This document shows positions 1-64,000 of a stretch of DNA of 64,000 nucleotides, piece by piece (within the stretch, counting starts at the first letter, position 1; each line of letters begins with the position of its first letter). The stretch is from Flavobacterium sp. (GTDB taxonomy: Bacteria; Bacteroidota; Bacteroidia; Flavobacteriales; Flavobacteriaceae). Where the stretch lies: assembly GCF_017985075.1 (NCBI RefSeq), contig NZ_JAGNYF010000003.1, positions 34,111 through 98,110 of the forward strand, read 5' to 3'. The notes under the pieces were generated by a model. It did no database searches and was not told the origin of the DNA. It saw nothing but the letters and a program-made list of their open reading frames with translations. Position numbers and translations under genes: made by a program.

Positions 1-273
1 ACCTGCTGCTTTAGCTTCCGCTTCTTTATCTGGAGTAACTAAGGCTAAAACTCTTACATCTTTACCTGTACCGTGTGGTAATGCAACCACACCTCTTACC
101 ATTTGATTTGCTTTTCTTGGATCTACTCCAAGTCTAACAGAGATATCAACTGATTCATCAAACTTTGCAGAAGCAATTTGTTTGATTAATACTGAAGCAT
201 CTTTTAAAGAATATAATTTATTCTTTTCAATTTTTGCTGCAGCTTCTTTTTGCTTTTTTGTCAATTTTGCCAT
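1..273 (-). CDS. rplA: 50S ribosomal protein L1, N-terminal part
   Basis: The minus strand reads [20 protein letters not shown] and continues as a typical bacterial L1 for 91 codons, including the [12 protein letters not shown] and VALPHGTGK segments. The gene runs off the left edge of the window, so the C-terminal half is missing. L1 binds 23S rRNA in the L1 stalk and in many bacteria represses its own mRNA. The start ATG lies 5 bases after the rplK stop, the usual rplK-rplA arrangement. Confidence 0.95.
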
Positions 274-278
274 ATCTC

Positions 279-719
279 TTATTTTAGAGGAGAATCTCCA
301 GTTACAGTTATACCCATAGATCTAGCTGTTCCAGCAATCATACTCATTGCAGCTTCCATTGTGAATGCATTTAAATCTGCCATTTTATCTTCAGCGATTG
401 CCTTAATCTGATCCCAAGTAACGCTTGCTACTTTTTTACGATTAGGCTCTCCTGAACCAGACTTTAATTTTGCAGCATCCATTAATTGAACTGCAGCAGG
501 TGGAGTTTTTACAACGAAGTCAAAAGACTTGTCTTTATATACAGTAATTTGTACTGGACATATTTTGCCGGGTTTATCTTGTGTTCTAGCATTAAATTGC
601 TTACAGAACTCCATGATGTTAACTCCAGCAGCTCCCAAAGCAGGTCCAACCGGTGGCGACGGGTTCGCAGCACCTCCCTTAACTTGTAGTTTAACTACTT
701 TACTAACTTCTTTAGCCAT
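279..719 (-). CDS. rplK: 50S ribosomal protein L11
   Basis: The 146-residue product has the L11 hallmark near its N-terminus ([20 protein letters not shown]) and the C-terminal RNA-binding domain with [21 protein letters not shown]11 forms the base of the GTPase-associated stalk and binds 23S rRNA. Length is normal for the family. It sits between nusG and rplA in the conserved secE-nusG-rplK-rplA order. Confidence 0.98.
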
Positions 720-783
720 TTTTTAAATTTTTACATTAACCATTGGAAGCGATTAATGCGGGTTTATATATATGTAACAAAAA

Positions 784-1335
784 TTATACTTTTTCAACTT
801 GCATAAAACTTAACTCTAAAGGTGTTTTTCTTCCGAAAATTTTCACCATTACTTCAAGTTTACGCTTTTCTTCATTTATTTTTTCAATTGTTCCATTGAA
901 ACCATTGAAAGGTCCATCGATAACTTTAACTGTTTCATCAATTGAGAAAGGAATGTTAATGTTTTCTGTTGTTACAGATAATTCGTCAACCTTACCTAAC
1001 ATTCTGTTTACTTCAGCCAGTCTTAATGGAACTGCTTCACCACCTTTAGTTTCACCTAAAAAACCGATAACACCGGTGATAGATTTTATAATATGTGGAA
1101 TTTCACCTGTTAAGTTAGCTTCTATCATAACATAACCTGGGAAATATACTCTTTCTTTTGATATTTTTTTGCCGTCTTTTACTTGTACTACTTTTTCAGT
1201 AGGCACAAGAACTTGAGAGACATAATCAGCCATTCCAACACGATTAACTTCTTGCTCAATATAAGCTTTAATCTTGTTTTCTTGTCCGCTTACCGCTCTA
1301 ACGACATACCATTTCTTTACGTTATTATCAGCCAT
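784..1335 (-). CDS. nusG: Transcription termination/antitermination protein NusG
   Basis: The 183-residue product starts MADNNVKKWYVVRAVSGQEN, the NGN domain, with the conserved VLVPTEK and FPGYVMIEA segments. A KOW domain near residues 130-165 carries VIDGPFNGFNGTI. NusG binds RNA polymerase, couples it to the ribosome and modulates pausing and Rho termination. The gene begins 6 bases after the secE stop, so the two are presumably co-transcribed. Confidence 0.97.
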   Translation of the reverse strand: MADNNVKKWYVVRAVSGQENKIKAYIEQEVNRVGMADYVSQVLVPTEKVVQVKDGKKISKERVYFPGYVMIEANLTGEIPHIIKSITGVIGFLGETKGGEAVPLRLAEVNRMLGKVDELSVTTENINIPFSIDETVKVIDGPFNGFNGTIEKINEEKRKLEVMVKIFGRKTPLELSFMQVEKV

Positions 1336-1341
1336 TTCGTA

Positions 1342-1530
1342 TTAACCTTTTAACAAATTAAAGAAACCGTTTAATACTTTTGTAAAAGTTAAATCAATAC
1401 CCCAAGTTGCTAAAGCAAATATTACTGAAAATAATGCTACAACGATAGTGTATTTTTGTACTTCTGCCCATTCTGGCCAAGTTACATTTGATTTTAATTC
1501 TTCGAATGCTTCAGAGAAATATTTTAACAT
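1342..1530 (-). CDS. secE: Preprotein translocase subunit SecE
   Basis: A 62-residue protein starting MLKYFSEAFEELKSNVTWPE, with the amphipathic segment and conserved V-T-W-P of short SecE, followed by a single membrane helix (about residues 30-50). The start at 1530 is preferred over an in-frame ATG at 1578 because the longer version would run into the tRNA-Trp gene. SecE is an essential part of the SecYEG channel. It lies between tRNA-Trp and nusG. Confidence 0.95.
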   Translation of the reverse strand: MLKYFSEAFEELKSNVTWPEWAEVQKYTIVVALFSVIFALATWGIDLTFTKVLNGFFNLLKG

Positions 1531-1548
1531 GATATTTACATTATTTTG

Positions 1549-1619
1549 CACGAGCGGAGGGATTCGAACCCCCATCAATGGTTTTGGAGACCACTATTCT
1601 GCCCTTGAACTACGCTCGT
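1549..1619 (-). tRNA. trnW: tRNA-Trp(CCA)
   Basis: A 71-base cloverleaf on the minus strand. The 7-bp acceptor stem is ACGAGCG pairing with CGCTCGT, the anticodon loop is CTCCAAA with anticodon CCA, the T arm contains GGTTCGAATCC, and the discriminator base is G as expected for Trp. CCA is not encoded. It lies between tuf and secE, a common bacterial position. Confidence 0.95.
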
Positions 1620-1625
1620 AAGTTA

Positions 1626-1655
1626 AAATCAGTACCGATTGCTCGATACTGATTT
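1626..1655 (-). terminator. Hairpin between tuf and tRNA-Trp
   Basis: A 9-bp inverted repeat (AAATCAGTA / TACTGATTT) with three further pairs inside its 12-base loop, and short T runs on both sides. It lies directly between the tuf stop and the tRNA. It could be a weak terminator, an attenuator, or an RNase processing site separating tuf from the tRNA-secE transcript; the sequence does not decide which. Confidence 0.5.
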
Positions 1656-1678
1656 AAAAAAATATTATTGACTTTAAA

Positions 1679-2866
1679 TTAGTCTAAAATTTCAGTTACC
1701 TGTCCAGCACCTACTGTTCTACCACCTTCACGGATAGCGAAACGTAAACCTAAAGACAATGCAATTGGAGATAATAATTCAACATCAATTGTTAAGTTAT
1801 CACCTGGCATAACCATCTCTCTTCCTTGTGGTAACATAATAGTACCTGTTACGTCAGTTGTACGTACATAAAACTGAGGACGGTAATTATTATGGAATGG
1901 AGTATGACGTCCACCTTCTTCTTTTTTCAAGATATAAACCTCTGCTTTAAATTTAGCGTGTGGTTTTACTGAACCTGGCTTAATAATAACCATACCTCTT
2001 TTGATATCAGCTTTATCAATACCTCTTAACAATAAACCTACGTTATCTCCAGCTTCACCTCTATCTAAGATTTTACGGAACATTTCAACTCCAGTAATAG
2101 TAGAAGTTAATTTTTCAGCACCCATACCGATAATTTCAACTGGGTCTCCTGTATTAGCAATACCTGTTTCGATACGACCTGTAGCAACAGTTCCACGTCC
2201 AGTAATTGTAAATGAATCCTCAACTGGCATTAAGAATGGTTTTTCAACGTCACGAACTGGTAATTCAATCCATGAATCTACTGCATCCATTAATTCCATA
2301 ATTGTAGCTACCCATTTTGGATCTCCATTCAAACCTCCTAAAGCAGAACCTTGAATAACTGGACCATTATCACCATCATATTGATAGAAAGATAATAAGT
2401 CTCTGATTTCCATCTCAACTAACTCTAATAATTCAGCATCATCAACCATATCCACTTTGTTCATGAATACAACCATTCTTGGCACACCTACTTGGCGACC
2501 TAAAAGGATATGCTCACGAGTTTGTGGCATTGGACCATCTGTAGCAGCAACTACTAAGATAGCACCGTCCATTTGTGCAGCACCTGTAACCATGTTCTTA
2601 ACGTAATCCGCGTGACCTGGACAGTCTACGTGAGCGTAGTGACGGTTAGCAGTTGAATACTCAACGTGCGACGTGTTAATTGTAATACCTCTTTCTTTTT
2701 CTTCTGGAGCATTATCAATTTGATCAAATGATTTTGCTTCTGATAAACCTGCATCTGACAATACTTTTGTAATTGCAGCTGTTAACGTAGTTTTACCGTG
2801 ATCTACGTGTCCGATAGTACCAATATTCAAATGGGGCTTCGAACGGTCGAATGTTTCCTTTGCCAT
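1679..2866 (-). CDS. tuf: Elongation factor Tu
   Basis: A 395-residue EF-Tu with the P loop GHVDHGKTT near residue 20, DCPGH (G3), NKVD (G4) and the SAL-type G5 region, followed by the two beta-barrel domains ending in [17 protein letters not shown]-Tu delivers aminoacyl-tRNA to the ribosome with GTP. It stands downstream of the Thr-Tyr-Thr tRNA cluster, matching the tufB arrangement. No second tuf lies in the window. Confidence 0.98.
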
Positions 2867-2922
2867 GATTTTAAAATTTAATCTTAGTTATTTATTAGTG
2901 TTCAAAAATTATTTCTATTTTG

Positions 2923-2994
2923 AGCCAATGTCGGGAATTGAACCCGAGACCTCTTCCTTACCAAGGAAGCACTCTACCCCTGAGCTACACCGGC
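2923..2994 (-). tRNA. trnT: tRNA-Thr(GGT)
   Basis: A cloverleaf on the minus strand with acceptor GCCGGTG / CATTGGC, anticodon stem CTTCC / GGAAG around the loop TTGGTAA (anticodon GGT), and T arm GGTTCAATTCC. Discriminator is U. It is the last tRNA before tuf. Confidence 0.95.
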
Positions 2995-3112
2995 TTTTGT
3001 GAGTTCAGAGTTAAAAACAAACCTAAATTTGTTCTTAATCCTATTATTCTATTACTCAATTTTAAAGATTTTATTTAAAATAGTTTCAAATAAATTCATT
3101 TAAAAAAGTTTG

Positions 3113-3193
3113 TGGGGAGAGCAGGATTCGAACCTGCGAAGTTTTCACAGCAGATTTACAGTCTGCCCTCGTTGGCCGCTTGAGTATCTCCCC
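3113..3193 (-). tRNA. trnY: tRNA-Tyr(GTA)
   Basis: An 81-base class II tRNA on the minus strand with a long variable arm. Acceptor GGGGAGA / TCTCCCC, anticodon stem GCAGA / TCTGC around CTGTAAA (anticodon GTA), T arm GGTTCGAATCC, discriminator A. It lies between the two threonine tRNAs. Confidence 0.95.
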
Positions 3194-3285
3194 TAACCTT
3201 ACTTAAAAATCAATAAAAACAAATTATAAATTCCAATATAAATTAGAAAATAAATTCATCTATTATTGATTACAAAATTTCAAAG

Positions 3286-3359
3286 AGCCAGTGGAGGGAC
3301 TCGAACCCACGACCTGCTGATTACAAATCAGCTGCTCTAGCCAGCTGAGCTACACCGGC
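3286..3359 (-). tRNA. trnT: tRNA-Thr(TGT)
   Basis: A 74-base cloverleaf on the minus strand: acceptor GCCGGTG / CACTGGC, anticodon stem GCTGA / TCAGC around TTTGTAA (anticodon TGT), T arm GGTTCGAGTCC, discriminator U. It is the first tRNA of the Thr-Tyr-Thr series. Confidence 0.95.
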
Positions 3360-3453
3360 ATTTCTATACATAGAAAAAGTCCGCTATTTCTAACGGACTG
3401 CAAATGTATGTAATTTATTTATTAATCAAAACTTTTTTAAATCTTTTTTTCAA

Positions 3454-3756
3454 TTAACTGTGCGCTCTTAATTTTTCTTTTCTCTTTACTAGTAATCGTT
3501 CTAAAGATTCAATTGCTAAATCTGCAGCTTCTTCAAAACTTTTACTGTGTTTGGTTACAATAAAATCATCACCAGGAACCAATACCTTTAATTCAACTGT
3601 TTTGTTTTCTTTTTCGCTTATATTTTCTACTTTTAAAAATGCATCCGAAGAAATTACCTTATCGTAATATTTTTCTAATTTTGTCATTCTTTCATCAATA
3701 AAATCAACTAATTTTCTGTCGATATTAAAATTTACTGCATGTACATTCACTTTCAT
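3454..3756 (-). CDS. hpf: Ribosome hibernation promoting factor, short form
   Basis: A 100-residue HPF/RaiA (S30AE) protein: MKVNVHAVNFNIDRKLVDFI forms the first strand and helix, then KLEKYYDKVISSDAFLKVE and a basic C-terminus (LERLLVKRKEKLRAHS). The family binds the decoding region of the 30S subunit and stalls ribosomes in stationary phase. The long-form dimerisation domain is absent. It lies between xerC (25 bases upstream) and the tRNA-tuf cluster. Confidence 0.93.
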   Translation of the reverse strand: MKVNVHAVNFNIDRKLVDFIDERMTKLEKYYDKVISSDAFLKVENISEKENKTVELKVLVPGDDFIVTKHSKSFEEAADLAIESLERLLVKRKEKLRAHS

Positions 3757-3781
3757 AATAATTATAGGTATTAATTAAACA

Positions 3782-4675
3782 TTACTTGTTTCTTGGGTGT
3801 GCATTGCTGTATACTTTTTTTAACTCTGACAAACTACTGTGCGTGTAAATCTGAGTAGATGACAAACTTGCGTGACCAAGCAACTCTTTAACTGAATTTA
3901 AATCTGCACCGTTATTTAACAAATGTGTTGCAAACGAATGCCTAAGAACGTGGGGGCTTCTTTTTACCTTTTCAGATATAGTACTAAAGTAATCATTTAT
4001 TAATCGATACACAAACGTTTCGCTTATTTTATTTCCTTTTTTAGATAAAATTAACTTTTCGGGAACACTTATATTATCGAGTTCTTTACGTTTTGTTAAA
4101 TATAATTTTATTACATCAGTCGTGGATACTAATAAAGGTATAATTCTTTCCTTATTTCTTTTCCCTAACACCTTTATAGTATTGCCATAAAAATCTATTG
4201 CATTTGTTTCTAAATTAATTAATTCCGCTCTTCGCATTCCAGTTGCGTATAATAATTCTACAACCAATCTATTTCGTATACTATCAAAATCGGTTTCTAT
4301 AAAATGCAATTCAAATAAGGTATTAATTTCTTTTTCAGAAAAAGGAATCTGAACTTGTTTGGGTGTTTTTAACGATTTGTGTTTTACAAAAGGGTTAGTA
4401 TCTATTTGCTTTGTTTTTAATAGAAACTTGTAAAACGATTTTAAGGAAGCCATTTTTCTATTAATTGAAGAAGCTGCGATTTTTGCATCCGACAATTCAA
4501 CAATCCAACTACGAATTAAAGGATAATTCACTTCTTCTAATAAACTCGCATTGTGGTTTTTGTTTAGAAATAATTGAAATGATAAAATATCTTTTTGATA
4601 CGCATTCACAGTGAGCGGAGAATACTTTTTTTCCTTTTCAAGATATTCTAAATGAGATTGTAAATTATTGCGCAT
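3782..4675 (-). CDS. xerC: Tyrosine recombinase XerC/XerD-like
   Basis: A 297-residue phage-integrase-family recombinase with an N-terminal SAM-like core-binding domain (residues 1-90) and a catalytic domain carrying ATGMRRAEL, HVLRHSFATHLL and the nucleophile region STQIYTH. These supply the R-H-R-H-Y active site. Single chromosomal Xer proteins of this size resolve chromosome dimers at dif. There are no integrase-type additions or attachment sites nearby. The start codon directly follows the T run of the upstream rpsU terminator. Confidence 0.9.
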   Translation of the reverse strand: MRNNLQSHLEYLEKEKKYSPLTVNAYQKDILSFQLFLNKNHNASLLEEVNYPLIRSWIVELSDAKIAASSINRKMASLKSFYKFLLKTKQIDTNPFVKHKSLKTPKQVQIPFSEKEINTLFELHFIETDFDSIRNRLVVELLYATGMRRAELINLETNAIDFYGNTIKVLGKRNKERIIPLLVSTTDVIKLYLTKRKELDNISVPEKLILSKKGNKISETFVYRLINDYFSTISEKVKRSPHVLRHSFATHLLNNGADLNSVKELLGHASLSSTQIYTHSSLSELKKVYSNAHPRNK

Positions 4676-4720
4676 AAAAAAACCGTTAGATACAAATTTA
4701 TAATTTATAATCTAACGGTT
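4676..4720 (-). terminator. Rho-independent terminator of rpsU
   Basis: An 11-bp inverted repeat (AACCGTTAGAT / ATCTAACGGTT) followed on the minus strand by seven T residues, 26 bases beyond the rpsU stop. The T run ends exactly at the xerC ATG, so an xerC transcript either starts inside the hairpin or depends on read-through. Confidence 0.8.
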
Positions 4721-4746
4721 AAAGTATTTAATCAAAAAATGATGGA

Positions 4747-4941
4747 TTAACTTTCTAAGTTGTCTCTCATGTTTTGGATGTAAGCCGCTTTTTGAATTTT
4801 GATTCTGTTTGTCACAGAAGGCTTAATGAAAGCTTGACGTGCACGTAACTGACGAACAGTTCCTGTTTTATCAAATTTTCTTTTATAGCGCTTTAATGCT
4901 CTATCGATATTTTCTCCGTCTTTAATTGGTATAATTAACAT
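4747..4941 (-). CDS. rpsU: 30S ribosomal protein S21
   Basis: A 64-residue bS21: MLIIPIKDGENIDRALKRYK followed by FDKTGTVRQLRARQAF and a basic helical tail. bS21 sits near the 3' end of 16S rRNA. In Bacteroidota structural work has shown that bS21, with bS18 and bS6, helps hide the anti-Shine-Dalgarno sequence. The gene has its own promoter, an unusually strong Shine-Dalgarno and a terminator. Confidence 0.96.
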   Translation of the reverse strand: MLIIPIKDGENIDRALKRYKRKFDKTGTVRQLRARQAFIKPSVTNRIKIQKAAYIQNMRDNLES

Positions 4942-4950
4942 AATATTGAC

Positions 4951-4960
4951 ACCTCCTCTC
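4951..4960 (-). promoter_or_regulatory. Strong Shine-Dalgarno of rpsU
   Basis: The minus strand reads GAGAGGAGGT about ten bases before the rpsU ATG, an extended full match to the anti-Shine-Dalgarno. The other genes I checked in this window have A-rich leaders without such a motif. In this phylum a strong Shine-Dalgarno on rpsU is thought to let bS21 levels feed back on its own translation. Confidence 0.85.
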
Positions 4961-4970
4961 GTTAAGTGTG

Positions 4971-4978
4971 CAAAAGTA
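4971..4978 (-). promoter_or_regulatory. -7 promoter element for rpsU
   Basis: TACTTTTG on the minus strand matches the Bacteroidota housekeeping -7 consensus TAnnTTTG and lies 30 bases before the rpsU start. No TTTG was found at the usual -33 distance. Confidence 0.55.
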
Positions 4979-5029
4979 TATTTTTATTTTTAATAATGAA
5001 TTATAAATTGTAAATTATTTTTAAAACAA

Positions 5030-6199
5030 CTATTTAACAGCTGGTTTATAATTTTGATTATCAATTATCATTTTTGATAAAATTTCTTTTAAAATTTCTG
5101 AAGTACCTCCGCCAATTGGACCTAAACGACTATCTCTTAACAGTCTTGCTAACGGATATTCTTCCATATAACCATAACCACCAAGCATTTGTAAGCAATC
5201 ATATATAGCTAAATCAGCTACTTTTGTAGATTTCAATTTTGCCATTGTAGCTTCTTTTACAACGTATTCGCCTTTATTTAATCTGGCAACCGCTGCGTAA
5301 TTGAATATTTTACAGTGTTCTACTTCAGTAGCGTGTTCCACCATTGTATGGCGGAGTGCTTGAAATTTATTAATTTTACTACCAAATGCCTCTCGTTGCG
5401 ACATATATTCTATAGTGTAATCGATAGCATATTCAGCTCTGGCGTGAGCATTGACAGCCATTATTAATCTTTCAAATGCAAAATGCTGCATAATGTAAGG
5501 AAATCCTTTCCCTTCTTCACCCATTAAATTTTCTAAAGGAATCTCAACATTATCAAATGCAATTTCTGCAGTATCTGAAGCTCTCCAACCTAACTTATCT
5601 AATTTTGTTGCAGAAATTCCTTTAACGTTTGTGTCTACTAAAAAAATACTAATTCCTTTATTTCCAAGTTCTGGATTTGTTTTTGCAGCTACTATATAAT
5701 AATCGGCATACACGCCATTTGTAATAAATGTTTTCGAACCGTTAATAATGAATTTATCACCTTGTTTTACAGCCGTAGTTCGCATTCCTGCTACATCACT
5801 TCCACCAAAAGGTTCGGTTACGCAAAGTGCGCCGATTTTATCACCTAAGATACTTGGAGCTAAATAATTTTGTTTGATAGCCTCACTTCCTTCTGCGTTT
5901 AAATGCGTCATTGCTAAATAAGCGTGTGCCCACATAGCTGCAGCAAAACCAGAAGATTTAATTTTTTGAAGTTCTTCTAAAAACACAACCGTATAAAACA
6001 AATCTAAGTTTAATCCACCATAAGCTTCAGGATAATTAATTCCGAAAAAGCCCATTTCACCAAATTTTTTCCAAATAAAGCGTTCAATCGTGCCTGTTTT
6101 TTCCCATTTTTCAATATGAGGCACAACTTCTTTTTGTAAAAAATCTTGTAAACTTTTTCTAAATAATTCGTGCTCTTCTGTAAAATATAATGAATTCAT
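5030..6199 (-). CDS. Acyl-CoA dehydrogenase
   Basis: A 389-residue FAD flavoprotein with ALCVTEPFGGSDVAGM (FAD binding, near 125-139), FITNG, the region REAFGSKINKFQALRH and LGGYGYMEEYPLARLLRDSR near the C-terminus. It catalyses alpha,beta-dehydrogenation of an acyl-CoA, passing electrons to ETF. The usual medium-chain catalytic glutamate position reads GGGTSE, whereas Glu243 in AFERLIMA fits the base position used by isovaleryl- and long-chain enzymes. That suggests a branched- or long-chain substrate, which is inference. No beta-oxidation partners lie next to it. Confidence 0.92.
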   Translation of the reverse strand: MNSLYFTEEHELFRKSLQDFLQKEVVPHIEKWEKTGTIERFIWKKFGEMGFFGINYPEAYGGLNLDLFYTVVFLEELQKIKSSGFAAAMWAHAYLAMTHLNAEGSEAIKQNYLAPSILGDKIGALCVTEPFGGSDVAGMRTTAVKQGDKFIINGSKTFITNGVYADYYIVAAKTNPELGNKGISIFLVDTNVKGISATKLDKLGWRASDTAEIAFDNVEIPLENLMGEEGKGFPYIMQHFAFERLIMAVNAHARAEYAIDYTIEYMSQREAFGSKINKFQALRHTMVEHATEVEHCKIFNYAAVARLNKGEYVVKEATMAKLKSTKVADLAIYDCLQMLGGYGYMEEYPLARLLRDSRLGPIGGGTSEILKEILSKMIIDNQNYKPAVK

Positions 6200-6222
6200 T
6201 ACTGAAATTTTATTTGTTTGTT

Positions 6223-7101
6223 TTAGAATTCCAAATATAAGGCTATTATTTTTAATTTTTCAAGTGGAAATTGCTTAACATTTGTTAAATCTTCACTGCT
6301 TTTAAAATCGCCATTCATACTTCTAAAAGTTACAATATTCTTAGCTATAGTGTAATTAAAGTAAGGAAATTGTTGTAGTTCTTTTATCGTAGAAGTGTTA
6401 ATATTTATCTTTTTTAAGTTTTCTGAAGATCTAATTTGGAATTTTTTATTCAAATCCGCAATTGCTTCAGGCGAAATTCCCCAAATAAAACCTAATTGAT
6501 CCATGGAAGCAAAACTGCCGAATTTATCTCTTTCAGATATTATTTTAAGCGCTAATTTTTCTCCAATCATATACGCTTTTTCTAATTCAGCTTGATTGGC
6601 TTTATTTAAATCTTGTACTACAATTTTAGATTCTTTTTTATCAAATTTCTGATACGTATTTTCATGTTTCGACTGATAGTTTTTAGAAGTTTTATTGGTT
6701 ACCCAATCTGGAAATTTAAAATATATTGCATACAGTTTCATCCATTCATTTGAAACACCTGTTAGTTTCTGAAATTCTGCACTTGAATTCACATATTTAT
6801 TTTGCTTTCTAAACTGATGCAATTTATCAATTTGCGCTTCTGACATTCCTAACTTATATCCTTTATAATCTGAAATAAAATTAGGGTTAAATGGATAAAT
6901 TTTATTTGAGTTTTCTTGAGCTGCTTCTTTTAAACTATCAATTTCATTTTGAGCTAAAAGCCAATTTTTCTCATCTGGAGTTAAATCCAAAGTAGTTGTA
7001 TCCTTTTGGTTATTAAACCAATAAATAAATAGTTGTAACAACCCAATGCTACAAATCAAAATTGCAATTCCGAAATAATGTCCTTTAGAAAATCGTAACA
7101 T
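6223..7101 (-). CDS. Membrane-anchored helix-hairpin-helix (ComEA-like) protein
   Basis: 292 residues: an N-terminal membrane anchor (about 10-30, AILICSIGLLQLFIYWF), then three helix-hairpin-helix-like units. The first includes FQKLTGVSNEWM, the second DLNKANQAELEKAYMIGEKL, the third ININTSTIKELQQFPYFNY. ComEA-type proteins bind DNA without sequence specificity during uptake. Repeat HhH proteins with a membrane anchor are common in Flavobacteriia and their role is not settled. It begins 9 bases after the pspC-like gene. Confidence 0.75.
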   Translation of the reverse strand: MLRFSKGHYFGIAILICSIGLLQLFIYWFNNQKDTTTLDLTPDEKNWLLAQNEIDSLKEAAQENSNKIYPFNPNFISDYKGYKLGMSEAQIDKLHQFRKQNKYVNSSAEFQKLTGVSNEWMKLYAIYFKFPDWVTNKTSKNYQSKHENTYQKFDKKESKIVVQDLNKANQAELEKAYMIGEKLALKIISERDKFGSFASMDQLGFIWGISPEAIADLNKKFQIRSSENLKKININTSTIKELQQFPYFNYTIAKNIVTFRSMNGDFKSSEDLTNVKQFPLEKLKIIALYLEF

Positions 7102-7110
7102 AGCTTACTG

Positions 7111-7329
7111 TTATAAATCAAAAACTGAACTTCGTTTGGTGTAAATTAAATCTTTAAGTTTATATATAAAAGCTAAAGTTAAATAAAAGCCAAATCCTAA
7201 GCCTACTGTAATAAAAGATATATATACGAAAAACAAACGCACTTGAGTGGCACGCATCCCTAATCTGTCCGCTAAACGAGAAGCTACAAAAAATCCGTTT
7301 TTTTCGAAAAAATGAAGTAAGTTATACAT
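7111..7329 (-). CDS. PspC-domain protein
   Basis: 72 residues with the PspC pattern: a short amphipathic N-terminus (SRLADRLGMRATQVRLFFVY) followed by one long hydrophobic helix (about 30-58). PspC proteins sense or respond to envelope stress in enterobacteria; in this phylum small stand-alone PspC proteins are frequent and uncharacterised. It appears to be in one unit with the helix-hairpin-helix gene downstream. Confidence 0.8.
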   Translation of the reverse strand: MYNLLHFFEKNGFFVASRLADRLGMRATQVRLFFVYISFITVGLGFGFYLTLAFIYKLKDLIYTKRSSVFDL

Positions 7330-7362
7330 ATATATGAGTAAACATTTAAAGCATAAAGATAC

Positions 7363-8631
7363 TTAGTTTTTTAACAATTGCAAACCTACAGCGCAGTTAA
7401 GGCATTTATTTTTATTACAATATTCATTTTTAAGTTCTAATAATGATTGTGATTGAAATGCATTTACGGATTTTACATTATAAGCTGAGAATTTCTCAAG
7501 AATAGCATTTTTTTCTGAAGGTATGGATTCTAAAAGTGAAATTAATTCTTCAATATTTAATTTTCCTTGATGTTTAGCATAACAAAACTTTATAGGAATT
7601 ACAGTATTAATTAGTATCAAATCGATAAATGGAGTGGTTAAACCTTTACTTTTTGTTTTACTTGTTTTTGAAAAATTATAATGATTTTTCCAATATTCTG
7701 ATGTTTCACTTTTTAATAACTGCTTAATTTGAGAATAGGAATTGGCTTGAATCAGTTGAGAAAACAGATTGTGATTATTCGCTATTAAATTTGTAAATTG
7801 TGACAAACGTATTGTTGGAAAATTGTCAGGACGTAATTTAAAAAATTGTGGATGCAAACCATATTCTGACTCTAAGTTGTATTTTATTTTGAGATAGCTC
7901 CAATGCGATGCTAATTTTGTGTGATATTCATCTTCAATAGGCTCATTTAATAAATTTAATTTACCAAAAAATAAGGCTTCCAAATTTTCAACATCAAAAC
8001 TTTCTCTTCTAACTATCGAAAAAGGAATAGATTGAGCCAATTGCAAAAAGCACTCACCATTTGTATTCAGACCAAAATTTTTAGATAACATTTCGAAAAA
8101 AACGGCTTCCCAATTCGTATTTGTTTCTACTAATCGATTATCTATGATTTCAGATTTTCTTTCTAATCTATTTAAAAACAAACTTTCTAACCAATTTTCC
8201 CAAATAAAATTATCAATTTTTCCGATTTGATTTTCGCAATTTATCCAAGATTTAGAAGTTATTAATGATTTATATTTGTTTATTTCAGAAAGCGATACAT
8301 ACTTTTTTAATTCTAAAGTTGGTATTTCAGAATTGTCTTTTCTGAAAATTGGCGTATCATTTTCCCAGACTACGTGAAGAATTACGTTGTCATAATTGGC
8401 ATCTTTCTCGTGATTGTGTAAATACCAATCGGAAGACTTCACATGAATTTCAATATTCCCTGCCCATTTTTGCTGATTGATAGAAATTTGCGCATTAAAA
8501 ATATCAGGGCCCGCATTTTGTAAATACTGTCCAAAATAATTGATTTCTAACTTTTCGTTAAGATGTGTTTTGAGTTGGGTAAATGGTAGTTTCTTATTTA
8601 CCCATAAATAATGGAGAAATTCTTCTTGCAT
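7363..8631 (-). CDS. DUF2851 family protein
   Basis: 422 residues beginning MQEEFLHYLWVNKKLPFTQL, with GPDIFNAQI, KWAGNIEIHVKSSDWYLHNH and HDNVILHVVWEND-like strands (as DANYDNVILHVVWEND). This is the conserved core of DUF2851, a Bacteroidota family of unknown function. The C-terminal NEYCNKNKCLNCAVGLQLL carries three clustered cysteines that may bind metal. The N-terminal core has a fold reminiscent of nuclease-like domains, but I see no certain catalytic motif and assign no function. Confidence 0.8.
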   Translation of the reverse strand: MQEEFLHYLWVNKKLPFTQLKTHLNEKLEINYFGQYLQNAGPDIFNAQISINQQKWAGNIEIHVKSSDWYLHNHEKDANYDNVILHVVWENDTPIFRKDNSEIPTLELKKYVSLSEINKYKSLITSKSWINCENQIGKIDNFIWENWLESLFLNRLERKSEIIDNRLVETNTNWEAVFFEMLSKNFGLNTNGECFLQLAQSIPFSIVRRESFDVENLEALFFGKLNLLNEPIEDEYHTKLASHWSYLKIKYNLESEYGLHPQFFKLRPDNFPTIRLSQFTNLIANNHNLFSQLIQANSYSQIKQLLKSETSEYWKNHYNFSKTSKTKSKGLTTPFIDLILINTVIPIKFCYAKHQGKLNIEELISLLESIPSEKNAILEKFSAYNVKSVNAFQSQSLLELKNEYCNKNKCLNCAVGLQLLKN

Positions 8632-8692
8632 GGCGTGTACTTTTTAATTTGGCTTATATATAAAACAAATATAAAAATAATTCAAGAAAAAA

Positions 8693-9352
8693 TTACTCTT
8701 CAATAATTTTTTTTAAAAATTTAATATTGAATGTTTTATTAATGTTTGTATTTATATTGTATGTTTTGAAACAATTTATAAACAAATCAATTTGTTGGTT
8801 CTTTTGTTCGCTTAAAATCAATTTTTTATAATCATTAAGTATCAATTCTAATGGAAATCTTAAAATGCCTATATTTGGCGAAAGATTATTATCATAAACA
8901 TTAGCAATAATTTGATTATTTGAATCTTTAACTTCTACTTCTGTTATTCCAATTTTTATATAATTATAATGAGGTATAAAAGTTACATTTACAGGGTTTT
9001 CATTTTTTTCTGTTGAAAGATAACTTATTTTTAGGCTATCTATTATTGATTTTGATTCTACAAAAGTTAACTTAATTGAATCATTCTCTATTTTATATTT
9101 TCCAGAACCCGAAATATCAACCAGAAAACCTCTACCACAATCAATATTATTATTCTTTTTTTTATACTTTTTCTGATATAAATAAGGCGATTCATTAACA
9201 TAAGAAATAAATCCAAAAGAATTGTTTGCCATTATAACAATGTATTCTTTTTCATTTTCTGACAAATAGGTCCCCAAAGGCAATTCAACTTGTGAAAAAG
9301 ATTGATTAACAATAAGAAAAATCAATATGTTAATTATTTTTTTTAGGTTCAT
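8693..9352 (-). CDS. Hypothetical secreted protein
   Basis: 219 residues with an N-terminal signal peptide (MNLKKIINILIFLIVNQSFS, cut near SFSQ). The mature part is rich in beta-strand-like alternation, Asn and Lys, contains a single cysteine pair (CGRGFL and NCFKTY), and matches nothing I recognise. It stands alone between the DUF2851 gene and cystathionine beta-synthase. Confidence 0.6.
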   Translation of the reverse strand: MNLKKIINILIFLIVNQSFSQVELPLGTYLSENEKEYIVIMANNSFGFISYVNESPYLYQKKYKKKNNNIDCGRGFLVDISGSGKYKIENDSIKLTFVESKSIIDSLKISYLSTEKNENPVNVTFIPHYNYIKIGITEVEVKDSNNQIIANVYDNNLSPNIGILRFPLELILNDYKKLILSEQKNQQIDLFINCFKTYNINTNINKTFNIKFLKKIIEE

Positions 9353-9382
9353 AATTTAATCAACTTAAGTAAAACCAAATAT

Positions 9383-9415
9383 AAAAAAAACGGATAACAT
9401 TTTGCTATCCGTTTT
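9383..9415 (-). terminator. Terminator of the cystathionine beta-synthase gene
   Basis: Inverted repeat AAAACGGATA / TATCCGTTTT with a 9-base loop, followed on the minus strand by a T run. It lies 20 bases beyond the stop of the gene at 9437-10819. Confidence 0.8.
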
Positions 9416-9436
9416 AAAAATATTTATTTAGATTTT

Positions 9437-10819
9437 CTATTTAATAGAACTAATAATATCGTGTTTGGTTATAATATGATGTTTTCCGTTTCCTAAATCT
9501 ACTAAAACCGCTTGATTGTCTTTATTTATTAATTTAGACACTTCATCTATAGAAGCCGATGCCAATACAACCGGAAAAGGTTTACCCATTACTTCTTTAA
9601 TAGGCAAATCAGCTATGTCTTTGTTTTCAAAATAACTTCTAAACAAATCTGATTCATCTAAACTTCCTACAAAACCAGTCGTATCAATTACAGGAATTTG
9701 AGAAATTTTGTATTTTTTTAATCTTTCAATAGCGTGAGAAACCAATTCTTCTGTTCTAACAATAATTAAAGGTTTGTCTTTATGATCCTTGATTAAATCT
9801 TCTGCTTTGGTAATATTTTCCTCTAAAAATCCTCGTTCACGCATCCATTCATCGTTATACATTTTTCCAACATATCGACTTCCAGAATCGTGAAATAAAA
9901 CAACAACAACGTCTTCTGGCTTAAAATGTTCTTTCAATTGCAAAACACCTTTTATAGCGGCACCAGCAGAGTTTCCACAAAAGATTCCTTCTTCTAAAGC
10001 TAATTTACGAGTATAAACTGCAGCATCTTTATCCGTAACTTTTGTAAATCCGTCTATTAAAGAAAAATCAACATTTAATGGTAAGATATCTTCACCAATT
10101 CCTTCAGTTATATACGAATAAATTTCGTTTTCATCAAAAATACCTGTTTCGTGGTATTTTTTAAATACAGATCCATATGTATCAATTCCCCAAATTTTTA
10201 TATTCGGATTTTGTTCTTTTAGATATTTAGCCACTCCAGAAATCGTTCCGCCAGTTCCTACTCCAACCACAAAATGCGTAATCTTACCTTCTGTTTGTTT
10301 CCAAATTTCTGGACCCGTTTGCTCATAATGCGCAGTTGCATTACTTGGATTATCGTATTGATTTACATACCAAGAATTTGGAATTTCATCCCCTAATCGT
10401 TTTGAAACGGAATAATATGAACGTGGATCTGTAGGTTCTACATCTGTAGGACACACGATAACTTTCGCGCCTACTGCACGTAAAATATCTGACTTCTCTT
10501 TTGACTGCTTGTCCGAGATTACAAAAATACATTTATACCCTTTAACAATAGCTGCTAAAGCCAAACCCATTCCTGTATTTCCTGAAGTTCCTTCAATGAT
10601 TGTTCCGCCTGGTTTTAATCGGCCATCTGCTTCAGCATCTTCCACCATTTTTAACGCCATTCTGTCTTTAACAGAATTTCCTGGGTTAAATGTTTCCAAC
10701 TTCCCAAGAACCAAACAAGGCAATTCAGCTGTAATTTTATTAATTTTTACAATTGGCGTATTACCAATAGTTTCTAATATATTTTTAGCGTATTTCATAT
10801 TATTATTTTGTGATGACAA
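9437..10819 (-). CDS. Cystathionine beta-synthase with C-terminal CBS domains
   Basis: 460 residues. The PLP fold-type II domain spans about 8-330, with PLP lysine in GNSVKDRMA, the substrate loop GTSGNTG and glycine-rich [10 protein letters not shown]. Two CBS motifs follow (about 345-460). It joins serine or O-acetylserine with homocysteine or sulfide. CBS domains usually respond to adenosyl ligands. There is no N-terminal heme domain. A shorter paralogue without CBS domains is at 49601-50638. Confidence 0.9.
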   Translation of the reverse strand: MSSQNNNMKYAKNILETIGNTPIVKINKITAELPCLVLGKLETFNPGNSVKDRMALKMVEDAEADGRLKPGGTIIEGTSGNTGMGLALAAIVKGYKCIFVISDKQSKEKSDILRAVGAKVIVCPTDVEPTDPRSYYSVSKRLGDEIPNSWYVNQYDNPSNATAHYEQTGPEIWKQTEGKITHFVVGVGTGGTISGVAKYLKEQNPNIKIWGIDTYGSVFKKYHETGIFDENEIYSYITEGIGEDILPLNVDFSLIDGFTKVTDKDAAVYTRKLALEEGIFCGNSAGAAIKGVLQLKEHFKPEDVVVVLFHDSGSRYVGKMYNDEWMRERGFLEENITKAEDLIKDHKDKPLIIVRTEELVSHAIERLKKYKISQIPVIDTTGFVGSLDESDLFRSYFENKDIADLPIKEVMGKPFPVVLASASIDEVSKLINKDNQAVLVDLGNGKHHIITKHDIISSIK

Positions 10820-10874
10820 AGTTACATGTTCTTGTATGATTTACAAAAAATAACTTCAATTGGTCGATTTTGTA

Positions 10875-12743
10875 CTATTTAAAGAAATTCCATTCTAATC
10901 CGAAACGAATGTGAAAGTCTCTAAATGGAGAATTTGGCGTGTTAAAATAATCTACTTTATTAGTAAACAAAGCATTAAAATGTTCTGCTTTTAGGTAAAT
11001 TCTGCATTGTTGCACACGAGCATTTACAAAGAAATCTAAAACAGGAAATCCTCCAACTTTTGATTGATCCTGAACATAAAATTCTCCTAAGACACCAATA
11101 TAATCATCTGCATAATACTTACTAAAATAGTTTATCGTAACACCCGTTTGCAACAACATGGCTTTCTTAAATACCGATTTGGTGTAATACAAAGTGTTTC
11201 GTAAAACAATATTTGGTAAATTTAAAATTTTTGCATCTTGCTGTACTTCTTGAAGTTTTACTCTGTTATCTAATGCCCAATTTCTGAATTTAATTTCCTT
11301 AGCGATTTCAGCGCTAACATATTGAATAGATTTATTGTATTGAAATGGTTTTACAACCAAGCTATCCAATCGTTGTGTTGTATTATAAAAATACAAATGA
11401 TCATTAATATTAGATATTTGAATTGTAGCATCTACCCATTTATTTTTTGTTTCTACTTTAATAGAACTAATTTTTTCGTTTTTAAAAGGCGAATTCCAAT
11501 TATAATTATCATAATCACTTTTATGAAAAACAAAAATATTATCTGGAATTTTGCTAACTTGTTGAGCTGATATTTTTACAAAATTATCATTAGAAAATGT
11601 ATACTTGGCAAAAGCTTCAAAATTTGAAGAAGGTTGTTTTGAAATCGCGTTTTGTAATACAATATTGAAATTCCACTTATTTCTATCAAATTCATATTGA
11701 CCGCCTACTGAAGTTACGCGATTGTGTAAGTTGTATTTGTCATTTGCATTGAATGCTATATTTTGTGGTATAACATAAAATTGATTATATGAATAATTAT
11801 CTATAAAAAAATTAAGTTCCCCTAATGTTTTTGTTTTAAAACTAACGCCAACCTTATTGTAAAAAACATCATAACGAGTTTTATTATTAATAGAAGTTGT
11901 GTTGGAAATTCCTAAACGATCACTTTTAGTGGCTTGTATATATTCGTAAAACTTATTTTCATAATACGTTTGATGTTTTATTACCAAAGAATTACCGGTT
12001 GAAAATTGATACGATTGATCTAAAAAATAGCGGTTTCCTTTTAATTTGGAAGAAGCATCATTAAAATAAACATCTACACGTTCTCGTTGACTGAAAGATG
12101 GGTTTGTTCCATCTAATTGTTCCAACGTTTTTATACCACCATTTTCTTGATTAAAAATATCTTGACCGATGAAATTAGCTTTTAAAAAATATTTTTTATT
12201 TAGGGAATGATAATTAGTTATAAATCTAAAATGCCCAGAACTAGTCAAATTATTAAAATAATCCCCAACAGAACGAATTGATTTATAAGCAATCGTAAAA
12301 TTTAAATTTGGTTTTGTATTTACTGATAGTAATGCATCTAAACTTTGCCCTTGACGCATAACGGTTTTGAAATAGATATCCGTTAAAGGAGTTGGCACCG
12401 AATAATAATAAATATCATTTGTATTTAAATAAGAAACGTGTTTCGCATTAAATCCAAATTGAGGCAAAACCGATTTGGATTTTCTAGAATAATCCAATTG
12501 ATTATAAAGGTAGCCTTCATTTGAAAAGGAGAATAAACCAAAATTATCTTTTCTTAAATAATTGTATTTATATTCATCTTGAATAGTTAAAGACGTATCA
12601 ATATAAACAGTATCTTTTAGAGTGTTGAAGGTTTTATAGAGTTTAATATCTGCTTTTAATTCTACAACTTTAGTAGTATCTGGTTCTTGCGAATACAAAG
12701 AAAACGAAAAAGCAAAAAACAATATAATAAGTAGGGTTCTCAT
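10875..12743 (-). CDS. Putative beta-barrel porin (Porin_10 family)
   Basis: 622 residues with a signal peptide (MRTLLIILFFAFSFSLYSQ) and a long run of alternating aromatic strands ending in FRDFHIRFGLEWNFFK, a C-terminal Phe-type outer-membrane signature. The opening KADIKLYKTFNTLKDTVYID and VMRQGQSLDALLSVN match the Bacteroidota Porin_10 family. Substrate is unknown. It lies between cystathionine beta-synthase and the SusCD pair but has a separate transcript. Confidence 0.75.
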   Translation of the reverse strand: MRTLLIILFFAFSFSLYSQEPDTTKVVELKADIKLYKTFNTLKDTVYIDTSLTIQDEYKYNYLRKDNFGLFSFSNEGYLYNQLDYSRKSKSVLPQFGFNAKHVSYLNTNDIYYYSVPTPLTDIYFKTVMRQGQSLDALLSVNTKPNLNFTIAYKSIRSVGDYFNNLTSSGHFRFITNYHSLNKKYFLKANFIGQDIFNQENGGIKTLEQLDGTNPSFSQRERVDVYFNDASSKLKGNRYFLDQSYQFSTGNSLVIKHQTYYENKFYEYIQATKSDRLGISNTTSINNKTRYDVFYNKVGVSFKTKTLGELNFFIDNYSYNQFYVIPQNIAFNANDKYNLHNRVTSVGGQYEFDRNKWNFNIVLQNAISKQPSSNFEAFAKYTFSNDNFVKISAQQVSKIPDNIFVFHKSDYDNYNWNSPFKNEKISSIKVETKNKWVDATIQISNINDHLYFYNTTQRLDSLVVKPFQYNKSIQYVSAEIAKEIKFRNWALDNRVKLQEVQQDAKILNLPNIVLRNTLYYTKSVFKKAMLLQTGVTINYFSKYYADDYIGVLGEFYVQDQSKVGGFPVLDFFVNARVQQCRIYLKAEHFNALFTNKVDYFNTPNSPFRDFHIRFGLEWNFFK

Positions 12744-12783
12744 TTTTACAATTTAAAGGGCAAATGTACTGAGAATTTGTTGT

Positions 12784-12812
12784 AAAAAAAAACCCCGATA
12801 AAATCGAGGTTT
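12784..12812 (-). terminator. Terminator of the SusCD operon
   Basis: On the minus strand AACCTCGAT pairs with ATCGGGGTT (one G-U pair) and is followed by nine T residues, 23 bases beyond the SusD stop. Confidence 0.8.
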
Positions 12813-12834
12813 AATTTGAACATAATTAATTATA

Positions 12835-14400
12835 TTATTGTAAATAATAAGGTGTTTTACTGTTAACAGTAAATAATTCTGCATTTGTAATATTTGGAAC
12901 ATTTGCACTGTTTGATGAATACTCAGAAGACGGATAGATTAATCTATAAGGTCTATTAGTTTGAGAAACACCGTTTGGCATTGGCAACACAGGGAAACCA
13001 GTTCTTAAATTATCTAAATGCAATTCAATACCATGCCAATTTGCAAGTGCTAAATATTTTTGAGTCATAATAGCACTAATCTTATTAGTAGAAGCAGTCC
13101 ATCCTAAACCATTTTTAGAATCAATCGCAGCAATATAAGTTGAAGGATTTAAGGTTGTATACCAACCAGCTGGTAATAACCCCCAATTTCTACTGTAAAA
13201 AGCAAAAGAAGCAGTAATACCAGCGTTAAATTTAGCTTGTGCTGAACCTGTCATATAACCTCTTTCCATAGCCTCAGCTTGTAAGAATTCGCTTTCAGAT
13301 GCAAGCATCAAATAAGCATCTCTACTGCAACCATTGTTAACAGCATCAGCTGCACTTAATCCAGTATAACCATGAAAGAAAGCAGCAACTCTAGAAATAG
13401 CTGCACTAGGGAAAATCCCTTGAACATTACCTACCACACCAGTTCCAACAATAGTAAATAATCGTGAACGTCTAGGGTCAACTACACTAGTTGCAGTCAT
13501 ACTAACACCACTTGCTTGGCCGTTTAACAACTTAGCAATGTAATCACCAGCTGCGTTAGCTCTATTAGAAGAAGTCCAATCAGTAAAACCTTCATTTAAA
13601 CCATAAGTTCTAAAAATAGGAGTTCTTTGTCCAACAGCACTTGAGTTATAACCTGGATTTACAGCAACATCAGATGAAATAAAATCAATTGGTAAATTAG
13701 CAAAACGAGAAGTTCTTAATGCCACTAAATTAGCATCTGTTGTTTTAGATAAACGCATTAACATCTTCAATTCAATTGTATTAATGAATTGAATCCATTG
13801 ACCAGTATCTCCACCAAAAACTATGTCTTCAGTTGCAAAATCAATTACATTTGCAGATGGATTATTAAAAAGGTCTCTAGCCTGATCTAATTCCGCAAAT
13901 AATTGAGGTATAATAGCTTTATCATCATCATAAGAAGGAGCTAAAACTGAAGAATTAAAAGCATTTGAATATGGCACATCTCCATATAATGCAGTAGCAT
14001 AATCCATACACATTACTTTGAATACTTTTGCAGCACCAAAATGATATGAATAATTTGGAAACAGTGCTTGTTTATCAAGAATATCTTGAAAATTGTCAGC
14101 AATCAATGCTGTACTTTCAAAATTACCAGTATAACTACTGCTAGTAAAATTGTAGTCATATGCAGGGTCAGTAGTAGTAAAACCACTATTCAATCCCCAT
14201 GCATAGGCCATTTTATTACCAAAGTCATTATAAGTAATAGTTTGAAGATTTACATAACCATTAACTGCACCTGCAAACATTTGAGCAGGGGTAATGTTAT
14301 CAAAACCAGGTCTATTCTGTTGATCTTCATTGACATCTAAATAATTCTCACAAGAGATTAAAGATAAAAGAGCAAAACAGCTAATAAATATTTTTTTCAT
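12835..14400 (-). CDS. SusD/RagB-like outer-membrane lipoprotein
   Basis: 521 residues with a lipoprotein signal (MKKIFISCFALLSLISCENY, lipidated Cys17) and the SusD opening YLDVNEDQQNRPGFDNITPAQMF, followed by an all-helical TPR-like body. SusD-like proteins cap their SusC partner and capture ligand at the cell surface. It follows the SusC gene by 17 bases. No glycoside hydrolase, sulfatase, peptidase or sensor lies beside it, so the ligand cannot be inferred. Confidence 0.9.
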   Translation of the reverse strand: MKKIFISCFALLSLISCENYLDVNEDQQNRPGFDNITPAQMFAGAVNGYVNLQTITYNDFGNKMAYAWGLNSGFTTTDPAYDYNFTSSSYTGNFESTALIADNFQDILDKQALFPNYSYHFGAAKVFKVMCMDYATALYGDVPYSNAFNSSVLAPSYDDDKAIIPQLFAELDQARDLFNNPSANVIDFATEDIVFGGDTGQWIQFINTIELKMLMRLSKTTDANLVALRTSRFANLPIDFISSDVAVNPGYNSSAVGQRTPIFRTYGLNEGFTDWTSSNRANAAGDYIAKLLNGQASGVSMTATSVVDPRRSRLFTIVGTGVVGNVQGIFPSAAISRVAAFFHGYTGLSAADAVNNGCSRDAYLMLASESEFLQAEAMERGYMTGSAQAKFNAGITASFAFYSRNWGLLPAGWYTTLNPSTYIAAIDSKNGLGWTASTNKISAIMTQKYLALANWHGIELHLDNLRTGFPVLPMPNGVSQTNRPYRLIYPSSEYSSNSANVPNITNAELFTVNSKTPYYLQ

Positions 14401-14417
14401 ATTAAAAGTTTTTATTG

Positions 14418-17400
14418 TTAAAATGTAGCATTAATTGCAAATCCAAAAGTTCTAGTTGATGGATATTGTCCATCACCAATAATACCAACACCATTTCTTG
14501 ATGAATTTGATACTGTTCCACCTGGATTTTGTGCTGCGTTAGTTGTTGAACTATTAAACTGACTTGAAGTCTCAGGATCAGCATATCCTCTGTTCTCTAA
14601 ACCGTTTTTAGCTTTAATAAATTTACCATCAGCTAAGAAAACAAATGGGTTTCTTGCATTAACACTAAATTTTAAAGAAGTTAAACCAGTTTTAGAAATC
14701 ATTTTCGCAGGCATACTGTAACTAAACGCAATCTCTCTAACTTTAAGCGATGTAGCGTCAATTAAATTATGAGACCCTAAATTAGCTGCTTGACCATAAT
14801 AAGCTTGAGTTCTGTTAGCATTTCCAGTATAACCTGTATAAAAACCACCAGTTAATACAGTTGTGTTAGGAATATAATCTCCAACAGTAGCTGTAGCAGG
14901 ATTATCTATAACAGATCCTGGCATTAAGAAACCTACTTCTCTATCAAACTCACCTGACTCATATAAATGACCATTCCAAGTTAAATTATGTTTTGTTTGA
15001 GAAATAAAACTATGACCTGTTCTGTAATCTACAGTAAATGATAAACCAAATCCTTTGTAGTTAAAACTATTTGTTAATCCTACAATATACTTAGGTAATG
15101 CTTGACCTAATTTTTTGAATTTTGCATCAACAGTAGGACGACCCTCACTGTTTACAATTACATTTCCATCATTATCTCTTAACCAATCTGTACCTACTAT
15201 ATAAGGGAAAGAATATCCTTCAACAGCTGCAATTTCACCATCAACATTTGAATTACCTCCACTATAAAGTGTAATTTGATCTCCTTCACCTGCATCAACA
15301 ACTTTCGTATCATATCCAGAAAAAGAGATTCTACCATTCCATTTAAAGTTTTCAGTATTAACTGGCATAAAACCTAAATCAATCTCATAACCTTTTGCTT
15401 CTAATTCACCATTATTGTCAACAGCAGAACCTAAACCAGAGAAAGAACTAGCTGAAGTTGAAGTAATTAAATCTGAAGTTTTAGTTAAATAACCAGCAAC
15501 ATCAAGTGTTAATCTATCTTTAAAAAATCCAAAATTAACACCTGCTTCAATTGTAGTATATGTTTCAGGTTTAATGTTTGCATTTGTAATATTTGTTAAA
15601 TCTTGATAAGAGTTTCCTGTATCAGGAAAAGGAAAATTAGATGCTAAAGTTCCTGTATTTAATATTTGATATGCTCCAATTGGATCTAATGAACCAACTT
15701 TAGTATAGTTACCATATATTTTTAAATTACTTAAAGTATTCTTTCCTTTTAAAAAGTCAAATGCTTTAGTAGGTACAAATGATAAACCAACAGAAGGATA
15801 ATTATAAAACTGATTTCCTTTTTTGGCAACACTATTTCCTTCACGTCTCATCGTTGCGTTTAAAAATAAATAATCTCTATAATTTAAATCCGCATTAATA
15901 AAAGTACCAGTAGTTTTAGAAACAAATCTACTATTTCTTAACGCACTTGGATTTGCAGGATTTAAAACATTTGTTATGTTATAAAAACCTGGAATTTCTA
16001 AATTAGAACCTCCAATAGAAGTTCTATAGTTTTCACTATACTGAATATTTTGACCAATATTAAATTTCAATCCAATATCATCAGTTAATTCATAGTTAAA
16101 GTTAGCTAAAAAATCTCCGTAGTAATAAGTAGAACCAAAAACAGATTGATAAAATGATGATGCTTGATCAAAACCACCATCAGAAAAATCAGCTGAATTT
16201 GCTAATTCATTAGTATATGAAGTTTGATTAGTATTTCTCATTTGAACAGAACCATTGTGAGATAAACTAATGTTTTTATTTATTTCATATGAAGTATTCA
16301 AACCAAAATTTACAAAGTTTGAAACCTCTTCTAATCTATTATTATCTTTAGCCCAGAAAGGATTCATATAATAACCATTCCAACCATAAATACCTCTATC
16401 TTTAAATTGAGAAATTGGAATATTAGAAGCTGTTTGCAATAAGTTAGTTAATAAAGTGTAATCACCTCTACTAGTAGCAGCATTAACATTTGCTTGTTTT
16501 GTTCTTTGATTTGTAAAGGTAACTGTACCTCCTAAAGAAAATTTATTTATTTTTTTACCAGCATTCAATACAACTGTATTTCTATTAAATGTATCTCCAT
16601 CAAGAATAAAGTCACGCTTTAAATTACCTAAATTCAAGTTAAGATAAGAATCTTTACCCCCAACGTTAACATTTAAGTTGTTTTGATAAACATAACCTGT
16701 TTTGTAGAAATCCTTAATTGTATCATCACCTAAAGTAGAATAAGGCGCTTCAATAATATTACCGTTTGCATCTGGTAAACCAACTTGACGAACTACTCCA
16801 TCAAATTTAGGTCCCCATCCACCATTTTCTTGAGGATCGTAAGAACCATACCAACCTTGACCATATTGAGTTTGTCTTAAAGGAACAAAATTAATATTCT
16901 CAATATCTACCACAGAATTTAAAGTAACACTTACTTTTCCATTTGTGTTAGATTTTTTTGTTGTTACAATAACAACACCACTTTTACCTTGAGAACCATA
17001 TAAAGCAGCTCCTTGAGCTCCTTTTAATACAGTCACATTTGAAATTACATCTGCTGGTATAGATGCAAAAACATCTGCAGTAGAAATAACGTCATCAATA
17101 ACTACTAAAGCTTCTGTATTACCAGAAATAGACAACATAGAACGAACTCTAATTGAATTAGAACCATTAATATTGTTATTTGTAGCATTAATAGTAACCC
17201 CAGAAACTTTTCCAATTAATGCTCTTACAGCATCAGGGTTATTAGCAGCTTTCAATTCTTCATTACTCACAGTGGAATAAGAAGAAGTTACAGCAGCTTT
17301 TTTTCTTTTAATACCTAATGCTCCTGATACTGTAACCTCTTTAATCACATTATCTATTGTAGATAAAGCAACATTAATAACGTTACCAGCACCAACCTTT

Positions 17401-17645
17401 ACTGTTTTTGTCTCTTTATTTAAAAAAGAAACTTCCAAGACATCTCCTTGAGATGCTTTAATTGAGAATTTACCATTCTCATCTGTTTGAGTACCTTGTT
17501 GTGTACCCGCAATACTCACAGTAGCACCTGGCAAATTAACGCCATCACTTGTTACTGTACCCGTAACAGTTTTCTGTTGTGCGAAAGAAAACTGCATTGT
17601 AAACGCTACTAAAAGCGTAAAAATCCATTTGAACTTCGATCTCAT
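14418..17645 (-). CDS. SusC/RagA TonB-linked outer-membrane receptor
   Basis: 1075 residues: signal peptide (MRSKFKWIFTLLVAFTMQFSFAQ written here as cut after FSFA), carboxypeptidase-D-like domain (about 25-100, GTVTSDGVNLPGATVSIAG), plug domain with the SusC signature around NNINGSNSIRVRSMLSISGN and VTVLKGAQGAALYGSQGKSG, then a 22-strand barrel ending FGFAINATF. It imports a ligand with energy from TonB. It is the first gene of a two-gene operon with susD. Confidence 0.93.
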   Translation of the reverse strand: MRSKFKWIFTLLVAFTMQFSFAQQKTVTGTVTSDGVNLPGATVSIAGTQQGTQTDENGKFSIKASQGDVLEVSFLNKETKTVKVGAGNVINVALSTIDNVIKEVTVSGALGIKRKKAAVTSSYSTVSNEELKAANNPDAVRALIGKVSGVTINATNNNINGSNSIRVRSMLSISGNTEALVVIDDVISTADVFASIPADVISNVTVLKGAQGAALYGSQGKSGVVIVTTKKSNTNGKVSVTLNSVVDIENINFVPLRQTQYGQGWYGSYDPQENGGWGPKFDGVVRQVGLPDANGNIIEAPYSTLGDDTIKDFYKTGYVYQNNLNVNVGGKDSYLNLNLGNLKRDFILDGDTFNRNTVVLNAGKKINKFSLGGTVTFTNQRTKQANVNAATSRGDYTLLTNLLQTASNIPISQFKDRGIYGWNGYYMNPFWAKDNNRLEEVSNFVNFGLNTSYEINKNISLSHNGSVQMRNTNQTSYTNELANSADFSDGGFDQASSFYQSVFGSTYYYGDFLANFNYELTDDIGLKFNIGQNIQYSENYRTSIGGSNLEIPGFYNITNVLNPANPSALRNSRFVSKTTGTFINADLNYRDYLFLNATMRREGNSVAKKGNQFYNYPSVGLSFVPTKAFDFLKGKNTLSNLKIYGNYTKVGSLDPIGAYQILNTGTLASNFPFPDTGNSYQDLTNITNANIKPETYTTIEAGVNFGFFKDRLTLDVAGYLTKTSDLITSTSASSFSGLGSAVDNNGELEAKGYEIDLGFMPVNTENFKWNGRISFSGYDTKVVDAGEGDQITLYSGGNSNVDGEIAAVEGYSFPYIVGTDWLRDNDGNVIVNSEGRPTVDAKFKKLGQALPKYIVGLTNSFNYKGFGLSFTVDYRTGHSFISQTKHNLTWNGHLYESGEFDREVGFLMPGSVIDNPATATVGDYIPNTTVLTGGFYTGYTGNANRTQAYYGQAANLGSHNLIDATSLKVREIAFSYSMPAKMISKTGLTSLKFSVNARNPFVFLADGKFIKAKNGLENRGYADPETSSQFNSSTTNAAQNPGGTVSNSSRNGVGIIGDGQYPSTRTFGFAINATF

Positions 17646-17844
17646 ATTAATTTTATTTGAGTTAGTTATTCCGCAAACTTCTTAATAATTTCTTAAATAA
17701 ACAAATAATACTTCACAATATTGTCATTTTTTTTGTGTTAAAATTTTTTTCGGATTTAAAAACTATGTAGAACCCACAATATAATAGCGTTGAATAAATG
17801 TTAAATGTTGTTTTAAATTTAATTATTTTTGTAAAAAATATTTT
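17646..17844. other. Divergent intergenic region between susC and rnhB
   Basis: A 199-base AT-rich gap carrying the leaders of both genes. TATTTTTG at 17824-17831 fits a -7 element for rnhB. I saw no sigma/anti-sigma gene, riboswitch or strong palindrome. Confidence 0.5.
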
Positions 17845-18540
17845 ATGTTAAATAAATGTTACAGTAATTTTACTATTGAGTGCGGAACGGATGAAGCCGG
17901 CAGAGGATGTTTGGCTGGTCCTGTAACCGCTGCTGCAATTATTTTACAATCACCTAACATTAAACTTACAAAAGAGCAAAAAAAACAAGAGCACCTGTTA
18001 TTTCAAGCAATAAATGATTCCAAGCAATTATCTGAAAAAAAACGTTTTGAGTTGAGACCTATTATTGAAGATTTATTTGATTTTTCTTTTACACATATAT
18101 ATAATGTAGAAATTGATGAAATAAATATTCTAAATGCATCAATGAAAGCTATGCAAGAAAGCGTTTTAAAACTGAAAACAATACCCGAATATATTATTGT
18201 AGATGGAAACAGACCTTTAAACGGAAAATTAGGCATGAAACAAAAAGAAGGAAAAATTTTTAATACAAAAGAAATTGAAATATTATCCTCGATTCCAAAT
18301 ACGTCTATTATTAAAGGTGATGCTAAATTTTTGAGTATTGCCGCTGCTTCTATTTTAGCAAAAACGTATCGAGATGATTTTATGGATACTATTCACGAAG
18401 AATATCCTATGTATAATTGGAAAAAAAACAAAGGTTACCCTACAAAAGAGCACCGAGATGCTATTAGAAAATATGGCATTACAAAGTACCACAGAAAAAC
18501 GTTTAGATTATTACCAGAACAATTAATATTAGAATTGTAA
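17845..18540 (+). CDS. rnhB: Ribonuclease HII
   Basis: 231 residues with the RNase HII motif [15 protein letters not shown] at 11-25 (catalytic Asp and Glu), IIVDGN and [19 protein letters not shown]. It cleaves RNA in RNA-DNA hybrids, including single ribonucleotides in DNA. The downstream gene lipB is convergent and ends 3 bases away. Confidence 0.93.
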
Positions 18541-18543
18541 GTT

Positions 18544-19236
18544 CTAAATAAAAGAACTTTCAAATAAAACTGAAAAATGTTTTAGAATTTTTTCTTTAAC
18601 TTCTTCCTCATTTACTTCCCTACCCAACTCAACGTGCATAGACGTTACTGCCTTACCACGAATACCACAAGGAATAATATTATCAAAATAGCCTAAATCG
18701 GCATTTACATTTAAGGCAAAGCCATGCATAGTTACCCAACGAGAAGCACGAACACCCATAGCGCAAATTTTTCGAGCAAATGGCGTTCCTACATCAAACC
18801 AAACTCCTGTTTCACCAGGACTGCGTTCTGTTTTCAATCCGTATTCTGCTAGGGTTAAAATAATGGCTTCTTCTAAAAATCGAAGATATTTATGAATATC
18901 GGTAAAAAAATTCTCTAAATCTAAAATTGGATAGCCTACAATTTGACCAGGACCGTGATATGTGATATCTCCACCTCTATTTATCTTATAGAAAGTAGCA
19001 CCTTTTTCTGATAGTTGCTTTTCGGAAAGTAATAAATTAGAAACATCGCCACTTTTACCTAATGTGTATACATGAGGATGTGTAACATAAAGAAAGAAAT
19101 TAGGCGTAGGAATTGGAATAGTTGCATTTCTATTTAGAATTTTCAAATCCACAATTCTTTTAAACAATTCTTCTTGATACTCCCAAGTTGCTTTGTAATC
19201 TTTATTACCTAAATCAAGAAGTTGAATTTGTTTCAT
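18544..19236 (-). CDS. lipB: Octanoyl-[acyl-carrier-protein]:protein N-octanoyltransferase
   Basis: 230 residues with RGGDITYHGPGQIVGYPILD (80-99) and KICAMGVRASRWVTMHGFAL (about 170), which carries the catalytic Lys and Cys of LipB. It moves octanoate from acyl carrier protein to lipoyl domains as the first step of lipoate synthesis. Divergent from lysS. Confidence 0.95.
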   Translation of the reverse strand: MKQIQLLDLGNKDYKATWEYQEELFKRIVDLKILNRNATIPIPTPNFFLYVTHPHVYTLGKSGDVSNLLLSEKQLSEKGATFYKINRGGDITYHGPGQIVGYPILDLENFFTDIHKYLRFLEEAIILTLAEYGLKTERSPGETGVWFDVGTPFARKICAMGVRASRWVTMHGFALNVNADLGYFDNIIPCGIRGKAVTSMHVELGREVNEEEVKEKILKHFSVLFESSFI

Positions 19237-19298
19237 ACACGAAAATAGATTTATTTGTCAAAGATACAATTTTAAATCATTCTGCTAAAAATTCTGAC

Positions 19299-19329
19299 TT
19301 TGAAACTATATTTCTATTGCTTATCTTTG
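19299..19329 (+). promoter_or_regulatory. Promoter of lysS
   Basis: A -33 TTTG (19299-19302) and a -7 TATCTTTG (19322-19329) separated by 19 bases form a complete Bacteroidota housekeeping promoter, ending 21 bases before the lysS ATG. Confidence 0.65.
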
Positions 19330-19350
19330 CCTTCTTAAATAATATATATT

Positions 19351-21045
19351 ATGCAACTTTCCGAACAAGAAATCATTAGAAGAGAGAAATTACAAGCCCT
19401 AAGAAACTTAGGAATCAATCCTTATCCTGCAGATTTATATCCTGTAAAGCAAACTTCAAAAGCCATAAAGGATAATTTTGAAGAAGGAAAAAAGGTAGTA
19501 ATTGCTGGGCGATTAATGAGTGTAAGAGATCAAGGAAAAGCGACATTTGCTGAAATTCAAGACAGCGAAGGCAGAGTACAAGTCTATTTTAACAGAGATT
19601 TTATTTGCCAAGGCGAAGACAAAACATTATACAACCAAGTTTTTAAAAAATTAACTGATTTAGGAGATTTTTTAGGAATTGAAGGCGAATTATTTACTAC
19701 ACAAGTTGGTGCAAAATGCGTACGAGTTAACAACTTTACTTTTTTAAGTAAAACCCTACGCCCGTTACCTTTTCCAAAAACTGATGAAGATGGAAAAGTG
19801 TACGATGCTTTTAATGATGCCGAATTGCGTTACCGTATGCGTTATGTTGATTTGGTCGTTAATCCACAAGTGAAAGAAGTGTTTGTAAAACGAACAAAAT
19901 TATTTACTGCGATGCGAACTTTCTTTAACGAAAGTGGTTATATGGAAGTTGAAACACCTATTTTACAATCCATTCCGGGTGGTGCTGCTGCGCGTCCGTT
20001 TATGACACATCACAACAGCTTAGACATTCCTTTATATATGCGAATTGCTAACGAACTATATTTAAAAAGATTAATTGTTGGTGGTTTTGATGGTGTGTAC
20101 GAATTTTCTAAAAACTTCCGTAACGAAGGAATGGACCGAACACACAATCCTGAATTTACAGCAATGGAAATATATGTAGCCTACAAAGATTACAATTGGA
20201 TGATGGAATTTACCGAAAACCTTTTGGAATATTGTGCTACAAAAGTAAACGATACTCCAGAAACAACTTTTGGCGAACATAAAATTAGCTTTAAAGCGCC
20301 TTATGCAAGAGTAACTATGACGCAATCTATCATTGACTTCACAGGTTTTGATATTTCTGGAAAAACGGAAGCTGAATTATTTGAAGCCGCAAAAGGAATG
20401 GGAATTGAGGTGAATGAAACTATGGGTAAAGGAAAATTAATTGATGAAATTTTTGGTGCAAAATGCGAAGGAAATTACATTCAACCGACTTTTATTACGG
20501 ATTATCCGAAAGAAATGTCGCCTTTATGTAAACAACACCGTGAAAATCCTGATTTAACAGAGCGTTTTGAATTAATGGTTTGTGGAAAAGAAATTGCAAA
20601 TGCGTATTCCGAATTAAACGATCCAATTGATCAAAGAGAACGTTTTGAAGCACAAATGGCTTTAGCTGAAAAAGGTGACGATGAAGCGAACGGAATTATT
20701 GATGAAGACTTTTTACGGGCTTTAGAATACGGAATGCCGCCAACTTCTGGTTTAGGGATTGGAATGGACCGATTAATTATGTTTTTAACAAATAACGCCT
20801 CAATTCAAGAAGTGTTGTTTTTCCCACAAATGCGTCCTGAGAAAAAAGTGACTTATGAATTAACAGAAGACGAAAAATTCATTGTTGGTTTATTAGAAAA
20901 AGAAAACAACCAACCAATTGGTGTTTTAAAAGACAAATCGGCTTTAAGCGGAAAAAAATGGGATGCTGCTATGAAAGGTTTAGCCAAACACGGCTTAACT
21001 AAAGTAGTGGTCGACGGAGAAAATAAATTAGTGGTTTTAGGGTAA
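19351..21045 (+). CDS. lysS: Lysyl-tRNA synthetase, class II
   Basis: 564 residues. The N-terminal OB-fold anticodon domain (about 50-150, VVIAGRLMSVRDQGKATFAE) precedes the class II catalytic core with motif 2 NFRNEGMDRTHNPEFT and motif 3 GLGIGMDRLIMFLT. A roughly 60-residue C-terminal extension (after about 495) is longer than in E. coli LysS and is common in this phylum. It charges tRNA-Lys. Confidence 0.97.
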   Translation: MQLSEQEIIRREKLQALRNLGINPYPADLYPVKQTSKAIKDNFEEGKKVVIAGRLMSVRDQGKATFAEIQDSEGRVQVYFNRDFICQGEDKTLYNQVFKKLTDLGDFLGIEGELFTTQVGAKCVRVNNFTFLSKTLRPLPFPKTDEDGKVYDAFNDAELRYRMRYVDLVVNPQVKEVFVKRTKLFTAMRTFFNESGYMEVETPILQSIPGGAAARPFMTHHNSLDIPLYMRIANELYLKRLIVGGFDGVYEFSKNFRNEGMDRTHNPEFTAMEIYVAYKDYNWMMEFTENLLEYCATKVNDTPETTFGEHKISFKAPYARVTMTQSIIDFTGFDISGKTEAELFEAAKGMGIEVNETMGKGKLIDEIFGAKCEGNYIQPTFITDYPKEMSPLCKQHRENPDLTERFELMVCGKEIANAYSELNDPIDQRERFEAQMALAEKGDDEANGIIDEDFLRALEYGMPPTSGLGIGMDRLIMFLTNNASIQEVLFFPQMRPEKKVTYELTEDEKFIVGLLEKENNQPIGVLKDKSALSGKKWDAAMKGLAKHGLTKVVVDGENKLVVLG

Positions 21046-21101
21046 TAAGGTTACACAAAGTAACGCAAAGAAAACACAGAGAACCACAAAATTTTAAATA
21101 C

Positions 21102-21137
21102 AAAAAACCTCGAAACTATATAATTTCGAGGTTTTTT
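21102..21137. terminator. Bidirectional terminator between lysS and the DUF5686 gene
   Basis: A 14-bp perfect stem (AAAAAACCTCGAAA / TTTCGAGGTTTTTT) with an 8-base loop lies between two convergent genes and has a U tract in either direction. Confidence 0.85.
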
Positions 21138-21170
21138 ATATCTTGGAATTTAATTTATTGGAATTTCTAC

Positions 21171-23636
21171 CTAAAACCTCAAACCAAACATAAATCCTTG
21201 TCCGAAGTTGTTTCCTTGAAAACTTCTAACATAATCTACACGGAAAATTTTAAACTTTCCAAATCCAATTCGGTCTAAACCAATAGTTATTTCTTGATAG
21301 GGTCTGTTATTTGGAGTGGCTAATTGGTGAAATCCTCCAACTAAATTCCAACCTAATTTATTTATTAGCGGAATTTTATTCATAAAGTAACCATTATCAT
21401 TATAGTTTGCATGCAATTCAAAATATTGATTATTAGTAGATTGCGAATAATAAGGCAATATATTAAAACTTGAATTGTATTGTCCATCAATGCGAACATG
21501 CGTTTGATTTCCGTTAAAATGTTTGTAATCTACAAATGAAATGTTGTCGGCATTAAAAAACAATCCTCCTTTCAAATTTAATTCTAAATCACCTTTGTTG
21601 TCTAAAGTTTTGTTATAATTTAAACGTGCTTCTAAAAAGTCATATTCATACGCTTTTGCTGTAGCTAAAAATGCTTTTGTATAAGTAAAACCAAGCGTTG
21701 GATATTTTCCTTCATTCATATTCATTTTTCCATCGGGTCTGGTAATGTACTTTTGACCGAAAACAATTCGAGAACTCAAACTAAACTTAGTGACATGGTG
21801 TTCATTAAACGCTGGAAGCACATCAGAATTTGGATTTAATGGATTGTTTGAACTGTACACATCATCCGTTTTATTTATAGCAAAATCTGTGGTATTATAC
21901 AATGGCTTTCTGTTTTCATAGGCAACATTCGCATTTAAAAACAGACCATTTACGACTTCTCTACCTGCTCCTATTTCAACAAATTCTTTTTCGTATAATT
22001 TCATAAAATTATTCTTAAAAATTAACGAACTTACTGAGTTTTCAATTTTAGAAATAGGTTCTGAACTATTAAATTGATTGACTTTATTCCCACCTAAAAG
22101 TCGAAAATAAGCATCATTTGTATTATTGAATTTATGATAAAAAGACGCCGTTGGTCGGATGCGTTTATCTGAAAATCCGTATTGAAAATCTGAGTTAATT
22201 ACAGTTCGTTTTTGTTTTTCTTCATTATAACTTGAGTACGAAAATCCTGAACCGATATGATATCCCTGAACGGTATTAAAATTAAAAGAAGACAAATTAA
22301 ATAATCCTTGATAATTGAATCTTTTATTTTTAAAACTGTTTTGAAACGAGTATCCCGTAATCAACTTACTGACTTTAAATTTATTAGAAACCGCATCAAC
22401 AGAATCCATATACACTTGAGAATTTCGAACTTTATAAACACTATCTTTTTTAACATAATTGGTAGTTTCTTCTTCCGTTAAAGGCACTGGACGATTTTCT
22501 AACCAATACGAATCTTCTTTTTTATTCGATTTTTCGGCAAACGTAACTACTTCACTACCAAAGGTTTTCTTTTCAAAATTAGACACAAAATTATAATTAC
22601 TAAACACGTGTGTAAATTTCCCATTGAATTTCATCATAAACACACCTGCCTTAAAATCAAATGATTGTAAGCTTTTTACCCACATTTTAGAATCTGGATT
22701 ATAATTGAAATTCTGCACTAACTTAAACGATTCTAAAAACTCTTGCTGTGCTCTATATCCCTTAATATCTAAATCGGCTGCATAAATGGCATATGTATCG
22801 TCAATAATATAAATATAACCTTCAAAAACGGGTTCTTTATCGCGCTTTGGAGTAACTTTTATTTTATATACGTAATTATTATAACTATCTGTAAATGAAT
22901 CTTCTATTTTATATTTGTAGTACGTAAAAGCATTAGAAGCAATAGGAGAAATCATTGGAATATTAAAATCAACGGTATTCTGATATAAATCATAATTAGT
23001 ACCAATTGCGGTATTAAAACTAAATCCGTTATCGTCTCCAGCCACTTTGCTAGCTATAATTTCTTCTTTTAAATTATTTGGTTTTTCAAACTTAATTTTA
23101 GAAACGGTTTCCGATTGATAAATAATTCCAGCACCTGTAGAATCCACATTCCCGTCTAAATCACCAACTTCAATTCCCATAAATTTCTTAGGAATATCTT
23201 TTACTCTAAAAATTCCTCTTGAATAAAAATCGGCTTCATATTTATCCGTTTTTTCTGTGTTTTTTTTTCGGTTGGCTATAGCGCTTCTGATGATTCCATT
23301 AGCAGGATTTTCGCCACTTTTTACAACTACTTCATCGATTGAATATTGTTCATCGGAAAGCGTTGCATTAATTACTACAGGAAACGTATTAATTTCTTGT
23401 GATATTGTTTTGGTTTTGTATCCTAAAATCTTAAAAACCAAGGTGTATTTACCTGTTTTTTTGATGTTTAATTCGTACTCCCCGTTTTCATTTGTGGAAG
23501 TTCCGATGTAGGTTTTTTCTATGGTTACACTTGCGTATGGCAAAGCATTTCCATTTGAGTCAGTGACTTTTCCTTTTATTTGTGCCATTGAAAAACAAGA
23601 AAAAAGAAAAAGTAAAATTGAGGTTTGGGGCTTCAT
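21171..23636 (-). CDS. DUF5686 outer-membrane protein with carboxypeptidase-like repeat
   Basis: 821 residues: a short signal peptide (MKPQTSILLFLFSCFSMAQ), a carboxypeptidase-D regulatory-like domain (about 20-95, GKVTDSNGNALPYASVTIEK), then a large DUF5686 region and a barrel-like C-terminus ending FGQGFMFGLRF. The family is widespread in Bacteroidota and probably sits in the outer membrane; function is unknown. Six bases separate it from the DUF2807 gene upstream, so the two likely form one operon. Confidence 0.85.
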   Translation of the reverse strand: MKPQTSILLFLFSCFSMAQIKGKVTDSNGNALPYASVTIEKTYIGTSTNENGEYELNIKKTGKYTLVFKILGYKTKTISQEINTFPVVINATLSDEQYSIDEVVVKSGENPANGIIRSAIANRKKNTEKTDKYEADFYSRGIFRVKDIPKKFMGIEVGDLDGNVDSTGAGIIYQSETVSKIKFEKPNNLKEEIIASKVAGDDNGFSFNTAIGTNYDLYQNTVDFNIPMISPIASNAFTYYKYKIEDSFTDSYNNYVYKIKVTPKRDKEPVFEGYIYIIDDTYAIYAADLDIKGYRAQQEFLESFKLVQNFNYNPDSKMWVKSLQSFDFKAGVFMMKFNGKFTHVFSNYNFVSNFEKKTFGSEVVTFAEKSNKKEDSYWLENRPVPLTEEETTNYVKKDSVYKVRNSQVYMDSVDAVSNKFKVSKLITGYSFQNSFKNKRFNYQGLFNLSSFNFNTVQGYHIGSGFSYSSYNEEKQKRTVINSDFQYGFSDKRIRPTASFYHKFNNTNDAYFRLLGGNKVNQFNSSEPISKIENSVSSLIFKNNFMKLYEKEFVEIGAGREVVNGLFLNANVAYENRKPLYNTTDFAINKTDDVYSSNNPLNPNSDVLPAFNEHHVTKFSLSSRIVFGQKYITRPDGKMNMNEGKYPTLGFTYTKAFLATAKAYEYDFLEARLNYNKTLDNKGDLELNLKGGLFFNADNISFVDYKHFNGNQTHVRIDGQYNSSFNILPYYSQSTNNQYFELHANYNDNGYFMNKIPLINKLGWNLVGGFHQLATPNNRPYQEITIGLDRIGFGKFKIFRVDYVRSFQGNNFGQGFMFGLRF

Positions 23637-23642
23637 AATAAT

Positions 23643-24395
23643 TTATTTTACTTGTTCAACAGAGCCAGAAGTGCTCTCGGTTATTTTTACTTTATCTAAT
23701 TTTCCATAATACTTTATTGAGGCACTTGTAGAAGCGGTAGCATCTAATCCCTTTAATGCCAGAACTTGTATGTCTGAAGAGGTACTAGCTGAAACCTGTG
23801 CCACATTTGAAATTAACTCTTTTGCATCGCAATCTGCTGAACTCGAAGCGTCAATAGCCAAATTATCTGTTTTTCCTTTTAACGATACGCTTGAACTACT
23901 GCTTAAGTTAACAGCGATATCATCTGTAGCCATATTTAAAGCCACATTTGAACTTGAAGAAGCATCAATAAAAATTGAATTACAAGTTACCGTTCCTGAA
24001 AAATCAGCACTTGAAGAAGTATTAATTTTTAATAAACTTACATTTAAATTATTTTTGATTGAAAACGTAGCTGATGAACTTACTGTAACGCTTCCAATAC
24101 CTGGATTTGAAACGGTTACAAGCAATTTACTGGTGTCCATTTTTTTATAGTAGTTGGTGTTTTCAATAAAAATTTTTAAAACATTATTTTTAGTTTCCAC
24201 TTTTAAAAATTTCATTAAATCTTTTTCCCAAGTCACCTCAATATTTTGAATAGGTCCTTGAGTATAGACTACATTTACACCAGAAGATGCTTTAATAGCT
24301 GTAAAATTTCCAACGCCTCTAGTTTCTTTAACTTGACCATATGATGTTGAAAGCATTGCGAAAAATGCTAGAAGAAATACCGTAATTTTTTTCAT
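23643..24395 (-). CDS. DUF2807 (head GIN domain) secreted protein
   Basis: 250 residues with a signal peptide (MKKITVFLLAFFAMLSTSYG) and a beta-helix-like array of short Ser/Ala/Asp repeats (SSSADFSGTV, DASSSSNVAL, DASSSADCDA). This repetitive, serine-rich solenoid is characteristic of DUF2807. Role unknown; such proteins are usually adhesin-like or envelope associated. First gene of a pair with the DUF5686 gene. Confidence 0.85.
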   Translation of the reverse strand: MKKITVFLLAFFAMLSTSYGQVKETRGVGNFTAIKASSGVNVVYTQGPIQNIEVTWEKDLMKFLKVETKNNVLKIFIENTNYYKKMDTSKLLVTVSNPGIGSVTVSSSATFSIKNNLNVSLLKINTSSSADFSGTVTCNSIFIDASSSSNVALNMATDDIAVNLSSSSSVSLKGKTDNLAIDASSSADCDAKELISNVAQVSASTSSDIQVLALKGLDATASTSASIKYYGKLDKVKITESTSGSVEQVK

Positions 24396-24459
24396 TTTTT
24401 TTAGTAGATTTAGTATGTATAATTATAGACGTTTTTTTAAAAATAAAAGTTGTATGAAG

Positions 24460-24873
24460 TTACAAAAAACTTTGAATAGCCAATGCGTAACTTTTTAAAC
24501 CAAAACCAATAATTACGCCTTTTGCGTTTGGAGAAATATAAGATTGATGACGAAATGTTTCTCTGGAAAATGTATTTGAAATATGTACTTCAATAACTGG
24601 TGATGTTATTGCCTTTACACAATCTGAAATGGCTACAGAAGTGTGTGTATACGCTCCAGCATTTAATAGTATTCCATCGTAAGAAAAGCCTACTTCTTGC
24701 AATTTATTGATAATTTCGCCTTCAATATTCGATTGAAAATAATCCAATTGAATTGAAGGAAACTGTAATTTTAATTCATCAAAATACGAATCAAAACTTT
24801 GATTGCCATAAACTTCTGGTTCACGTTGTCCTAATAAATTTAAATTAGGGCCGTTTAGAATTAATAATTGCAT
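24460..24873 (-). CDS. aroQ: 3-dehydroquinate dehydratase, type II
   Basis: 137 residues: MQLLILNGPNLNLLGQREPE, then FFQSNIEGEII-type motif (as YFQSNIEGEIINKLQ), ILLNAGAYTHTSVAISD and EVHISNTFSRETFRHQSYIS. These are the type II DHQase active-site segments. It performs the third step of the shikimate pathway. Its ATG overlaps the stop of the M28 peptidase gene by one base (TAATG), pointing to coupled translation. Confidence 0.96.
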   Translation of the reverse strand: MQLLILNGPNLNLLGQREPEVYGNQSFDSYFDELKLQFPSIQLDYFQSNIEGEIINKLQEVGFSYDGILLNAGAYTHTSVAISDCVKAITSPVIEVHISNTFSRETFRHQSYISPNAKGVIIGFGLKSYALAIQSFL

Positions 24874-25913
24874 TATTTACCGTCTTTGTCAACCACAATT
24901 CTATTTTCTCTATTGGCCAATTCCCAAGCTAATGTAAATGCTAATTTAACACGCATCGCTAACAAATCGTACTCAATTTTATCAGCCGTATCGTTTGGTC
25001 CGTGATAATCTTCGTGTACGCCATTAAAAAAGAAAATGGCAGGGATGCCTTTTTTAGCAAAGTTGTAATGATCAGAACGGAAATAAAACCTATTTGGGTC
25101 GTTTCTTGCGTTAAATGTGTAGTCTAAATTTAAACCTACGTATTTTGTATTCATTTCTTCATTAATAGTATGTAGTTCAGAACTTAATCGGTCTGAACCA
25201 ATAACATACACATATTTTCCATTTTGTGTATGATTGGCAAGTGTGTCTCTACGTCCCACCATATCAATATTAATGTCTGCAATGGTGTTTTTTATTGGAA
25301 ATAATGGATTTTCAGAGTAGTATCTTGAACCGTGTAAGCCGTGTTCTTCTCCTGTAACGTGTAAAAATAAAATAGAACGTTTTGGTGAAAAACCATCTTT
25401 TTTTGCTTCAGAAAAAGCTTTGGCAATTTCAACTAAAGAAACCGTTCCAGATCCATCATCATCTGCACCGTTAAACACCTCACCGTTTTTCATACCTACA
25501 TGGTCGTAATGTGCAGAAATAACAAGTACTTCTTCTGGTTTTTCTGAACCTGGAATGAAAGCCCAAATATTTTCAGAATCTCCTAATTTAGGAGCAAAAC
25601 CTTTTTTCATAAATTCTGCAGGCACTTTTTGATAAAAATCAGTAGATCCTGGAGGATTTGAAATACCTAACGCTTTATATTGTTCAATAAGATATAAACC
25701 TGCTTTTTTCTGTCCTGGCTCTCCAGTATTTCTGCCTTCCATTTCATCGGAAGCAATTACGTGAAGGTTTTTAGACAAACTGGCTTCGTTAATTGTATTG
25801 ATGTATTTTGTAACATCTGCAACTTTTTTTGTTGCACTGGCTACAATTATTTTTTTTGGAGAACAACTAAGCAAAAATGCTGTTGTTGCAAGTAATACGA
25901 ATAACTTTTTCAT
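24873..25913 (-). CDS. M28 family metallopeptidase, lipoprotein
   Basis: 346 residues from the ATG at 25913, chosen because it gives a clean lipoprotein signal (MKKLFVLLATTAFLLSCSPK, Cys17); an upstream in-frame start at 25964 would add 17 residues before it. Zinc-ligand motifs are SAHYDHVG, NGADDDGSGT, TGEEHGLHGS, NIDMVGR and the final RSDHYNF. The family are aminopeptidases of the cell envelope. Its stop overlaps the aroQ start. Confidence 0.9.
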   Translation of the reverse strand: MKKLFVLLATTAFLLSCSPKKIIVASATKKVADVTKYINTINEASLSKNLHVIASDEMEGRNTGEPGQKKAGLYLIEQYKALGISNPPGSTDFYQKVPAEFMKKGFAPKLGDSENIWAFIPGSEKPEEVLVISAHYDHVGMKNGEVFNGADDDGSGTVSLVEIAKAFSEAKKDGFSPKRSILFLHVTGEEHGLHGSRYYSENPLFPIKNTIADINIDMVGRRDTLANHTQNGKYVYVIGSDRLSSELHTINEEMNTKYVGLNLDYTFNARNDPNRFYFRSDHYNFAKKGIPAIFFFNGVHEDYHGPNDTADKIEYDLLAMRVKLAFTLAWELANRENRIVVDKDGK

Positions 25914-26002
25914 TTGAATTGGTTTTAAACAATACAAATCTAAATTAAAAAAGTTTGATACCAATAAATTTTATAAGAATTTTAAGAAGAGAAGTAAAAA
26001 AT

Positions 26003-26097
26003 GGCAAGCGACCTACATCGCACCGCTACAACCACATACCTTTGCTGCGTTCCCACCCTGGAGGATTTTGAGGGAGCTGGTCGTGTAGGACTTGCCG
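26003..26097 (-). ncRNA. ffs: Signal recognition particle RNA, small bacterial type
   Basis: On the minus strand the core CAGGGTGGGAACGCAGCAAA matches the SRP domain IV signature (GGAA-type loop and GCAGCA asymmetric side). The ends pair as GGCAAG / CTTGCC, and a run of six T follows the 3' end, acting as terminator. The RNA is about 95 bases, the 4.5S type. It binds Ffh for co-translational membrane targeting. Confidence 0.9.
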
Positions 26098-26184
26098 GTG
26101 CAAATATACAATCTTTTATTATTTCTACAAATCAAAAATTAGTTTAAAATAAATTGTAATATTGTATTCTTAAATAATTAAGAT

Positions 26185-27237
26185 ATGAAAAAAATTAACT
26201 TACTTATAATCACATCATTAAGTGCTTTTTTATTTAATTGTAGCGAAACAAAAGACCTATTTTCTATTGCTACAAAAGACTTAAAACAAGTTTACAAACC
26301 AACTGAAACTGTGAATTTAAGCATTGAAAATGTTGAAAATGCTAAAATTGATTCTGTAATTTATTTTTCAAACGATATTAAATTAGGTAAATCAACCGAA
26401 AATGCAGTTTTTAATTTAAAATTAGAAAAATTACAATTTGGTATTCAAGACATAAAAGCAATTGTGCATTCTGAAGGTGAAAAAACAGAATGTTTAACCT
26501 CTTTTGAATTGGTTTCGAATATCACCCCAAAATTATATGAATCGAAAGATTATACTATTTTAAACACGTATAGTCACGATGCAAATGCTTACACACAAGG
26601 TTTAGAATTTTATAACGGCATTTTATTTGAAGGAACGGGTCAAAATGGCGAATCAACACTAAGAAAAACGGATTATAAATCTGGAAATGTTTCAAAATCC
26701 GTGCCTTTATCACCAGATTATTTTGGTGAAGGAATTACCGTTTTTAATGACAAAATTTATCAACTGACATGGAAAAATAAAGTTGGTTTTATATATAATG
26801 CTGCAACTTTAGAGCAAGAAAAAACATTTGATTATTTTTCAGATGTTGAAGGTTGGGGTTTAACGCATAATGACAAACATTTAATTATGAGTGATGGAAC
26901 CAATAAAATTTATTTTTTAAATCCAGAAACTCAAAAAATGGAACGTTTCATAAATGTGTATTCTGACACAAATGCCATAACAGAACTGAACGAATTAGAA
27001 TGGATTGACGGAAAAATTTGGGCAAACATTTACTTGAAAGATGTAATTGTTATTATCAATCCAGAAAATGGTGCCGTAGAAAGTGCTATCGATTTTTCTG
27101 ATTTAAAAACAAAAAACAAAAAAGCATTAACGGAAGGAGATGAAGTTTTAAACGGAATTGCATACAATCCATCCACAAAAACCGTTTTTATTACAGGTAA
27201 AAATTGGGATAAAATGTTTGAAATTAAATTGAAATAA
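26185..27237 (+). CDS. Glutaminyl-peptide cyclotransferase
   Basis: 350 residues: lipoprotein-like signal (MKKINLLIITSLSAFLFNCS, Cys19), a beta-sandwich region to about 125, then a five-bladed propeller of the Glu_cyclase_2 family starting SHDANAYTQGLEFYNGILFEG and including FGEGITVFNDKIYQLTWK and LNELEWIDGKIWANIY. The enzyme makes pyroglutamate from N-terminal glutamine. It lies between the SRP RNA and the Crp/Fnr regulator. Confidence 0.9.
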   Translation: MKKINLLIITSLSAFLFNCSETKDLFSIATKDLKQVYKPTETVNLSIENVENAKIDSVIYFSNDIKLGKSTENAVFNLKLEKLQFGIQDIKAIVHSEGEKTECLTSFELVSNITPKLYESKDYTILNTYSHDANAYTQGLEFYNGILFEGTGQNGESTLRKTDYKSGNVSKSVPLSPDYFGEGITVFNDKIYQLTWKNKVGFIYNAATLEQEKTFDYFSDVEGWGLTHNDKHLIMSDGTNKIYFLNPETQKMERFINVYSDTNAITELNELEWIDGKIWANIYLKDVIVIINPENGAVESAIDFSDLKTKNKKALTEGDEVLNGIAYNPSTKTVFITGKNWDKMFEIKLK

Positions 27238-27272
27238 TTTAATTAATAGTTAACTAATTAAATATATACCGC

Positions 27273-27899
27273 ATGTATCCATCAATAAATAATACATTCC
27301 CCTCATTTTCTAAAATTCTAATAGAAGATATTAATAAGAATGGGATAATTCAAGAATTTAAAGCAGGCGATGTCATAATGCGAACTGGTCAATATATAAA
27401 AAATACCGTTTTAGTATTATCTGGTCAAATCAAAGTATATCGAGAAGACGAAGATGGTGGGGAGTTTTTTATGTACTATTTACAACCTGGACAGGCATGT
27501 GCAATTTCAATGATTTGTGCTACAAAAAATGAACAAAGCCAAATTATGGCTAAAGTGGTAGAAGATGTAGAATTGGTTATGGTTCCTTTGTCATTAATGG
27601 ATAAGTGGATGATGCAACACCGTAGTTGGTACGAATTTGTGATTGGTACTTACAGAAGTCGTTTTGAAGAAGTGCTAGAAGTAGTAAATAGTATTGCGTT
27701 TAGAGCAATGGATGAACGTTTAGAGTTTTATTTAAAGCGACATAAAGATGCTTGCGGTTGTTTAGATTTGAAACTATCACATCAAGAAATAGCTAACGAA
27801 TTAAACACATCAAGAGAAGTAATTTCTCGATTGCTAAAAAAATTAGAACAGCGCGGCACACTGAAATTGCACCGAAATCACATCGAGCTATTAAAATAA
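27273..27899 (+). CDS. Crp/Fnr family transcriptional regulator
   Basis: 208 residues: a cyclic-nucleotide-binding-like sensor (about 15-125, FKAGDVIMRTGQYIKNTVLV, YYLQPGQACAIS), a dimer helix, then a winged helix-turn-helix (165-208) with LSHQEIANELNTSREVISRLL. The recognition helix has R-E-V-I-S-R; CRP uses R180, E181 and R185 in the same spacing to read TGTGA. There is no FNR-type N-terminal cysteine cluster; a C-x-C at CGCLDL precedes the HTH and C91/C96 lie in the sensor domain, so a thiol- or sulfur-based signal is possible but unproven. It heads the sulfur island and is the obvious candidate for the shared palindromes there. Confidence 0.9.
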   Translation: MYPSINNTFPSFSKILIEDINKNGIIQEFKAGDVIMRTGQYIKNTVLVLSGQIKVYREDEDGGEFFMYYLQPGQACAISMICATKNEQSQIMAKVVEDVELVMVPLSLMDKWMMQHRSWYEFVIGTYRSRFEEVLEVVNSIAFRAMDERLEFYLKRHKDACGCLDLKLSHQEIANELNTSREVISRLLKKLEQRGTLKLHRNHIELLK

Positions 27900-27907
27900 A
27901 GTCACTA

Positions 27908-27923
27908 TGTGATAAAAGTTACA
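27908..27923 (+). promoter_or_regulatory. Crp-type site before the TauE gene
   Basis: TGTGATAAAAGTTACA. A -7 element AATATTTG (27945-27952) begins 21 bases after it, placing the site near -41. No TTG is present at -33, as expected for an activator-dependent promoter. Confidence 0.75.
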
Positions 27924-27972
27924 AATTGATAAATTAAAACTGCCAATATTTGCAGTATAAAATTTTACAATT

Positions 27973-28770
27973 ATGGAATATATAGGTTATTTTGCATCAA
28001 TTCTTATTGGTGTAGCGTTAGGTTTAATAGGTGGTGGTGGTTCAATTTTAACTGTCCCAGTTTTAGTTTATTTGTTTGCTATCGAGCCTGTTGTAGCAAC
28101 TTCTTACTCATTATTTATTGTTGGTTTAACTAGCGGTATTGGTTCTGTTGGTTATTTCAAAAAAGGTTTGGTCAATATTAAAACAGCGATAGTTTTTGGG
28201 ATTCCATCAATTATTGCAGTTTTTACAACTCGTGCTTTAATTGTTCCTGCAATACCAAAAGAAGTATTTACTATAGGTGAATTTGTTGTTACCAAAAGTA
28301 TTTTAATGATGCTACTTTTTGCTGTTTTAATGATTACAGCTTCATATAGTATGATCAAAAAAGATAAAAAAACAGCAAGTGATGAAAATGGTGAGCAAAA
28401 ATTCAATTATCCATTAATTCTTATTGAAGGTGCAGTAGTTGGTATACTTACAGGATTAGTTGGTGCTGGTGGCGGATTTTTAATCATTCCTGCATTAGTG
28501 ATTTTAAGTAAATTACCAATGAAAGAAGCTGTTGGAACCTCATTAGTTATTATTGCAGCAAAATCATTGATTGGTTTTTTTGGTGAAGGTGAAGCAACGG
28601 CAATCGATTGGCAATTTCTAATTACAATTTCTGCTTTTGCAATTATCGGTATATTTATCGGAACAGCATTGTCTAAAAAAATAGATGGAGCAAAACTAAA
28701 ACCTGCATTTGGCTGGTTTGTTTTGGTAATGGGTATTTATATCATAACCAAAGAGTTGTTTTTTCCCTAA
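27973..28770 (+). CDS. TauE/SafE sulfite exporter family permease
   Basis: 265 residues with eight predicted membrane helices and two glycine-rich repeats, GLIGGGGSILTVPVLVY and GLVGAGGGFLIIPALVI, the internal duplication of TauE/SafE proteins. The family moves sulfite, sulfoacetate or related anions. Given the neighbours, sulfite or thiosulfate export after persulfide oxidation is the likely job; that is inference. First unit after the Crp/Fnr gene, with a Crp-type site in its promoter. Confidence 0.88.
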   Translation: MEYIGYFASILIGVALGLIGGGGSILTVPVLVYLFAIEPVVATSYSLFIVGLTSGIGSVGYFKKGLVNIKTAIVFGIPSIIAVFTTRALIVPAIPKEVFTIGEFVVTKSILMMLLFAVLMITASYSMIKKDKKTASDENGEQKFNYPLILIEGAVVGILTGLVGAGGGFLIIPALVILSKLPMKEAVGTSLVIIAAKSLIGFFGEGEATAIDWQFLITISAFAIIGIFIGTALSKKIDGAKLKPAFGWFVLVMGIYIITKELFFP

Positions 28771-28782
28771 TTAAAGTAGTTG

Positions 28783-28798
28783 TGTAATAAAAGGCACA
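28783..28798 (+). promoter_or_regulatory. Probable Crp-type site before the SQR gene
   Basis: TGTAATAAAAGGCACA, a degenerate version of the palindrome. A poor -7 candidate TACTATTA (28821-28828) starts 22 bases downstream. Weaker than the others. Confidence 0.5.
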
Positions 28799-28858
28799 AA
28801 ACTATTAAATTACAAATCAATACTATTAAATGTTTTAAATTATAAATAATATACAAAA

Positions 28859-30130
28859 ATGGCAAATCATTATCAAATACTAATTATCGGCGGAGGAAAT
28901 GCTGGGCTTTCTGTAGCTTCACAATTACTTCGAAAAAGAAGTAATCTTAAAATAGCAATTGTAGATCCTTCCGAAAAACATTATTATCAACCAGCTTGGA
29001 CACTTGTTGGTGCTGGAATTTTCGATGTAAACAAAACAGTTCGAAATGAAAAAGACTTTATTCCAAAAAATACTACTTGGATAAAAGAAGCTGTTTCAGA
29101 ATTTGAACCAACCTCTAATAAAGTAATATGCGCTTCGGGTACCGAAATAACATATGATTATATGATTGTATGCCCAGGAATTCAACTCGATTGGAATAAA
29201 ATAAAAGGCCTAAAAGAAACATTAGGCAAAAACAATGTTAGCAGCAATTATGATTTTAATTCTGCCCCATACACTTGGGAAATGATTAAAAATTTCAAAG
29301 GTGGGACTGCAGTATTTACAAATCCATCTACACCAATAAAATGTGGTGGCGCGCCTCATAAAATAATGTATTTGGCTGTTGATTATTGGCGTAAAAAAGG
29401 AATTCTTGACAAATGTGATGTACATTATGTGTCAGGAGCTACTGTTATTTTTGGTGTACCAGAATACAAAGCTACACTTGAAAAAGTGTTACTAAACGGA
29501 AACATCAAAGTACATTATAGTGCAAACACTATTGCAATTGATGGAAACAATAAAACAATAGAATTTGAAACTAAAAATACAGAATTTGTAAAACAAAGTC
29601 TTTCAAAATCTGCTGCTGGATGCTATAGTATTTCAGAAGGTAACGAAGCTGATTCAGTAAGTAGAGTTACTATGAATTTTGATTTATGCCATTCAGTTCC
29701 ACCACAATCTGCACCTGATTTTATTAAAAATAGTCCTTTACGAGACCAAGCAAATGCGCTTGGCTATGTTGAAATTGATAAAAACACAATGCAACATACA
29801 CGTTTTCCGAATGTTTTCGCTTTAGGAGATTGTACGAATGCACCTTGTAGTAAAACAGGCGCAGCAATTCGTAAACAAGCGCCAGTGGTTGTAACCAATT
29901 TATTAGAAGTAATGGATAAAAAAGCACTAACGGCAACATATGATGGTTACAGTGCCTGTCCTATTCCTACTCAATATGGTAAGTTAATGCTAGCCGAATT
30001 TGATTATACAAACAAGCCAAAAATGACTTTTCCTTTCGACCAAGCAAAACCACGTTGGACTATGTGGTTACTAAAAACCAAAGTTTTACCTTGGTTGTAC
30101 TGGAACAAAATATTAAAAGGAACTGCTTAA
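28859..30130 (+). CDS. sqr: Sulfide:quinone oxidoreductase, type II
   Basis: 423 residues with an N-terminal FAD motif (IIGGGNAGLSVASQL) and the type II SQR signatures TNPSTPIKCGGAPHKIMYL (Cys162) and YDGYSACPIPTQYGKLMLAE (Cys367), the two redox cysteines. GDCTNAPCSKTGAAIRKQ closes the FAD site, and the C-terminal LPWLYWNKILKG is the membrane-binding tail. It oxidises sulfide to a persulfide and reduces quinone. The electrons could flow to the bd oxidase encoded next. Confidence 0.9.
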   Translation: MANHYQILIIGGGNAGLSVASQLLRKRSNLKIAIVDPSEKHYYQPAWTLVGAGIFDVNKTVRNEKDFIPKNTTWIKEAVSEFEPTSNKVICASGTEITYDYMIVCPGIQLDWNKIKGLKETLGKNNVSSNYDFNSAPYTWEMIKNFKGGTAVFTNPSTPIKCGGAPHKIMYLAVDYWRKKGILDKCDVHYVSGATVIFGVPEYKATLEKVLLNGNIKVHYSANTIAIDGNNKTIEFETKNTEFVKQSLSKSAAGCYSISEGNEADSVSRVTMNFDLCHSVPPQSAPDFIKNSPLRDQANALGYVEIDKNTMQHTRFPNVFALGDCTNAPCSKTGAAIRKQAPVVVTNLLEVMDKKALTATYDGYSACPIPTQYGKLMLAEFDYTNKPKMTFPFDQAKPRWTMWLLKTKVLPWLYWNKILKGTA

Positions 30131-30155
30131 CATTTAGAGTTAACTTATTTGATAT

Positions 30156-30182
30156 ATCCCTTTCAATGAAAGGGATTTTTTT
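30156..30182 (+). terminator. Terminator after the SQR gene
   Basis: A 9-bp perfect hairpin (ATCCCTTTC / GAAAGGGAT) with a 3-base loop and six T residues. It separates the SQR transcript from cydAB. Confidence 0.88.
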
Positions 30183-30244
30183 AAATAAAATTTATCATAG
30201 ATTATCAAAAACTTATTATATAATTTAGATTAAAATAAAAGTAT

Positions 30245-31597
30245 ATGGACGTAGAAATTCTTGCTCGAATTCAGTTTGCTTTTACCGTAGCATTTCATTA
30301 TATCTATCCGCCATTAAGTATTGGTATTGGATTAATAATGGTTATTATGGAAAGTCTTTACCTAAAAACAGGTAAAAAAGAATATGAAATTTTAACACGC
30401 TTTTGGATTAAATTATTTGCCATTACTTTTGGTATTGGTGTAGCAACTGGTATCATAATGGAATTTGAATTTGGTACCAACTGGGCAGTTTACTCTCGAT
30501 ATGTAGGAGATATTTTTGGAAGTGCTTTGGCGGCTGAAGGTTTGTTTGCTTTTGGTTTAGAAAGTGCCTTTTTGGGTGTTTTACTATTTGGTTGGCATAG
30601 AGTAAAACCTTGGGTTCATTTGGTTTCAACAATAGGTGTCTTTTTAGGTTCCATGTTTTCGGCTGTTTGGATTGTCGTGGCTAATTCTTGGCAACAAACT
30701 CCAGCGGGTTATCATATTGTTGGGGAAGGATTAAATGCTCGTGCAGAAGTTACCGATTTCTGGGCAATGGTTTTTAATCCGTCTAGTATGGATAGATTGG
30801 TACATACTTGGCAAGGTTCTTTCTTAGCTGGTGCATTTTTGGTTTTAAGTGTACACGCCTACTATTTAAGAAAAGGACGTTATACTGAAATATCTAAAAA
30901 GGCATTTAAAATTGCTTTAGTTGTAGCGACGGTTTTTTCATTATCTCAATTAGTATCTGGACACAGTTCTGCTGATGGCGTAGCTGTAAATCAACCAGCA
31001 AAATTAGCCGCAATGGAAGGTCATTTCGAAAAATCAGCTCCTGCCGATTTATACCTTTTAGGCTGGGTTGACAAAGAAAAACAAGAAGTCACCGGTATTG
31101 GTATCCCTGGCGGATTATCATTTTTAGTACATCAAGATTTCAAAGCGCCCATTACTGGATTGAATAGTTTTCCAGTAGAAGATAGACCAAGCCAAATTAA
31201 TGCTGTATTTCAATTTTATCATATAATGATTGCTATCGGAATGCTACTTATTGGATTAACATTGTATGCAAGTTTTTTATGGTGGCGAGGAAAATTATTT
31301 GAAACTAAATGGTTATTATGGATATTTTCATTTGCTGTAATTTTACCGCAAATTGCCAATCAAGTGGGTTGGTTTGCAGCCGAAATGGGTAGACAGCCTT
31401 GGGTGGTTTATGGCCATTTAAGAACTAATGAAGCTTTTTCACAAGAAGTTTCGTCACATCAAATTGTGTTTTCGTTAATTATGTTTACAGTAGTTTATGC
31501 ACTTCTATTAGTACTGTTTATTTATATGGTCAATAAAAAAATTAAACACGGTCCTTATGATGAACTTAGTGAACCCGTTAATTTTCAATCGTTATAA
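30245..31597 (+). CDS. cydA: Cytochrome bd ubiquinol/menaquinol oxidase subunit I
   Basis: 450 residues, nine membrane helices. His18 is the heme b595 ligand, GRQPWVVYG is the conserved post-helix motif and PAKLAAMEGHFE is the quinol-binding Q-loop segment. The Q-loop is the short type, as the total length shows against about 520 residues in E. coli. The bd oxidases tolerate sulfide that blocks heme-copper oxidases, which suits the SQR neighbour. No strong Crp-type palindrome is seen upstream, only a poor half-site near 30184-30199. Confidence 0.95.
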   Translation: MDVEILARIQFAFTVAFHYIYPPLSIGIGLIMVIMESLYLKTGKKEYEILTRFWIKLFAITFGIGVATGIIMEFEFGTNWAVYSRYVGDIFGSALAAEGLFAFGLESAFLGVLLFGWHRVKPWVHLVSTIGVFLGSMFSAVWIVVANSWQQTPAGYHIVGEGLNARAEVTDFWAMVFNPSSMDRLVHTWQGSFLAGAFLVLSVHAYYLRKGRYTEISKKAFKIALVVATVFSLSQLVSGHSSADGVAVNQPAKLAAMEGHFEKSAPADLYLLGWVDKEKQEVTGIGIPGGLSFLVHQDFKAPITGLNSFPVEDRPSQINAVFQFYHIMIAIGMLLIGLTLYASFLWWRGKLFETKWLLWIFSFAVILPQIANQVGWFAAEMGRQPWVVYGHLRTNEAFSQEVSSHQIVFSLIMFTVVYALLLVLFIYMVNKKIKHGPYDELSEPVNFQSL

Positions 31598-31618
31598 AAA
31601 CCTTCAAAATCAATAATT

Positions 31619-32656
31619 ATGGAATATTTTTTAGGGATAGATTATCCAACGTTATGGTATTTAGTAATCGGACTTTTATTTTCTGGTTATGCTATTCTCG
31701 AAGGTTTTGATTTTGGAGCTGGTGCTTGGCACTTGTTTTTTCAAAAGGATTTAAGCCGAAGAATTGCTATAAATGCAATTGCTCCAGTTTGGGATGCCAA
31801 TCAAGTATGGCTGGTTATTGGCGGTGGCGCACTATTTGCAGGTTTTCCTGTAATGTATGCCACAATGTTATCGGCAATGTATGTGCCTTTTATGTTGTTT
31901 TTGATGTTTAATATACTTAGAGCTGCTGCCATAAAATTTAGAAGCGCCGAAGAAATGTTGTGGTGGAGAAAGACTTGGGATTTTGTATATAGTATTTCTA
32001 GTATTATGATTGCATTTTTATTAGGCGTTGTTCTTGGGAATATATTGCAGGGCTTTCCATTAGGAGAAAATTTCAGTTACAAAGGCGGGGTATTTTTCTC
32101 TTTTTTAAATCCTTATGCAATAATGACGGGCTTCACTACCTTGGCTTTATTTATGACGCAAGGAGCTATTTACTTATTATTAAAAACCGAAGGAAGATTG
32201 CACGCTAGATTAACTTTTTTACTGAGAAGAGCCATGATATTCTTCATAATCACTTTCGGAATAATGACTTTATATACCCTAGTTTTTATACCTAAAGTAA
32301 CGGCAAATTTTAGAGAAAATCCTGTTTATTTTGTAGTGCCTCTATTGTCTTTTTTAGCCGTTGCAAATGTTCCTAGATTGGTTTCAAAAAAACGGTATAT
32401 GCTAGCGTTGGTATTCTCATCTATAACAATGATGTTCCTGTTGATGCTTGTTGCAATTCAATTATACCCAACATTATTATTATCTACAATTGATCCCAAG
32501 TATAGTGTTACAATTTACAATGCAGCATCTTCGCAAAAATCATTAGGAATAATGCTGACTATTGTTGTAATCGGGACTCCATTACTGGCTGGGTATTTTT
32601 TCTTTTTATACAGTACGTTTAACGGAAAAGTAAAACTAGACGATACGAGTTATTAG
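31619..32656 (+). CDS. cydB: Cytochrome bd oxidase subunit II
   Basis: 345 residues starting MEYFLGIDYPTLWYLVIGLL with GYAILEGFDFGAG and PVWDANQVWLVIGGGALFAGFP, the CydB core. It stabilises CydA and completes the menaquinol oxidase. It follows cydA by 21 bases. No cydX-like micro-gene is visible downstream, and cydCD are not in the window. Confidence 0.95.
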   Translation: MEYFLGIDYPTLWYLVIGLLFSGYAILEGFDFGAGAWHLFFQKDLSRRIAINAIAPVWDANQVWLVIGGGALFAGFPVMYATMLSAMYVPFMLFLMFNILRAAAIKFRSAEEMLWWRKTWDFVYSISSIMIAFLLGVVLGNILQGFPLGENFSYKGGVFFSFLNPYAIMTGFTTLALFMTQGAIYLLLKTEGRLHARLTFLLRRAMIFFIITFGIMTLYTLVFIPKVTANFRENPVYFVVPLLSFLAVANVPRLVSKKRYMLALVFSSITMMFLLMLVAIQLYPTLLLSTIDPKYSVTIYNAASSQKSLGIMLTIVVIGTPLLAGYFFFLYSTFNGKVKLDDTSY

Positions 32657-32710
32657 TATAATAATTTTTTATTATCGAATATATAAATTCTATAGAAAAT
32701 ATTTATATTA

Positions 32711-32726
32711 AGTGATAAATATCACA
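32711..32726 (+). promoter_or_regulatory. Crp-type site before the peroxiredoxin gene
   Basis: AGTGATAAATATCACA, a near-perfect palindrome. The -7 element TAAATTTG (32748-32755) begins 21 bases downstream. Confidence 0.8.
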
Positions 32727-32787
32727 AACCATTACTTTTCTCTAACCTAAATTTGCAGTATTAATTAACAATCTAAATAATATTACA

Positions 32788-33432
32788 ATGGAAGAGAAAG
32801 TATTTTTAATGCCAAGAATTGGCGATATGGCTCCAGATTTTGAAGCTGTAACTACTACTGGAAAATTAAAATTTTCAGAATACAATAAAGGAAGTTGGGT
32901 TGTGTTTTTTTCACATCCTGCAGATTTCACTCCAGTATGCACAACAGAAATGAGTGGTTTTGCTAACGAAAAAGAATTTTTCGCAAAACACAATACCAAA
33001 CTAATGGGTTTAAGTATTGATAGTATTCACGCCCATATTGCTTGGGTAAATGCAGTGCACGAAAAAACAGGCGTATTATTTGAATTTCCAATAGTAGCTG
33101 ATATTTCTATGGAAGTTTCTAAACTATACGGAATGTTACAACCTGGAGAAAGCGAAACTGCAGCCGTTAGAGCGGTTTTCATTATGGATCCAGAAGGAAA
33201 AGTACGTTTAATTATGTATTATCCACTTAATGTAGGTAGAAACATGGCAGAAATTAAAAGAGCTTTATTGGCACTTCAAGCTTCTGACGAACACAAAGTA
33301 GCTATGCCTTTAGATTGGCAACCTGGAGATAAAGTAATTGTTCCTGCTCCAAAAACAGTTGAAGCTTTAGCTGAAAGAAAAAGTAGTAATTTAGAAATGG
33401 TAGATTGGTATTTAGCTAAAAAATCTATATAA
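32788..33432 (+). CDS. 1-Cys peroxiredoxin (Prx6 type)
   Basis: 214 residues with the peroxidatic motif SHPADFTPVCTTEMSGF (Cys51) and no other cysteine, so there is no resolving Cys within the chain. The C-terminal dimer region (VAMPLDWQPGDKVIVPAP) is that of Prx6 proteins. It reduces peroxides, and could reduce persulfides or peroxide formed during sulfide oxidation. Its own promoter has the island palindrome. Confidence 0.92.
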   Translation: MEEKVFLMPRIGDMAPDFEAVTTTGKLKFSEYNKGSWVVFFSHPADFTPVCTTEMSGFANEKEFFAKHNTKLMGLSIDSIHAHIAWVNAVHEKTGVLFEFPIVADISMEVSKLYGMLQPGESETAAVRAVFIMDPEGKVRLIMYYPLNVGRNMAEIKRALLALQASDEHKVAMPLDWQPGDKVIVPAPKTVEALAERKSSNLEMVDWYLAKKSI

Positions 33433-33520
33433 TTAAATTTCAAAACTAGCACTTTAAACCATTCGTTTTACGAGTGATTTTTAATGCTTAATAACAAAAA
33501 AACACCTAAGATATTTTATC

Positions 33521-33536
33521 TGTGACTTATGTCACA
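33521..33536 (+). promoter_or_regulatory. Distal Crp-type site before persulfide dioxygenase 1
   Basis: TGTGACTTATGTCACA, the best match in the window to TGTGA-N6-TCACA. It is 48 bases (centre to centre) upstream of a second site at 33569-33584, around -90 relative to the probable start. Confidence 0.75.
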
Positions 33537-33568
33537 TACTGTATTTACTGAAAAAAAAGTTGTTTTCT

Positions 33569-33584
33569 TATGATAATTGTCATA
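33569..33584 (+). promoter_or_regulatory. Proximal Crp-type site before persulfide dioxygenase 1
   Basis: TATGATAATTGTCATA, a perfect palindrome at its outer five bases. The -7 element TAATTTTG (33606-33613) starts 21 bases later, the same spacing as in the neighbouring promoters. Confidence 0.7.
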
Positions 33585-33658
33585 TTCAATATAAAATACT
33601 ACCTCTAATTTTGTTTCGATTATTAATTAAATCATTTAATCAATTAAAATATATCAAT

Positions 33659-35074
33659 ATGAAAATCGAACAAATTTACACAGGTTGTATTGCTCATGCT
33701 GCCTATTATATCGAAAGTAATGGCGAAGCTGCCATTTTTGATCCATTACGAGAAGTACAACCTTACATTGACCGAGCATTTAAAGATAATGCAAAAATTA
33801 AATATGTATTTCTTACCCATTTTCATGCTGATTTTGTTTCTGGTCATTTAGATTTAGCCAACAAAACCAATGCTGAAATTGTATATGGCCCAACAGCTAA
33901 ACCAGCTTACGAAATTATATCTGCCACTGATGGTCAAATTTTTGAAATTGGAAAATATAAAGTAAAAGTTATACATACTCCTGGGCACACTATGGAAAGT
34001 ACAACCTATTTACTTATAGATGAAAACGGAAAAGAACACGGCATAATTACTGGAGACACATTATTTATTGGTGATGTTGGTCGTCCAGATTTAGCACAGC
34101 ACGTAGTTGCTGATTTAACGCAAGACAAGTTAGCACGTCATTTGTTTCGTTCTTTGCGTGAAAAAATAATGCCTTTGTCAGATGATTTGATTGTATATCC
34201 AAATCACGGCGCTGGTTCTGCTTGCGGTAAAATGATGAGCAAAGAAACTACTGATACACTTGGCAATCAAAAGAAAACCAACTATGCCTTAAATCCAAAA
34301 ATGACAGAAGACGAATTCGTAACAGCTGTTTTAACAGGATTAACAAACCCTCCTGGTTATTTTCCTGCAAATGTATTGATGAATATTAAAGGATATGAAA
34401 ATTTAGATGCAGTTCTTAAAAAAGCTAATACACCTTTAAGTCCATCTGAGTTTGAATTGGCAGCTAACGAAACTAGAGCCTTAATACTTGATACTCGTGA
34501 TGCTTCTGAATTTGCAAAAGGATTTATACCAAATAGTATCAATATTGGTTTAGACGGAAGTTTTGCCATGTGGGTTGGAGAAATGATTGCCGACATCAAA
34601 CAAGAAATTCTTTTAGTAACTGAAGAAGGAAAAGAAGAAGAAAGTATGATTCGATTATCTAGAATTGGATACGATCATACCATTGGTTATTTAAATGGAG
34701 GTATGGATACTTGGAAAAAAGAAGGGTTTGAATTAGATATTGTAAACAGAATTACAGCCAAAGAATTAGAGGACACTATCGATTTTGATAAAACAGTTAT
34801 CTTTGATGTCAGAAAGAAAAGTGAATTTTTATCAGAACATCTTGTAAATGCAATAAATGTTCCATTAAACGAAATCAACAATCACCTAGCTGAGTTTCCA
34901 AAAGATAAAAAATTCATTTTGCACTGTGCTGGTGGTTATCGTTCTATGATTGCAGCATCCATTTTAAAACAACGTGGTTGGGATAATTTTGAAGATGTGA
35001 TCGGAGGATTTACAGAAATTAAAAACACCAATCTTTTAAAAACGGATTATGTTTGCCCGACTACGCTTTTATAA
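33659..35074 (+). CDS. Persulfide dioxygenase-rhodanese fusion 1 (CstB-like)
   Basis: 471 residues from the ATG at 33659, chosen because the paralogue begins identically (MKIEQIYTGC) and the -7 element lies inside the longer open frame. Domain order: metallo-beta-lactamase-type Fe dioxygenase (1-250; THFHADFVSGH, His110 in HTPGHTME, Asp133), a degenerate rhodanese lacking catalytic Cys (about 260-360, ILLVTEEGKEEES in the loop) and an active rhodanese (370-471, HCAGGYRS). This is the order of staphylococcal CstB, which turns persulfide into sulfite and thiosulfate. Confidence 0.9.
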   Translation: MKIEQIYTGCIAHAAYYIESNGEAAIFDPLREVQPYIDRAFKDNAKIKYVFLTHFHADFVSGHLDLANKTNAEIVYGPTAKPAYEIISATDGQIFEIGKYKVKVIHTPGHTMESTTYLLIDENGKEHGIITGDTLFIGDVGRPDLAQHVVADLTQDKLARHLFRSLREKIMPLSDDLIVYPNHGAGSACGKMMSKETTDTLGNQKKTNYALNPKMTEDEFVTAVLTGLTNPPGYFPANVLMNIKGYENLDAVLKKANTPLSPSEFELAANETRALILDTRDASEFAKGFIPNSINIGLDGSFAMWVGEMIADIKQEILLVTEEGKEEESMIRLSRIGYDHTIGYLNGGMDTWKKEGFELDIVNRITAKELEDTIDFDKTVIFDVRKKSEFLSEHLVNAINVPLNEINNHLAEFPKDKKFILHCAGGYRSMIAASILKQRGWDNFEDVIGGFTEIKNTNLLKTDYVCPTTLL

Positions 35075-35094
35075 AAAGGTGAATATTTAAAATC

Positions 35095-35132
35095 AAAAAG
35101 AGATTGTTTTTATGAAACAATCTCTTTTTTTT
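35095..35132 (+). terminator. Terminator after persulfide dioxygenase 1
   Basis: A 15-bp stem around AAAAAGAGATTGTTT / AAACAATCTCTTTTT followed by T residues, just after the stop at 35074. Confidence 0.85.
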
Positions 35133-35137
35133 TACTA

Positions 35138-35153
35138 TGTGATATATGTTACA
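35138..35153 (+). promoter_or_regulatory. Crp-type site before the carbonic anhydrase gene
   Basis: TGTGATATATGTTACA, with the -7 element TACTTTTG (35175-35182) beginning 21 bases downstream. It follows directly on the preceding terminator. Confidence 0.8.
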
Positions 35154-35201
35154 AATTTCACGAAATTCATATACTACTTTTGAAAAAATTTTATAAGTAA
35201 A

Positions 35202-35864
35202 ATGAGAAAAATAGCCCTAGCAATAACAGTTGTAGTAACTTTAGTAAGTTGTAAAAAAGAAGAAAGTCCAATTTCAATTGAAGCAAACCAAACGCCAATA
35301 GAAAAATTAATAGCGGGTAATCAACGCTTTTTAGAGGAAAAAACCATACACCCACATCAAAATAAAAATTCTGTTTTAGAAAATCAAAATGGACAACACC
35401 CTTTTGCTGTCATTGTTACTTGTTCAGACAGTCGTGTTGCACCAGAAATACTATTTGACCAGGGTATTGGCGACTTATTTGTAATTAGAAATGCAGGAAA
35501 TTTAATTTCTGATATCGATATGGGAAGTATTGAATATGCGGTAGAACATCTTGACGCAAAACTAGTTGTGGTTTTAGGTCATACCGAATGTGGCGCTATA
35601 AAAGCTTATATAGGGGACAAAAATAATGACTATAAGAAACACCACAACCACATTGACGATATTGTAGAAACTATTGCTAACGAGCAAGAAGAAAAACAAG
35701 AAGAGAAATTACATCCAAAAGAGAAAAACATATTAGGATGTATTAATGCAAACATTGAGCACTCGACAAAGGCTATAGCAAACAATCCAATAATTAAAGA
35801 GCATAAAACAAAAATAATAGCAATGCGTTACGATGTTCACACAGGCAAAATAGTCTTAATGTAA
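35202..35864 (+). CDS. Beta-class carbonic anhydrase, lipoprotein
   Basis: 220 residues with a lipoprotein signal (MRKIALAITVVVTLVSCKKE, Cys17) and beta-carbonic anhydrase motifs VTCSDSRVAPE (zinc Cys74, catalytic Asp76-Arg78) and GHTECGAI (His127, Cys130). It hydrates CO2 on the periplasmic side of a membrane. A His/Lys/Glu-rich insert (about 143-175) is notable. Its promoter carries the same palindrome as the sulfur genes on both sides; the link with sulfide oxidation is not obvious. Confidence 0.9.
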   Translation: MRKIALAITVVVTLVSCKKEESPISIEANQTPIEKLIAGNQRFLEEKTIHPHQNKNSVLENQNGQHPFAVIVTCSDSRVAPEILFDQGIGDLFVIRNAGNLISDIDMGSIEYAVEHLDAKLVVVLGHTECGAIKAYIGDKNNDYKKHHNHIDDIVETIANEQEEKQEEKLHPKEKNILGCINANIEHSTKAIANNPIIKEHKTKIIAMRYDVHTGKIVLM

Positions 35865-35876
35865 AAAAAAGACTTA

Positions 35877-35892
35877 TGTGACATTAGTTACA
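35877..35892 (+). promoter_or_regulatory. Crp-type site before persulfide dioxygenase 2
   Basis: TGTGACATTAGTTACA, with a perfect -7 element TACATTTG (35914-35921) beginning 21 bases downstream. Confidence 0.8.
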
Positions 35893-35954
35893 ATTTTTAA
35901 TAAATTCAACACATACATTTGCATCATATTATAACAATAAAAACAAATTTAATC

Positions 35955-37373
35955 ATGAAAATAGAACAAATTTATACAGGATGTTTAGCACAAGGTGCTT
36001 ACTATATCACATCAAATGGCGAAGCAGCAATCATTGATCCGCTTAGAGAAACACAACCTTATACGGATAGATTAGAAAAAGATGGCGTTAAATTAAAATA
36101 CATTTTTGAAACTCATTTTCATGCTGATTTTGTTTCAGGCCACTTAGATTTAAGTAAAAAAACAGGAGCGTCAATTGTTTATGGTCCAAACGCTAAACCT
36201 GACTTTGAATTCATTTCAGCAAAAGACAATGAAGTTTTTGAAATTGGAGACATCAAAATAAAAGTGTTACATACACCTGGTCATACAATGGAAAGCACAA
36301 CGTTTTTATTAATTGATGCTGATGGTAATAACCACGCTATTTTTTCAGGTGATACCTTGTTTTTAGGTGATGTAGGTCGTCCTGATTTAGCTCAAAAAGC
36401 AGCGTCGATGACACAGGAACAATTAGCAGGATTGTTATATCATTCTTTAAGAGATAAAATAATGCCTTTGGCTGATGATGTAATTGTTTATCCAGCTCAC
36501 GGTGCAGGATCGGCTTGTGGAAAAAACATGAGTAAAGAAACGGTTGGTACCATTGGTGATCAAAAAGCAACTAATTATGCTTTGCGTGCTACTATGACTG
36601 AAGAAGAATTTATTAAAGAAGTGACAGATGGATTATTACCTCCACCAGCTTATTTCGGAATGAATGTAGCGATGAATAAAAGCGGAATTGAAAGTTTTGA
36701 GACTGTTTTTAATCAAGGTATGAAAGCCATCAAAGCAACTGAATTTGAGGTAGTGGCTGAAGAAACTGGAGCTTTGATTTTAGATACTCGTAACAATGGA
36801 GATTTTGCTAAAGGATTTATTCCTCAATCAATAAACATTGGTATCAACGGAGATTTTGCTCCTTGGGTGGGTGCTTTAATTGGGGATGTAAAACAACCTA
36901 TTTTATTAGTAACCGATTTAGGATTAGAAGAAGAAACAGTAACACGTTTAACTCGTGTTGGTTTCGATAACGTAATTGGACATTTAGAAAATGGATTTCA
37001 AGCATGGGCAGCTGCAGGTCTTGTAGTCGATACAATAAACAGAATTACAGCCGAGCAATTTGCTAATGAAGTAAAAATTGGCGAAAGCAAAGTTATTGAT
37101 GTACGAAAAGAAAGTGAATACCAAGCAGAACACGTAGAAGATGCTTACAGTCGTCCTTTAGCTGCAATTAACGAATGGGTAAAAGACATAAATCCTGATG
37201 AACATTTCTTTATGCATTGTGCAGGAGGTTATCGTTCTATGATGGCTGCGTCTATTTTACAAGCTCGTGGATACAGAAACTTTAGCGAAGTTGAAGGTGG
37301 TTTCAATGCTATCGCAAATACAACCGTTCCTAAAACCGATTTTGTTTGTCAAAGTAAAGTTTTAAATGTATAA
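35955..37373 (+). CDS. Persulfide dioxygenase-rhodanese fusion 2 (CstB-like)
   Basis: 472 residues from the ATG at 35955. Same order as its paralogue: dioxygenase (ETHFHADFVSGH, HTPGHTME, SGDTLFLGDVGRPD), pseudo-rhodanese with ILLVTDLGLEEET where the catalytic loop should be, and active rhodanese (MHCAGGYRS). The start differs from an upstream in-frame codon that would place the promoter inside the gene. It leads an operon with two single-domain rhodaneses. The two copies differ along their whole length, so the duplication is not recent. Confidence 0.9.
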   Translation: MKIEQIYTGCLAQGAYYITSNGEAAIIDPLRETQPYTDRLEKDGVKLKYIFETHFHADFVSGHLDLSKKTGASIVYGPNAKPDFEFISAKDNEVFEIGDIKIKVLHTPGHTMESTTFLLIDADGNNHAIFSGDTLFLGDVGRPDLAQKAASMTQEQLAGLLYHSLRDKIMPLADDVIVYPAHGAGSACGKNMSKETVGTIGDQKATNYALRATMTEEEFIKEVTDGLLPPPAYFGMNVAMNKSGIESFETVFNQGMKAIKATEFEVVAEETGALILDTRNNGDFAKGFIPQSINIGINGDFAPWVGALIGDVKQPILLVTDLGLEEETVTRLTRVGFDNVIGHLENGFQAWAAAGLVVDTINRITAEQFANEVKIGESKVIDVRKESEYQAEHVEDAYSRPLAAINEWVKDINPDEHFFMHCAGGYRSMMAASILQARGYRNFSEVEGGFNAIANTTVPKTDFVCQSKVLNV

Positions 37374-37398
37374 TCTAATAGTTTTAAAAGAATAAGAT

Positions 37399-37713
37399 AT
37401 GGGAATTTTTAATAATGTATTTGGCGGAAATACTAATGAGAACTTAGCTAAATTAGTAAATGAAGGAGCATTTTTAGTAGATGTTCGTACTCCTGAAGAA
37501 TTTGCTGAGGGAAATGTTAAAGAATCAACAAACATACCTCTTGACCAAGTTGGAGTAAACTTGGATAAGTTTAAGGGAAAAGAGAACATTGTAGTTTTTT
37601 GCCGAAGTGGAAACCGAAGCGGTCAAGCCAAAAATATATTAGAGCAAAACGGTTTTACAAATGTCACTAATGGTGGAACTTGGCAAGATATAAATGATGT
37701 AATCAATAAATAA
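37399..37713 (+). CDS. Cytosolic single-domain rhodanese
   Basis: 104 residues without signal peptide: VDVRTPEEFAEGNVKESTNI and the catalytic loop FCRSGNRSG. Sulfurtransferase moving sulfane sulfur between thiols and cyanide or sulfite. 25 bases after the second dioxygenase and 3 bases before an exported near-copy. Confidence 0.9.
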   Translation: MGIFNNVFGGNTNENLAKLVNEGAFLVDVRTPEEFAEGNVKESTNIPLDQVGVNLDKFKGKENIVVFCRSGNRSGQAKNILEQNGFTNVTNGGTWQDINDVINK

Positions 37714-37716
37714 AAG

Positions 37717-38097
37717 ATGCAAAATTTATTTAAAATAGGTTTCATTGTTTTAGTAATGGCTTTTTCGAGTTCTTTAATTTATTCACAAGATAAAATACCT
37801 GTGACTAAAAGTAGAACTACTCAAAAAACAAAACAAACTACAAAAAACGAAACGTTTTATGTTGATGTTAGAACGCCTGCAGAATTTGCTCAAGGCAGTG
37901 TAAAAGGAGCAATAAATATTCCTTTAGATCAAATTGAAAATCAATTAGCAAAATTTAAAGGCAAAAAAAACATTGTTGTCTTTTGCCGCAGTGGCAACCG
38001 AAGCAGTCAAGCTAAAGTTATTTTAGAACAAAACGGTTTTACAAATATAAAAAATGGTGGTAGCTGGGAAGATGTAAATGCAAAATTGAAAAAATAA
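37717..38097 (+). CDS. Exported single-domain rhodanese
   Basis: 126 residues: signal peptide (MQNLFKIGFIVLVMAFSSSL, cut near IYSQ), then a rhodanese domain closely resembling the preceding one (VDVRTPAEFAQGSVKGAINI, FCRSGNRSS, EQNGFTNIKNGGSWEDVN). The pair therefore arose by tandem duplication followed by gain of an export signal, or the reverse. It would act on sulfane sulfur in the periplasm. Confidence 0.88.
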   Translation: MQNLFKIGFIVLVMAFSSSLIYSQDKIPVTKSRTTQKTKQTTKNETFYVDVRTPAEFAQGSVKGAINIPLDQIENQLAKFKGKKNIVVFCRSGNRSSQAKVILEQNGFTNIKNGGSWEDVNAKLKK

Positions 38098-38112
38098 GTC
38101 TCAAATAACTCG

Positions 38113-38167
38113 AAAAATAGTTCAGTTTGAAACAGATTGATACCTGTTTTGAATTGGACTATTTTTT
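38113..38167 (+). terminator. Long terminator after the rhodanese pair
   Basis: A stem of about 23 bp with several G-U pairs (AAAAATAGTTCAG... against ...GGACTATTTTT) and terminal T residues, ending the dioxygenase 2-rhodanese operon. Confidence 0.75.
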
Positions 38168-38183
38168 ATTAAAATGATAAACT

Positions 38184-38639
38184 ATGCAAGAAGTATTCAA
38201 AATTTGGGAAACCAATCGTAAACTACATTTAGCGTTTTTAGAAAATTATACATTAGAACAACTGAATAAAATCCCGGAAGGTTTTAAAAATAATTTGATT
38301 TGGAATATTGGTCATATTATTACCACCCAACAAGGATTAATTTATAGACTATCGGGCTTGCCTGTCTCGATTTCAAAAGAATTTCATAACAAATACAAAT
38401 ACGGTTCAGTACCGACTCAAACCACAACGCAAGAAGAAGTTGACGAAATAAAAGCATTGTTAATTTCGTTAATTCAACAAACCAAAGATGATTATGCTAA
38501 TGGAAAATTTGTTGCGTTTACACCCTACGAAACCCATATCGGTTTTCATTTGGCAACATTTGAAGAAGCTATAAATTTTAACAACTATCACGAAGGAATT
38601 CATCTTGGTTTTATGATGAATATTAGAAAATTTGTTTAA
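38184..38639 (+). CDS. DinB-like four-helix protein
   Basis: 151 residues with NIGHIITTQQGLIYRLSG and a C-terminal NYHEGIHLGFMM that supply the histidines of a DinB metal site. The DinB_2 superfamily includes thiol transferases that use bacillithiol or related low-molecular-weight thiols. Such a role would suit this island but is inference. It starts just after the terminator at 38167. Confidence 0.8.
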   Translation: MQEVFKIWETNRKLHLAFLENYTLEQLNKIPEGFKNNLIWNIGHIITTQQGLIYRLSGLPVSISKEFHNKYKYGSVPTQTTTQEEVDEIKALLISLIQQTKDDYANGKFVAFTPYETHIGFHLATFEEAINFNNYHEGIHLGFMMNIRKFV

Positions 38640-38658
38640 TTACAAATATTACAAAACA

Positions 38659-38865
38659 ATGCTAAAAACAATTTTTACAAACTGGAACTTTATGCGAGCA
38701 ATTCGATTAATTCTAGGAGTTTATATTATAATTCAATCTTATCAATCACAGCAATATATAATGATAATTCCGGGTGTGGTTTTTGTAATAATGGCTTTGT
38801 TTAGCGTGGGTTGTTGTGGCAATAATGGTTGTGCAGTTCCAATAAAAAAACAAGAAAATGAATAA
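38659..38865 (+). CDS. Small DUF2892-like membrane protein with cysteine-rich tail
   Basis: 68 residues from the ATG at 38659. Two membrane helices (about 12-29 and 35-50) precede VGCCGNNGCAVPIKKQ, which has three cysteines. DUF2892 segments often occur at the C-terminus of membrane rhodaneses such as YgaP. The gene overlaps the thioredoxin start by 8 bases. Confidence 0.65.
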   Translation: MLKTIFTNWNFMRAIRLILGVYIIIQSYQSQQYIMIIPGVVFVIMALFSVGCCGNNGCAVPIKKQENE

Positions 38866-39157
38866 TTTCAATGATATTATAAATTCTGAAAAACCAGTTT
38901 TGGTAGATTTCTTTGCCACTTGGTGTGACCCTTGTCAAATGCTTTTGCCAGCGCTTAATAAAGTAAAGGAAAGCCTTAAGGATCGTATTACGATTATTAA
39001 AATAGATATGGATACAAACCAAGAAATAACGCAAAAATATCAAGTTAGAGGAGTTCCTACTCTGATGCTTTTTCAAGAAGGCAAACAACTATGGCGACAA
39101 TCAGGAGTTCTTAGCAAAGAAGAAATTATCAAAATTATTCTTGATAAAACTAACTAA
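38858..39157 (+). CDS. Thioredoxin-family protein
   Basis: 99 residues: VLVDFFATWCDPCQMLLPAL has the active site W-C-D-P-C, and GVPTLMLFQEGK has the cis-proline. The CDPC dipeptide differs from the usual CGPC and should shift the redox potential. No signal peptide, so cytosolic. Part of a tightly packed operon 38659-40549. Confidence 0.9.
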   Translation: MNNFNDIINSEKPVLVDFFATWCDPCQMLLPALNKVKESLKDRITIIKIDMDTNQEITQKYQVRGVPTLMLFQEGKQLWRQSGVLSKEEIIKIILDKTN

Positions 39158-39160
39158 GAA

Positions 39161-39466
39161 ATGAGCAACCAAAAAGGCATCAACAAAGATTTAATTTTAA
39201 GAGAAAGATTGGCAATACAACGAACCATACTTGCTAATCAATCTACTTTTTTGGCATTTTTAAGAACATCAATGTACTTCCTCATTGCAGGTTTAAGTCT
39301 AAAAAATGTATTAAAGATCGAAAATAGCATTATCATTGAAATAGTTTTATTCTCAGTTTCTGGCATTATTTTATTAATTGGACTTGTTAATTATTTCAAA
39401 CATAAAAAATCAATTTTAGAGAACAAAAAAAATATAGGAGATTATCAATTAGAATATTATGAGTGA
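39161..39466 (+). CDS. DUF202 membrane protein
   Basis: 101 residues with the DUF202 pattern LAIQRTILANQSTFLAFLRT followed by two membrane helices. Family function is unknown. Its end overlaps the next gene by 8 bases. Confidence 0.85.
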   Translation: MSNQKGINKDLILRERLAIQRTILANQSTFLAFLRTSMYFLIAGLSLKNVLKIENSIIIEIVLFSVSGIILLIGLVNYFKHKKSILENKKNIGDYQLEYYE

Positions 39467-40292
39467 AGAAAAATGTTGTGTAGTTACTTGCGATTTGCCT
39501 CTAGACCAAACCTATTGGAATAACCAATACCAAGCCAATGCGACCGGTTGGGATTTAGGACAAGTATCACCACCAATTAAAAGCTATATCGATACTATAG
39601 AAAATAAAGAGGCTAAAATTCTTATTCCAGGTTGTGGCAATGCCTACGAAGCTGAATATTTAATACAACAAGGTTTTACCAATATTACAATAATCGATAT
39701 TGCGCCATCATTAGTAGAAAATCTAAAACAGAGATTTGCAAATAATAAAAATATTAGAGTTGTTTTAGGCGATTTTTTTGAACATCATGGCACTTACGAT
39801 TACATAATTGAGCAAACTTTTTTCTGTGCTTTGCCGCCAACAATGCGTCAAAAATATGTTTGGAAAATGCACCAACTATTATCCGATTACGGAAAATTAA
39901 TAGGGTTACTTTTCAATCGTGAGTTCGAAATAAGCCCCCCATTTGGCGGGAATATAAAAGAATATGAGCCGTTATTCTATAAAGCATTTACATTCAATTC
40001 TATATCATTAGCAGGAAATTCAATACCTTCAAGAGCTAATTCTGAACTATTTTTTGAATTTCAGAAAAACGAACTCAATCAAGTTACTCTATATCATTTT
40101 GAAGGTATAACTTGTTCTGGTTGTATGAATACAATTTCAAATAAATTTCTAGAAATTGATGAGGTTTTAAATGTAAGTATGAATTCTAATTTTTCAGAAT
40201 TAATTATTGTTAGTAAAATAGAAATTAACTTACAAAAATTACAAGAAATAGTTTCTTATGATGAAAATTATAAAATAAAAAAATCAAAATGA
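39459..40292 (+). CDS. Thiol methyltransferase (TPMT family) fused to an HMA domain
   Basis: 277 residues. The TPMT-like methyltransferase (about 15-205) shows YWNNQYQANATGWDLGQVSPP and the SAM-binding ILIPGCGNAYEAEYL and VVLGDFFE. A heavy-metal-associated domain (about 208-277) has GITCSGCMNTISNKF with the metal-binding C-x-x-C. TPMT relatives methylate sulfide, thiols, selenium or halides. The N-terminus carries extra cysteines (EEKCCVVTCDLP). The fusion to HMA is unusual. A stand-alone HMA gene overlaps its end by 4 bases. Confidence 0.85.
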   Translation: MSEEKCCVVTCDLPLDQTYWNNQYQANATGWDLGQVSPPIKSYIDTIENKEAKILIPGCGNAYEAEYLIQQGFTNITIIDIAPSLVENLKQRFANNKNIRVVLGDFFEHHGTYDYIIEQTFFCALPPTMRQKYVWKMHQLLSDYGKLIGLLFNREFEISPPFGGNIKEYEPLFYKAFTFNSISLAGNSIPSRANSELFFEFQKNELNQVTLYHFEGITCSGCMNTISNKFLEIDEVLNVSMNSNFSELIIVSKIEINLQKLQEIVSYDENYKIKKSK

Positions 40293-40549
40293 CACATAAA
40301 ATAGAAGTCGAAAACATAAAATGCGGTGGCTGTATGAACAGTATAAAAACGGCATTACTTAAAATTGAAAATGTAACAGAAGTTACTATTGATAAAGAAT
40401 CAGATACCATTACAATCAATTCAACTTCAGATAGAATTGTTTTTGTAGACACATTATCTCACTTAGGTTATCCCGAAAAAGGATATAATACACTTTTACA
40501 TAAAGGAAAATCTTTTGTGAGTTGCGCTATTGGTAATTTAACTAAATAA
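40289..40549 (+). CDS. Heavy-metal-associated domain protein
   Basis: 86 residues: IEVENIKCGGCMNSIKTAL is the HMA metal loop with C-x-x-C; a second pair of features is the C-terminal KSFVSCAIGN. Similar to copper chaperones. Translationally coupled to the methyltransferase-HMA fusion (ATGA overlap), and last in the operon. Confidence 0.88.
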   Translation: MTHKIEVENIKCGGCMNSIKTALLKIENVTEVTIDKESDTITINSTSDRIVFVDTLSHLGYPEKGYNTLLHKGKSFVSCAIGNLTK

Positions 40550-40561
40550 AATAATAAAAAA

Positions 40562-40588
40562 TTGCTTGAGAAATCAAGCACTTTTTTT
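40562..40588 (+). terminator. Terminator after the HMA gene
   Basis: TGCTTGA / TCAAGCA with a 4-base loop, followed by seven T residues. Confidence 0.82.
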
Positions 40589-40592
40589 GTTA

Positions 40593-40608
40593 TGTGACAA
40601 ATGTTACA
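40593..40608 (+). promoter_or_regulatory. Crp-type site before the YeeE-TsdA-SoxB operon
   Basis: TGTGACAAATGTTACA. The -7 element CAAATTTG (40630-40637) starts 21 bases downstream. It is immediately after the preceding terminator. Confidence 0.8.
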
Positions 40609-40653
40609 AACTAGTTTTTATTTATAGTTCAAATTTGTGAAAAAATTTAAACT

Positions 40654-41223
40654 ATGGAAATTATAGAATTTATCAAACAACCATGGGCCTGGTACATTGC
40701 AGGTCCTTTAGTAGGTCTTACCGTACCTGCATTATTAATTTTAGGTAACAAGAATTTTGGTATTAGTGCCAATTTACGTCACGCTTGTGCCGCTTGTTTA
40801 CCAGCAAATATTTCATTCTTTAATTACAATTGGAAAAAAGAAATTTGGAATATGTTTTTTATAGGTGGAGTTCTGATAGGTGGTGTAATTGCTTTTAACT
40901 TTTTATCCAATCCTAACCCAATCATTATTAATGATGATTTGAGAACAGAATTGGCTACTTATGGTATTACAAACATCGACGGAATGTTACCATCAGAAAT
41001 TTTTTCTTGGGAAAATCTATTCACAATCAAAGGGTTTTTAATGATGGTTGCGGGAGGTTTTATGATAGGTTTTGGTTCACGTTATGCTGGTGGCTGTACT
41101 AGTGGTCACTCCATTTCGGGATTATCAAATCTACAATTACCATCACTAATTGCCACTTGTTGCTTTTTCATAGGTGGTTTAATAATGGCAAATATTATTC
41201 TTCCTTATATACTTTCACTTTAA
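40654..41223 (+). CDS. YeeE/YedE family permease, first half
   Basis: 189 residues with four or five membrane helices. LRHACAACLPANISFFNYNW and GFGSRYAGGCTSGHSISGLS carry the conserved cysteines of YeeE proteins, which import thiosulfate through a cysteine relay. Together with the next gene it makes a split version of the full-length permease. Confidence 0.88.
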   Translation: MEIIEFIKQPWAWYIAGPLVGLTVPALLILGNKNFGISANLRHACAACLPANISFFNYNWKKEIWNMFFIGGVLIGGVIAFNFLSNPNPIIINDDLRTELATYGITNIDGMLPSEIFSWENLFTIKGFLMMVAGGFMIGFGSRYAGGCTSGHSISGLSNLQLPSLIATCCFFIGGLIMANIILPYILSL

Positions 41224-41233
41224 AAAATAAATT

Positions 41234-41731
41234 ATGAACAATATAGATCCAAACAAAGATTTTGAAACACGTTCGTTAGATACAGTTTGTGTAAACGAAA
41301 GTCAGTTAGAACACAAATGGTACCATAATATTAAATATCTAATCGTAGGATTATTATTCGGAACGGTATTCATTAAAGCAGAAATTATCAGTTGGTTCCG
41401 CATTCAAGAAATGTTCCGTTTTCAGTCGTTTCATATGTACGGTGTTATAGGTAGTGCAGTTGTTGTTGGTGCGATTTCAGTTTTTTTAATTAAAAAATTT
41501 AATATAAAAACCATTTATGGCGAGAAAATAGAATTTCACGATAAGACATTCAATAAAGGACAAATTATTGGCGGACTAATATTTGGTTTAGGTTGGGCTA
41601 TTACAGGAGCTTGTCCAGGTCCAATTTTTGCACAAATAGGAACCGGAGTAACCGTAATGATTATCACTTTATTCTTTGCTATTGTTGGCACATGGGTATA
41701 TGGTTATTTTAGAGATAAATTACCTCATTAA
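41234..41731 (+). CDS. YeeE/YedE family permease, second half
   Basis: 165 residues, four membrane helices, with GLGWAITGACPGPIFAQIGTG as the cysteine-containing YeeE repeat. It follows the first half by 10 bases. The two probably assemble as a heterodimer for thiosulfate or another sulfur species. Direction of transport cannot be read from the sequence. Confidence 0.88.
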   Translation: MNNIDPNKDFETRSLDTVCVNESQLEHKWYHNIKYLIVGLLFGTVFIKAEIISWFRIQEMFRFQSFHMYGVIGSAVVVGAISVFLIKKFNIKTIYGEKIEFHDKTFNKGQIIGGLIFGLGWAITGACPGPIFAQIGTGVTVMIITLFFAIVGTWVYGYFRDKLPH

Positions 41732-41740
41732 TTTTTTTTT

Positions 41741-42853
41741 ATGCCAAGTAAAGATAGTAACGATTTAAATCTAAAATCTTCTATAAAAAAAATATTAATC
41801 CTATTCATAACAATGATAGGGTTAGTATTCTTTTTGTTTATAGCAATTGTATTTAATCAAAATTTCACTTCATTTTTTAATTCAAATGAATATAAAAATA
41901 TTGAAATAGAAAAAATATATGCCGATGCTGCAATAAAAGACAGTTTGCAAAGAGAAATGGCAAATTTTTGGAAACCAGTACCTCTTGAAGAAATTACGGA
42001 TAGTGTTTTTAAGAAAAAAGTGGTATACGGTAAAGAATTGATTGAGCATACAGCCAAATATCTTGGTCCAAATGGAAGTGTGCAGCAAACGTCAAACGGA
42101 ATGAATTGTAATAATTGTCATCTGGATGCTGGAACAAAACCTTGGGGAAACAATTATGGCTCTGTATATTCTACCTATCCAAAAATGCGAGCTCGAAGCG
42201 GGAAAATTGAAAATCTTTTCAAGCGTATCAACGATTGTTTCGAAAGAAGTTTGAATGGAAAAGCACTTCCTGAAAATAGTTCAGAAATGCAAGCAATGAT
42301 AGCTTATATAGAATATATTGGTAAAAACGTTCCTAAAGATTCGATAGCATTAGCATCAGGAATTAGAGATATCAAGTTGATGAATCGTGCTGCAAGTCCT
42401 GCAAAAGGAAAACCTTTATACGAAACCAAATGTGCAAGTTGTCATCAAACCAACGGGCAAGGTGTGCTAAATGAAACCAAAACTGAATATACCTATCCTC
42501 CACTTTGGGGTGAAAATTCGTATAACAAAGGTGCTGGTTTATTTAGAATTAGCCGTTTTGCAGGTTTTATCAAATACAATATGCCACTTGGTGCAACTTA
42601 TGACAGCCCACAATTAACTGATGAAGAATCATGGGATATTGCGGCTTATGTTGAAAGTCTTGATCGTCCAAATAAAGATCTATCTGCCGATTGGCCAAAA
42701 ATAGGAAAAAAACCATTTGACCATCCGTTTGGTCCTTTTGAAGATAAATATTCAGAACAACAACACAAATACGGACCTTTCATCGCTATGAAAAAAGAAA
42801 AGAAAAAACGCGAGGAAGCAGAAGAGTTATTAAAAAAGAAAGAAAAAAAGTAA
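41741..42853 (+). CDS. tsdA: Membrane-anchored di-heme cytochrome c, TsdA-like thiosulfate dehydrogenase
   Basis: 370 residues: an N-terminal membrane anchor (about 16-38), a first heme site CNNCH (123-127) followed by LDAGTKPWGNNYGSVYSTYP, a cysteine at 166 in NDCFERSLNGKALP matching the unusual Cys heme ligand of TsdA, a second heme site CASCH (231-235), and YNMPLG (Met281) as possible distal ligand. YPPLWGENSYNKGAG and QHKYGPF are also TsdA-like. It couples two thiosulfates to tetrathionate, or the reverse. A Lys/Glu-rich tail ends the protein. Confidence 0.85.
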   Translation: MPSKDSNDLNLKSSIKKILILFITMIGLVFFLFIAIVFNQNFTSFFNSNEYKNIEIEKIYADAAIKDSLQREMANFWKPVPLEEITDSVFKKKVVYGKELIEHTAKYLGPNGSVQQTSNGMNCNNCHLDAGTKPWGNNYGSVYSTYPKMRARSGKIENLFKRINDCFERSLNGKALPENSSEMQAMIAYIEYIGKNVPKDSIALASGIRDIKLMNRAASPAKGKPLYETKCASCHQTNGQGVLNETKTEYTYPPLWGENSYNKGAGLFRISRFAGFIKYNMPLGATYDSPQLTDEESWDIAAYVESLDRPNKDLSADWPKIGKKPFDHPFGPFEDKYSEQQHKYGPFIAMKKEKKKREEAEELLKKKEKK

Positions 42854-42856
42854 ACT

Positions 42857-43276
42857 ATGAAGAATCTATTTATAGCACTAATCTGCATGATATCAGTTAA
42901 TTCGTTTGCACAGACTGAGCCTAAAGATCACAAAATCGTATTCCAATTTACAAATGCGAATGACACTTTGCAACAAAAAGCATTTGTAAAACAACTCGAA
43001 AATTTAACAGAGCATTGGCCAAATGCAAAATACGAAGTTGTGTTATATAACCAAGGTCTGGAATTGGTTATGAAAAACAACACAAAATATCAATCAAGAT
43101 TACAAGCTCTTAAATCTAAAGGAGTGAAATTTGTAGTTTGCGAAAACACACTAAAAAATCGTAAAATAAGCAAAGATGCATTTCCTGAAATTTTGGTTGA
43201 ATATACTCCAGCAGGAATTGCCGAAATTGTCGAAAAACAAGAGCAAGGGTGGAGTTATATAAAAGGTGGTTATTAA
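42857..43276 (+). CDS. Exported DsrE/F-like protein
   Basis: 139 residues with a signal peptide (MKNLFIALICMISVNSFAQ) and a DsrE-like fold: KIVFQFTNANDTLQQKAFVK, YEVVLYNQGLELV and GVKFVVCENTLKNRKIS with one conserved cysteine. DsrE-type proteins relay sulfane sulfur on this cysteine. The periplasmic location next to TsdA and a SoxB-like protein suggests a sulfur carrier; that is inference. It begins 3 bases after tsdA. Confidence 0.82.
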   Translation: MKNLFIALICMISVNSFAQTEPKDHKIVFQFTNANDTLQQKAFVKQLENLTEHWPNAKYEVVLYNQGLELVMKNNTKYQSRLQALKSKGVKFVVCENTLKNRKISKDAFPEILVEYTPAGIAEIVEKQEQGWSYIKGGY

Positions 43277-43304
43277 CCAATTAATGAATTTAAAAAAAAC
43301 ACCA

Positions 43305-45002
43305 ATGAATAACAACAACCGAAGAAATTTCATAAAAAATATTGGGGCTCTCGGTATTTCTATTCCATTTGTCGCACCAATTTCTGGATTTGCTACAGAA
43401 ACAGAATTACTAGAAACAGAAAATCAAAATAAGGTAGATAATAATCTACCACAAACCATTTCTATTCTACAAACAACTGATGTGCATTGCCAAATTCATC
43501 CGCATGATGAGCTCTTTTGGGAAGACAACAAAGCCGTTTTTCGCAAAACGGGTGGGTATGCCTATATGGCAACAATGCTGAATGATCTGAAAAAGAAAAA
43601 TCCAAATACCTATATTATAGACACTGGCGATATGTTTCAAGGCAGTGAGTTAAGTGTCAAAACCACCGGAGAAGCATTTGTGCCAATACTGGATGCTTTA
43701 AAATACGATTTGTATTTGCCTGGAAACTGGGAAGTTATTTACGGTAAAAAACAAATGCAAAGCCTTTTAGGTAAACTAAATGCGCCAAAAATTTGCACTA
43801 ATATGTACCACGATTTAGGTGAAGGAAAAAAAGGAGAACTTATTTTTCAGCCTTATCAAATATGGAATGTTGCAGGAGCAAAAATCGGATTTCTTGGTTA
43901 TACAGATCCATTAGTACCAATTCGTCAAAGTCCTGTGTATAGCAAAGGAATTATTTATACAAAACCCGAAGAAAATTTAGCTCATTATATAGATGTGCTA
44001 AAAAATCAAGAAAATTGTTCCTATATAATTATGATTGCACACCTTGGATTGAGCCAACAAATTGCATTGGCAAACATGCCAGAATGCGAAGGTGTAAATT
44101 ATATTTTGGGTGGAGACACACACGAAAGAGTCCGTAAGCCAATCGTTTGTAAATACGCTAAAGTGGTTGAACCAGGAGCATTTGGATCATTTATTGGTAA
44201 ACTCGACTTGACCGTTCAAAACGGAAAAGTAACCGCCGACAATTACGAATTGCTTGAAGTTGCATCTCCAAAAATCAAACCAGATCCAACAATTCAAAAA
44301 TTACTAAACGAAAAAGAATTAGTATATAAAGAACACATTGATACCGTAATTGGTCACAGCACGATTCCACTTTATCGCTATTTTGTAGTTGAGAACCCAA
44401 TAGACACGATGATTTTGAACGGATTGAAATGGAAATTCCCAGAAATAGACATCGTACTTTCTAATGGTTTCCGATTTTGTCCGCCACGAACTACACCAGA
44501 TCAAACAGGAAATATTCCAATAACAAATGGTTTTATATTTGATATGTTACCTGTAGATAGTACCATTCGTACTGCAAAAGCTTCAGGAAAACAAATAAAA
44601 GATTGGTTAGAAAAAGAACTAAACAATGTTTTTGCAAAAGATGCCTCGAAACGATTTGGAGGTTGGGTAGTGAAATTCAAAGGAATGGAAATCACTTTCA
44701 ACGCATTTGGCGAAACCGGCAAAAGGGTTCAAACCGTGACAGTAAATGGGGCTCCAATTGATGATTCAAAGTTATATTCAATACTTGCATGTGAGCGAGA
44801 AGGAGATCCCGTAGATATGTTGTGTAGAATGAAAGGAGTTGTCGATCCCAAAAATACAACATCGACTCTGCACACAGTAATGATTGATTACTTAAAAAAC
44901 AATTCTCCAATAACTCCAACTCCAACAAAATCTGCAAAAGCTCTCGATGCACCAGATACGCTACTTACACAGGTTACTGGAGTAGATTATGTATTTAAAT
45001 AA
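43305..45002 (+). CDS. SoxB-like thiosulfohydrolase / 5'-nucleotidase family protein, Tat-exported
   Basis: 565 residues from the ATG at 43305, which gives an RR-type signal (NNNNRRNFIKNIGALGISIP). Metallophosphatase motifs are TTDVHCQIHPHDE (Asp59, His61), DTGDMFQGSELS, PGNWEVIYGK and LGGDTHERVRKPIV. The W-E-x-x-Y-G form instead of N-H-E-F-D-x-G is typical of SoxB rather than ordinary 5'-nucleotidases. SoxB cleaves sulfate from SoxYZ-bound thiosulfate with two manganese ions. SoxYZ, SoxXA and SoxCD are absent from the window, so another carrier or substrate is possible. Confidence 0.78.
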   Translation: MNNNNRRNFIKNIGALGISIPFVAPISGFATETELLETENQNKVDNNLPQTISILQTTDVHCQIHPHDELFWEDNKAVFRKTGGYAYMATMLNDLKKKNPNTYIIDTGDMFQGSELSVKTTGEAFVPILDALKYDLYLPGNWEVIYGKKQMQSLLGKLNAPKICTNMYHDLGEGKKGELIFQPYQIWNVAGAKIGFLGYTDPLVPIRQSPVYSKGIIYTKPEENLAHYIDVLKNQENCSYIIMIAHLGLSQQIALANMPECEGVNYILGGDTHERVRKPIVCKYAKVVEPGAFGSFIGKLDLTVQNGKVTADNYELLEVASPKIKPDPTIQKLLNEKELVYKEHIDTVIGHSTIPLYRYFVVENPIDTMILNGLKWKFPEIDIVLSNGFRFCPPRTTPDQTGNIPITNGFIFDMLPVDSTIRTAKASGKQIKDWLEKELNNVFAKDASKRFGGWVVKFKGMEITFNAFGETGKRVQTVTVNGAPIDDSKLYSILACEREGDPVDMLCRMKGVVDPKNTTSTLHTVMIDYLKNNSPITPTPTKSAKALDAPDTLLTQVTGVDYVFK

Positions 45003-45026
45003 AATTTAAGATTTTGAATAATCCTC

Positions 45027-45059
45027 AAAAATCGAGTATGAAAATACTCGATTTTTTTT
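45027..45059 (+). terminator. Terminator after the SoxB-like gene
   Basis: AAAAATCGAGTA / TACTCGATTTTT with a 6-base loop and extra T residues, closing the 40654-45002 operon. Confidence 0.88.
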
Positions 45060-45079
45060 ATTACAATTTATCAAGTCAA

Positions 45080-45095
45080 AGTGATATAAGTTACA
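45080..45095 (+). promoter_or_regulatory. Crp-type site before the porin gene
   Basis: AGTGATATAAGTTACA with the -7 element TAATTTTG (45117-45124) beginning 21 bases downstream. Confidence 0.8.
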
Positions 45096-45144
45096 AACAA
45101 AACCTTTTTTTCTTGTTAATTTTGCTTTAAATCTATTTTAAAAA

Positions 45145-46566
45145 ATGAAAAAGCATTTTACATTATTAGCATTTCTGTTACTTATATATAACTCATTTGC
45201 ACAACATCAAGAAATTGCAGAGAAACCTGAAATTTGGAAAGGGAAAACGAATGTCAATATCGATTCAACCTCACTTTTAAGTGTATTCAAAAAAGGAAGT
45301 TTTAACGGGCATTTTCGTTATTTTAATATGAATACAATCAATGAAGGGTCATTAACCGATTACCATGCAAATGCACTTGGTGGTGGAATAAAATTTGAAA
45401 CAGCAAAATTTCATAACTTTCAATTTGGTGTAAGCGGTTACTATATTTATAATATTGGTTCCTCTAATTTTTTGGCAAAAGACCCAACAACAAACCAAAC
45501 TAATCGATACGAAATAGCACTTTTTGATATTAATAATCCTGATGAAAAAGAAAATTTAAGTCGATTAGAAGAGCTGTATTTAAAATTTAATTTCAAAAAA
45601 TCTACTTTTACCATAGGTAAACAATTACTTAACTCATCATTCATTAATCTTCAAGACGGAAGAATGCGACCAACCGAAGTCGCTGGAATTTTGGTAGATT
45701 TTAACGAAATAAAAAACACAACTATCAATACGGGTTATTTGTATGCTATATCACCACGAAGCACAAATAAGTATTATGACATAGGAGAATCTATCGGAAT
45801 TTATCCATCAGGTGTAAACCCCGACGGCACAAAATCCGGCTACGCAACTAATCTTGAAAGCAATGGAATATATATACTTGGCGTTCAAAATGAGTCTGTA
45901 AAAAACCTAAAAGCATTAATATTTAATCAATATGTTGAAAATATTTTCAATACCTCTTTATTACAATTTGATTATAAATATGATTTGAATAAAAATTCGA
46001 AATTACTTTTTGGTTTTCAAACCATCTATCAAACGGCACTTAATGACGGTGGAAATAGTAACCAAAGTAAAACCTATTTTGAAAAAAATGCTAATTCGCA
46101 AACTTTTGGAGGAAAACTTGGTTGGAAAAGCAAAACTTTTGAAGTAACTCTTAACTATAACCGAATTACAGATAGAGGACGTTATTTAATGCCAAGAGAA
46201 TGGGGACGAGACCCGTTTTATACTTTTCTTCCAAGAGAACGAAATGAAGGATTTGGAGATGTAACGGCATATATGACTAAAATAAGTTATTATAGTCCAA
46301 AAAAAACATTCAAAGCATACATAGGAGTAGGACATTATAAAATGCCAGATGTTAAAAATTATAAAATGAATAAATACGCATTACCATCCTACTATCAAAC
46401 GAACTTTGATGTTAGTTATGATTTTCAAGGATTTCTTAAAGGTTTTGATGCGCATTTTCTGTATGTTCACAAATTTAATGATGGTGAAACGTACAACGAC
46501 CCAAAAAATGTTTTTAATAAAACCAATATGAGTACTATTAATTTTATCATTAACTTCAATTTCTAA
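45145..46566 (+). CDS. OprD-like outer-membrane porin
   Basis: 473 residues with a signal peptide (MKKHFTLLAFLLLIYNSFAQ), amphipathic strands throughout and a C-terminal FNF end. The segments FTIGKQLLNSSFINLQDGRM, LMPREWGRDPFYTFLPRERN and GFDAHFLYVHKFNDGETY resemble the OprD family. It probably admits a small substrate across the outer membrane; regulation with the sulfur genes hints at thiosulfate, tetrathionate or a similar anion. This is inference. Confidence 0.7.
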   Translation: MKKHFTLLAFLLLIYNSFAQHQEIAEKPEIWKGKTNVNIDSTSLLSVFKKGSFNGHFRYFNMNTINEGSLTDYHANALGGGIKFETAKFHNFQFGVSGYYIYNIGSSNFLAKDPTTNQTNRYEIALFDINNPDEKENLSRLEELYLKFNFKKSTFTIGKQLLNSSFINLQDGRMRPTEVAGILVDFNEIKNTTINTGYLYAISPRSTNKYYDIGESIGIYPSGVNPDGTKSGYATNLESNGIYILGVQNESVKNLKALIFNQYVENIFNTSLLQFDYKYDLNKNSKLLFGFQTIYQTALNDGGNSNQSKTYFEKNANSQTFGGKLGWKSKTFEVTLNYNRITDRGRYLMPREWGRDPFYTFLPRERNEGFGDVTAYMTKISYYSPKKTFKAYIGVGHYKMPDVKNYKMNKYALPSYYQTNFDVSYDFQGFLKGFDAHFLYVHKFNDGETYNDPKNVFNKTNMSTINFIINFNF

Positions 46567-46580
46567 ATATTGTTATTATC

Positions 46581-47297
46581 ATAAAATCAAGTATATATAC
46601 ATTTTTTTTATTTGCGTTTTTAGTTGCAAGTTCTCAAGAAAGACATCATAATTATTGGTCTAAAGCAATTGTTAACCTTCCTTTGAACGAAAAGTTTAAG
46701 ACAGAAATTGAGTTAATTCATCGAAGACAAAATGATTTTGAAAGCAATAATTTTTTCGATAAAAATTTAGTGCATGCCACCAGAACTTGGATATATTACA
46801 AACCAAACAAAGATGTTGTTTATGGTATATCACCATTTGCTTATTTTTCAAATTACAAAATAATACAAAAAGCAAGTGATGCTGTTGCAAAACCTACTAA
46901 CGAATACCGCTTTACAGCATCACTAGAATTACAACATCAATTGGCTCCTAAATTTTATGTTGTAGATCGAACTGCAATTGAATATAGAGCTTTTGAAGGT
47001 TCTATAGAAAACACTAGTCGTTTGCGAAATAGACTAGCTTTTAGATATGATTTTAATTCAAATTATAACGTAGCTATTGGTGATGAAATATTGATAAATA
47101 CAACTGGAACTGATGTACTACATATTTTTGATCAAAATAGAATATTTACAAATTTTTCATATAAATTAAACTCGTCAGTAAAGCTGGATTTAGGATACAT
47201 TTACATATCACGACTACCACAGATTAATGTTGATTTGATAGATGATAACAATTTCTATTTGAATTTTACCTATACCCTAAAAAAAAGAGATAACTAA
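46581..47297 (+). CDS. DUF2490 family protein without a normal start codon
   Basis: 238 codons if read from ATA at 46581. The frame gives a convincing signal peptide (KSSIYTFFLFAFLVASSQ) and then RHHNYWSKAIVNLPLNEKFK and a beta-barrel-like body ending in YLNFTYTLKKRDN. The only ATG/GTG/TTG-type start that keeps the frame is a TTG at 46683, which would lose the signal peptide. The codon where ATG is expected (before KSSIY) is ATA, 14 bases after the porin stop. Either a single-base change disabled it or a rare start is used. DUF2490 proteins are outer-membrane barrels of unknown role. Confidence 0.7.
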   Translation: MKSSIYTFFLFAFLVASSQERHHNYWSKAIVNLPLNEKFKTEIELIHRRQNDFESNNFFDKNLVHATRTWIYYKPNKDVVYGISPFAYFSNYKIIQKASDAVAKPTNEYRFTASLELQHQLAPKFYVVDRTAIEYRAFEGSIENTSRLRNRLAFRYDFNSNYNVAIGDEILINTTGTDVLHIFDQNRIFTNFSYKLNSSVKLDLGYIYISRLPQINVDLIDDNNFYLNFTYTLKKRDN

Positions 47298-47430
47298 AAG
47301 TAAAAAAAATAGTATTTTTATTTAATTGTTATATTACTTTTACAAAATCAATTCGCGCATTTTTTTACAAATATTGACTTCAGCACTATAACAAACATGG
47401 GCTCTGAAATCACACTAACAATTTTAGCAG

Positions 47431-49563
47431 ATGAAAAAAGTAATATTATTAACTTTTATTTTATTATTTAGTACACAAATACAATCACAAAACCAAAATC
47501 AAAAAATGAAAACCATTCAACCACCAATTGCAAAAATAATTCCAAAAAAGTTAGAAAAACACGGAGATGTAAGAACGGATAATTACTATTGGTTAAACGA
47601 AAGAGAAAATCCAGAAGTAATTGACTATTTAAATAAAGAAAACGAATATTACCAAAAATCAACAGCGCATACCAAACAATTACAAGACGATTTGTTTGCT
47701 GAAATGAAATCCAGAATTAAAGAAGACGACAGCTCTGTACCATATTTTTATAACGAATATTGGTACATCACACGTTTTGAAACGGGTAAAGATTATCCAA
47801 TTTATGCCAGAAAAAAAGGAAGTTTAGATGCAAAAGAAGAAATTTTATTCGATTGTAACGAAATGGCAAAAGGACAATCCTACTTCAATTTAAGCGGAAT
47901 GAGTGTGAGTGGCGACAACAAATTAGTGGCTTTTGGACTGGATTTAGTATCAAGAAGACAATATACCATTCATATTAAAAATTTAGAAACTGGTGAAATT
48001 CTTTCAGATAAAATTGAAAACACAACTGGTGGTTCCAGCTGGTCTACAGATAATAAAACGCTTTTTTATACTGGAAAAGATGCACAAACGCTTCGTTCTG
48101 ATAAAATTTTCAAACATAAATTAGGCACAAATGCATCTGAAGATGTTTTGGTTTTTCACGAAAAGGACGATACCTACAGTACGTTTGTGTATAAAGAAAA
48201 ATCGAAAAAATACATCATAATTGGTTCTGGAAGTACGCTTACAACCGAATATCAAATCTTAGAAGCAAATAATCCTGATGGAAAATTCAGAATTTTTCAA
48301 CCGAGAACTCGTGGTTTAGAATATTCTATTTCTTTTTATAAAGACACTTTTTACATCTTAACCAATGCCGATAAAGCGACCAATTTCAAATTGATGACTT
48401 CACCTGAGAATGCTACATCAAAAGAAAATTGGACCGATTTAATTCCGCATAGAAAAGATGTTTTATTAGAAGGAATTGAAATTTTTAAAAACTATTTAGT
48501 AGTGGAAGAACGTTCAAATGGTTTAAATAAAATTCAAATTAAGCCTTGGGATGGCTCTGGCGATTATTATTTGCCTTTCAACATTGAAACATACACTTGT
48601 TACACGACTTCAAACGTTGATTTCGATACAGATGTTTTACGTTATGGCTACCAATCTATGGCTACGCCGTCTTCTGTGATTGATTTCAATATGAAAACAA
48701 AAGAAAAAACCGTATTAAAAGAGCAAGCTGTTTTAGGTGGAAAATTCGATAAAAACAACTATATTGAAGAGAGAATTTGGGCTACTGCAACTGATGGAAC
48801 TAAAATCCCTATGAGTGTAGTATACCGAAAAGGCATTAAAAAAGACGGAAAAAACCCTTTATTACAATATGCTTATGGTTCATACGGTTCTTCAATGGAT
48901 CCATATTTTTCAAGTACTCGATTGAGTTTAATGGATAGAGGATTCATCTACGTTATTGCACACATTCGTGGTGGTGAAGATTTAGGAAGAGAATGGTACG
49001 AAAATGGAAAATTATTAAAAAAGAAAAATACATTTACAGATTTTATCGATTGTAGCAAGTATTTAATAGCCGAAAAATACACTTCTGCAGAGCATTTATA
49101 TGCTGAAGGTGGTTCTGCCGGAGGTTTGTTAATGGGTGCAATTGTAAATATGGCTCCAGAATTGTATAATGGTGTGATTGCACAAGTACCATTTGTTGAT
49201 GTGATTACCACGATGTTAGACGACACCATACCATTAACAACTGGAGAATACGACGAATGGGGAAATCCGAATGAAAAAAAATATTATGATTATATGTTAT
49301 CCTATTCACCATATGATCAAGTAAAAGCACAAGGGTATCCAAATATGTATGTTTCAACAGGTTTACACGATTCGCAAGTGCAATATTTTGAACCTGCAAA
49401 ATGGGTGGCAAAATTAAGAGTGCTGAAAACAAACAACAAACAATTATTTTTAGATACAAATATGGATGCGGGTCACGGTGGTGCTTCTGGAAGATTTGAA
49501 GCCTTAAAAGAATTAGCCAAAGAGTTTACATTCCTATTCGATTTAGAAAATATTAAAAAATAG
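47431..49563 (+). CDS. ptrB: Oligopeptidase B (S9A serine peptidase), exported
   Basis: 710 residues with a signal peptide ([20 protein letters not shown]), a seven-bladed propeller (about 75-420) and an alpha/beta-hydrolase domain with the nucleophile [11 protein letters not shown], the aspartate in [16 protein letters not shown] and the histidine in [10 protein letters not shown]. The opening [20 protein letters not shown] is typical of oligopeptidase B, which cuts after basic residues. The signal peptide implies periplasmic action. Confidence 0.9.
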
Positions 49564-49585
49564 TCAAAAAAAAAGACTATTTTTG
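49556..49585 (+). terminator. Terminator of ptrB overlapping the next promoter
   Basis: AAAAATAGTC / GACTATTTTT with a 9-base A loop. The ptrB stop codon lies within the left arm. TATTTTTG at 49578-49585, inside the U tract, also fits the -7 element of the gene starting at 49601. Confidence 0.65.
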
Positions 49586-49600
49586 CACTTTACTTATAAA

Positions 49601-50638
49601 ATGAAACACGAAAAAAAAGTATATAATTCTATTATAGATTTAATTGGAGATACCCCAATTGTAAAATTAAATAACATAAGCAAAAACTTAAAAGGTAACT
49701 TTTATGCAAAAGTTGAAGCAATTAATCCTGGACATTCATCAAAGGATAGGATTGCAAAATATATTATAGAAAATGCAGAAGAGCAGGGTATTTTAAAACC
49801 TGGTGCTACTATTATCGAAACAACATCTGGTAATACAGGATTTAGTTTGGCAATGATTAGTATCATAAAAGGTTATAAGTGCATTTTATCTGTAAGCGAC
49901 AAATCATCTCCAGACAAGTTTGACATGTTAAAAAGCATGGGCGCTAAAGTGTATGTTTGTCCTTCTAACGTTGCTGCTGATGATCCAAGAAGCTATTATG
50001 AAGTAGCAAAACGACTTCAAAAAGAAACACCAAATTCTATTTATATCAATCAATATTTTAATCAATTAAATATTGATGCCCATTATCACAATACCGGAAA
50101 AGAAATTTGGGAGCAGACAAATGGTAAAGTTACACATATTGTAGTTTGTAGTGGAACTGGTGGAACAATTTCAGGTATTGGGAAATATTTAAAAGAAAAA
50201 AATCCTAATATTAGAGTTTTAGGTGTTGATGCATTTGGTTCTGTATTAAAAAAATATCATGAAACAAAAATTTTAGATCCAAACGAGATATATTCAAATA
50301 AAATAGAAGGTTTAGGTAAAAATTTAATTCCAACGGCTACTGATTTTGATATTATTGATAAATATGTGAAAGTTACCGATAAAGAAAGTGCTATTACAGC
50401 CAGAGAAATTTCAAAAACCGAAGGATTATTTGTAGGTTACACATCTGGCGCTGCATTTCAAGCTGTAAAGCAATATGCCGCATTAGGAGAATTTAACGAA
50501 GACAGTAATGTAGTAGTTGTTTTTCCAGACCACGGATCGCGTTATATGAGTAAAATTTATAGTGATGAGTGGATGCAAGAACAAGGTTTTTTAGATGCTG
50601 AAAATAGTGATGATTCAATGAAAATTGAGATAATATAA
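49601..50638 (+). CDS. Cysteine synthase / cystathionine beta-synthase-like enzyme
   Basis: 345 residues from the ATG at 49601 (the upstream TTG is less likely). PLP lysine is in [12 protein letters not shown], the substrate loop is TTSGNTGFS and the phosphate-binding loop is [15 protein letters not shown]-like C-terminal [12 protein letters not shown] matches the other paralogue at 9437-10819, but CBS domains are missing. GHSSKDR replaces GNSVKDR, so substrate preference may differ. It may make cysteine or cystathionine, or release sulfide. Confidence 0.88.
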
Positions 50639-50656
50639 TAAACATCTTAATCATAT

Positions 50657-50693
50657 AAAAAAAGCGGCTACATTTTTTTAGCCGCTTTTTTTT
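50657..50693. terminator. Bidirectional terminator at 50.7 kb
   Basis: AAAAAGCGGCTA / TAGCCGCTTTTT with an 8-base loop between two convergent genes, with U tracts on both strands. Confidence 0.9.
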
Positions 50694-51684
50694 ATAATTT
50701 AAAATTGACATTTACACTCCATCTGGAGGTAGCTTCAACTAAACCACCCACTAAATTTTGATTTATTGGCAACTGTAAATTAGAACCAAACGACCATTTT
50801 TTATACCCTAATTCAAAGCCAAATTTACTAAAAAGAACATCGCCTGAAGTATTTTTTACTTTTTGGTTGTATTGATAATTACTTTCATACAATTCGCCTG
50901 CAAGACCAATTTGTGGTGCAAATGCAAATTTTTTATTCTCAAATAAATAAAAAATAGTAGATGCATAATTAAACTGATTTCCAAAACGATAGTATTTTTC
51001 GTTTTCATTTTTTATGATATAGTTAATCATATTATTTAATCCGAATTTCTTTTTCTTTATTACGTATTCGGATGTTAAAAGTACATCCCAGCTCCCAGTA
51101 CCTAATTGAAAACTTGGATTTACACTACCTGAATTTGCTTGCTTATAAGCGCCCGTAGGAAGTTTAACACCCATACCTGCTTGTAAATTGTGTTTAAATG
51201 AAGTCGAAACCGTATCTGTTTTTGATTTAAAAACGGTGGTTAATGCCAAAACTGTAATATCACCAATACCACTAATAGATTGATTTTCGCTCTGGGTTTC
51301 ACGCTCATGATTATGATAAGGAATTAAAGCTGAAACTTGAAACTTTTTAAAAACAGGTACTCTGGCCCAAACCTGAACGGTATTAAAATTTTCATTTAAC
51401 CAAGGTGAATTTGAATATAAACCATCATTAGATTTATATTGTTGATTAAAATAGCGTACACCAACAAAATTCGAATTAATCATTGAAGCAAAACCCATAC
51501 TTCCTCCGCTTGCGCCACAACCACAACCATCACAATCATCTAAAAACAAACTTTTAGTCGTGTGTTTTTTTAAATAATTAGTTGTAGGTAAACTAAGTTT
51601 ATAACTAAATTTTTGATTTGGTTTTGGCTTTTCGTGAGCATGTAAAATGGTTGATACAAAAAAAGCAAGTAGTATATTTTTCAT
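50692..51684 (-). CDS. Putative outer-membrane beta-barrel / transporter protein
   Basis: 330 residues with a signal peptide (MKNILLAFFVSTILHAHE), a short cysteine- and glycine-rich stretch DDCDGCGCGASGGSMG near residue 50, and an amphipathic barrel-like remainder ending in RWSVNVNFKL. Such barrels occur with MbnP and di-heme peroxidases, as here. The cysteine cluster could bind metal. It is downstream of the peroxidase by 12 bases, in the same operon. Confidence 0.7.
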   Translation of the reverse strand: MKNILLAFFVSTILHAHEKPKPNQKFSYKLSLPTTNYLKKHTTKSLFLDDCDGCGCGASGGSMGFASMINSNFVGVRYFNQQYKSNDGLYSNSPWLNENFNTVQVWARVPVFKKFQVSALIPYHNHERETQSENQSISGIGDITVLALTTVFKSKTDTVSTSFKHNLQAGMGVKLPTGAYKQANSGSVNPSFQLGTGSWDVLLTSEYVIKKKKFGLNNMINYIIKNENEKYYRFGNQFNYASTIFYLFENKKFAFAPQIGLAGELYESNYQYNQKVKNTSGDVLFSKFGFELGYKKWSFGSNLQLPINQNLVGGLVEATSRWSVNVNFKL

Positions 51685-51696
51685 AATGTATATTTA

Positions 51697-52740
51697 TTAA
51701 TATTCAGCAAATTTTGGATTTGTGATAAACTCGTTGTCAGTTAACGTTTTTAAAAACGCAATAAGATTTGCTTTTTCTTGATTTGACAATGGAATTCCTA
51801 AAGTGCCATTCGAATTTAAACTTGGATCCAAAGTAGTTGAATTTACCATTCCCGAAGAATAATGATTTAACACTGCGTCTAAAGTAAAAAATCGTCCGTC
51901 ATGCATGTACGGCGCTGTAAGTTCAATATTTCTTAAACTGGGTACTTTAAATTTATACAAATCCGCATCTAAAAGAGTTACCCTATAACGCCCAACATCA
52001 TTAAAAGTTGGATTAATTGGCAAACCATTATTTCTAAATGAATTATCAGTAAACAAATCTGTAGCATGACATGTGGCACATTTTTGATTGAAAATAGCAT
52101 AGCCTTGCAATTCTTGCGCAGATAAATTACCTCCCGTTTCATTTCTTCTATACTTATCGAAACGAGAATTTGAAGAAACCATCATTGCCATAAATTGACC
52201 CAACGCTTTGAGCATATTTTCAGAATTAATTTGTTTATCTGGAAAGGCTTGATTGTAAAGTTTTACATACGCGGGATCAGATTTCATCATAGCAATAGCA
52301 GTTGAAAAATCACCATTCATTTCAATCGGACTGGTAAATGGGATAATCGGTTGTAAATCCAAATGAGACGCAGCGCCATCCCACATAAAAGTAGATTGAA
52401 ATGCTAAATTCTGAATCGGAGGTGTATTTCTCGTTCCAATATTATCTCCTACACCATGGCTTAATGAATGACCGTGATGTGTAAAAGCATCTTGCTGAAT
52501 ATGGCAAAATCCGCAAGAAATTATTCCATCTGAAGCCAATCGACCATCATAAAATAATTTTTTCCCTAATTCGAAACCTTTTTCAGTAATAGGATTATTA
52601 ATTGTGTTATACGTGGAAGGTGGAAAATTACTTGGAACTACAAGATTCAAAGGCAAATTCACATATTCACTCTCATCATCAGAATGTTCACAACCAAAAA
52701 ATGACAAAAACGTAAGCAATATTAAATATTTTGCTTTCAT
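51697..52740 (-). CDS. Di-heme cytochrome c peroxidase (MauG/CcpA family), lipoprotein
   Basis: 347 residues with a lipoprotein signal (MKAKYLILLTFLSFFGCEHS, Cys17). Heme sites are CGFCH (about residue 77) and CATCH (about 222). RNTPPIQNLAF and PYMHDGRFFTLDAVLNHY are conserved in the family. It reduces hydrogen peroxide or modifies protein residues. Partners are the barrel downstream and the MbnP-like lipoprotein upstream. Confidence 0.9.
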   Translation of the reverse strand: MKAKYLILLTFLSFFGCEHSDDESEYVNLPLNLVVPSNFPPSTYNTINNPITEKGFELGKKLFYDGRLASDGIISCGFCHIQQDAFTHHGHSLSHGVGDNIGTRNTPPIQNLAFQSTFMWDGAASHLDLQPIIPFTSPIEMNGDFSTAIAMMKSDPAYVKLYNQAFPDKQINSENMLKALGQFMAMMVSSNSRFDKYRRNETGGNLSAQELQGYAIFNQKCATCHATDLFTDNSFRNNGLPINPTFNDVGRYRVTLLDADLYKFKVPSLRNIELTAPYMHDGRFFTLDAVLNHYSSGMVNSTTLDPSLNSNGTLGIPLSNQEKANLIAFLKTLTDNEFITNPKFAEY

Positions 52741-52754
52741 ATCGAAAAAATATT

Positions 52755-52791
52755 AAAAAAGACTGTCATAAGAAAAAATGACAGTCTTTTT
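52755..52791 (-). terminator. Terminator after the MbnP-like gene
   Basis: AAAAAGACTGTCAT / ATGACAGTCTTTTT pair on the minus strand with following T residues. It sits between the MbnP-like gene and the peroxidase gene, so the two may be only partly co-transcribed. Confidence 0.82.
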
Positions 52792-52800
52792 AATTAAATG

Positions 52801-53604
52801 TTAATCATTATGCACATGATGTACTTCAAACATATTACTTAAATTTGAAGTAACTAAAGGTAAATTTGCGCCTCCCATAATCATGGCGCCCATTCCTCCC
52901 ATGTTATTATTAGAAAGACTTATTTTATTTGTTCCATCAATTATATGTTGTAAATCTGCCATAATATGAACTTGAGGAGTAATTGAACTTCTAACTAAAG
53001 CATTGTTTGGAAAATTTAATGTTACTTCAGTATAATTATAGTCTGTTCCTGTTTGTCCAGTATGAACTTTATAATCTGTTGCAGTTGTTACCGTAGGTGA
53101 AGTAAAAGTACCTTCAAAAGCAACAAATTTATAGCCAGCACTCCAACTCCACATCATACCTGCAGTTTGTGCTTGAGTAAGAAAATTACCTTGACCTGTT
53201 GCACCAAGTGCCCATTGCGTTTGATCAACTCCTATTCCAAATTTGATGCTTTTATAATCACCTGCTGGAATATTTGGTAAATTTAATAGCGTACTTGCTG
53301 GAGTTGCTTCATCAATTATAAAGTAACTCTCAGATTTTGGAATTGTATAAGTTGAATTATCTGTTTTTGTTAAAACTATATTGCTTACAATGTATTTTGC
53401 TTTGCTAACTTTAATAACTTCTCCATTAGAGTTTGTATAGTTAGTAGCAAATGCTAAATCTGCACTACCATATACATTGTCAAACTCTACTTTTAAATTA
53501 CCTTTTTCGTCTATTGCTGCTGCAGGTGCATCATCATTATTACAAGAATTGAATACGAAAGCTATAGCTAAAATTGCTATACTATTTTTTAATTGAAATT
53601 TCAT
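52801..53604 (-). CDS. MbnP-like lipoprotein
   Basis: 267 residues with a lipoprotein signal (MKFQLKNSIAILAIAFVFNS, then Cys21). GNLKVEFDNVYGSADLAFAT, NIPAGDYKSIKFGIGVDQTQ and WSWSAGYKFVAFEGTF match MbnP, the partner of MbnH-type di-heme enzymes in copper-related clusters. A His/Asn-rich C-terminus (FEVHHVHND) may bind metal. It pairs with the di-heme peroxidase downstream. Confidence 0.85.
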   Translation of the reverse strand: MKFQLKNSIAILAIAFVFNSCNNDDAPAAAIDEKGNLKVEFDNVYGSADLAFATNYTNSNGEVIKVSKAKYIVSNIVLTKTDNSTYTIPKSESYFIIDEATPASTLLNLPNIPAGDYKSIKFGIGVDQTQWALGATGQGNFLTQAQTAGMMWSWSAGYKFVAFEGTFTSPTVTTATDYKVHTGQTGTDYNYTEVTLNFPNNALVRSSITPQVHIMADLQHIIDGTNKISLSNNNMGGMGAMIMGGANLPLVTSNLSNMFEVHHVHND

Positions 53605-53712
53605 TTTATTTTAGTTTAAATTATAGATAATTGATGCTTGAATAGTTTCAAACATTATTTTTTGGACATAAGTGTCCTTTCCGATTAGAAAAAAACGGAA
53701 AATCTTTTGTAT

Positions 53713-54087
53713 TTAAACTAATTTAGTGGGTGGATGAAAAATCTGAGAACTATTTAAATGAAAATAGTTATTAAAATAATGAGTAGAAATAGCAGCTACT
53801 TTGTAAACACTTTTTTTGATTTCAAAATAAATAGTATTTTGATAAAAAAGCACTTCTATTTCTTGTTTATTTACTGATTTTTTATCTTTTGAATTCGAAT
53901 TTTCTTCTGAAGAAGCTTTTGCCAATTCCTTTTTTAAATGACATTTACCATTACATTCCATTTCTGGCTTGTCTTGGTTTTCACAAAGCTCATTTGCAAT
54001 ATACTCATAGTTAACAAAATAGCTTAAAACTGGTAAAACAGGTTTTACCAGAAATAAAAATGTAATTAAAATAGCTATTTTTTTCAC
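53713..54087 (-). CDS. Small exported protein with a CNGKCHL motif
   Basis: 124 residues if read from GTG at 54087, which gives a signal or membrane segment VKKIAILITFLFLVKPVLPV; an ATG at 54135 would add 16 residues. The mature part has ELCENQDKPEMECNGKCHLK, four close Cys/Met/His groups suited to metal binding, then a Ser/Lys-rich linker. Similar small proteins occur beside metal-related genes in Flavobacteriia. The MbnP-peroxidase cluster lies just downstream. Function unknown. Confidence 0.6.
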   Translation of the reverse strand: MKKIAILITFLFLVKPVLPVLSYFVNYEYIANELCENQDKPEMECNGKCHLKKELAKASSEENSNSKDKKSVNKQEIEVLFYQNTIYFEIKKSVYKVAAISTHYFNNYFHLNSSQIFHPPTKLV

Positions 54088-54278
54088 AATACAAAGATAC
54101 AAAATATTCGAAATAGAGATAAAAATTGATGGCATTTTTTAATTAAAATGCAGAAAAAAAAGCAGAAAAGTAAATTCTTATACTTACTTAAAAAAATAAA
54201 AAAAATAATTATTTGTAAAAAAGGCTTTGATATTGAAAATATTTTTTATTTTTGATAAAACTATTAAAAGATTTAACA

Positions 54279-54608
54279 ATGAAAAATTTATTAGGCGCTC
54301 TTGTTTTGTTTTTAGCTTTCACAGTTAATGCTAATGCTCAAGAAACATTTAAAAAAGTAGACGAGAAAATTGAAGCTAAAAATAATATGGTTGCACTTTC
54401 TGAAGCGATAACCGTAGAAGGGACTTTAAGCGACGATTTAACAAGATTATTTGAATACAAATTCAGAAATTTAAACGAAAATCTTTCAGCAGAAAGAAAA
54501 ATCGAATTAGCGAAAGTAATTGAAGCTAAATTAAGAGCTACTCTTTCTCAAACTCAAATGGAAAGTATTGAAAATAAAAAAGGTTTGTTGAAAAAATTAA
54601 CAAACTAA
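54279..54608 (+). CDS. Small secreted protein of unknown function
   Basis: 109 residues from the ATG at 54279: signal peptide (MKNLLGALVLFLAFTVNANA, cut at AQE), then a charged, probably helical remainder (KVDEKIEAKNNMVALSEAIT, ENLSAERKIELAKVIEAKLR). No recognised family. It has its own terminator and is divergent from the CNGKCHL gene. Confidence 0.65.
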   Translation: MKNLLGALVLFLAFTVNANAQETFKKVDEKIEAKNNMVALSEAITVEGTLSDDLTRLFEYKFRNLNENLSAERKIELAKVIEAKLRATLSQTQMESIENKKGLLKKLTN

Positions 54609-54624
54609 AAATAAATTACTTTTT

Positions 54625-54660
54625 AAAAAGCCCGTTTAGTTAACTAAACGGGCTTTTTTT
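54625..54660. terminator. Bidirectional terminator before hemL
   Basis: A perfect palindrome centred on GTTAAC (GCCCGTTTAGTTAACTAAAC core) flanked by AAAAA and TTTTT, between convergent genes. Confidence 0.9.
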
Positions 54661-55946
54661 TATAATATTTTTGCCACTTCTTGAATTGATTGAATCGTAA
54701 AATCTAAATCTTCATAACTTAAAGCATCAGTAATAAACCACGTTTCATATGCTGAAGGTGCAATATAAATGCCACGTTTCAACAATTCGTGAAAGAATTT
54801 CTTAAATCTTTCGTTATCTCCATTTTTTGCAGTTTCAAAATCATACACTTCATTTTTATCAAAATGCACTGAAATCATTGATCCTACTCTATTTATAGTA
54901 AACTCAATATTATTTTCTGACAAAACTTTTTGAATTCCGCTCTCTAAATAAGCTGTTTTTTCTTCTAATCTATTAAATATTTCTTTATCTGAATTTAATT
55001 CCAAAAGCATTTGATAACCTGCCGCCATAGCCAATGGGTTTCCAGATAACGTTCCTGCTTGATAAACAGGACCTAATGGCGATAACAAATTCATAATTTC
55101 ATTTCGTGCTGCAAAAGCACCTACTGGCAAACCACCACCAATTACTTTTCCAAAACAAACTATATCAGCCGAAACTTGATACAATTCTTGTACGCCACCT
55201 TTTGCAAGACGAAATCCAGTCATCACTTCATCAAAAACCAACAAAGCTCCGTTTTCTTCACAAAGTTGCTTTAAACCTGATAAAAAACCTTTTTTTGGAG
55301 GGATACATCCCATATTACCTGCAACAGGTTCTACGATAATTGCTGCAATTTCATTTTTATTGGCTTCAAAAAGTGCTTTTACATTTTCTAAGTCGTTGTA
55401 TTTTGCTAACAACGTGTCTTTAGCCGTGCCTTCAGTTACTCCAGGGCTATTTGGCACACCAAACGTACTTAATCCACTTCCAGCAGCAATTAAAAACGAA
55501 TCGGAATGACCGTGATAACATCCTGAAAATTTAATAATTTTATCACGTTTGGTATAGCCTCGTGCTAAACGGATTGCGCTCATACAAGCTTCTGTACCCG
55601 AGTTAACAAATCGAATTTTATCAATATTTGGCACCATTGAAATGGCCAATTGAGCTATTTTCGTTTCTAATTCAGTTGGGGTTCCAAAAGAGGTGCCTTT
55701 TTTTGCCTTTTCAATTATTGCATTTACTACAGGCTCGTGGGCGTGACCTAAAATCATAGGCCCCCAAGAGTTGATATAGTCTATGTATTTATTTCCGTCT
55801 TCATCATATAAATAGGCTCCTTTAGCTTCTTTAATAAAAATCGGAAAACCGCCTACGCCTTTAAATGCACGAACAGGAGAGTTAACACCGCCAGGTATTA
55901 CTTCATTTGCTTCAACAAATAACTGACTACTTCTTTGATATAACAT
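54660..55946 (-). CDS. hemL: Glutamate-1-semialdehyde 2,1-aminomutase
   Basis: 428 residues, class III aminotransferase. Characteristic segments are [19 protein letters not shown] near the N-terminus, [31 protein letters not shown] and [16 protein letters not shown] with the PLP lysine. It makes 5-aminolevulinate in the C5 heme pathway. Its ATG overlaps the stop of the upstream glucosaminidase gene by one base. Confidence 0.96.
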
Positions 55947-56797
55947 TATTTTTTTACTTTTAATTTTTGACCGATTGAAATTCCGGATTCTAAAATAGTA
56001 TTTAAACTTTTTAATTCCTCAACAGATATATTGTATTTTTTTGATAACGAGTATAATGTATCTCCTTTTTCAACGGTATGCTCTCCAATAACTTGTACTT
56101 GAGTAACAACTCTTGGTTTTGGAATAAAATTTCTTCCTAATACTTCATTGTCAATTTTATATAATTCGTACCGTTCTATAATACCAATTAATTTAGAAGG
56201 ATATAACGTATCTGTTGCGTAACCCGCTTGTTTTAAACCATTTGCCCACGATTCATAATCGCCTTTATCTAATTTAAACAAACTTTCATATCGTTTTCTT
56301 GAAGATAAAAAAGCAGAATGATCTTTGTACGATTCAGTTGGGTCTTTATATTTTCTAAAACACTCTTGTTCGGCATCATCATCGTATTTTACAGACTCAC
56401 CTGTCCATCCTGTATGGCATTTTATACCAAAATGATTGTTCGCTTCTTTAGCTAAAGAACCAAAACCTGCACCCGATTCTAAAATACCCTGTGCCATAGT
56501 AATACTTGCAGGAATTCCGTGAACCTTCATGTTATTTTTTGCCGTTTCTTTAAAATTTTCAATGTATTTTTTTACATCTTCTGTTGTAGCTTTTACTTTA
56601 GATGTTGCTACTAATATTTCGCTACCAGAAGGATTTTCCTTCGTTGGAGATTTTGCTACTGGTGTTGGTTTTGCAGCAGGCTTTTTTGAAGCAGGATATG
56701 TTTTAGAATACTTTTTTCCTTTAGTAGTAGTGATTTTAGAACCTCCACAACTTGTTAAAAGCAGCGCAAAAAATAGTATTAAAATTTTATTCATCAT
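55946..56797 (-). CDS. N-acetylglucosaminidase (GH73) with LysM domain, lipoprotein
   Basis: 283 residues: lipoprotein signal ([20 protein letters not shown], Cys17; the second Met could be the start), Lys/Pro-rich linker, a GH73 glucosaminidase domain (about 75-215; [20 protein letters not shown] holds the catalytic Glu, and [14 protein letters not shown]), then one LysM repeat (240-283, [20 protein letters not shown]). It cuts peptidoglycan. It overlaps both neighbours by 1 and 4 bases. Confidence 0.93.
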
Positions 56798-57693
56798 ATC
56801 ATTATCTTTGTTTTTCCAGATTTTTCTAATTTTAAATTCATACCTGCAATACCCTGTAAGCCACCGGTATGAATAGCTAAAATTTTTGAATTTGGTGGAA
56901 AAAAATCATTTTGTATTAAATCTAAAATACCAAACATCATTTTTCCGGTATAAATTGGATCCAATGGAATTTCATATTGAATGTAAAAGGAATTCATAAA
57001 TTCAATTAACTCGTTTGTTACTTTTCCATAACCTCCAAAATGATACTTACAATTAATAGTCCAATTATTTTGATTTGCAAATTTAGCAATATCCTTTTGT
57101 AAAAAATCACCTTTTAAGGAAGAAAATCCAATAATATTTTGATGAGAAGCAGCACTATTAATAATTCCTGAAACAGTACCGCCAGTTCCTACAGAAGTAC
57201 AGACATATGAAAATTCCGAATCGGGTTCAATTAAAATTTCTTCACATCCTTTTATAGCTAATTCATTTGTGCCGCCTTCGGGTAGTAAATAAAAATCACC
57301 AAATTGAGACTGCATTTCTTCTAAAAATTCGGGCGTTACTTTTAACCTATATGCATCTCTTGAAACAAAAACAAATTTCATTCCAAACTGTTGTGCCACT
57401 GCTAAACTTGGGTTTTCATTTATCTTTTCTTCTAATTCTTCTCCTCTAATTATTCCAATAGTTTCAAAACCAAACTCTTTTCCAGCACCTGCAACAGCTA
57501 CAATATGATTAGAAAATGCCCCGCCAAAGGTCAATAATTTCTTTTTATTTTGGTCTTTGGCAGCTCGTATATTATATTTTAATTTTCTGAATTTATTTCC
57601 AGAAATTACAGGATGCAATAAATCTTCTCTTTTGATAAAAAGTTCAATTCCGTTAGGAAAATGAATAGGTATTTTCTGGTTTTCTGATTTCAT
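56794..57693 (-). CDS. ACC deaminase / D-cysteine desulfhydrase-like enzyme
   Basis: 299 residues, PLP fold-type II. HPVISGNKFRKLKYNIRAAK has the PLP lysine, KLLTFGGAFSNHIVAVAGAG the substrate site, LLPEGGTNELAIKGCEEI and CTSVGTGGTVSGI the phosphate loop. Annotation as ACC deaminase is often only family-level; D-cysteine desulfhydrase activity is equally likely. Overlaps the glucosaminidase gene by 4 bases. Confidence 0.85.
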   Translation of the reverse strand: MKSENQKIPIHFPNGIELFIKREDLLHPVISGNKFRKLKYNIRAAKDQNKKKLLTFGGAFSNHIVAVAGAGKEFGFETIGIIRGEELEEKINENPSLAVAQQFGMKFVFVSRDAYRLKVTPEFLEEMQSQFGDFYLLPEGGTNELAIKGCEEILIEPDSEFSYVCTSVGTGGTVSGIINSAASHQNIIGFSSLKGDFLQKDIAKFANQNNWTINCKYHFGGYGKVTNELIEFMNSFYIQYEIPLDPIYTGKMMFGILDLIQNDFFPPNSKILAIHTGGLQGIAGMNLKLEKSGKTKIMI

Positions 57694-57775
57694 AAAAAAG
57701 AAATAATTGTTTCATTAGTTAAATATTTAAAAAACTAATACAATCATTTGCTGCAAAGTTCCTAAATTTGCGAAT

Positions 57776-57952
57776 ATGAACAATGAAATAAATCCAAAAA
57801 ATTTAATAGAAGGAGAAGATTTTTATTTTACTCCTGAAGGATATAAATGTTTTACAGAAAAACATCATTTAAAGCGAGGATATTGCTGTAAAAGTGGCTG
57901 TAGACATTGCCCATATGGTTTCGACAAAAAAACAGGAAGAAATAAAAAATAG
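57776..57952 (+). CDS. DUF5522 small cysteine-rich protein
   Basis: 58 residues: MNNEINPKNLIEGEDFYFTP, then GYKCFTEKHHLKRGYCCKSGC and RHCPYGF. Five cysteines and two histidines in a compact region suggest a zinc or iron site. This is the DUF5522 pattern. It is short enough to be missed by length cut-offs. Divergent from the ACC-deaminase-like gene. Confidence 0.85.
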   Translation: MNNEINPKNLIEGEDFYFTPEGYKCFTEKHHLKRGYCCKSGCRHCPYGFDKKTGRNKK

Positions 57953-57988
57953 TTTTAGACAATCGATTTTCAAACATAAATTTCTGAA

Positions 57989-58018
57989 AATCCAAAATCT
58001 AAAAATCCAAAATCTAAA
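57989..58018 (+). repeat. Two copies of a 15-base tandem repeat before hutU
   Basis: AATCCAAAATCTAAA is present twice in direct succession, ending 3 bases before the hutU start codon. No function is evident; it makes the leader A-rich. Confidence 0.8.
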
Positions 58019-58021
58019 AAA

Positions 58022-60001
58022 ATGACTTTTAAAGAGCAAATACAACAAGGAATTCCAGATGTTTTACCGCAACATAAACCTTATGATGCCGCAATAAATC
58101 ATGCACCAAAACGAAAAGAAATTCTTTCAGATGAAGAAAAAAAATTAGCTTTAAAAAACGCTTTACGCTATTTTGATGCCAAACATCATGCCGCGTTACT
58201 TCCAGAATTTAAAGCCGAATTAGAAAAATATGGTCGAATTTATATGTATAGATTTCGTCCAGATTACGAAATGAAAGCCAGACCAATTTCTGAATATCCA
58301 GGAAATTCTGAACAAGCAAAAGCCATTATGTTGATGATACAAAATAATTTAGATTATGCAGTTGCACAACATCCTCATGAATTAATTACATATGGAGGAA
58401 ATGGTGCGGTTTTTCAAAATTGGGCACAATATTTACTTACTATGAAATATTTGTCTGAAATGACAGATGAACAAACGTTATCAATGTATTCTGGTCATCC
58501 GATGGGATTATTTCCTTCTCATAAAGAAGCACCAAGAGTCGTGGTTACCAACGGAATGGTAATTCCAAATTACTCTAAACCTGATGATTGGGAAAAAATG
58601 AATGCCTTGGGCGTGTCGCAATACGGACAAATGACCGCAGGAAGTTATATGTATATTGGACCTCAAGGTATTGTTCATGGCACTACAATTACTGTTTTAA
58701 ACGGTTTTCGAAAAATAATAAAATCACCAAAAGGCGGTTTATTTGTAACCTCTGGACTAGGTGGAATGTCTGGTGCACAACCAAAAGCAGGAAATATTGC
58801 GGGTTGTGTAACCGTTTGTGCCGAAGTGAATCCTAAAATTACACATATTCGCCATTCGCAAGGTTGGATAAATGAAGTAATTGAAGACATTACACTTTTA
58901 GTAGCGAGAGTTAGAAAAGCAATGGAAACCAATGAAGTAGTTTCTATTGCTTATTTAGGAAATGTAGTAGATGTTTGGGAACGATTTGATGAAGTAAATT
59001 TACATATCGATTTAGGTTCTGACCAAACGTCACTTCATAATCCTTGGGCTGGTGGCTACTACCCTATTGGATTTACATTTGAAGAGTCTAATGAAATGAT
59101 GGCAAATAATCCGGAAAAATTTAAAGAAGAAGTACAAAAAACGTTGCGTCGACATGCAGTGGCAATTAATAAACATACGGATAAAGGCACCTATTTCTTC
59201 GACTATGGAAATGCGTTTTTATTAGAAGCTTCAAGAGCTGGTGCTGATGTGTTTGCAGAAAATCATATCGATTTTAAATACAATAGTTACGTACAAGACA
59301 TTATGGGTCCGATGTGTTTTGATTATGGTTTTGGACCATTTCGTTGGGTTTGTGCCTCAGGAAATCCTGAAGATTTAGCCAAAACAGATCAAATAGCATG
59401 TGAAGTTTTGGAAGAAATGATGAAAAATTCGCCAGTTGAAATTCAACAACAAATGGCAGACAATATTCAGTGGATTAAAGGCGCTCAAGAGAACAAATTA
59501 GTTGTAGGATCACAAGCTCGAATTTTATATGCTGATGCCGAAGGACGAATTAAAATTGCAGAAGCATTCAATCAAGCTATAGCTCGAGGCGAAATTGGAA
59601 TGGTAATTTTAGGCAGAGACCATCATGATGTTTCTGGTACCGATTCGCCATACAGAGAAACGTCTAATATTTATGACGGTTCGAGATTTACGGCAGATAT
59701 GGCTATTCAAAATGTAATTGGCGACAGTTTCCGTGGTGCTACTTGGGTTTCTATTCATAATGGAGGAGGCGTTGGTTGGGGCGAAGTTATAAACGGAGGT
59801 TTTGGCATGCTTCTTGATGGTACAAAAGAAGCATCTAAACGTTTGGAAATGATGTTGTTTTGGGATGTAAATAATGGAATATCAAGAAGGAATTGGGCCA
59901 GAAATGAAGGTGCAATTTTTGCAATAAAACGCGCCATGGAAGCACAACCTTTATTAAAAGTAACACTTCCGAACTTAGTTGACGAAAATTTATTAACTTA
60001 A
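58022..60001 (+). CDS. hutU: Urocanate hydratase
   Basis: 659 residues, longer than the roughly 555 of E. coli-type enzymes because of N-terminal and internal additions usual for Bacteroidota. NAD-binding and core motifs are TYGGNGAVFQNWAQY, LFVTSGLGGMSGAQPKAGNI, GRDHHDVSGTDSPYRETSNI and WVSIHNGGGVGWGEVINGGF. It converts urocanate to imidazolonepropionate in histidine breakdown. hutH, hutI and hutG are not in the window. Confidence 0.93.
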   Translation: MTFKEQIQQGIPDVLPQHKPYDAAINHAPKRKEILSDEEKKLALKNALRYFDAKHHAALLPEFKAELEKYGRIYMYRFRPDYEMKARPISEYPGNSEQAKAIMLMIQNNLDYAVAQHPHELITYGGNGAVFQNWAQYLLTMKYLSEMTDEQTLSMYSGHPMGLFPSHKEAPRVVVTNGMVIPNYSKPDDWEKMNALGVSQYGQMTAGSYMYIGPQGIVHGTTITVLNGFRKIIKSPKGGLFVTSGLGGMSGAQPKAGNIAGCVTVCAEVNPKITHIRHSQGWINEVIEDITLLVARVRKAMETNEVVSIAYLGNVVDVWERFDEVNLHIDLGSDQTSLHNPWAGGYYPIGFTFEESNEMMANNPEKFKEEVQKTLRRHAVAINKHTDKGTYFFDYGNAFLLEASRAGADVFAENHIDFKYNSYVQDIMGPMCFDYGFGPFRWVCASGNPEDLAKTDQIACEVLEEMMKNSPVEIQQQMADNIQWIKGAQENKLVVGSQARILYADAEGRIKIAEAFNQAIARGEIGMVILGRDHHDVSGTDSPYRETSNIYDGSRFTADMAIQNVIGDSFRGATWVSIHNGGGVGWGEVINGGFGMLLDGTKEASKRLEMMLFWDVNNGISRRNWARNEGAIFAIKRAMEAQPLLKVTLPNLVDENLLT

Positions 60002-60011
60002 ACAATATTAT

Positions 60012-60542
60012 ATGAAATTAATTAAACTTCTTCCGGTTTTAGGATTTTTAATCCTTACTTCTTGTTCGTCTGTATATGTAAATACAGATTATGACAAAAA
60101 AGCAAATTTTGCAGCTTACAAAACCTATGCCTATAATAAAAGCAGCATAGATAAATTAGAAATTTCAGATTTAGACAAAAAGCGTATTTTATATGCAATT
60201 GATGCTGTAATGCCTACTAAACAATTTTCAAAATCAGAAAATCCCGATGTTTTAATCAATATTTTCACCAAAGAGCGTGAACGTGTTGATGTATACAACA
60301 ACATGGGCTGGGGTTACGGTTTTGGCTGGGGCTGGGGTCCGAACTGGGGAATGGGCTATTCAAGAACCACTACCACTCCAGAAGGCACGTTATATATTGA
60401 TATTGTTGATGCAAAAACTAAAGAGTTAGTTTGGCAAGGTATTGGAACGGGCTATTTAACCACAAATACAGAAAAAAAAGACGAAAGAATTGCAGAATTT
60501 GTAGCTAAAATTTTAGAGAAATACCCGCCAGTAATAAAATAA
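60012..60542 (+). CDS. DUF4136 lipoprotein
   Basis: 176 residues with a lipoprotein signal (MKLIKLLPVLGFLILTSCSS, Cys18) and the DUF4136 pattern NTDYDKKANFAAYKTYAYN, DVLINIFTKERERVDVYNNM and TLYIDIVDAKTKELVWQGIG. A Gly/Trp-rich stretch (GWGYGFGWGWGPNWGMGY) is notable. Family function unknown. It starts 10 bases after hutU. Confidence 0.9.
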   Translation: MKLIKLLPVLGFLILTSCSSVYVNTDYDKKANFAAYKTYAYNKSSIDKLEISDLDKKRILYAIDAVMPTKQFSKSENPDVLINIFTKERERVDVYNNMGWGYGFGWGWGPNWGMGYSRTTTTPEGTLYIDIVDAKTKELVWQGIGTGYLTTNTEKKDERIAEFVAKILEKYPPVIK

Positions 60543-60561
60543 TACTTCAAACAAATATAGT

Positions 60562-60599
60562 AATCCTGATACGTTTTTTTAATTCTTGTCAGGATTTTT
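60562..60599 (+). terminator. Terminator after the DUF4136 gene
   Basis: AATCCTGA / TCAGGATT stem with a 20-base loop region that includes T residues, then TTTTT. Ends the hutU-DUF4136 unit. Confidence 0.65.
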
Positions 60600-60604
60600 A
60601 TTTG

Positions 60605-60620
60605 CATGATAAAAATCATA
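60605..60620 (+). promoter_or_regulatory. Possible Crp-type site before the aromatic amino acid hydroxylase
   Basis: CATGATAAAAATCATA, a palindrome resembling the proximal site at 33569. TAATTTTA (60641-60648), a near-match to the -7 element, begins 20 bases downstream. Confidence 0.45.
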
Positions 60621-60670
60621 ATTTGATATAAAATTTATCGTAATTTTACTGAAACATCATAAATACCATT

Positions 60671-62428
60671 ATGGAAACTAATTTTGAAAGTAACCCATTG
60701 ATAGACAGGTTACCTAAACATTTAAAACAGTTTATAATTCCACAGGATTATTCTGATTATACGCCAATTAATCAAGCGGTTTGGAGATATGTAATGCGTA
60801 AAAACGTAAATTATTTATCTAAAGTGGCACATAATTCTTATTTAGAAGGGTTAGAAAAAACCGGGTTAGAAATTGATAATATTCCTAACATGTATGGTAT
60901 GAACCGAATTTTGAAAGAAATTGGTTGGGCTGCTGTAGCGGTTGACGGATTTATTCCTCCAAGTGCTTTTATGGAATTTCAAGCGTATAATGTTTTAGTA
61001 ATTGCTTGTGATATTAGACAATTAGAACATATTGAATACACTCCCGCTCCAGATATTATTCATGAAGGTGCTGGACACGCTCCTATTATTGCCAATCCAG
61101 AATATGCAGAATATTTACGTCGTTTTGGCGAAATTGGTTGCAAGGCCATTTCATCTTCAAGAGATTACGAATTATACGAAGCCGTTCGATTATTATCTAT
61201 TGTAAAAGAAGCCGAAGACACTCCGAAAGCTGAAATTAAAGCTGTAGAAGACCAAGTTGAATTATTACAAAACAATATGGGTGAATTGTCTGAAATGTCA
61301 AAAATTAGAAATTTACATTGGTGGACAGTAGAATATGGCTTAATTGGAACAGTGGAAAACCCAAAAATATATGGTGCAGGTTTGCTATCATCTATTGGCG
61401 AAAGTGCTTGGTGTATGACAGATGAAGTCAAAAAACTTCCATACGATATTTCAGCAGCAGACCAAAGTTTTGATATCACAAAACCACAACCACAACTTTA
61501 TGTAACGCCAGATTTCGCCAAATTAAATTCTGTTTTAGAAGAATTTGCAAATAAAATGGCATTGCGAACAGGAGGTTTATCTGGAATTCAAAAATTAATT
61601 ACTTCAAAAGCTATGGGTACTGCAGAGTTAAGTACTGGCTTACAAATTTCAGGTGTTTTTACTAACGTTATTGAAAACGAAGGAAAACCAGTATACATTC
61701 AAACCACAGGAAAAACAGCTTTATCATATAGAGAAAAAGAATTAGTAGGACACGGAACAGCATCGCATCCAGATGGATTTGGTTCACCAATTGGAATGCT
61801 AAAAGGCATTAACTTGGCCATAGAAGATATGGGTCCAAGAGATTTACGCGCCTATGATATTTACGAAGGCGAACAAATTACATTAGAATTTGAAGGAAAT
61901 ATTAAAGTTTCAGGTGAAATTATTACAGGTACACGAAATTTACAAGGTGAAATTTTACTAATTAAATTCAAAAACTGTACTGTAACTCACGGCGAAACGG
62001 TATTATTTGCTCCAGAATGGGGGATTTATGATATGGCTGTGGGTAAAAAAATAACATCCGCTTTTTCAGGACCTGCAGATGTTTCAAGTTTTGATATGAT
62101 TACCCACGTTCCAACATCGCATACTATAAAACAAAAAAAATCAAGCAAACGAGAAGAACTTGAAAATTTATACCTAAATATTAGAAAATTAAGAGAAGGA
62201 AAACCTGCTGAAATTACGCTGAAAGAAGCCTTTGGTGCTGTAACTGCAAATCATGAAAACGATTGGTTACTTTCAGTTGAAATTGCCGAATTAGCTAAAA
62301 AAGAAAATCATTCGGATTTAATTGATAAAGTGTTAAATCATTTAGAAAAAGTTAAAACAAAACGTCAAGAAATTGCACATTTAATTGACGGCGGTTTGGC
62401 TTTAATTTTCGAAAAACAAACTACATAG
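60671..62428 (+). CDS. Aromatic amino acid hydroxylase (phenylalanine hydroxylase type)
   Basis: 585 residues. The catalytic domain (about 1-320) carries the iron-binding IIHEGAGHAPIIANPEYAEY (two His) and the pterin-domain glutamate region RFGEIGCKAISSSRDYELYE. A further roughly 260 residues (PIGMLKGINLAIEDMGPRDL, YEGEQITLEFEGNIKVSGEI) follow, far longer than the 260-300 residues of proteobacterial enzymes. This two-part form is common in Bacteroidota. It turns phenylalanine to tyrosine with tetrahydropterin. Possible Crp-type site upstream. Confidence 0.88.
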   Translation: METNFESNPLIDRLPKHLKQFIIPQDYSDYTPINQAVWRYVMRKNVNYLSKVAHNSYLEGLEKTGLEIDNIPNMYGMNRILKEIGWAAVAVDGFIPPSAFMEFQAYNVLVIACDIRQLEHIEYTPAPDIIHEGAGHAPIIANPEYAEYLRRFGEIGCKAISSSRDYELYEAVRLLSIVKEAEDTPKAEIKAVEDQVELLQNNMGELSEMSKIRNLHWWTVEYGLIGTVENPKIYGAGLLSSIGESAWCMTDEVKKLPYDISAADQSFDITKPQPQLYVTPDFAKLNSVLEEFANKMALRTGGLSGIQKLITSKAMGTAELSTGLQISGVFTNVIENEGKPVYIQTTGKTALSYREKELVGHGTASHPDGFGSPIGMLKGINLAIEDMGPRDLRAYDIYEGEQITLEFEGNIKVSGEIITGTRNLQGEILLIKFKNCTVTHGETVLFAPEWGIYDMAVGKKITSAFSGPADVSSFDMITHVPTSHTIKQKKSSKREELENLYLNIRKLREGKPAEITLKEAFGAVTANHENDWLLSVEIAELAKKENHSDLIDKVLNHLEKVKTKRQEIAHLIDGGLALIFEKQTT

Positions 62429-62442
62429 TAACATTTGTTACA
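62427..62442 (+). promoter_or_regulatory. Crp-type site before the 62.5-kb rhodanese
   Basis: AGTAACATTTGTTACA, a strong GTAAC / GTTAC palindrome. The -7 element TATATTTG (62463-62470) starts 20 bases downstream. It overlaps the stop region of the upstream gene. Confidence 0.7.
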
Positions 62443-62486
62443 TAAAAATTATAAGATTCCCATATATTTGCTAAAAACAAAACAAC

Positions 62487-62798
62487 ATGGGAATTTTAGA
62501 TTTTTTAGGATTTGGTGATAAATCCGCTCAAATTGCAGCATTTAAAGAAAAAAATGCAATAATCATTGATGTTAGAACATATGAAGAATTTGCTGGAGGA
62601 CACATTCAAAACTCCAAAAACATTCCTTTACAAATTATCGAATCGAAAATTAACGACATAAAAAAACTAAACAAACCAGTAATTGCTTGTTGCAGAAGTG
62701 GAAACAGAAGCGGAATGGCAACAAACATACTAAAACGAAACGGAATTGAATGCATAAATGGCGGTAGCTGGCAAAGCTTACAAAGCAAATTACAATAG
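62487..62798 (+). CDS. Single-domain rhodanese, third copy
   Basis: 103 residues, cytosolic: IIDVRTYEEFAGGHIQNSKN and catalytic loop CCRSGNRSG. The start MGIL(D/F) resembles the rhodanese at 37399 (MGIFNNVFGG / MGILDFLGFG), so the two are homologous in full. It stands alone, 15 kb from the sulfur island, but its promoter carries the same palindrome. Confidence 0.9.
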   Translation: MGILDFLGFGDKSAQIAAFKEKNAIIIDVRTYEEFAGGHIQNSKNIPLQIIESKINDIKKLNKPVIACCRSGNRSGMATNILKRNGIECINGGSWQSLQSKLQ

Positions 62799-62803
62799 TG
62801 GCT

Positions 62804-63751
62804 TTAAAATTTCATTTCGGGATATTTAGTTACAATGTCATTAATTTTCTGTTTTAAATTATCCTGAAATTTTAAATGACTTTCAGAATTAGGATTAAAA
62901 GGTCTGTGATTCAATGCTTTTTGAATTTCTGAAACGTGTTGCATCGTTTCAAATTCGGTTTCATTTATATAATTTTCAGAAAATTTCATCCAAATATAAT
63001 CAATTGCGGTTTGATTTGGATGCAACATATCTTCCGCATAAAATCGGTAATCACGTAACTCGTCCATCATAATTTCATAACTCGGAAAATAAATACTTGA
63101 AGTAGTATTTGATAAAAATTGATATAGCGCAGTAATTAAATGCGATTTACTTACGTTATTTTCAACAAAACCGTCTTTATTATGACGAACAGGAGAAATG
63201 GTAAATATAAATTTACAATTTGGATTTACAACTTGAATTTCTGAAACAATTCTTTTCAAACTCGCTTCTAAATCAGCAACAGAAAGCAACTCTTTTACAA
63301 ATTGTTTTTGTGAAACTTTATGACAATTCGCAACAAGCGCATCGCTTTCAATATGCTTGTACAACCAAGAAGTTCCTAAAGTAATTAGACAATGTGTCGC
63401 TTTTTCAATGTGCCAATTTGTGGTATCAATTAATTGATTTAATGTAGTAAGAAATTCCGTTTTATTAGGATTCGAAAGTTCGGAATGTACTTCAAAACAA
63501 TGCCACGCTTCGTTATGAAAAAATATATCTTTCTCTGTAAAATATTTTTTATGAATACTTCTAATAATTATTTTTTCTAATGAAATTGGATTAAAAATAA
63601 TTCCAAACGGATTGGTAATCGTTGAAAATTTAAAATAGTCAAATTTATCACCCATATTTTCAGCAAAACAAGAACCTAAAGAAACTAATTTTGAAGAATA
63701 ATCAATTAAAAAATCAGATTTTTTTATGGGAATGGTGGTTTGAAATTTCAT
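62804..63751 (-). CDS. GSCFA domain protein
   Basis: 315 residues from the ATG at 63751, preferred because the promoter -7 element lies just upstream (63771-63778). The signature VSLGSCFAENMGDKFDYFKF is near residue 25, and LITLGTSWLYK and MLHPNQTAIDYIW complete an SGNH-hydrolase-like site. The family is common in Bacteroidota, with proposed esterase or sugar-modifying roles; substrate unknown. Confidence 0.88.
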   Translation of the reverse strand: MKFQTTIPIKKSDFLIDYSSKLVSLGSCFAENMGDKFDYFKFSTITNPFGIIFNPISLEKIIIRSIHKKYFTEKDIFFHNEAWHCFEVHSELSNPNKTEFLTTLNQLIDTTNWHIEKATHCLITLGTSWLYKHIESDALVANCHKVSQKQFVKELLSVADLEASLKRIVSEIQVVNPNCKFIFTISPVRHNKDGFVENNVSKSHLITALYQFLSNTTSSIYFPSYEIMMDELRDYRFYAEDMLHPNQTAIDYIWMKFSENYINETEFETMQHVSEIQKALNHRPFNPNSESHLKFQDNLKQKINDIVTKYPEMKF

Positions 63752-63770
63752 AACTTTATTTATCGTCAAC

Positions 63771-63803
63771 CAAAAGTACAAAAACAAGTTAAATAGTTAC
63801 AAA
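63771..63803 (-). promoter_or_regulatory. Promoter of the GSCFA gene
   Basis: On the minus strand TTTG (63800-63803) and TACTTTTG (63771-63778) are 21 bases apart, close to the housekeeping spacing. Confidence 0.5.
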
Positions 63804-63829
63804 ATAATTTATAAAGTCTTTTTATTGTC

Positions 63830-63837
63830 TACTTTTG
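63830..63837 (+). promoter_or_regulatory. -7 element for the ABC exporter gene
   Basis: TACTTTTG, 18 bases before the ATG at 63856. No clear -33 TTG. Confidence 0.45.
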
Positions 63838-63855
63838 CCTCTTAAATTTTTACAA

Positions 63856-64000
63856 ATGAAATTGCTTTATAAGTATTTACAAAAACACAAATTACTACTC
63901 TTTTTTGCGCTTTTAATGGCAACCATAAACATATGTTTTAGTTTATCGGATTCGATTATTACAGGGAAATTAATGCAGGATTGTGGTGTGGGAATTGCGA
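63856..64000 (+). CDS. ABC exporter, N-terminal part (probable ATP-binding/permease)
   Basis: 48 codons before the window ends: MKLLYKYLQKHKLLLFFALL MATINICFSLSDSIIT written in two pieces, giving a basic N-terminus and one membrane helix followed by SDSIITGKLMQDCG. This is how half-size ABC exporters of the MsbA type open (a helix followed by a D-S-x-I-x-G-K motif). The nucleotide-binding domain is out of view, so the family call is provisional. Confidence 0.6.
   Translation, partial: MKLLYKYLQKHKLLLFFALLMATINICFSLSDSIITGKLMQDCGVGIA

Follow-up and report, generated by a model that had tools for sequence, protein, structure and literature searches.

A Crp/Fnr-type regulator and a palindrome at a fixed distance from the -7 element: a predicted class II activator of sulfide and persulfide oxidation genes in Flavobacterium sp.

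Known regulators

CRP of Escherichia coli recognizes TGTGA half-sites, and its class II position is -41.5. The residues E72, R82, S83, T127, and S128 of this protein bind cAMP. The cyanobacterial regulator NtcA has class II sites centred at about -41.5 with the consensus GTAN8TAC, according to the accessible part of its description (PMC3898017). Control of sulfide oxidation, or of persulfide dioxygenase together with YeeE/YedE, has been described for SqrR, BigR, CstR, and FisR, with a cysteine pair at work in SqrR and BigR (PMC11211675 and PMC7315123, in part). A cysteine of the Crp-like protein A1S_1182 of Acinetobacter baumannii is persulfidated in sulfide-treated cells, with an effect reported as unknown in the accessible text (PMC7315123). 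The accessible portions of the literature name FisR, SqrR, BigR, CstR, CsoR, OxyR, MarR-type proteins, AdpA, and LasR as sulfane-sulfur regulators, and the Acinetobacter protein is the sole Crp among those named there. For MalR of Bacteroides, a Crp/Fnr protein, a carbon-source regulon has been proposed, and a Flavobacteriales Crp/Fnr homologue has been placed near MalR (PMC8510549, in part). The open-licence literature, as far as its text was accessible and with the spelling 'Crp/Fnr' possibly missed, describes no sulfide or persulfide regulon of a Crp/Fnr protein in Bacteroidota.

The DNA analysed here (the window) is a stretch of 64,000 nucleotides of a Flavobacterium sp. genome. Judged from its promoters and gene content, the Crp/Fnr protein encoded at 27273..27899 is very probably an activator dedicated to the oxidation of sulfide and persulfide, acting via class II sites at promoters of the window.

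Palindrome and promoter geometry

The sequence-only reading had counted eleven palindromes in the window. A candidate is present before each of the genes named, but only the sites at 27908, 33521, 35138, 35877, and 40593 match TGTGAYNNNNRTYACA exactly. Those at 32711 and 45080 deviate from it at the first base only, whereas two mismatches are found at 28783, 33569, and 62427 and three at 60605. The exact motif occurs five times in the window, compared with a mean of 0.032 and a maximum of 1 in 500 shuffles, and the composite [TA]GTGAY-N4-RTYACA + 21 + nAnnTTTG occurs six times compared with zero in all 500 shuffles. The loose motif (up to three mismatches) is not enriched in the window, with 80 matches versus 74 expected, and was dropped as evidence.

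A gap of exactly 21 bases had been claimed for seven promoters and is found in 7/7, measured to the 8-mer ending in TTTG. The accompanying claim of a TAnnTTTG element holds strictly for five of the seven but not for the 27908 and 40593 promoters, which have AATATTTG (27945..27952) and CAAATTTG (40630..40637), respectively; all seven fit the looser box nAnnTTTG. Three more sites were said to lie 20 to 22 bases from such an element, which is true for 62427 (TAnnTTTG at gap 20) but not for 28783 and 60605, which lack TTTG there. As had been noticed, the -33 TTG is missing: no TTG lies 17 to 23 bases before the box in 7/7 window promoters, and the 27908 promoter has one at 16 bases. TTG at 17 to 21 bases is likewise absent in 28/28 promoters of relatives used for model training (see below).

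The TAnnTTTG box has been located at -12 to -5 in Flavobacterium psychrophilum (PMC9723704, in part). Because the gap is 21 and the published box spans -12 to -5, the palindrome centre is computed to lie at -41.5, the class II position, in line with the geometry near -41 proposed earlier. The palindrome is a predicted activator site at this position.

Target promoters and genes

All features described here lie on the + strand, the gap is 21 unless stated otherwise, and ranks refer to the whole-genome scan with the relative-trained model. The TauE/SafE exporter gene (27973..28770; Pfam) follows the site TGTGATAAAAGTTACA (27908..27923; rank 1), and the site before TauE recurs in relatives. The peroxiredoxin gene (32788..33432; profile matches) is preceded by AGTGATAAATATCACA (32711..32726; rank 3) and the -7 element TAAATTTG (32748..32755). 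Persulfide dioxygenase 1 (33659..35074), named from its MBL fold and two rhodanese matches and with a start codon chosen by the analyst, has two sites. The distal one, TGTGACTTATGTCACA (33521..33536), is an exact motif match, and an exact site also precedes the homologue in L143, L145, and L146; the proximal one, TATGATAATTGTCATA (33569..33584), is weak in the model (10.3 bits) and is followed by TAATTTTG (33606..33613). The carbonic anhydrase gene (35202..35864; Pfam Pro_CA) follows TGTGATATATGTTACA (35138..35153; rank 2) and TACTTTTG (35175..35182). Persulfide dioxygenase 2 (35955..37373), with 59% identity to the product of 33659..35074, has TGTGACATTAGTTACA (35877..35892; rank 4) and TACATTTG (35914..35921). 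The YeeE operon (40654..45002; Pfam) encodes a YeeE/YedE pair, a SoxA/TsdA-type cytochrome c, a small protein, and a 5'-nucleotidase-type metallophosphatase in an order conserved in L144, L147, and L152, and its site is TGTGACAAATGTTACA (40593..40608; rank 6). The OprD-type porin gene (45145..46566; profile match) is preceded by AGTGATATAAGTTACA (45080..45095; rank 5) and again TAATTTTG (45117..45124). TauE, peroxiredoxin, both persulfide dioxygenases, carbonic anhydrase, the YeeE operon, and the porin are the predicted direct targets in the window.

The degenerate site TGTAATAAAAGGCACA (28783..28798), without TTTG at gap 20 to 22, precedes a sulfide:quinone reductase (SQR)-like flavoprotein gene (28859..30130), for which the best NCBIfam model is type III SQR with 250 bits, below the cut-off of 525. 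The three TauE-adjacent SQR copies inspected in relatives (L064, L065, L145) have an exact or one-mismatch site at the equivalent position, followed at gap 21 by TAAATTTA, TACGTTTA, or TATTATTG. L064 and L065 each have another SQR copy, with no site of zero or one mismatch just upstream. SQR is a weaker, probable member of the predicted regulon. The rhodanese gene at 62.5 kb, another weaker candidate member, follows AGTAACATTTGTTACA (62427..62442) at gap 20 to TATATTTG. With TAAC in both halves, this site resembles those of a sister regulator with an RV helix (see below), and TGTAAC-type gap-21 sites precede rhodanese genes in G009, G015, G017, and G027.

The palindrome CATGATAAAAATCATA (60605..60620), with its three mismatches, stands before an aromatic amino acid hydroxylase gene. 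Among 18 inspected of 20 near-full-length relative copies, an exact palindrome lies upstream in 1/18 (L332) and a two-mismatch version in L330. The site is not conserved, and the hydroxylase gene is probably not a regulon member.

The regulator

The protein encoded at 27273..27899 (+, 208 aa) matches PF00027 (cNMP_binding), PF13545 (HTH_Crp_2), and PF00325 (Crp) above the cut-offs and hence belongs to the Crp/Fnr superfamily. Its recognition helix SREVISR contains the RExxxR of cAMP-CRP. Of the CRP ligands for cAMP, E72, R82, T127, and S128 are not retained in the alignment, while the equivalent of S83 is alignment-dependent, the invariant Ser89 being one column off. The NCBIfam CRP model reaches 45.6 bits, with a cut-off of 266. 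An identity with FNR was set aside because the N-terminal cysteine cluster for [4Fe-4S] is absent.

The cysteines of the protein are solely 76, 82, 161, and 163, the first two forming a Cys-x5-Cys pair in the effector domain. Among the best 80 named loci of relatives, the RE helix is present in 79/80, Cys76 in 80/80, and Cys82 in 80/80, counts that for the helix and Cys76 are partly built in since the peptide patterns of the scan covered both, whereas Cys82 and Ser89 are free of this; Cys occupies position 161 in 28/80 and position 163 likewise in 28/80. These 80 loci include two with the same DNA as loci of the unnamed set (L230 and L234, equal to L064 and L070) and two with titles not from Bacteroidota (L275, Sphingomonadales; L276, uncultured bacterium). 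The pair is present in 21/21 RE-type proteins inspected (the window protein and L064-L083). Two sister-type proteins (L131, L132) lack it, as do three other RE-type relatives (L309-L311). It is also found by alignment in 3dv8, from Eubacterium rectale, and therefore the pattern is not limited to sulfur regulators.

Distribution in the genome and in relatives

The exact motif occurs at nine places genome-wide, five of them in the window, which makes up 2.8% of 2.28 Mb; the reversed-pattern control gave one. Three of the four matches outside lie within reading frames and one in a promoter. The weight-matrix scan of the whole genome that had been proposed was carried out with a model trained on 28 promoters of relatives and on zero sequence of the own genome, and six window promoters took ranks 1-6 of 46 matches, 150 of 6229 first-look candidates being scored. 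Training sites had at most one mismatch and lay outside long reading frames; 28 of 31 were used, two duplicates and one gap-20 site being left out.

In 60 genomes, TTTG follows the A motif at gap 21 in 44/84 match rows (five rows at the next commonest gap), some sites being listed twice. The proposed comparison of relatives with and without the regulator gave 38 gap-21 A-type matches in 17 genomes with an orthologue, including the own genome and one with a fragmentary orthologue (G028), and six in the other 43, which include three (G048, G053, G057) carrying RE-type relatives at about 50% identity. Four of these six come from genomes that encode a different RE-type protein (G034, G041, G052). 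In G033, 99% complete, no Crp/Fnr protein exceeds the Pfam cut-off, yet two such sites precede a persulfide dioxygenase gene. TGTGA-type sites before DUF983-type genes are found in genomes without the orthologue (G025, G034, G010, G023). Both observations speak against the assignment of such sites to the window regulator. The relatives are not independent of one another.

At the best 80 named regulator loci, a gap-21 site is present in 64/80 and absent in 16/80; gap 22 occurs in seven, and each of the remaining gaps between 10 and 32 in at most two. Homologues of window cluster genes follow 104/115 of the gap-21 sites at these loci, and other genes follow 11/115. The description of the regulon as local was too narrow, as the arrangement recurs across Bacteroidota and further sites lie outside the window in the own genome.

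Covariation of recognition helix and site

Three HTH_Crp_2 proteins are encoded in the genome: the window protein, a sister on contig C87, and an FNR-like protein (C18) beside a cbb3 oxidase gene, which has the helix TESCIR and so retains E and R. The recognition helix of the sister regulator (RVVISR) carries RV where the window protein has RE. This regulator adjoins the same sulfur genes in relatives and is associated with TGTAAC-type sites. In the own genome, TGTAACACTTGTTACT lies after the sister's gene and before that of an outer-membrane efflux protein. Of 48 matches, the 17 inspected were selected for nearly full length and a position before genes, and one of them has a mixed TGTAAC/GTCACA site.

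With identical 45-mers collapsed to a single count and the distance to a regulator limited to 3 kb, at least one TGTGA-type half is present in 82/82 gap-21 sites near RE helices and in 2/13 near RV helices. Beyond this limit, RE-only genomes do contain AA-type gap-21 sites, at the rhodanese promoters of G009, G015, G017, and G027 and also in G048, which are counter-examples to the pattern. The distal half-site of the orthologous efflux promoter reads TGTGAC in 4/4 RE-only genomes and TGTAAC in 6/6 genomes with an RV protein; these promoters were located by the A pattern, the B pattern, or the model, so that promoters matching none of them are missed. Because helix residue and efflux-promoter half-site vary together, the window protein can be linked to the sites. 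This link, an inference in the sequence-only reading, thereby gains support from synteny and covariation, both directly observed.

Proposed mechanism and alternatives

From these features we infer binding, activation, and a signal. A regulator dimer would bind TGTGAY-N4-RTYACw centred at -41.5 and help sigma-A RNA polymerase to start at promoters with an nAnnTTTG -7 box and without the -33 TTG. The signal may be the thiol chemistry of Cys76-x5-Cys82 with persulfide or polysulfide; this step, taken by itself, has about an even chance of being right and is not part of the confidence placed in the activator role.

That the palindromes arise by chance in AT-rich promoter DNA is refuted for the core promoters by the shuffled sequences (zero composites versus six observed) and by the recurrence of the arrangement in relatives, and has practically no probability left as a general explanation; it stands for 60605, which like 28783 is degenerate, and fits the near-expected number of loose matches. 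It is improbable that the sites are mainly read by the sister or the FNR-like protein, with the window gene as a bystander. Such a reading could draw on the three HTH_Crp_2 proteins, on the E and R kept in TESCIR, and on the sister's position beside the same sulfur genes, but the sister combines RVVISR with TGTAACACTTGTTACT after its gene, TGTGA-type halves follow RE helices (82/82 versus 2/13), and most gap-21 A-type matches come from orthologue-carrying genomes (38 versus 6).

Little probability is also given to a repressor that covers -49 to -34, blocks polymerase, and is released on sulfide. Geometry alone does not give the sign of the effect, and SqrR and CstR are termed repressors in reference titles of the partly accessible sources. 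The site keeps an exact distance from the -7 box, however, as in polymerase contact, and the -33 TTG is absent in 7/7 window promoters and 28/28 of relatives. Repressor sites, by comparison, usually tolerate variable positions. A more serious competitor, at somewhat below even probability, keeps regulator and sites but replaces persulfide as the signal by oxygen, by redox or disulfide stress, or by a small ligand that occupies the vacated cyclic-nucleotide pocket. Most cAMP ligands are lost and the pocket may hold something else, the cysteine pair occurs in 3dv8 and is missing in L131, L132, and L309-L311, and peroxiredoxin is among the targets; against this, the targets mostly handle persulfide, thiosulfate, and sulfite, and BigR and SqrR work with dithiol pairs (PMC7315123, in part).

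On the persulfide reading, a wider proposal, about as likely to be right as wrong, would be a Bacteroidota-wide Crp/Fnr subfamily in which a Cys-x5-Cys persulfide sensor replaces cyclic-nucleotide sensing and which serves as a main sulfide-oxidation activator of the phylum, acting from -41.5 on the divergent nAnnTTTG promoter. The DNA code would have been split between two sister lineages by one helix residue (Glu: TGTGA; Val: TGTAA), and their promoters would have followed, at one orthologous efflux gene down to a single base. If true, soil and water Bacteroidota would have a persulfide-handling regulator, class II activation at the divergent Bacteroidota sigma-A promoter would have a clear anatomy, and one helix residue and one site base changing together would constitute a natural experiment.

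Comparison with known systems

None of SqrR, BigR, CstR, and FisR is of the Crp/Fnr family of the window protein: BigR and SqrR are of the ArsR type, CstR is CsoR-like, and FisR is a sigma-54 activator. A1S_1182 shares the Crp family with the window protein but has about 50% identity to Crp of E. coli, and the accessible text assigns it no sulfide regulon. MalR is likewise a Crp/Fnr protein of Bacteroidota, with no sulfide genes described in the part of the source available. The RVxxxR helix of NtcA matches in alignment that of the sister RV regulators with TGTAAC-N4-GTTAC; NtcA responds to 2-oxoglutarate and nitrogen status, whereas the window protein combines RE with TGTGA. The likeness to E. 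coli CRP lies in the fold, the aligned RExxxR helix, the TGTGA half-sites, and the position -41.5. In contrast to CRP, the window protein lacks most cAMP ligands and has Cys-x5-Cys in that region, and its system pairs with the Bacteroidota nAnnTTTG box and has sulfur genes as predicted targets.

Palindromic sites and promoter spacing

The source genome of the window (2.28 Mb, 112 contigs) is 91% complete, and the closest named relatives of the window's Crp/Fnr regulator (27273-27899), among the matches listed, are Flavobacterium. For every gene named in the sequence-only reading, a copy of the 16-base palindrome (tGTGAY-N4-RTYACa) was located. All seven core promoters (TauE, peroxiredoxin, persulfide dioxygenase 1 proximal site, carbonic anhydrase, persulfide dioxygenase 2, YeeE operon, and porin) have the claimed gap of 21 bases between the palindrome and an octamer ending in TTTG. 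The description of this box as TAnnTTTG holds in its strict form for five of the seven, and nAnnTTTG is the better description. In 28 promoters of relatives, aligned over 45 columns, the A and the TTTG are invariant (28/28), TTTG but not the A having been a selection criterion. Three further promoters had been assigned gaps of 20-22; TAnnTTTG is present in the one before the 62.5-kb rhodanese, at gap 20, and absent from the other two. The distance from the end of the site to the start codon is 44-62 bases for nine sites, 74 for the proximal persulfide dioxygenase 1 site (33569), and 122 for the distal one (33521). Cytochrome bd oxidase genes lie at 30245-32656, between SQR and peroxiredoxin, and a cydAB-like pair near the regulator is kept in several relatives, often on the opposite strand.

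The exact motif occurs five times in the window versus a mean of 0.032 (maximum 1) in 500 shuffles, and the composite of palindrome, gap 21, and box six times versus none in 500. Enrichment in the window disappears once up to three mismatches are tolerated (80 observed vs 74 expected); the signal therefore resides in the strong sites. Genome-wide, the exact motif is found at nine places, five of them inside the window (reversed control: one). Three of the remaining four lie within reading frames; the other (contig C81, 934-949), followed by TATCTTTG at gap 20, belongs to the promoter of a DUF983-like gene, whose score of 21.2 bits falls slightly short of the Pfam cut-off of 22.6. This gene is followed by a third persulfide dioxygenase with its own palindrome at gap 21 (locus L153; promoters at 934-977 and 1388-1432, respectively).

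A sequence-only model was trained on the ungapped alignment of the 28 promoters, from which the source genome was excluded. The top six of its 46 genome-wide matches are TauE, carbonic anhydrase, peroxiredoxin, persulfide dioxygenase 2, porin, and YeeE (E values 3e-5 to 0.004; seventh 0.023). Because the training relatives include orthologous promoters, this is a test of conservation and not a discovery from nothing.

Across 60 genomes, 44 of the 84 match rows for TGTGAYNNNNGTYAC have TTTG at gap 21, the second most frequent gap accounting for 5. For TGTAACNNNNGTTAC, 23 of the 85 rows show gap 21 and 11 show gap 20, which ranks second; several of these gap-20 matches share one repeated sequence, apparently coding. 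Among the best 80 named loci (Flavobacterium, Chitinophagaceae, Pedobacter, Dyadobacter, Pontibacter, and others), a site at gap 21 is present in 64 and one at gap 22 in seven; each of the other gaps between 10 and 32 occurs in at most two. The 115 gap-21 sites of these loci precede TauE (49), persulfide dioxygenase (41), rhodanese (9), YeeE (3), porin (1), regulator (1), and other genes (11).

As had been claimed for the -33 region of the window promoters, TTG is absent 17-21 bases before the box in 28/28 relatives' promoters. According to PMC9723704, the TAnnTTTG box of F. psychrophilum is located at -12 to -5; together with gap 21, this would place the palindrome at -49 to -34, centred at -41.5. 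NtcA sites at class II promoters have the same centre (PMC3898017).

Regulator types and their sites

An orthologue (at least 70% identity) is present in 16 of 36 same-genus relatives, once as a fragment; because relatives share ancestry, counts across them do not represent independent events. Of 17 orthologue loci examined (L064-L080), 15 have TauE and 15 a persulfide dioxygenase within the 20-kb stretch. Genome G006 has two such A-type regulators, on C12 and C2 (L064, L068, L143-L145), and large parts of the sulfur cluster are present in two copies on C12. A missing orthologue is often replaced by a sister regulator of about 40% identity, with TauE, dioxygenase, or rhodanese genes nearby in 19 of 20 author-selected loci. 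Phylogenetically, both regulators are separated into an RE clade (37 rows, 95/94), with L282 as the single RV exception, and a sister clade (20 rows, 99/94) that is RV throughout.

The recognition helix covaries with the site. Among gap-21 sites lying no more than 3 kb from a regulator, at least one TGTGA-type half is found in 82/82 near RE and in 2/13 near RV helices. Three proteins with RE-type helices outside both clades (G034:C9, G041:C18, G052:C1) occur in genomes with A-type gap-21 sites. In G034 the site directly follows the RE-type gene, in G052 the distance to that gene is about 0.9 kb, again on its downstream side, and in G041 the site precedes an SQR-like gene (named by eye). The source genome itself encodes an RV paralogue on C87, followed by an outer-membrane efflux gene (L134, 7255-9297; RND-type genes adjoin) whose promoter has a gap-21 TGTAAC site. 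Over ten genomes, this one included (further loci L114, L317-L320, L344-L347), the distal half of the orthologous efflux promoter tracks the regulator type by a single base: TGTAAC in 6/6 RV-carrying genomes, including the source genome with both types, and TGTGAC in 4/4 RE-only genomes. The gap to TAnnTTTG is 21 in all ten; since each promoter was located by one of two patterns or the model, promoters matching none of these would escape.

This correspondence has exceptions. G033, in which no Crp/Fnr protein exceeds the family cut-off, nevertheless keeps two sites before persulfide dioxygenase (L138, 10018-10092); these are the same two promoters as on C81, here in tandem immediately ahead of the dioxygenase and with no DUF983 gene between. 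A recent loss of the regulator is our guess. TGTGA-type sites occur at DUF983-type promoters of orthologue-lacking genomes (G025, G034, G010, G023), and RE-only genomes also have AA-type (TGTAAC-like) sites before rhodaneses. Therefore, RE proteins may accept AA-type sites, or a further factor may read some of these promoters. In G012 (L044) and G002 (L314), which lack an A-type regulator, TGTGAT-N4-GTTACA stands at gap 21 before a Thioredoxin_9 gene (Pfam assignment from L044).

Putative signal and comparison with known regulators

Most of CRP's cyclic-nucleotide ligands are missing from the regulator. Cys76 and Cys82 are present in 21/21 RE-type proteins read and in the best 80/80 named proteins, for which Cys76 but not Cys82 was part of the search pattern. 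The pair is also found in 3dv8 (alignment) and in 19/21 sister-type proteins (L114-L132, L134, L140), the two without it being L131 and L132. It is likewise absent from L133 and L309-L311. The target genes and known dithiol regulators suggest that the regulator might sense persulfide.

The pattern first noted is real and extends further than described there, and the regulator is probably a class II activator of the Crp/Fnr family that acts on sulfide and persulfide oxidation and is common to many Bacteroidota. The RE regulators resemble CRP, which combines an RE helix with TGTGA half-sites. The sister regulators resemble NtcA in their RV helix (alignment) and in their site, GTAN8TAC being the NtcA site (PMC3898017).
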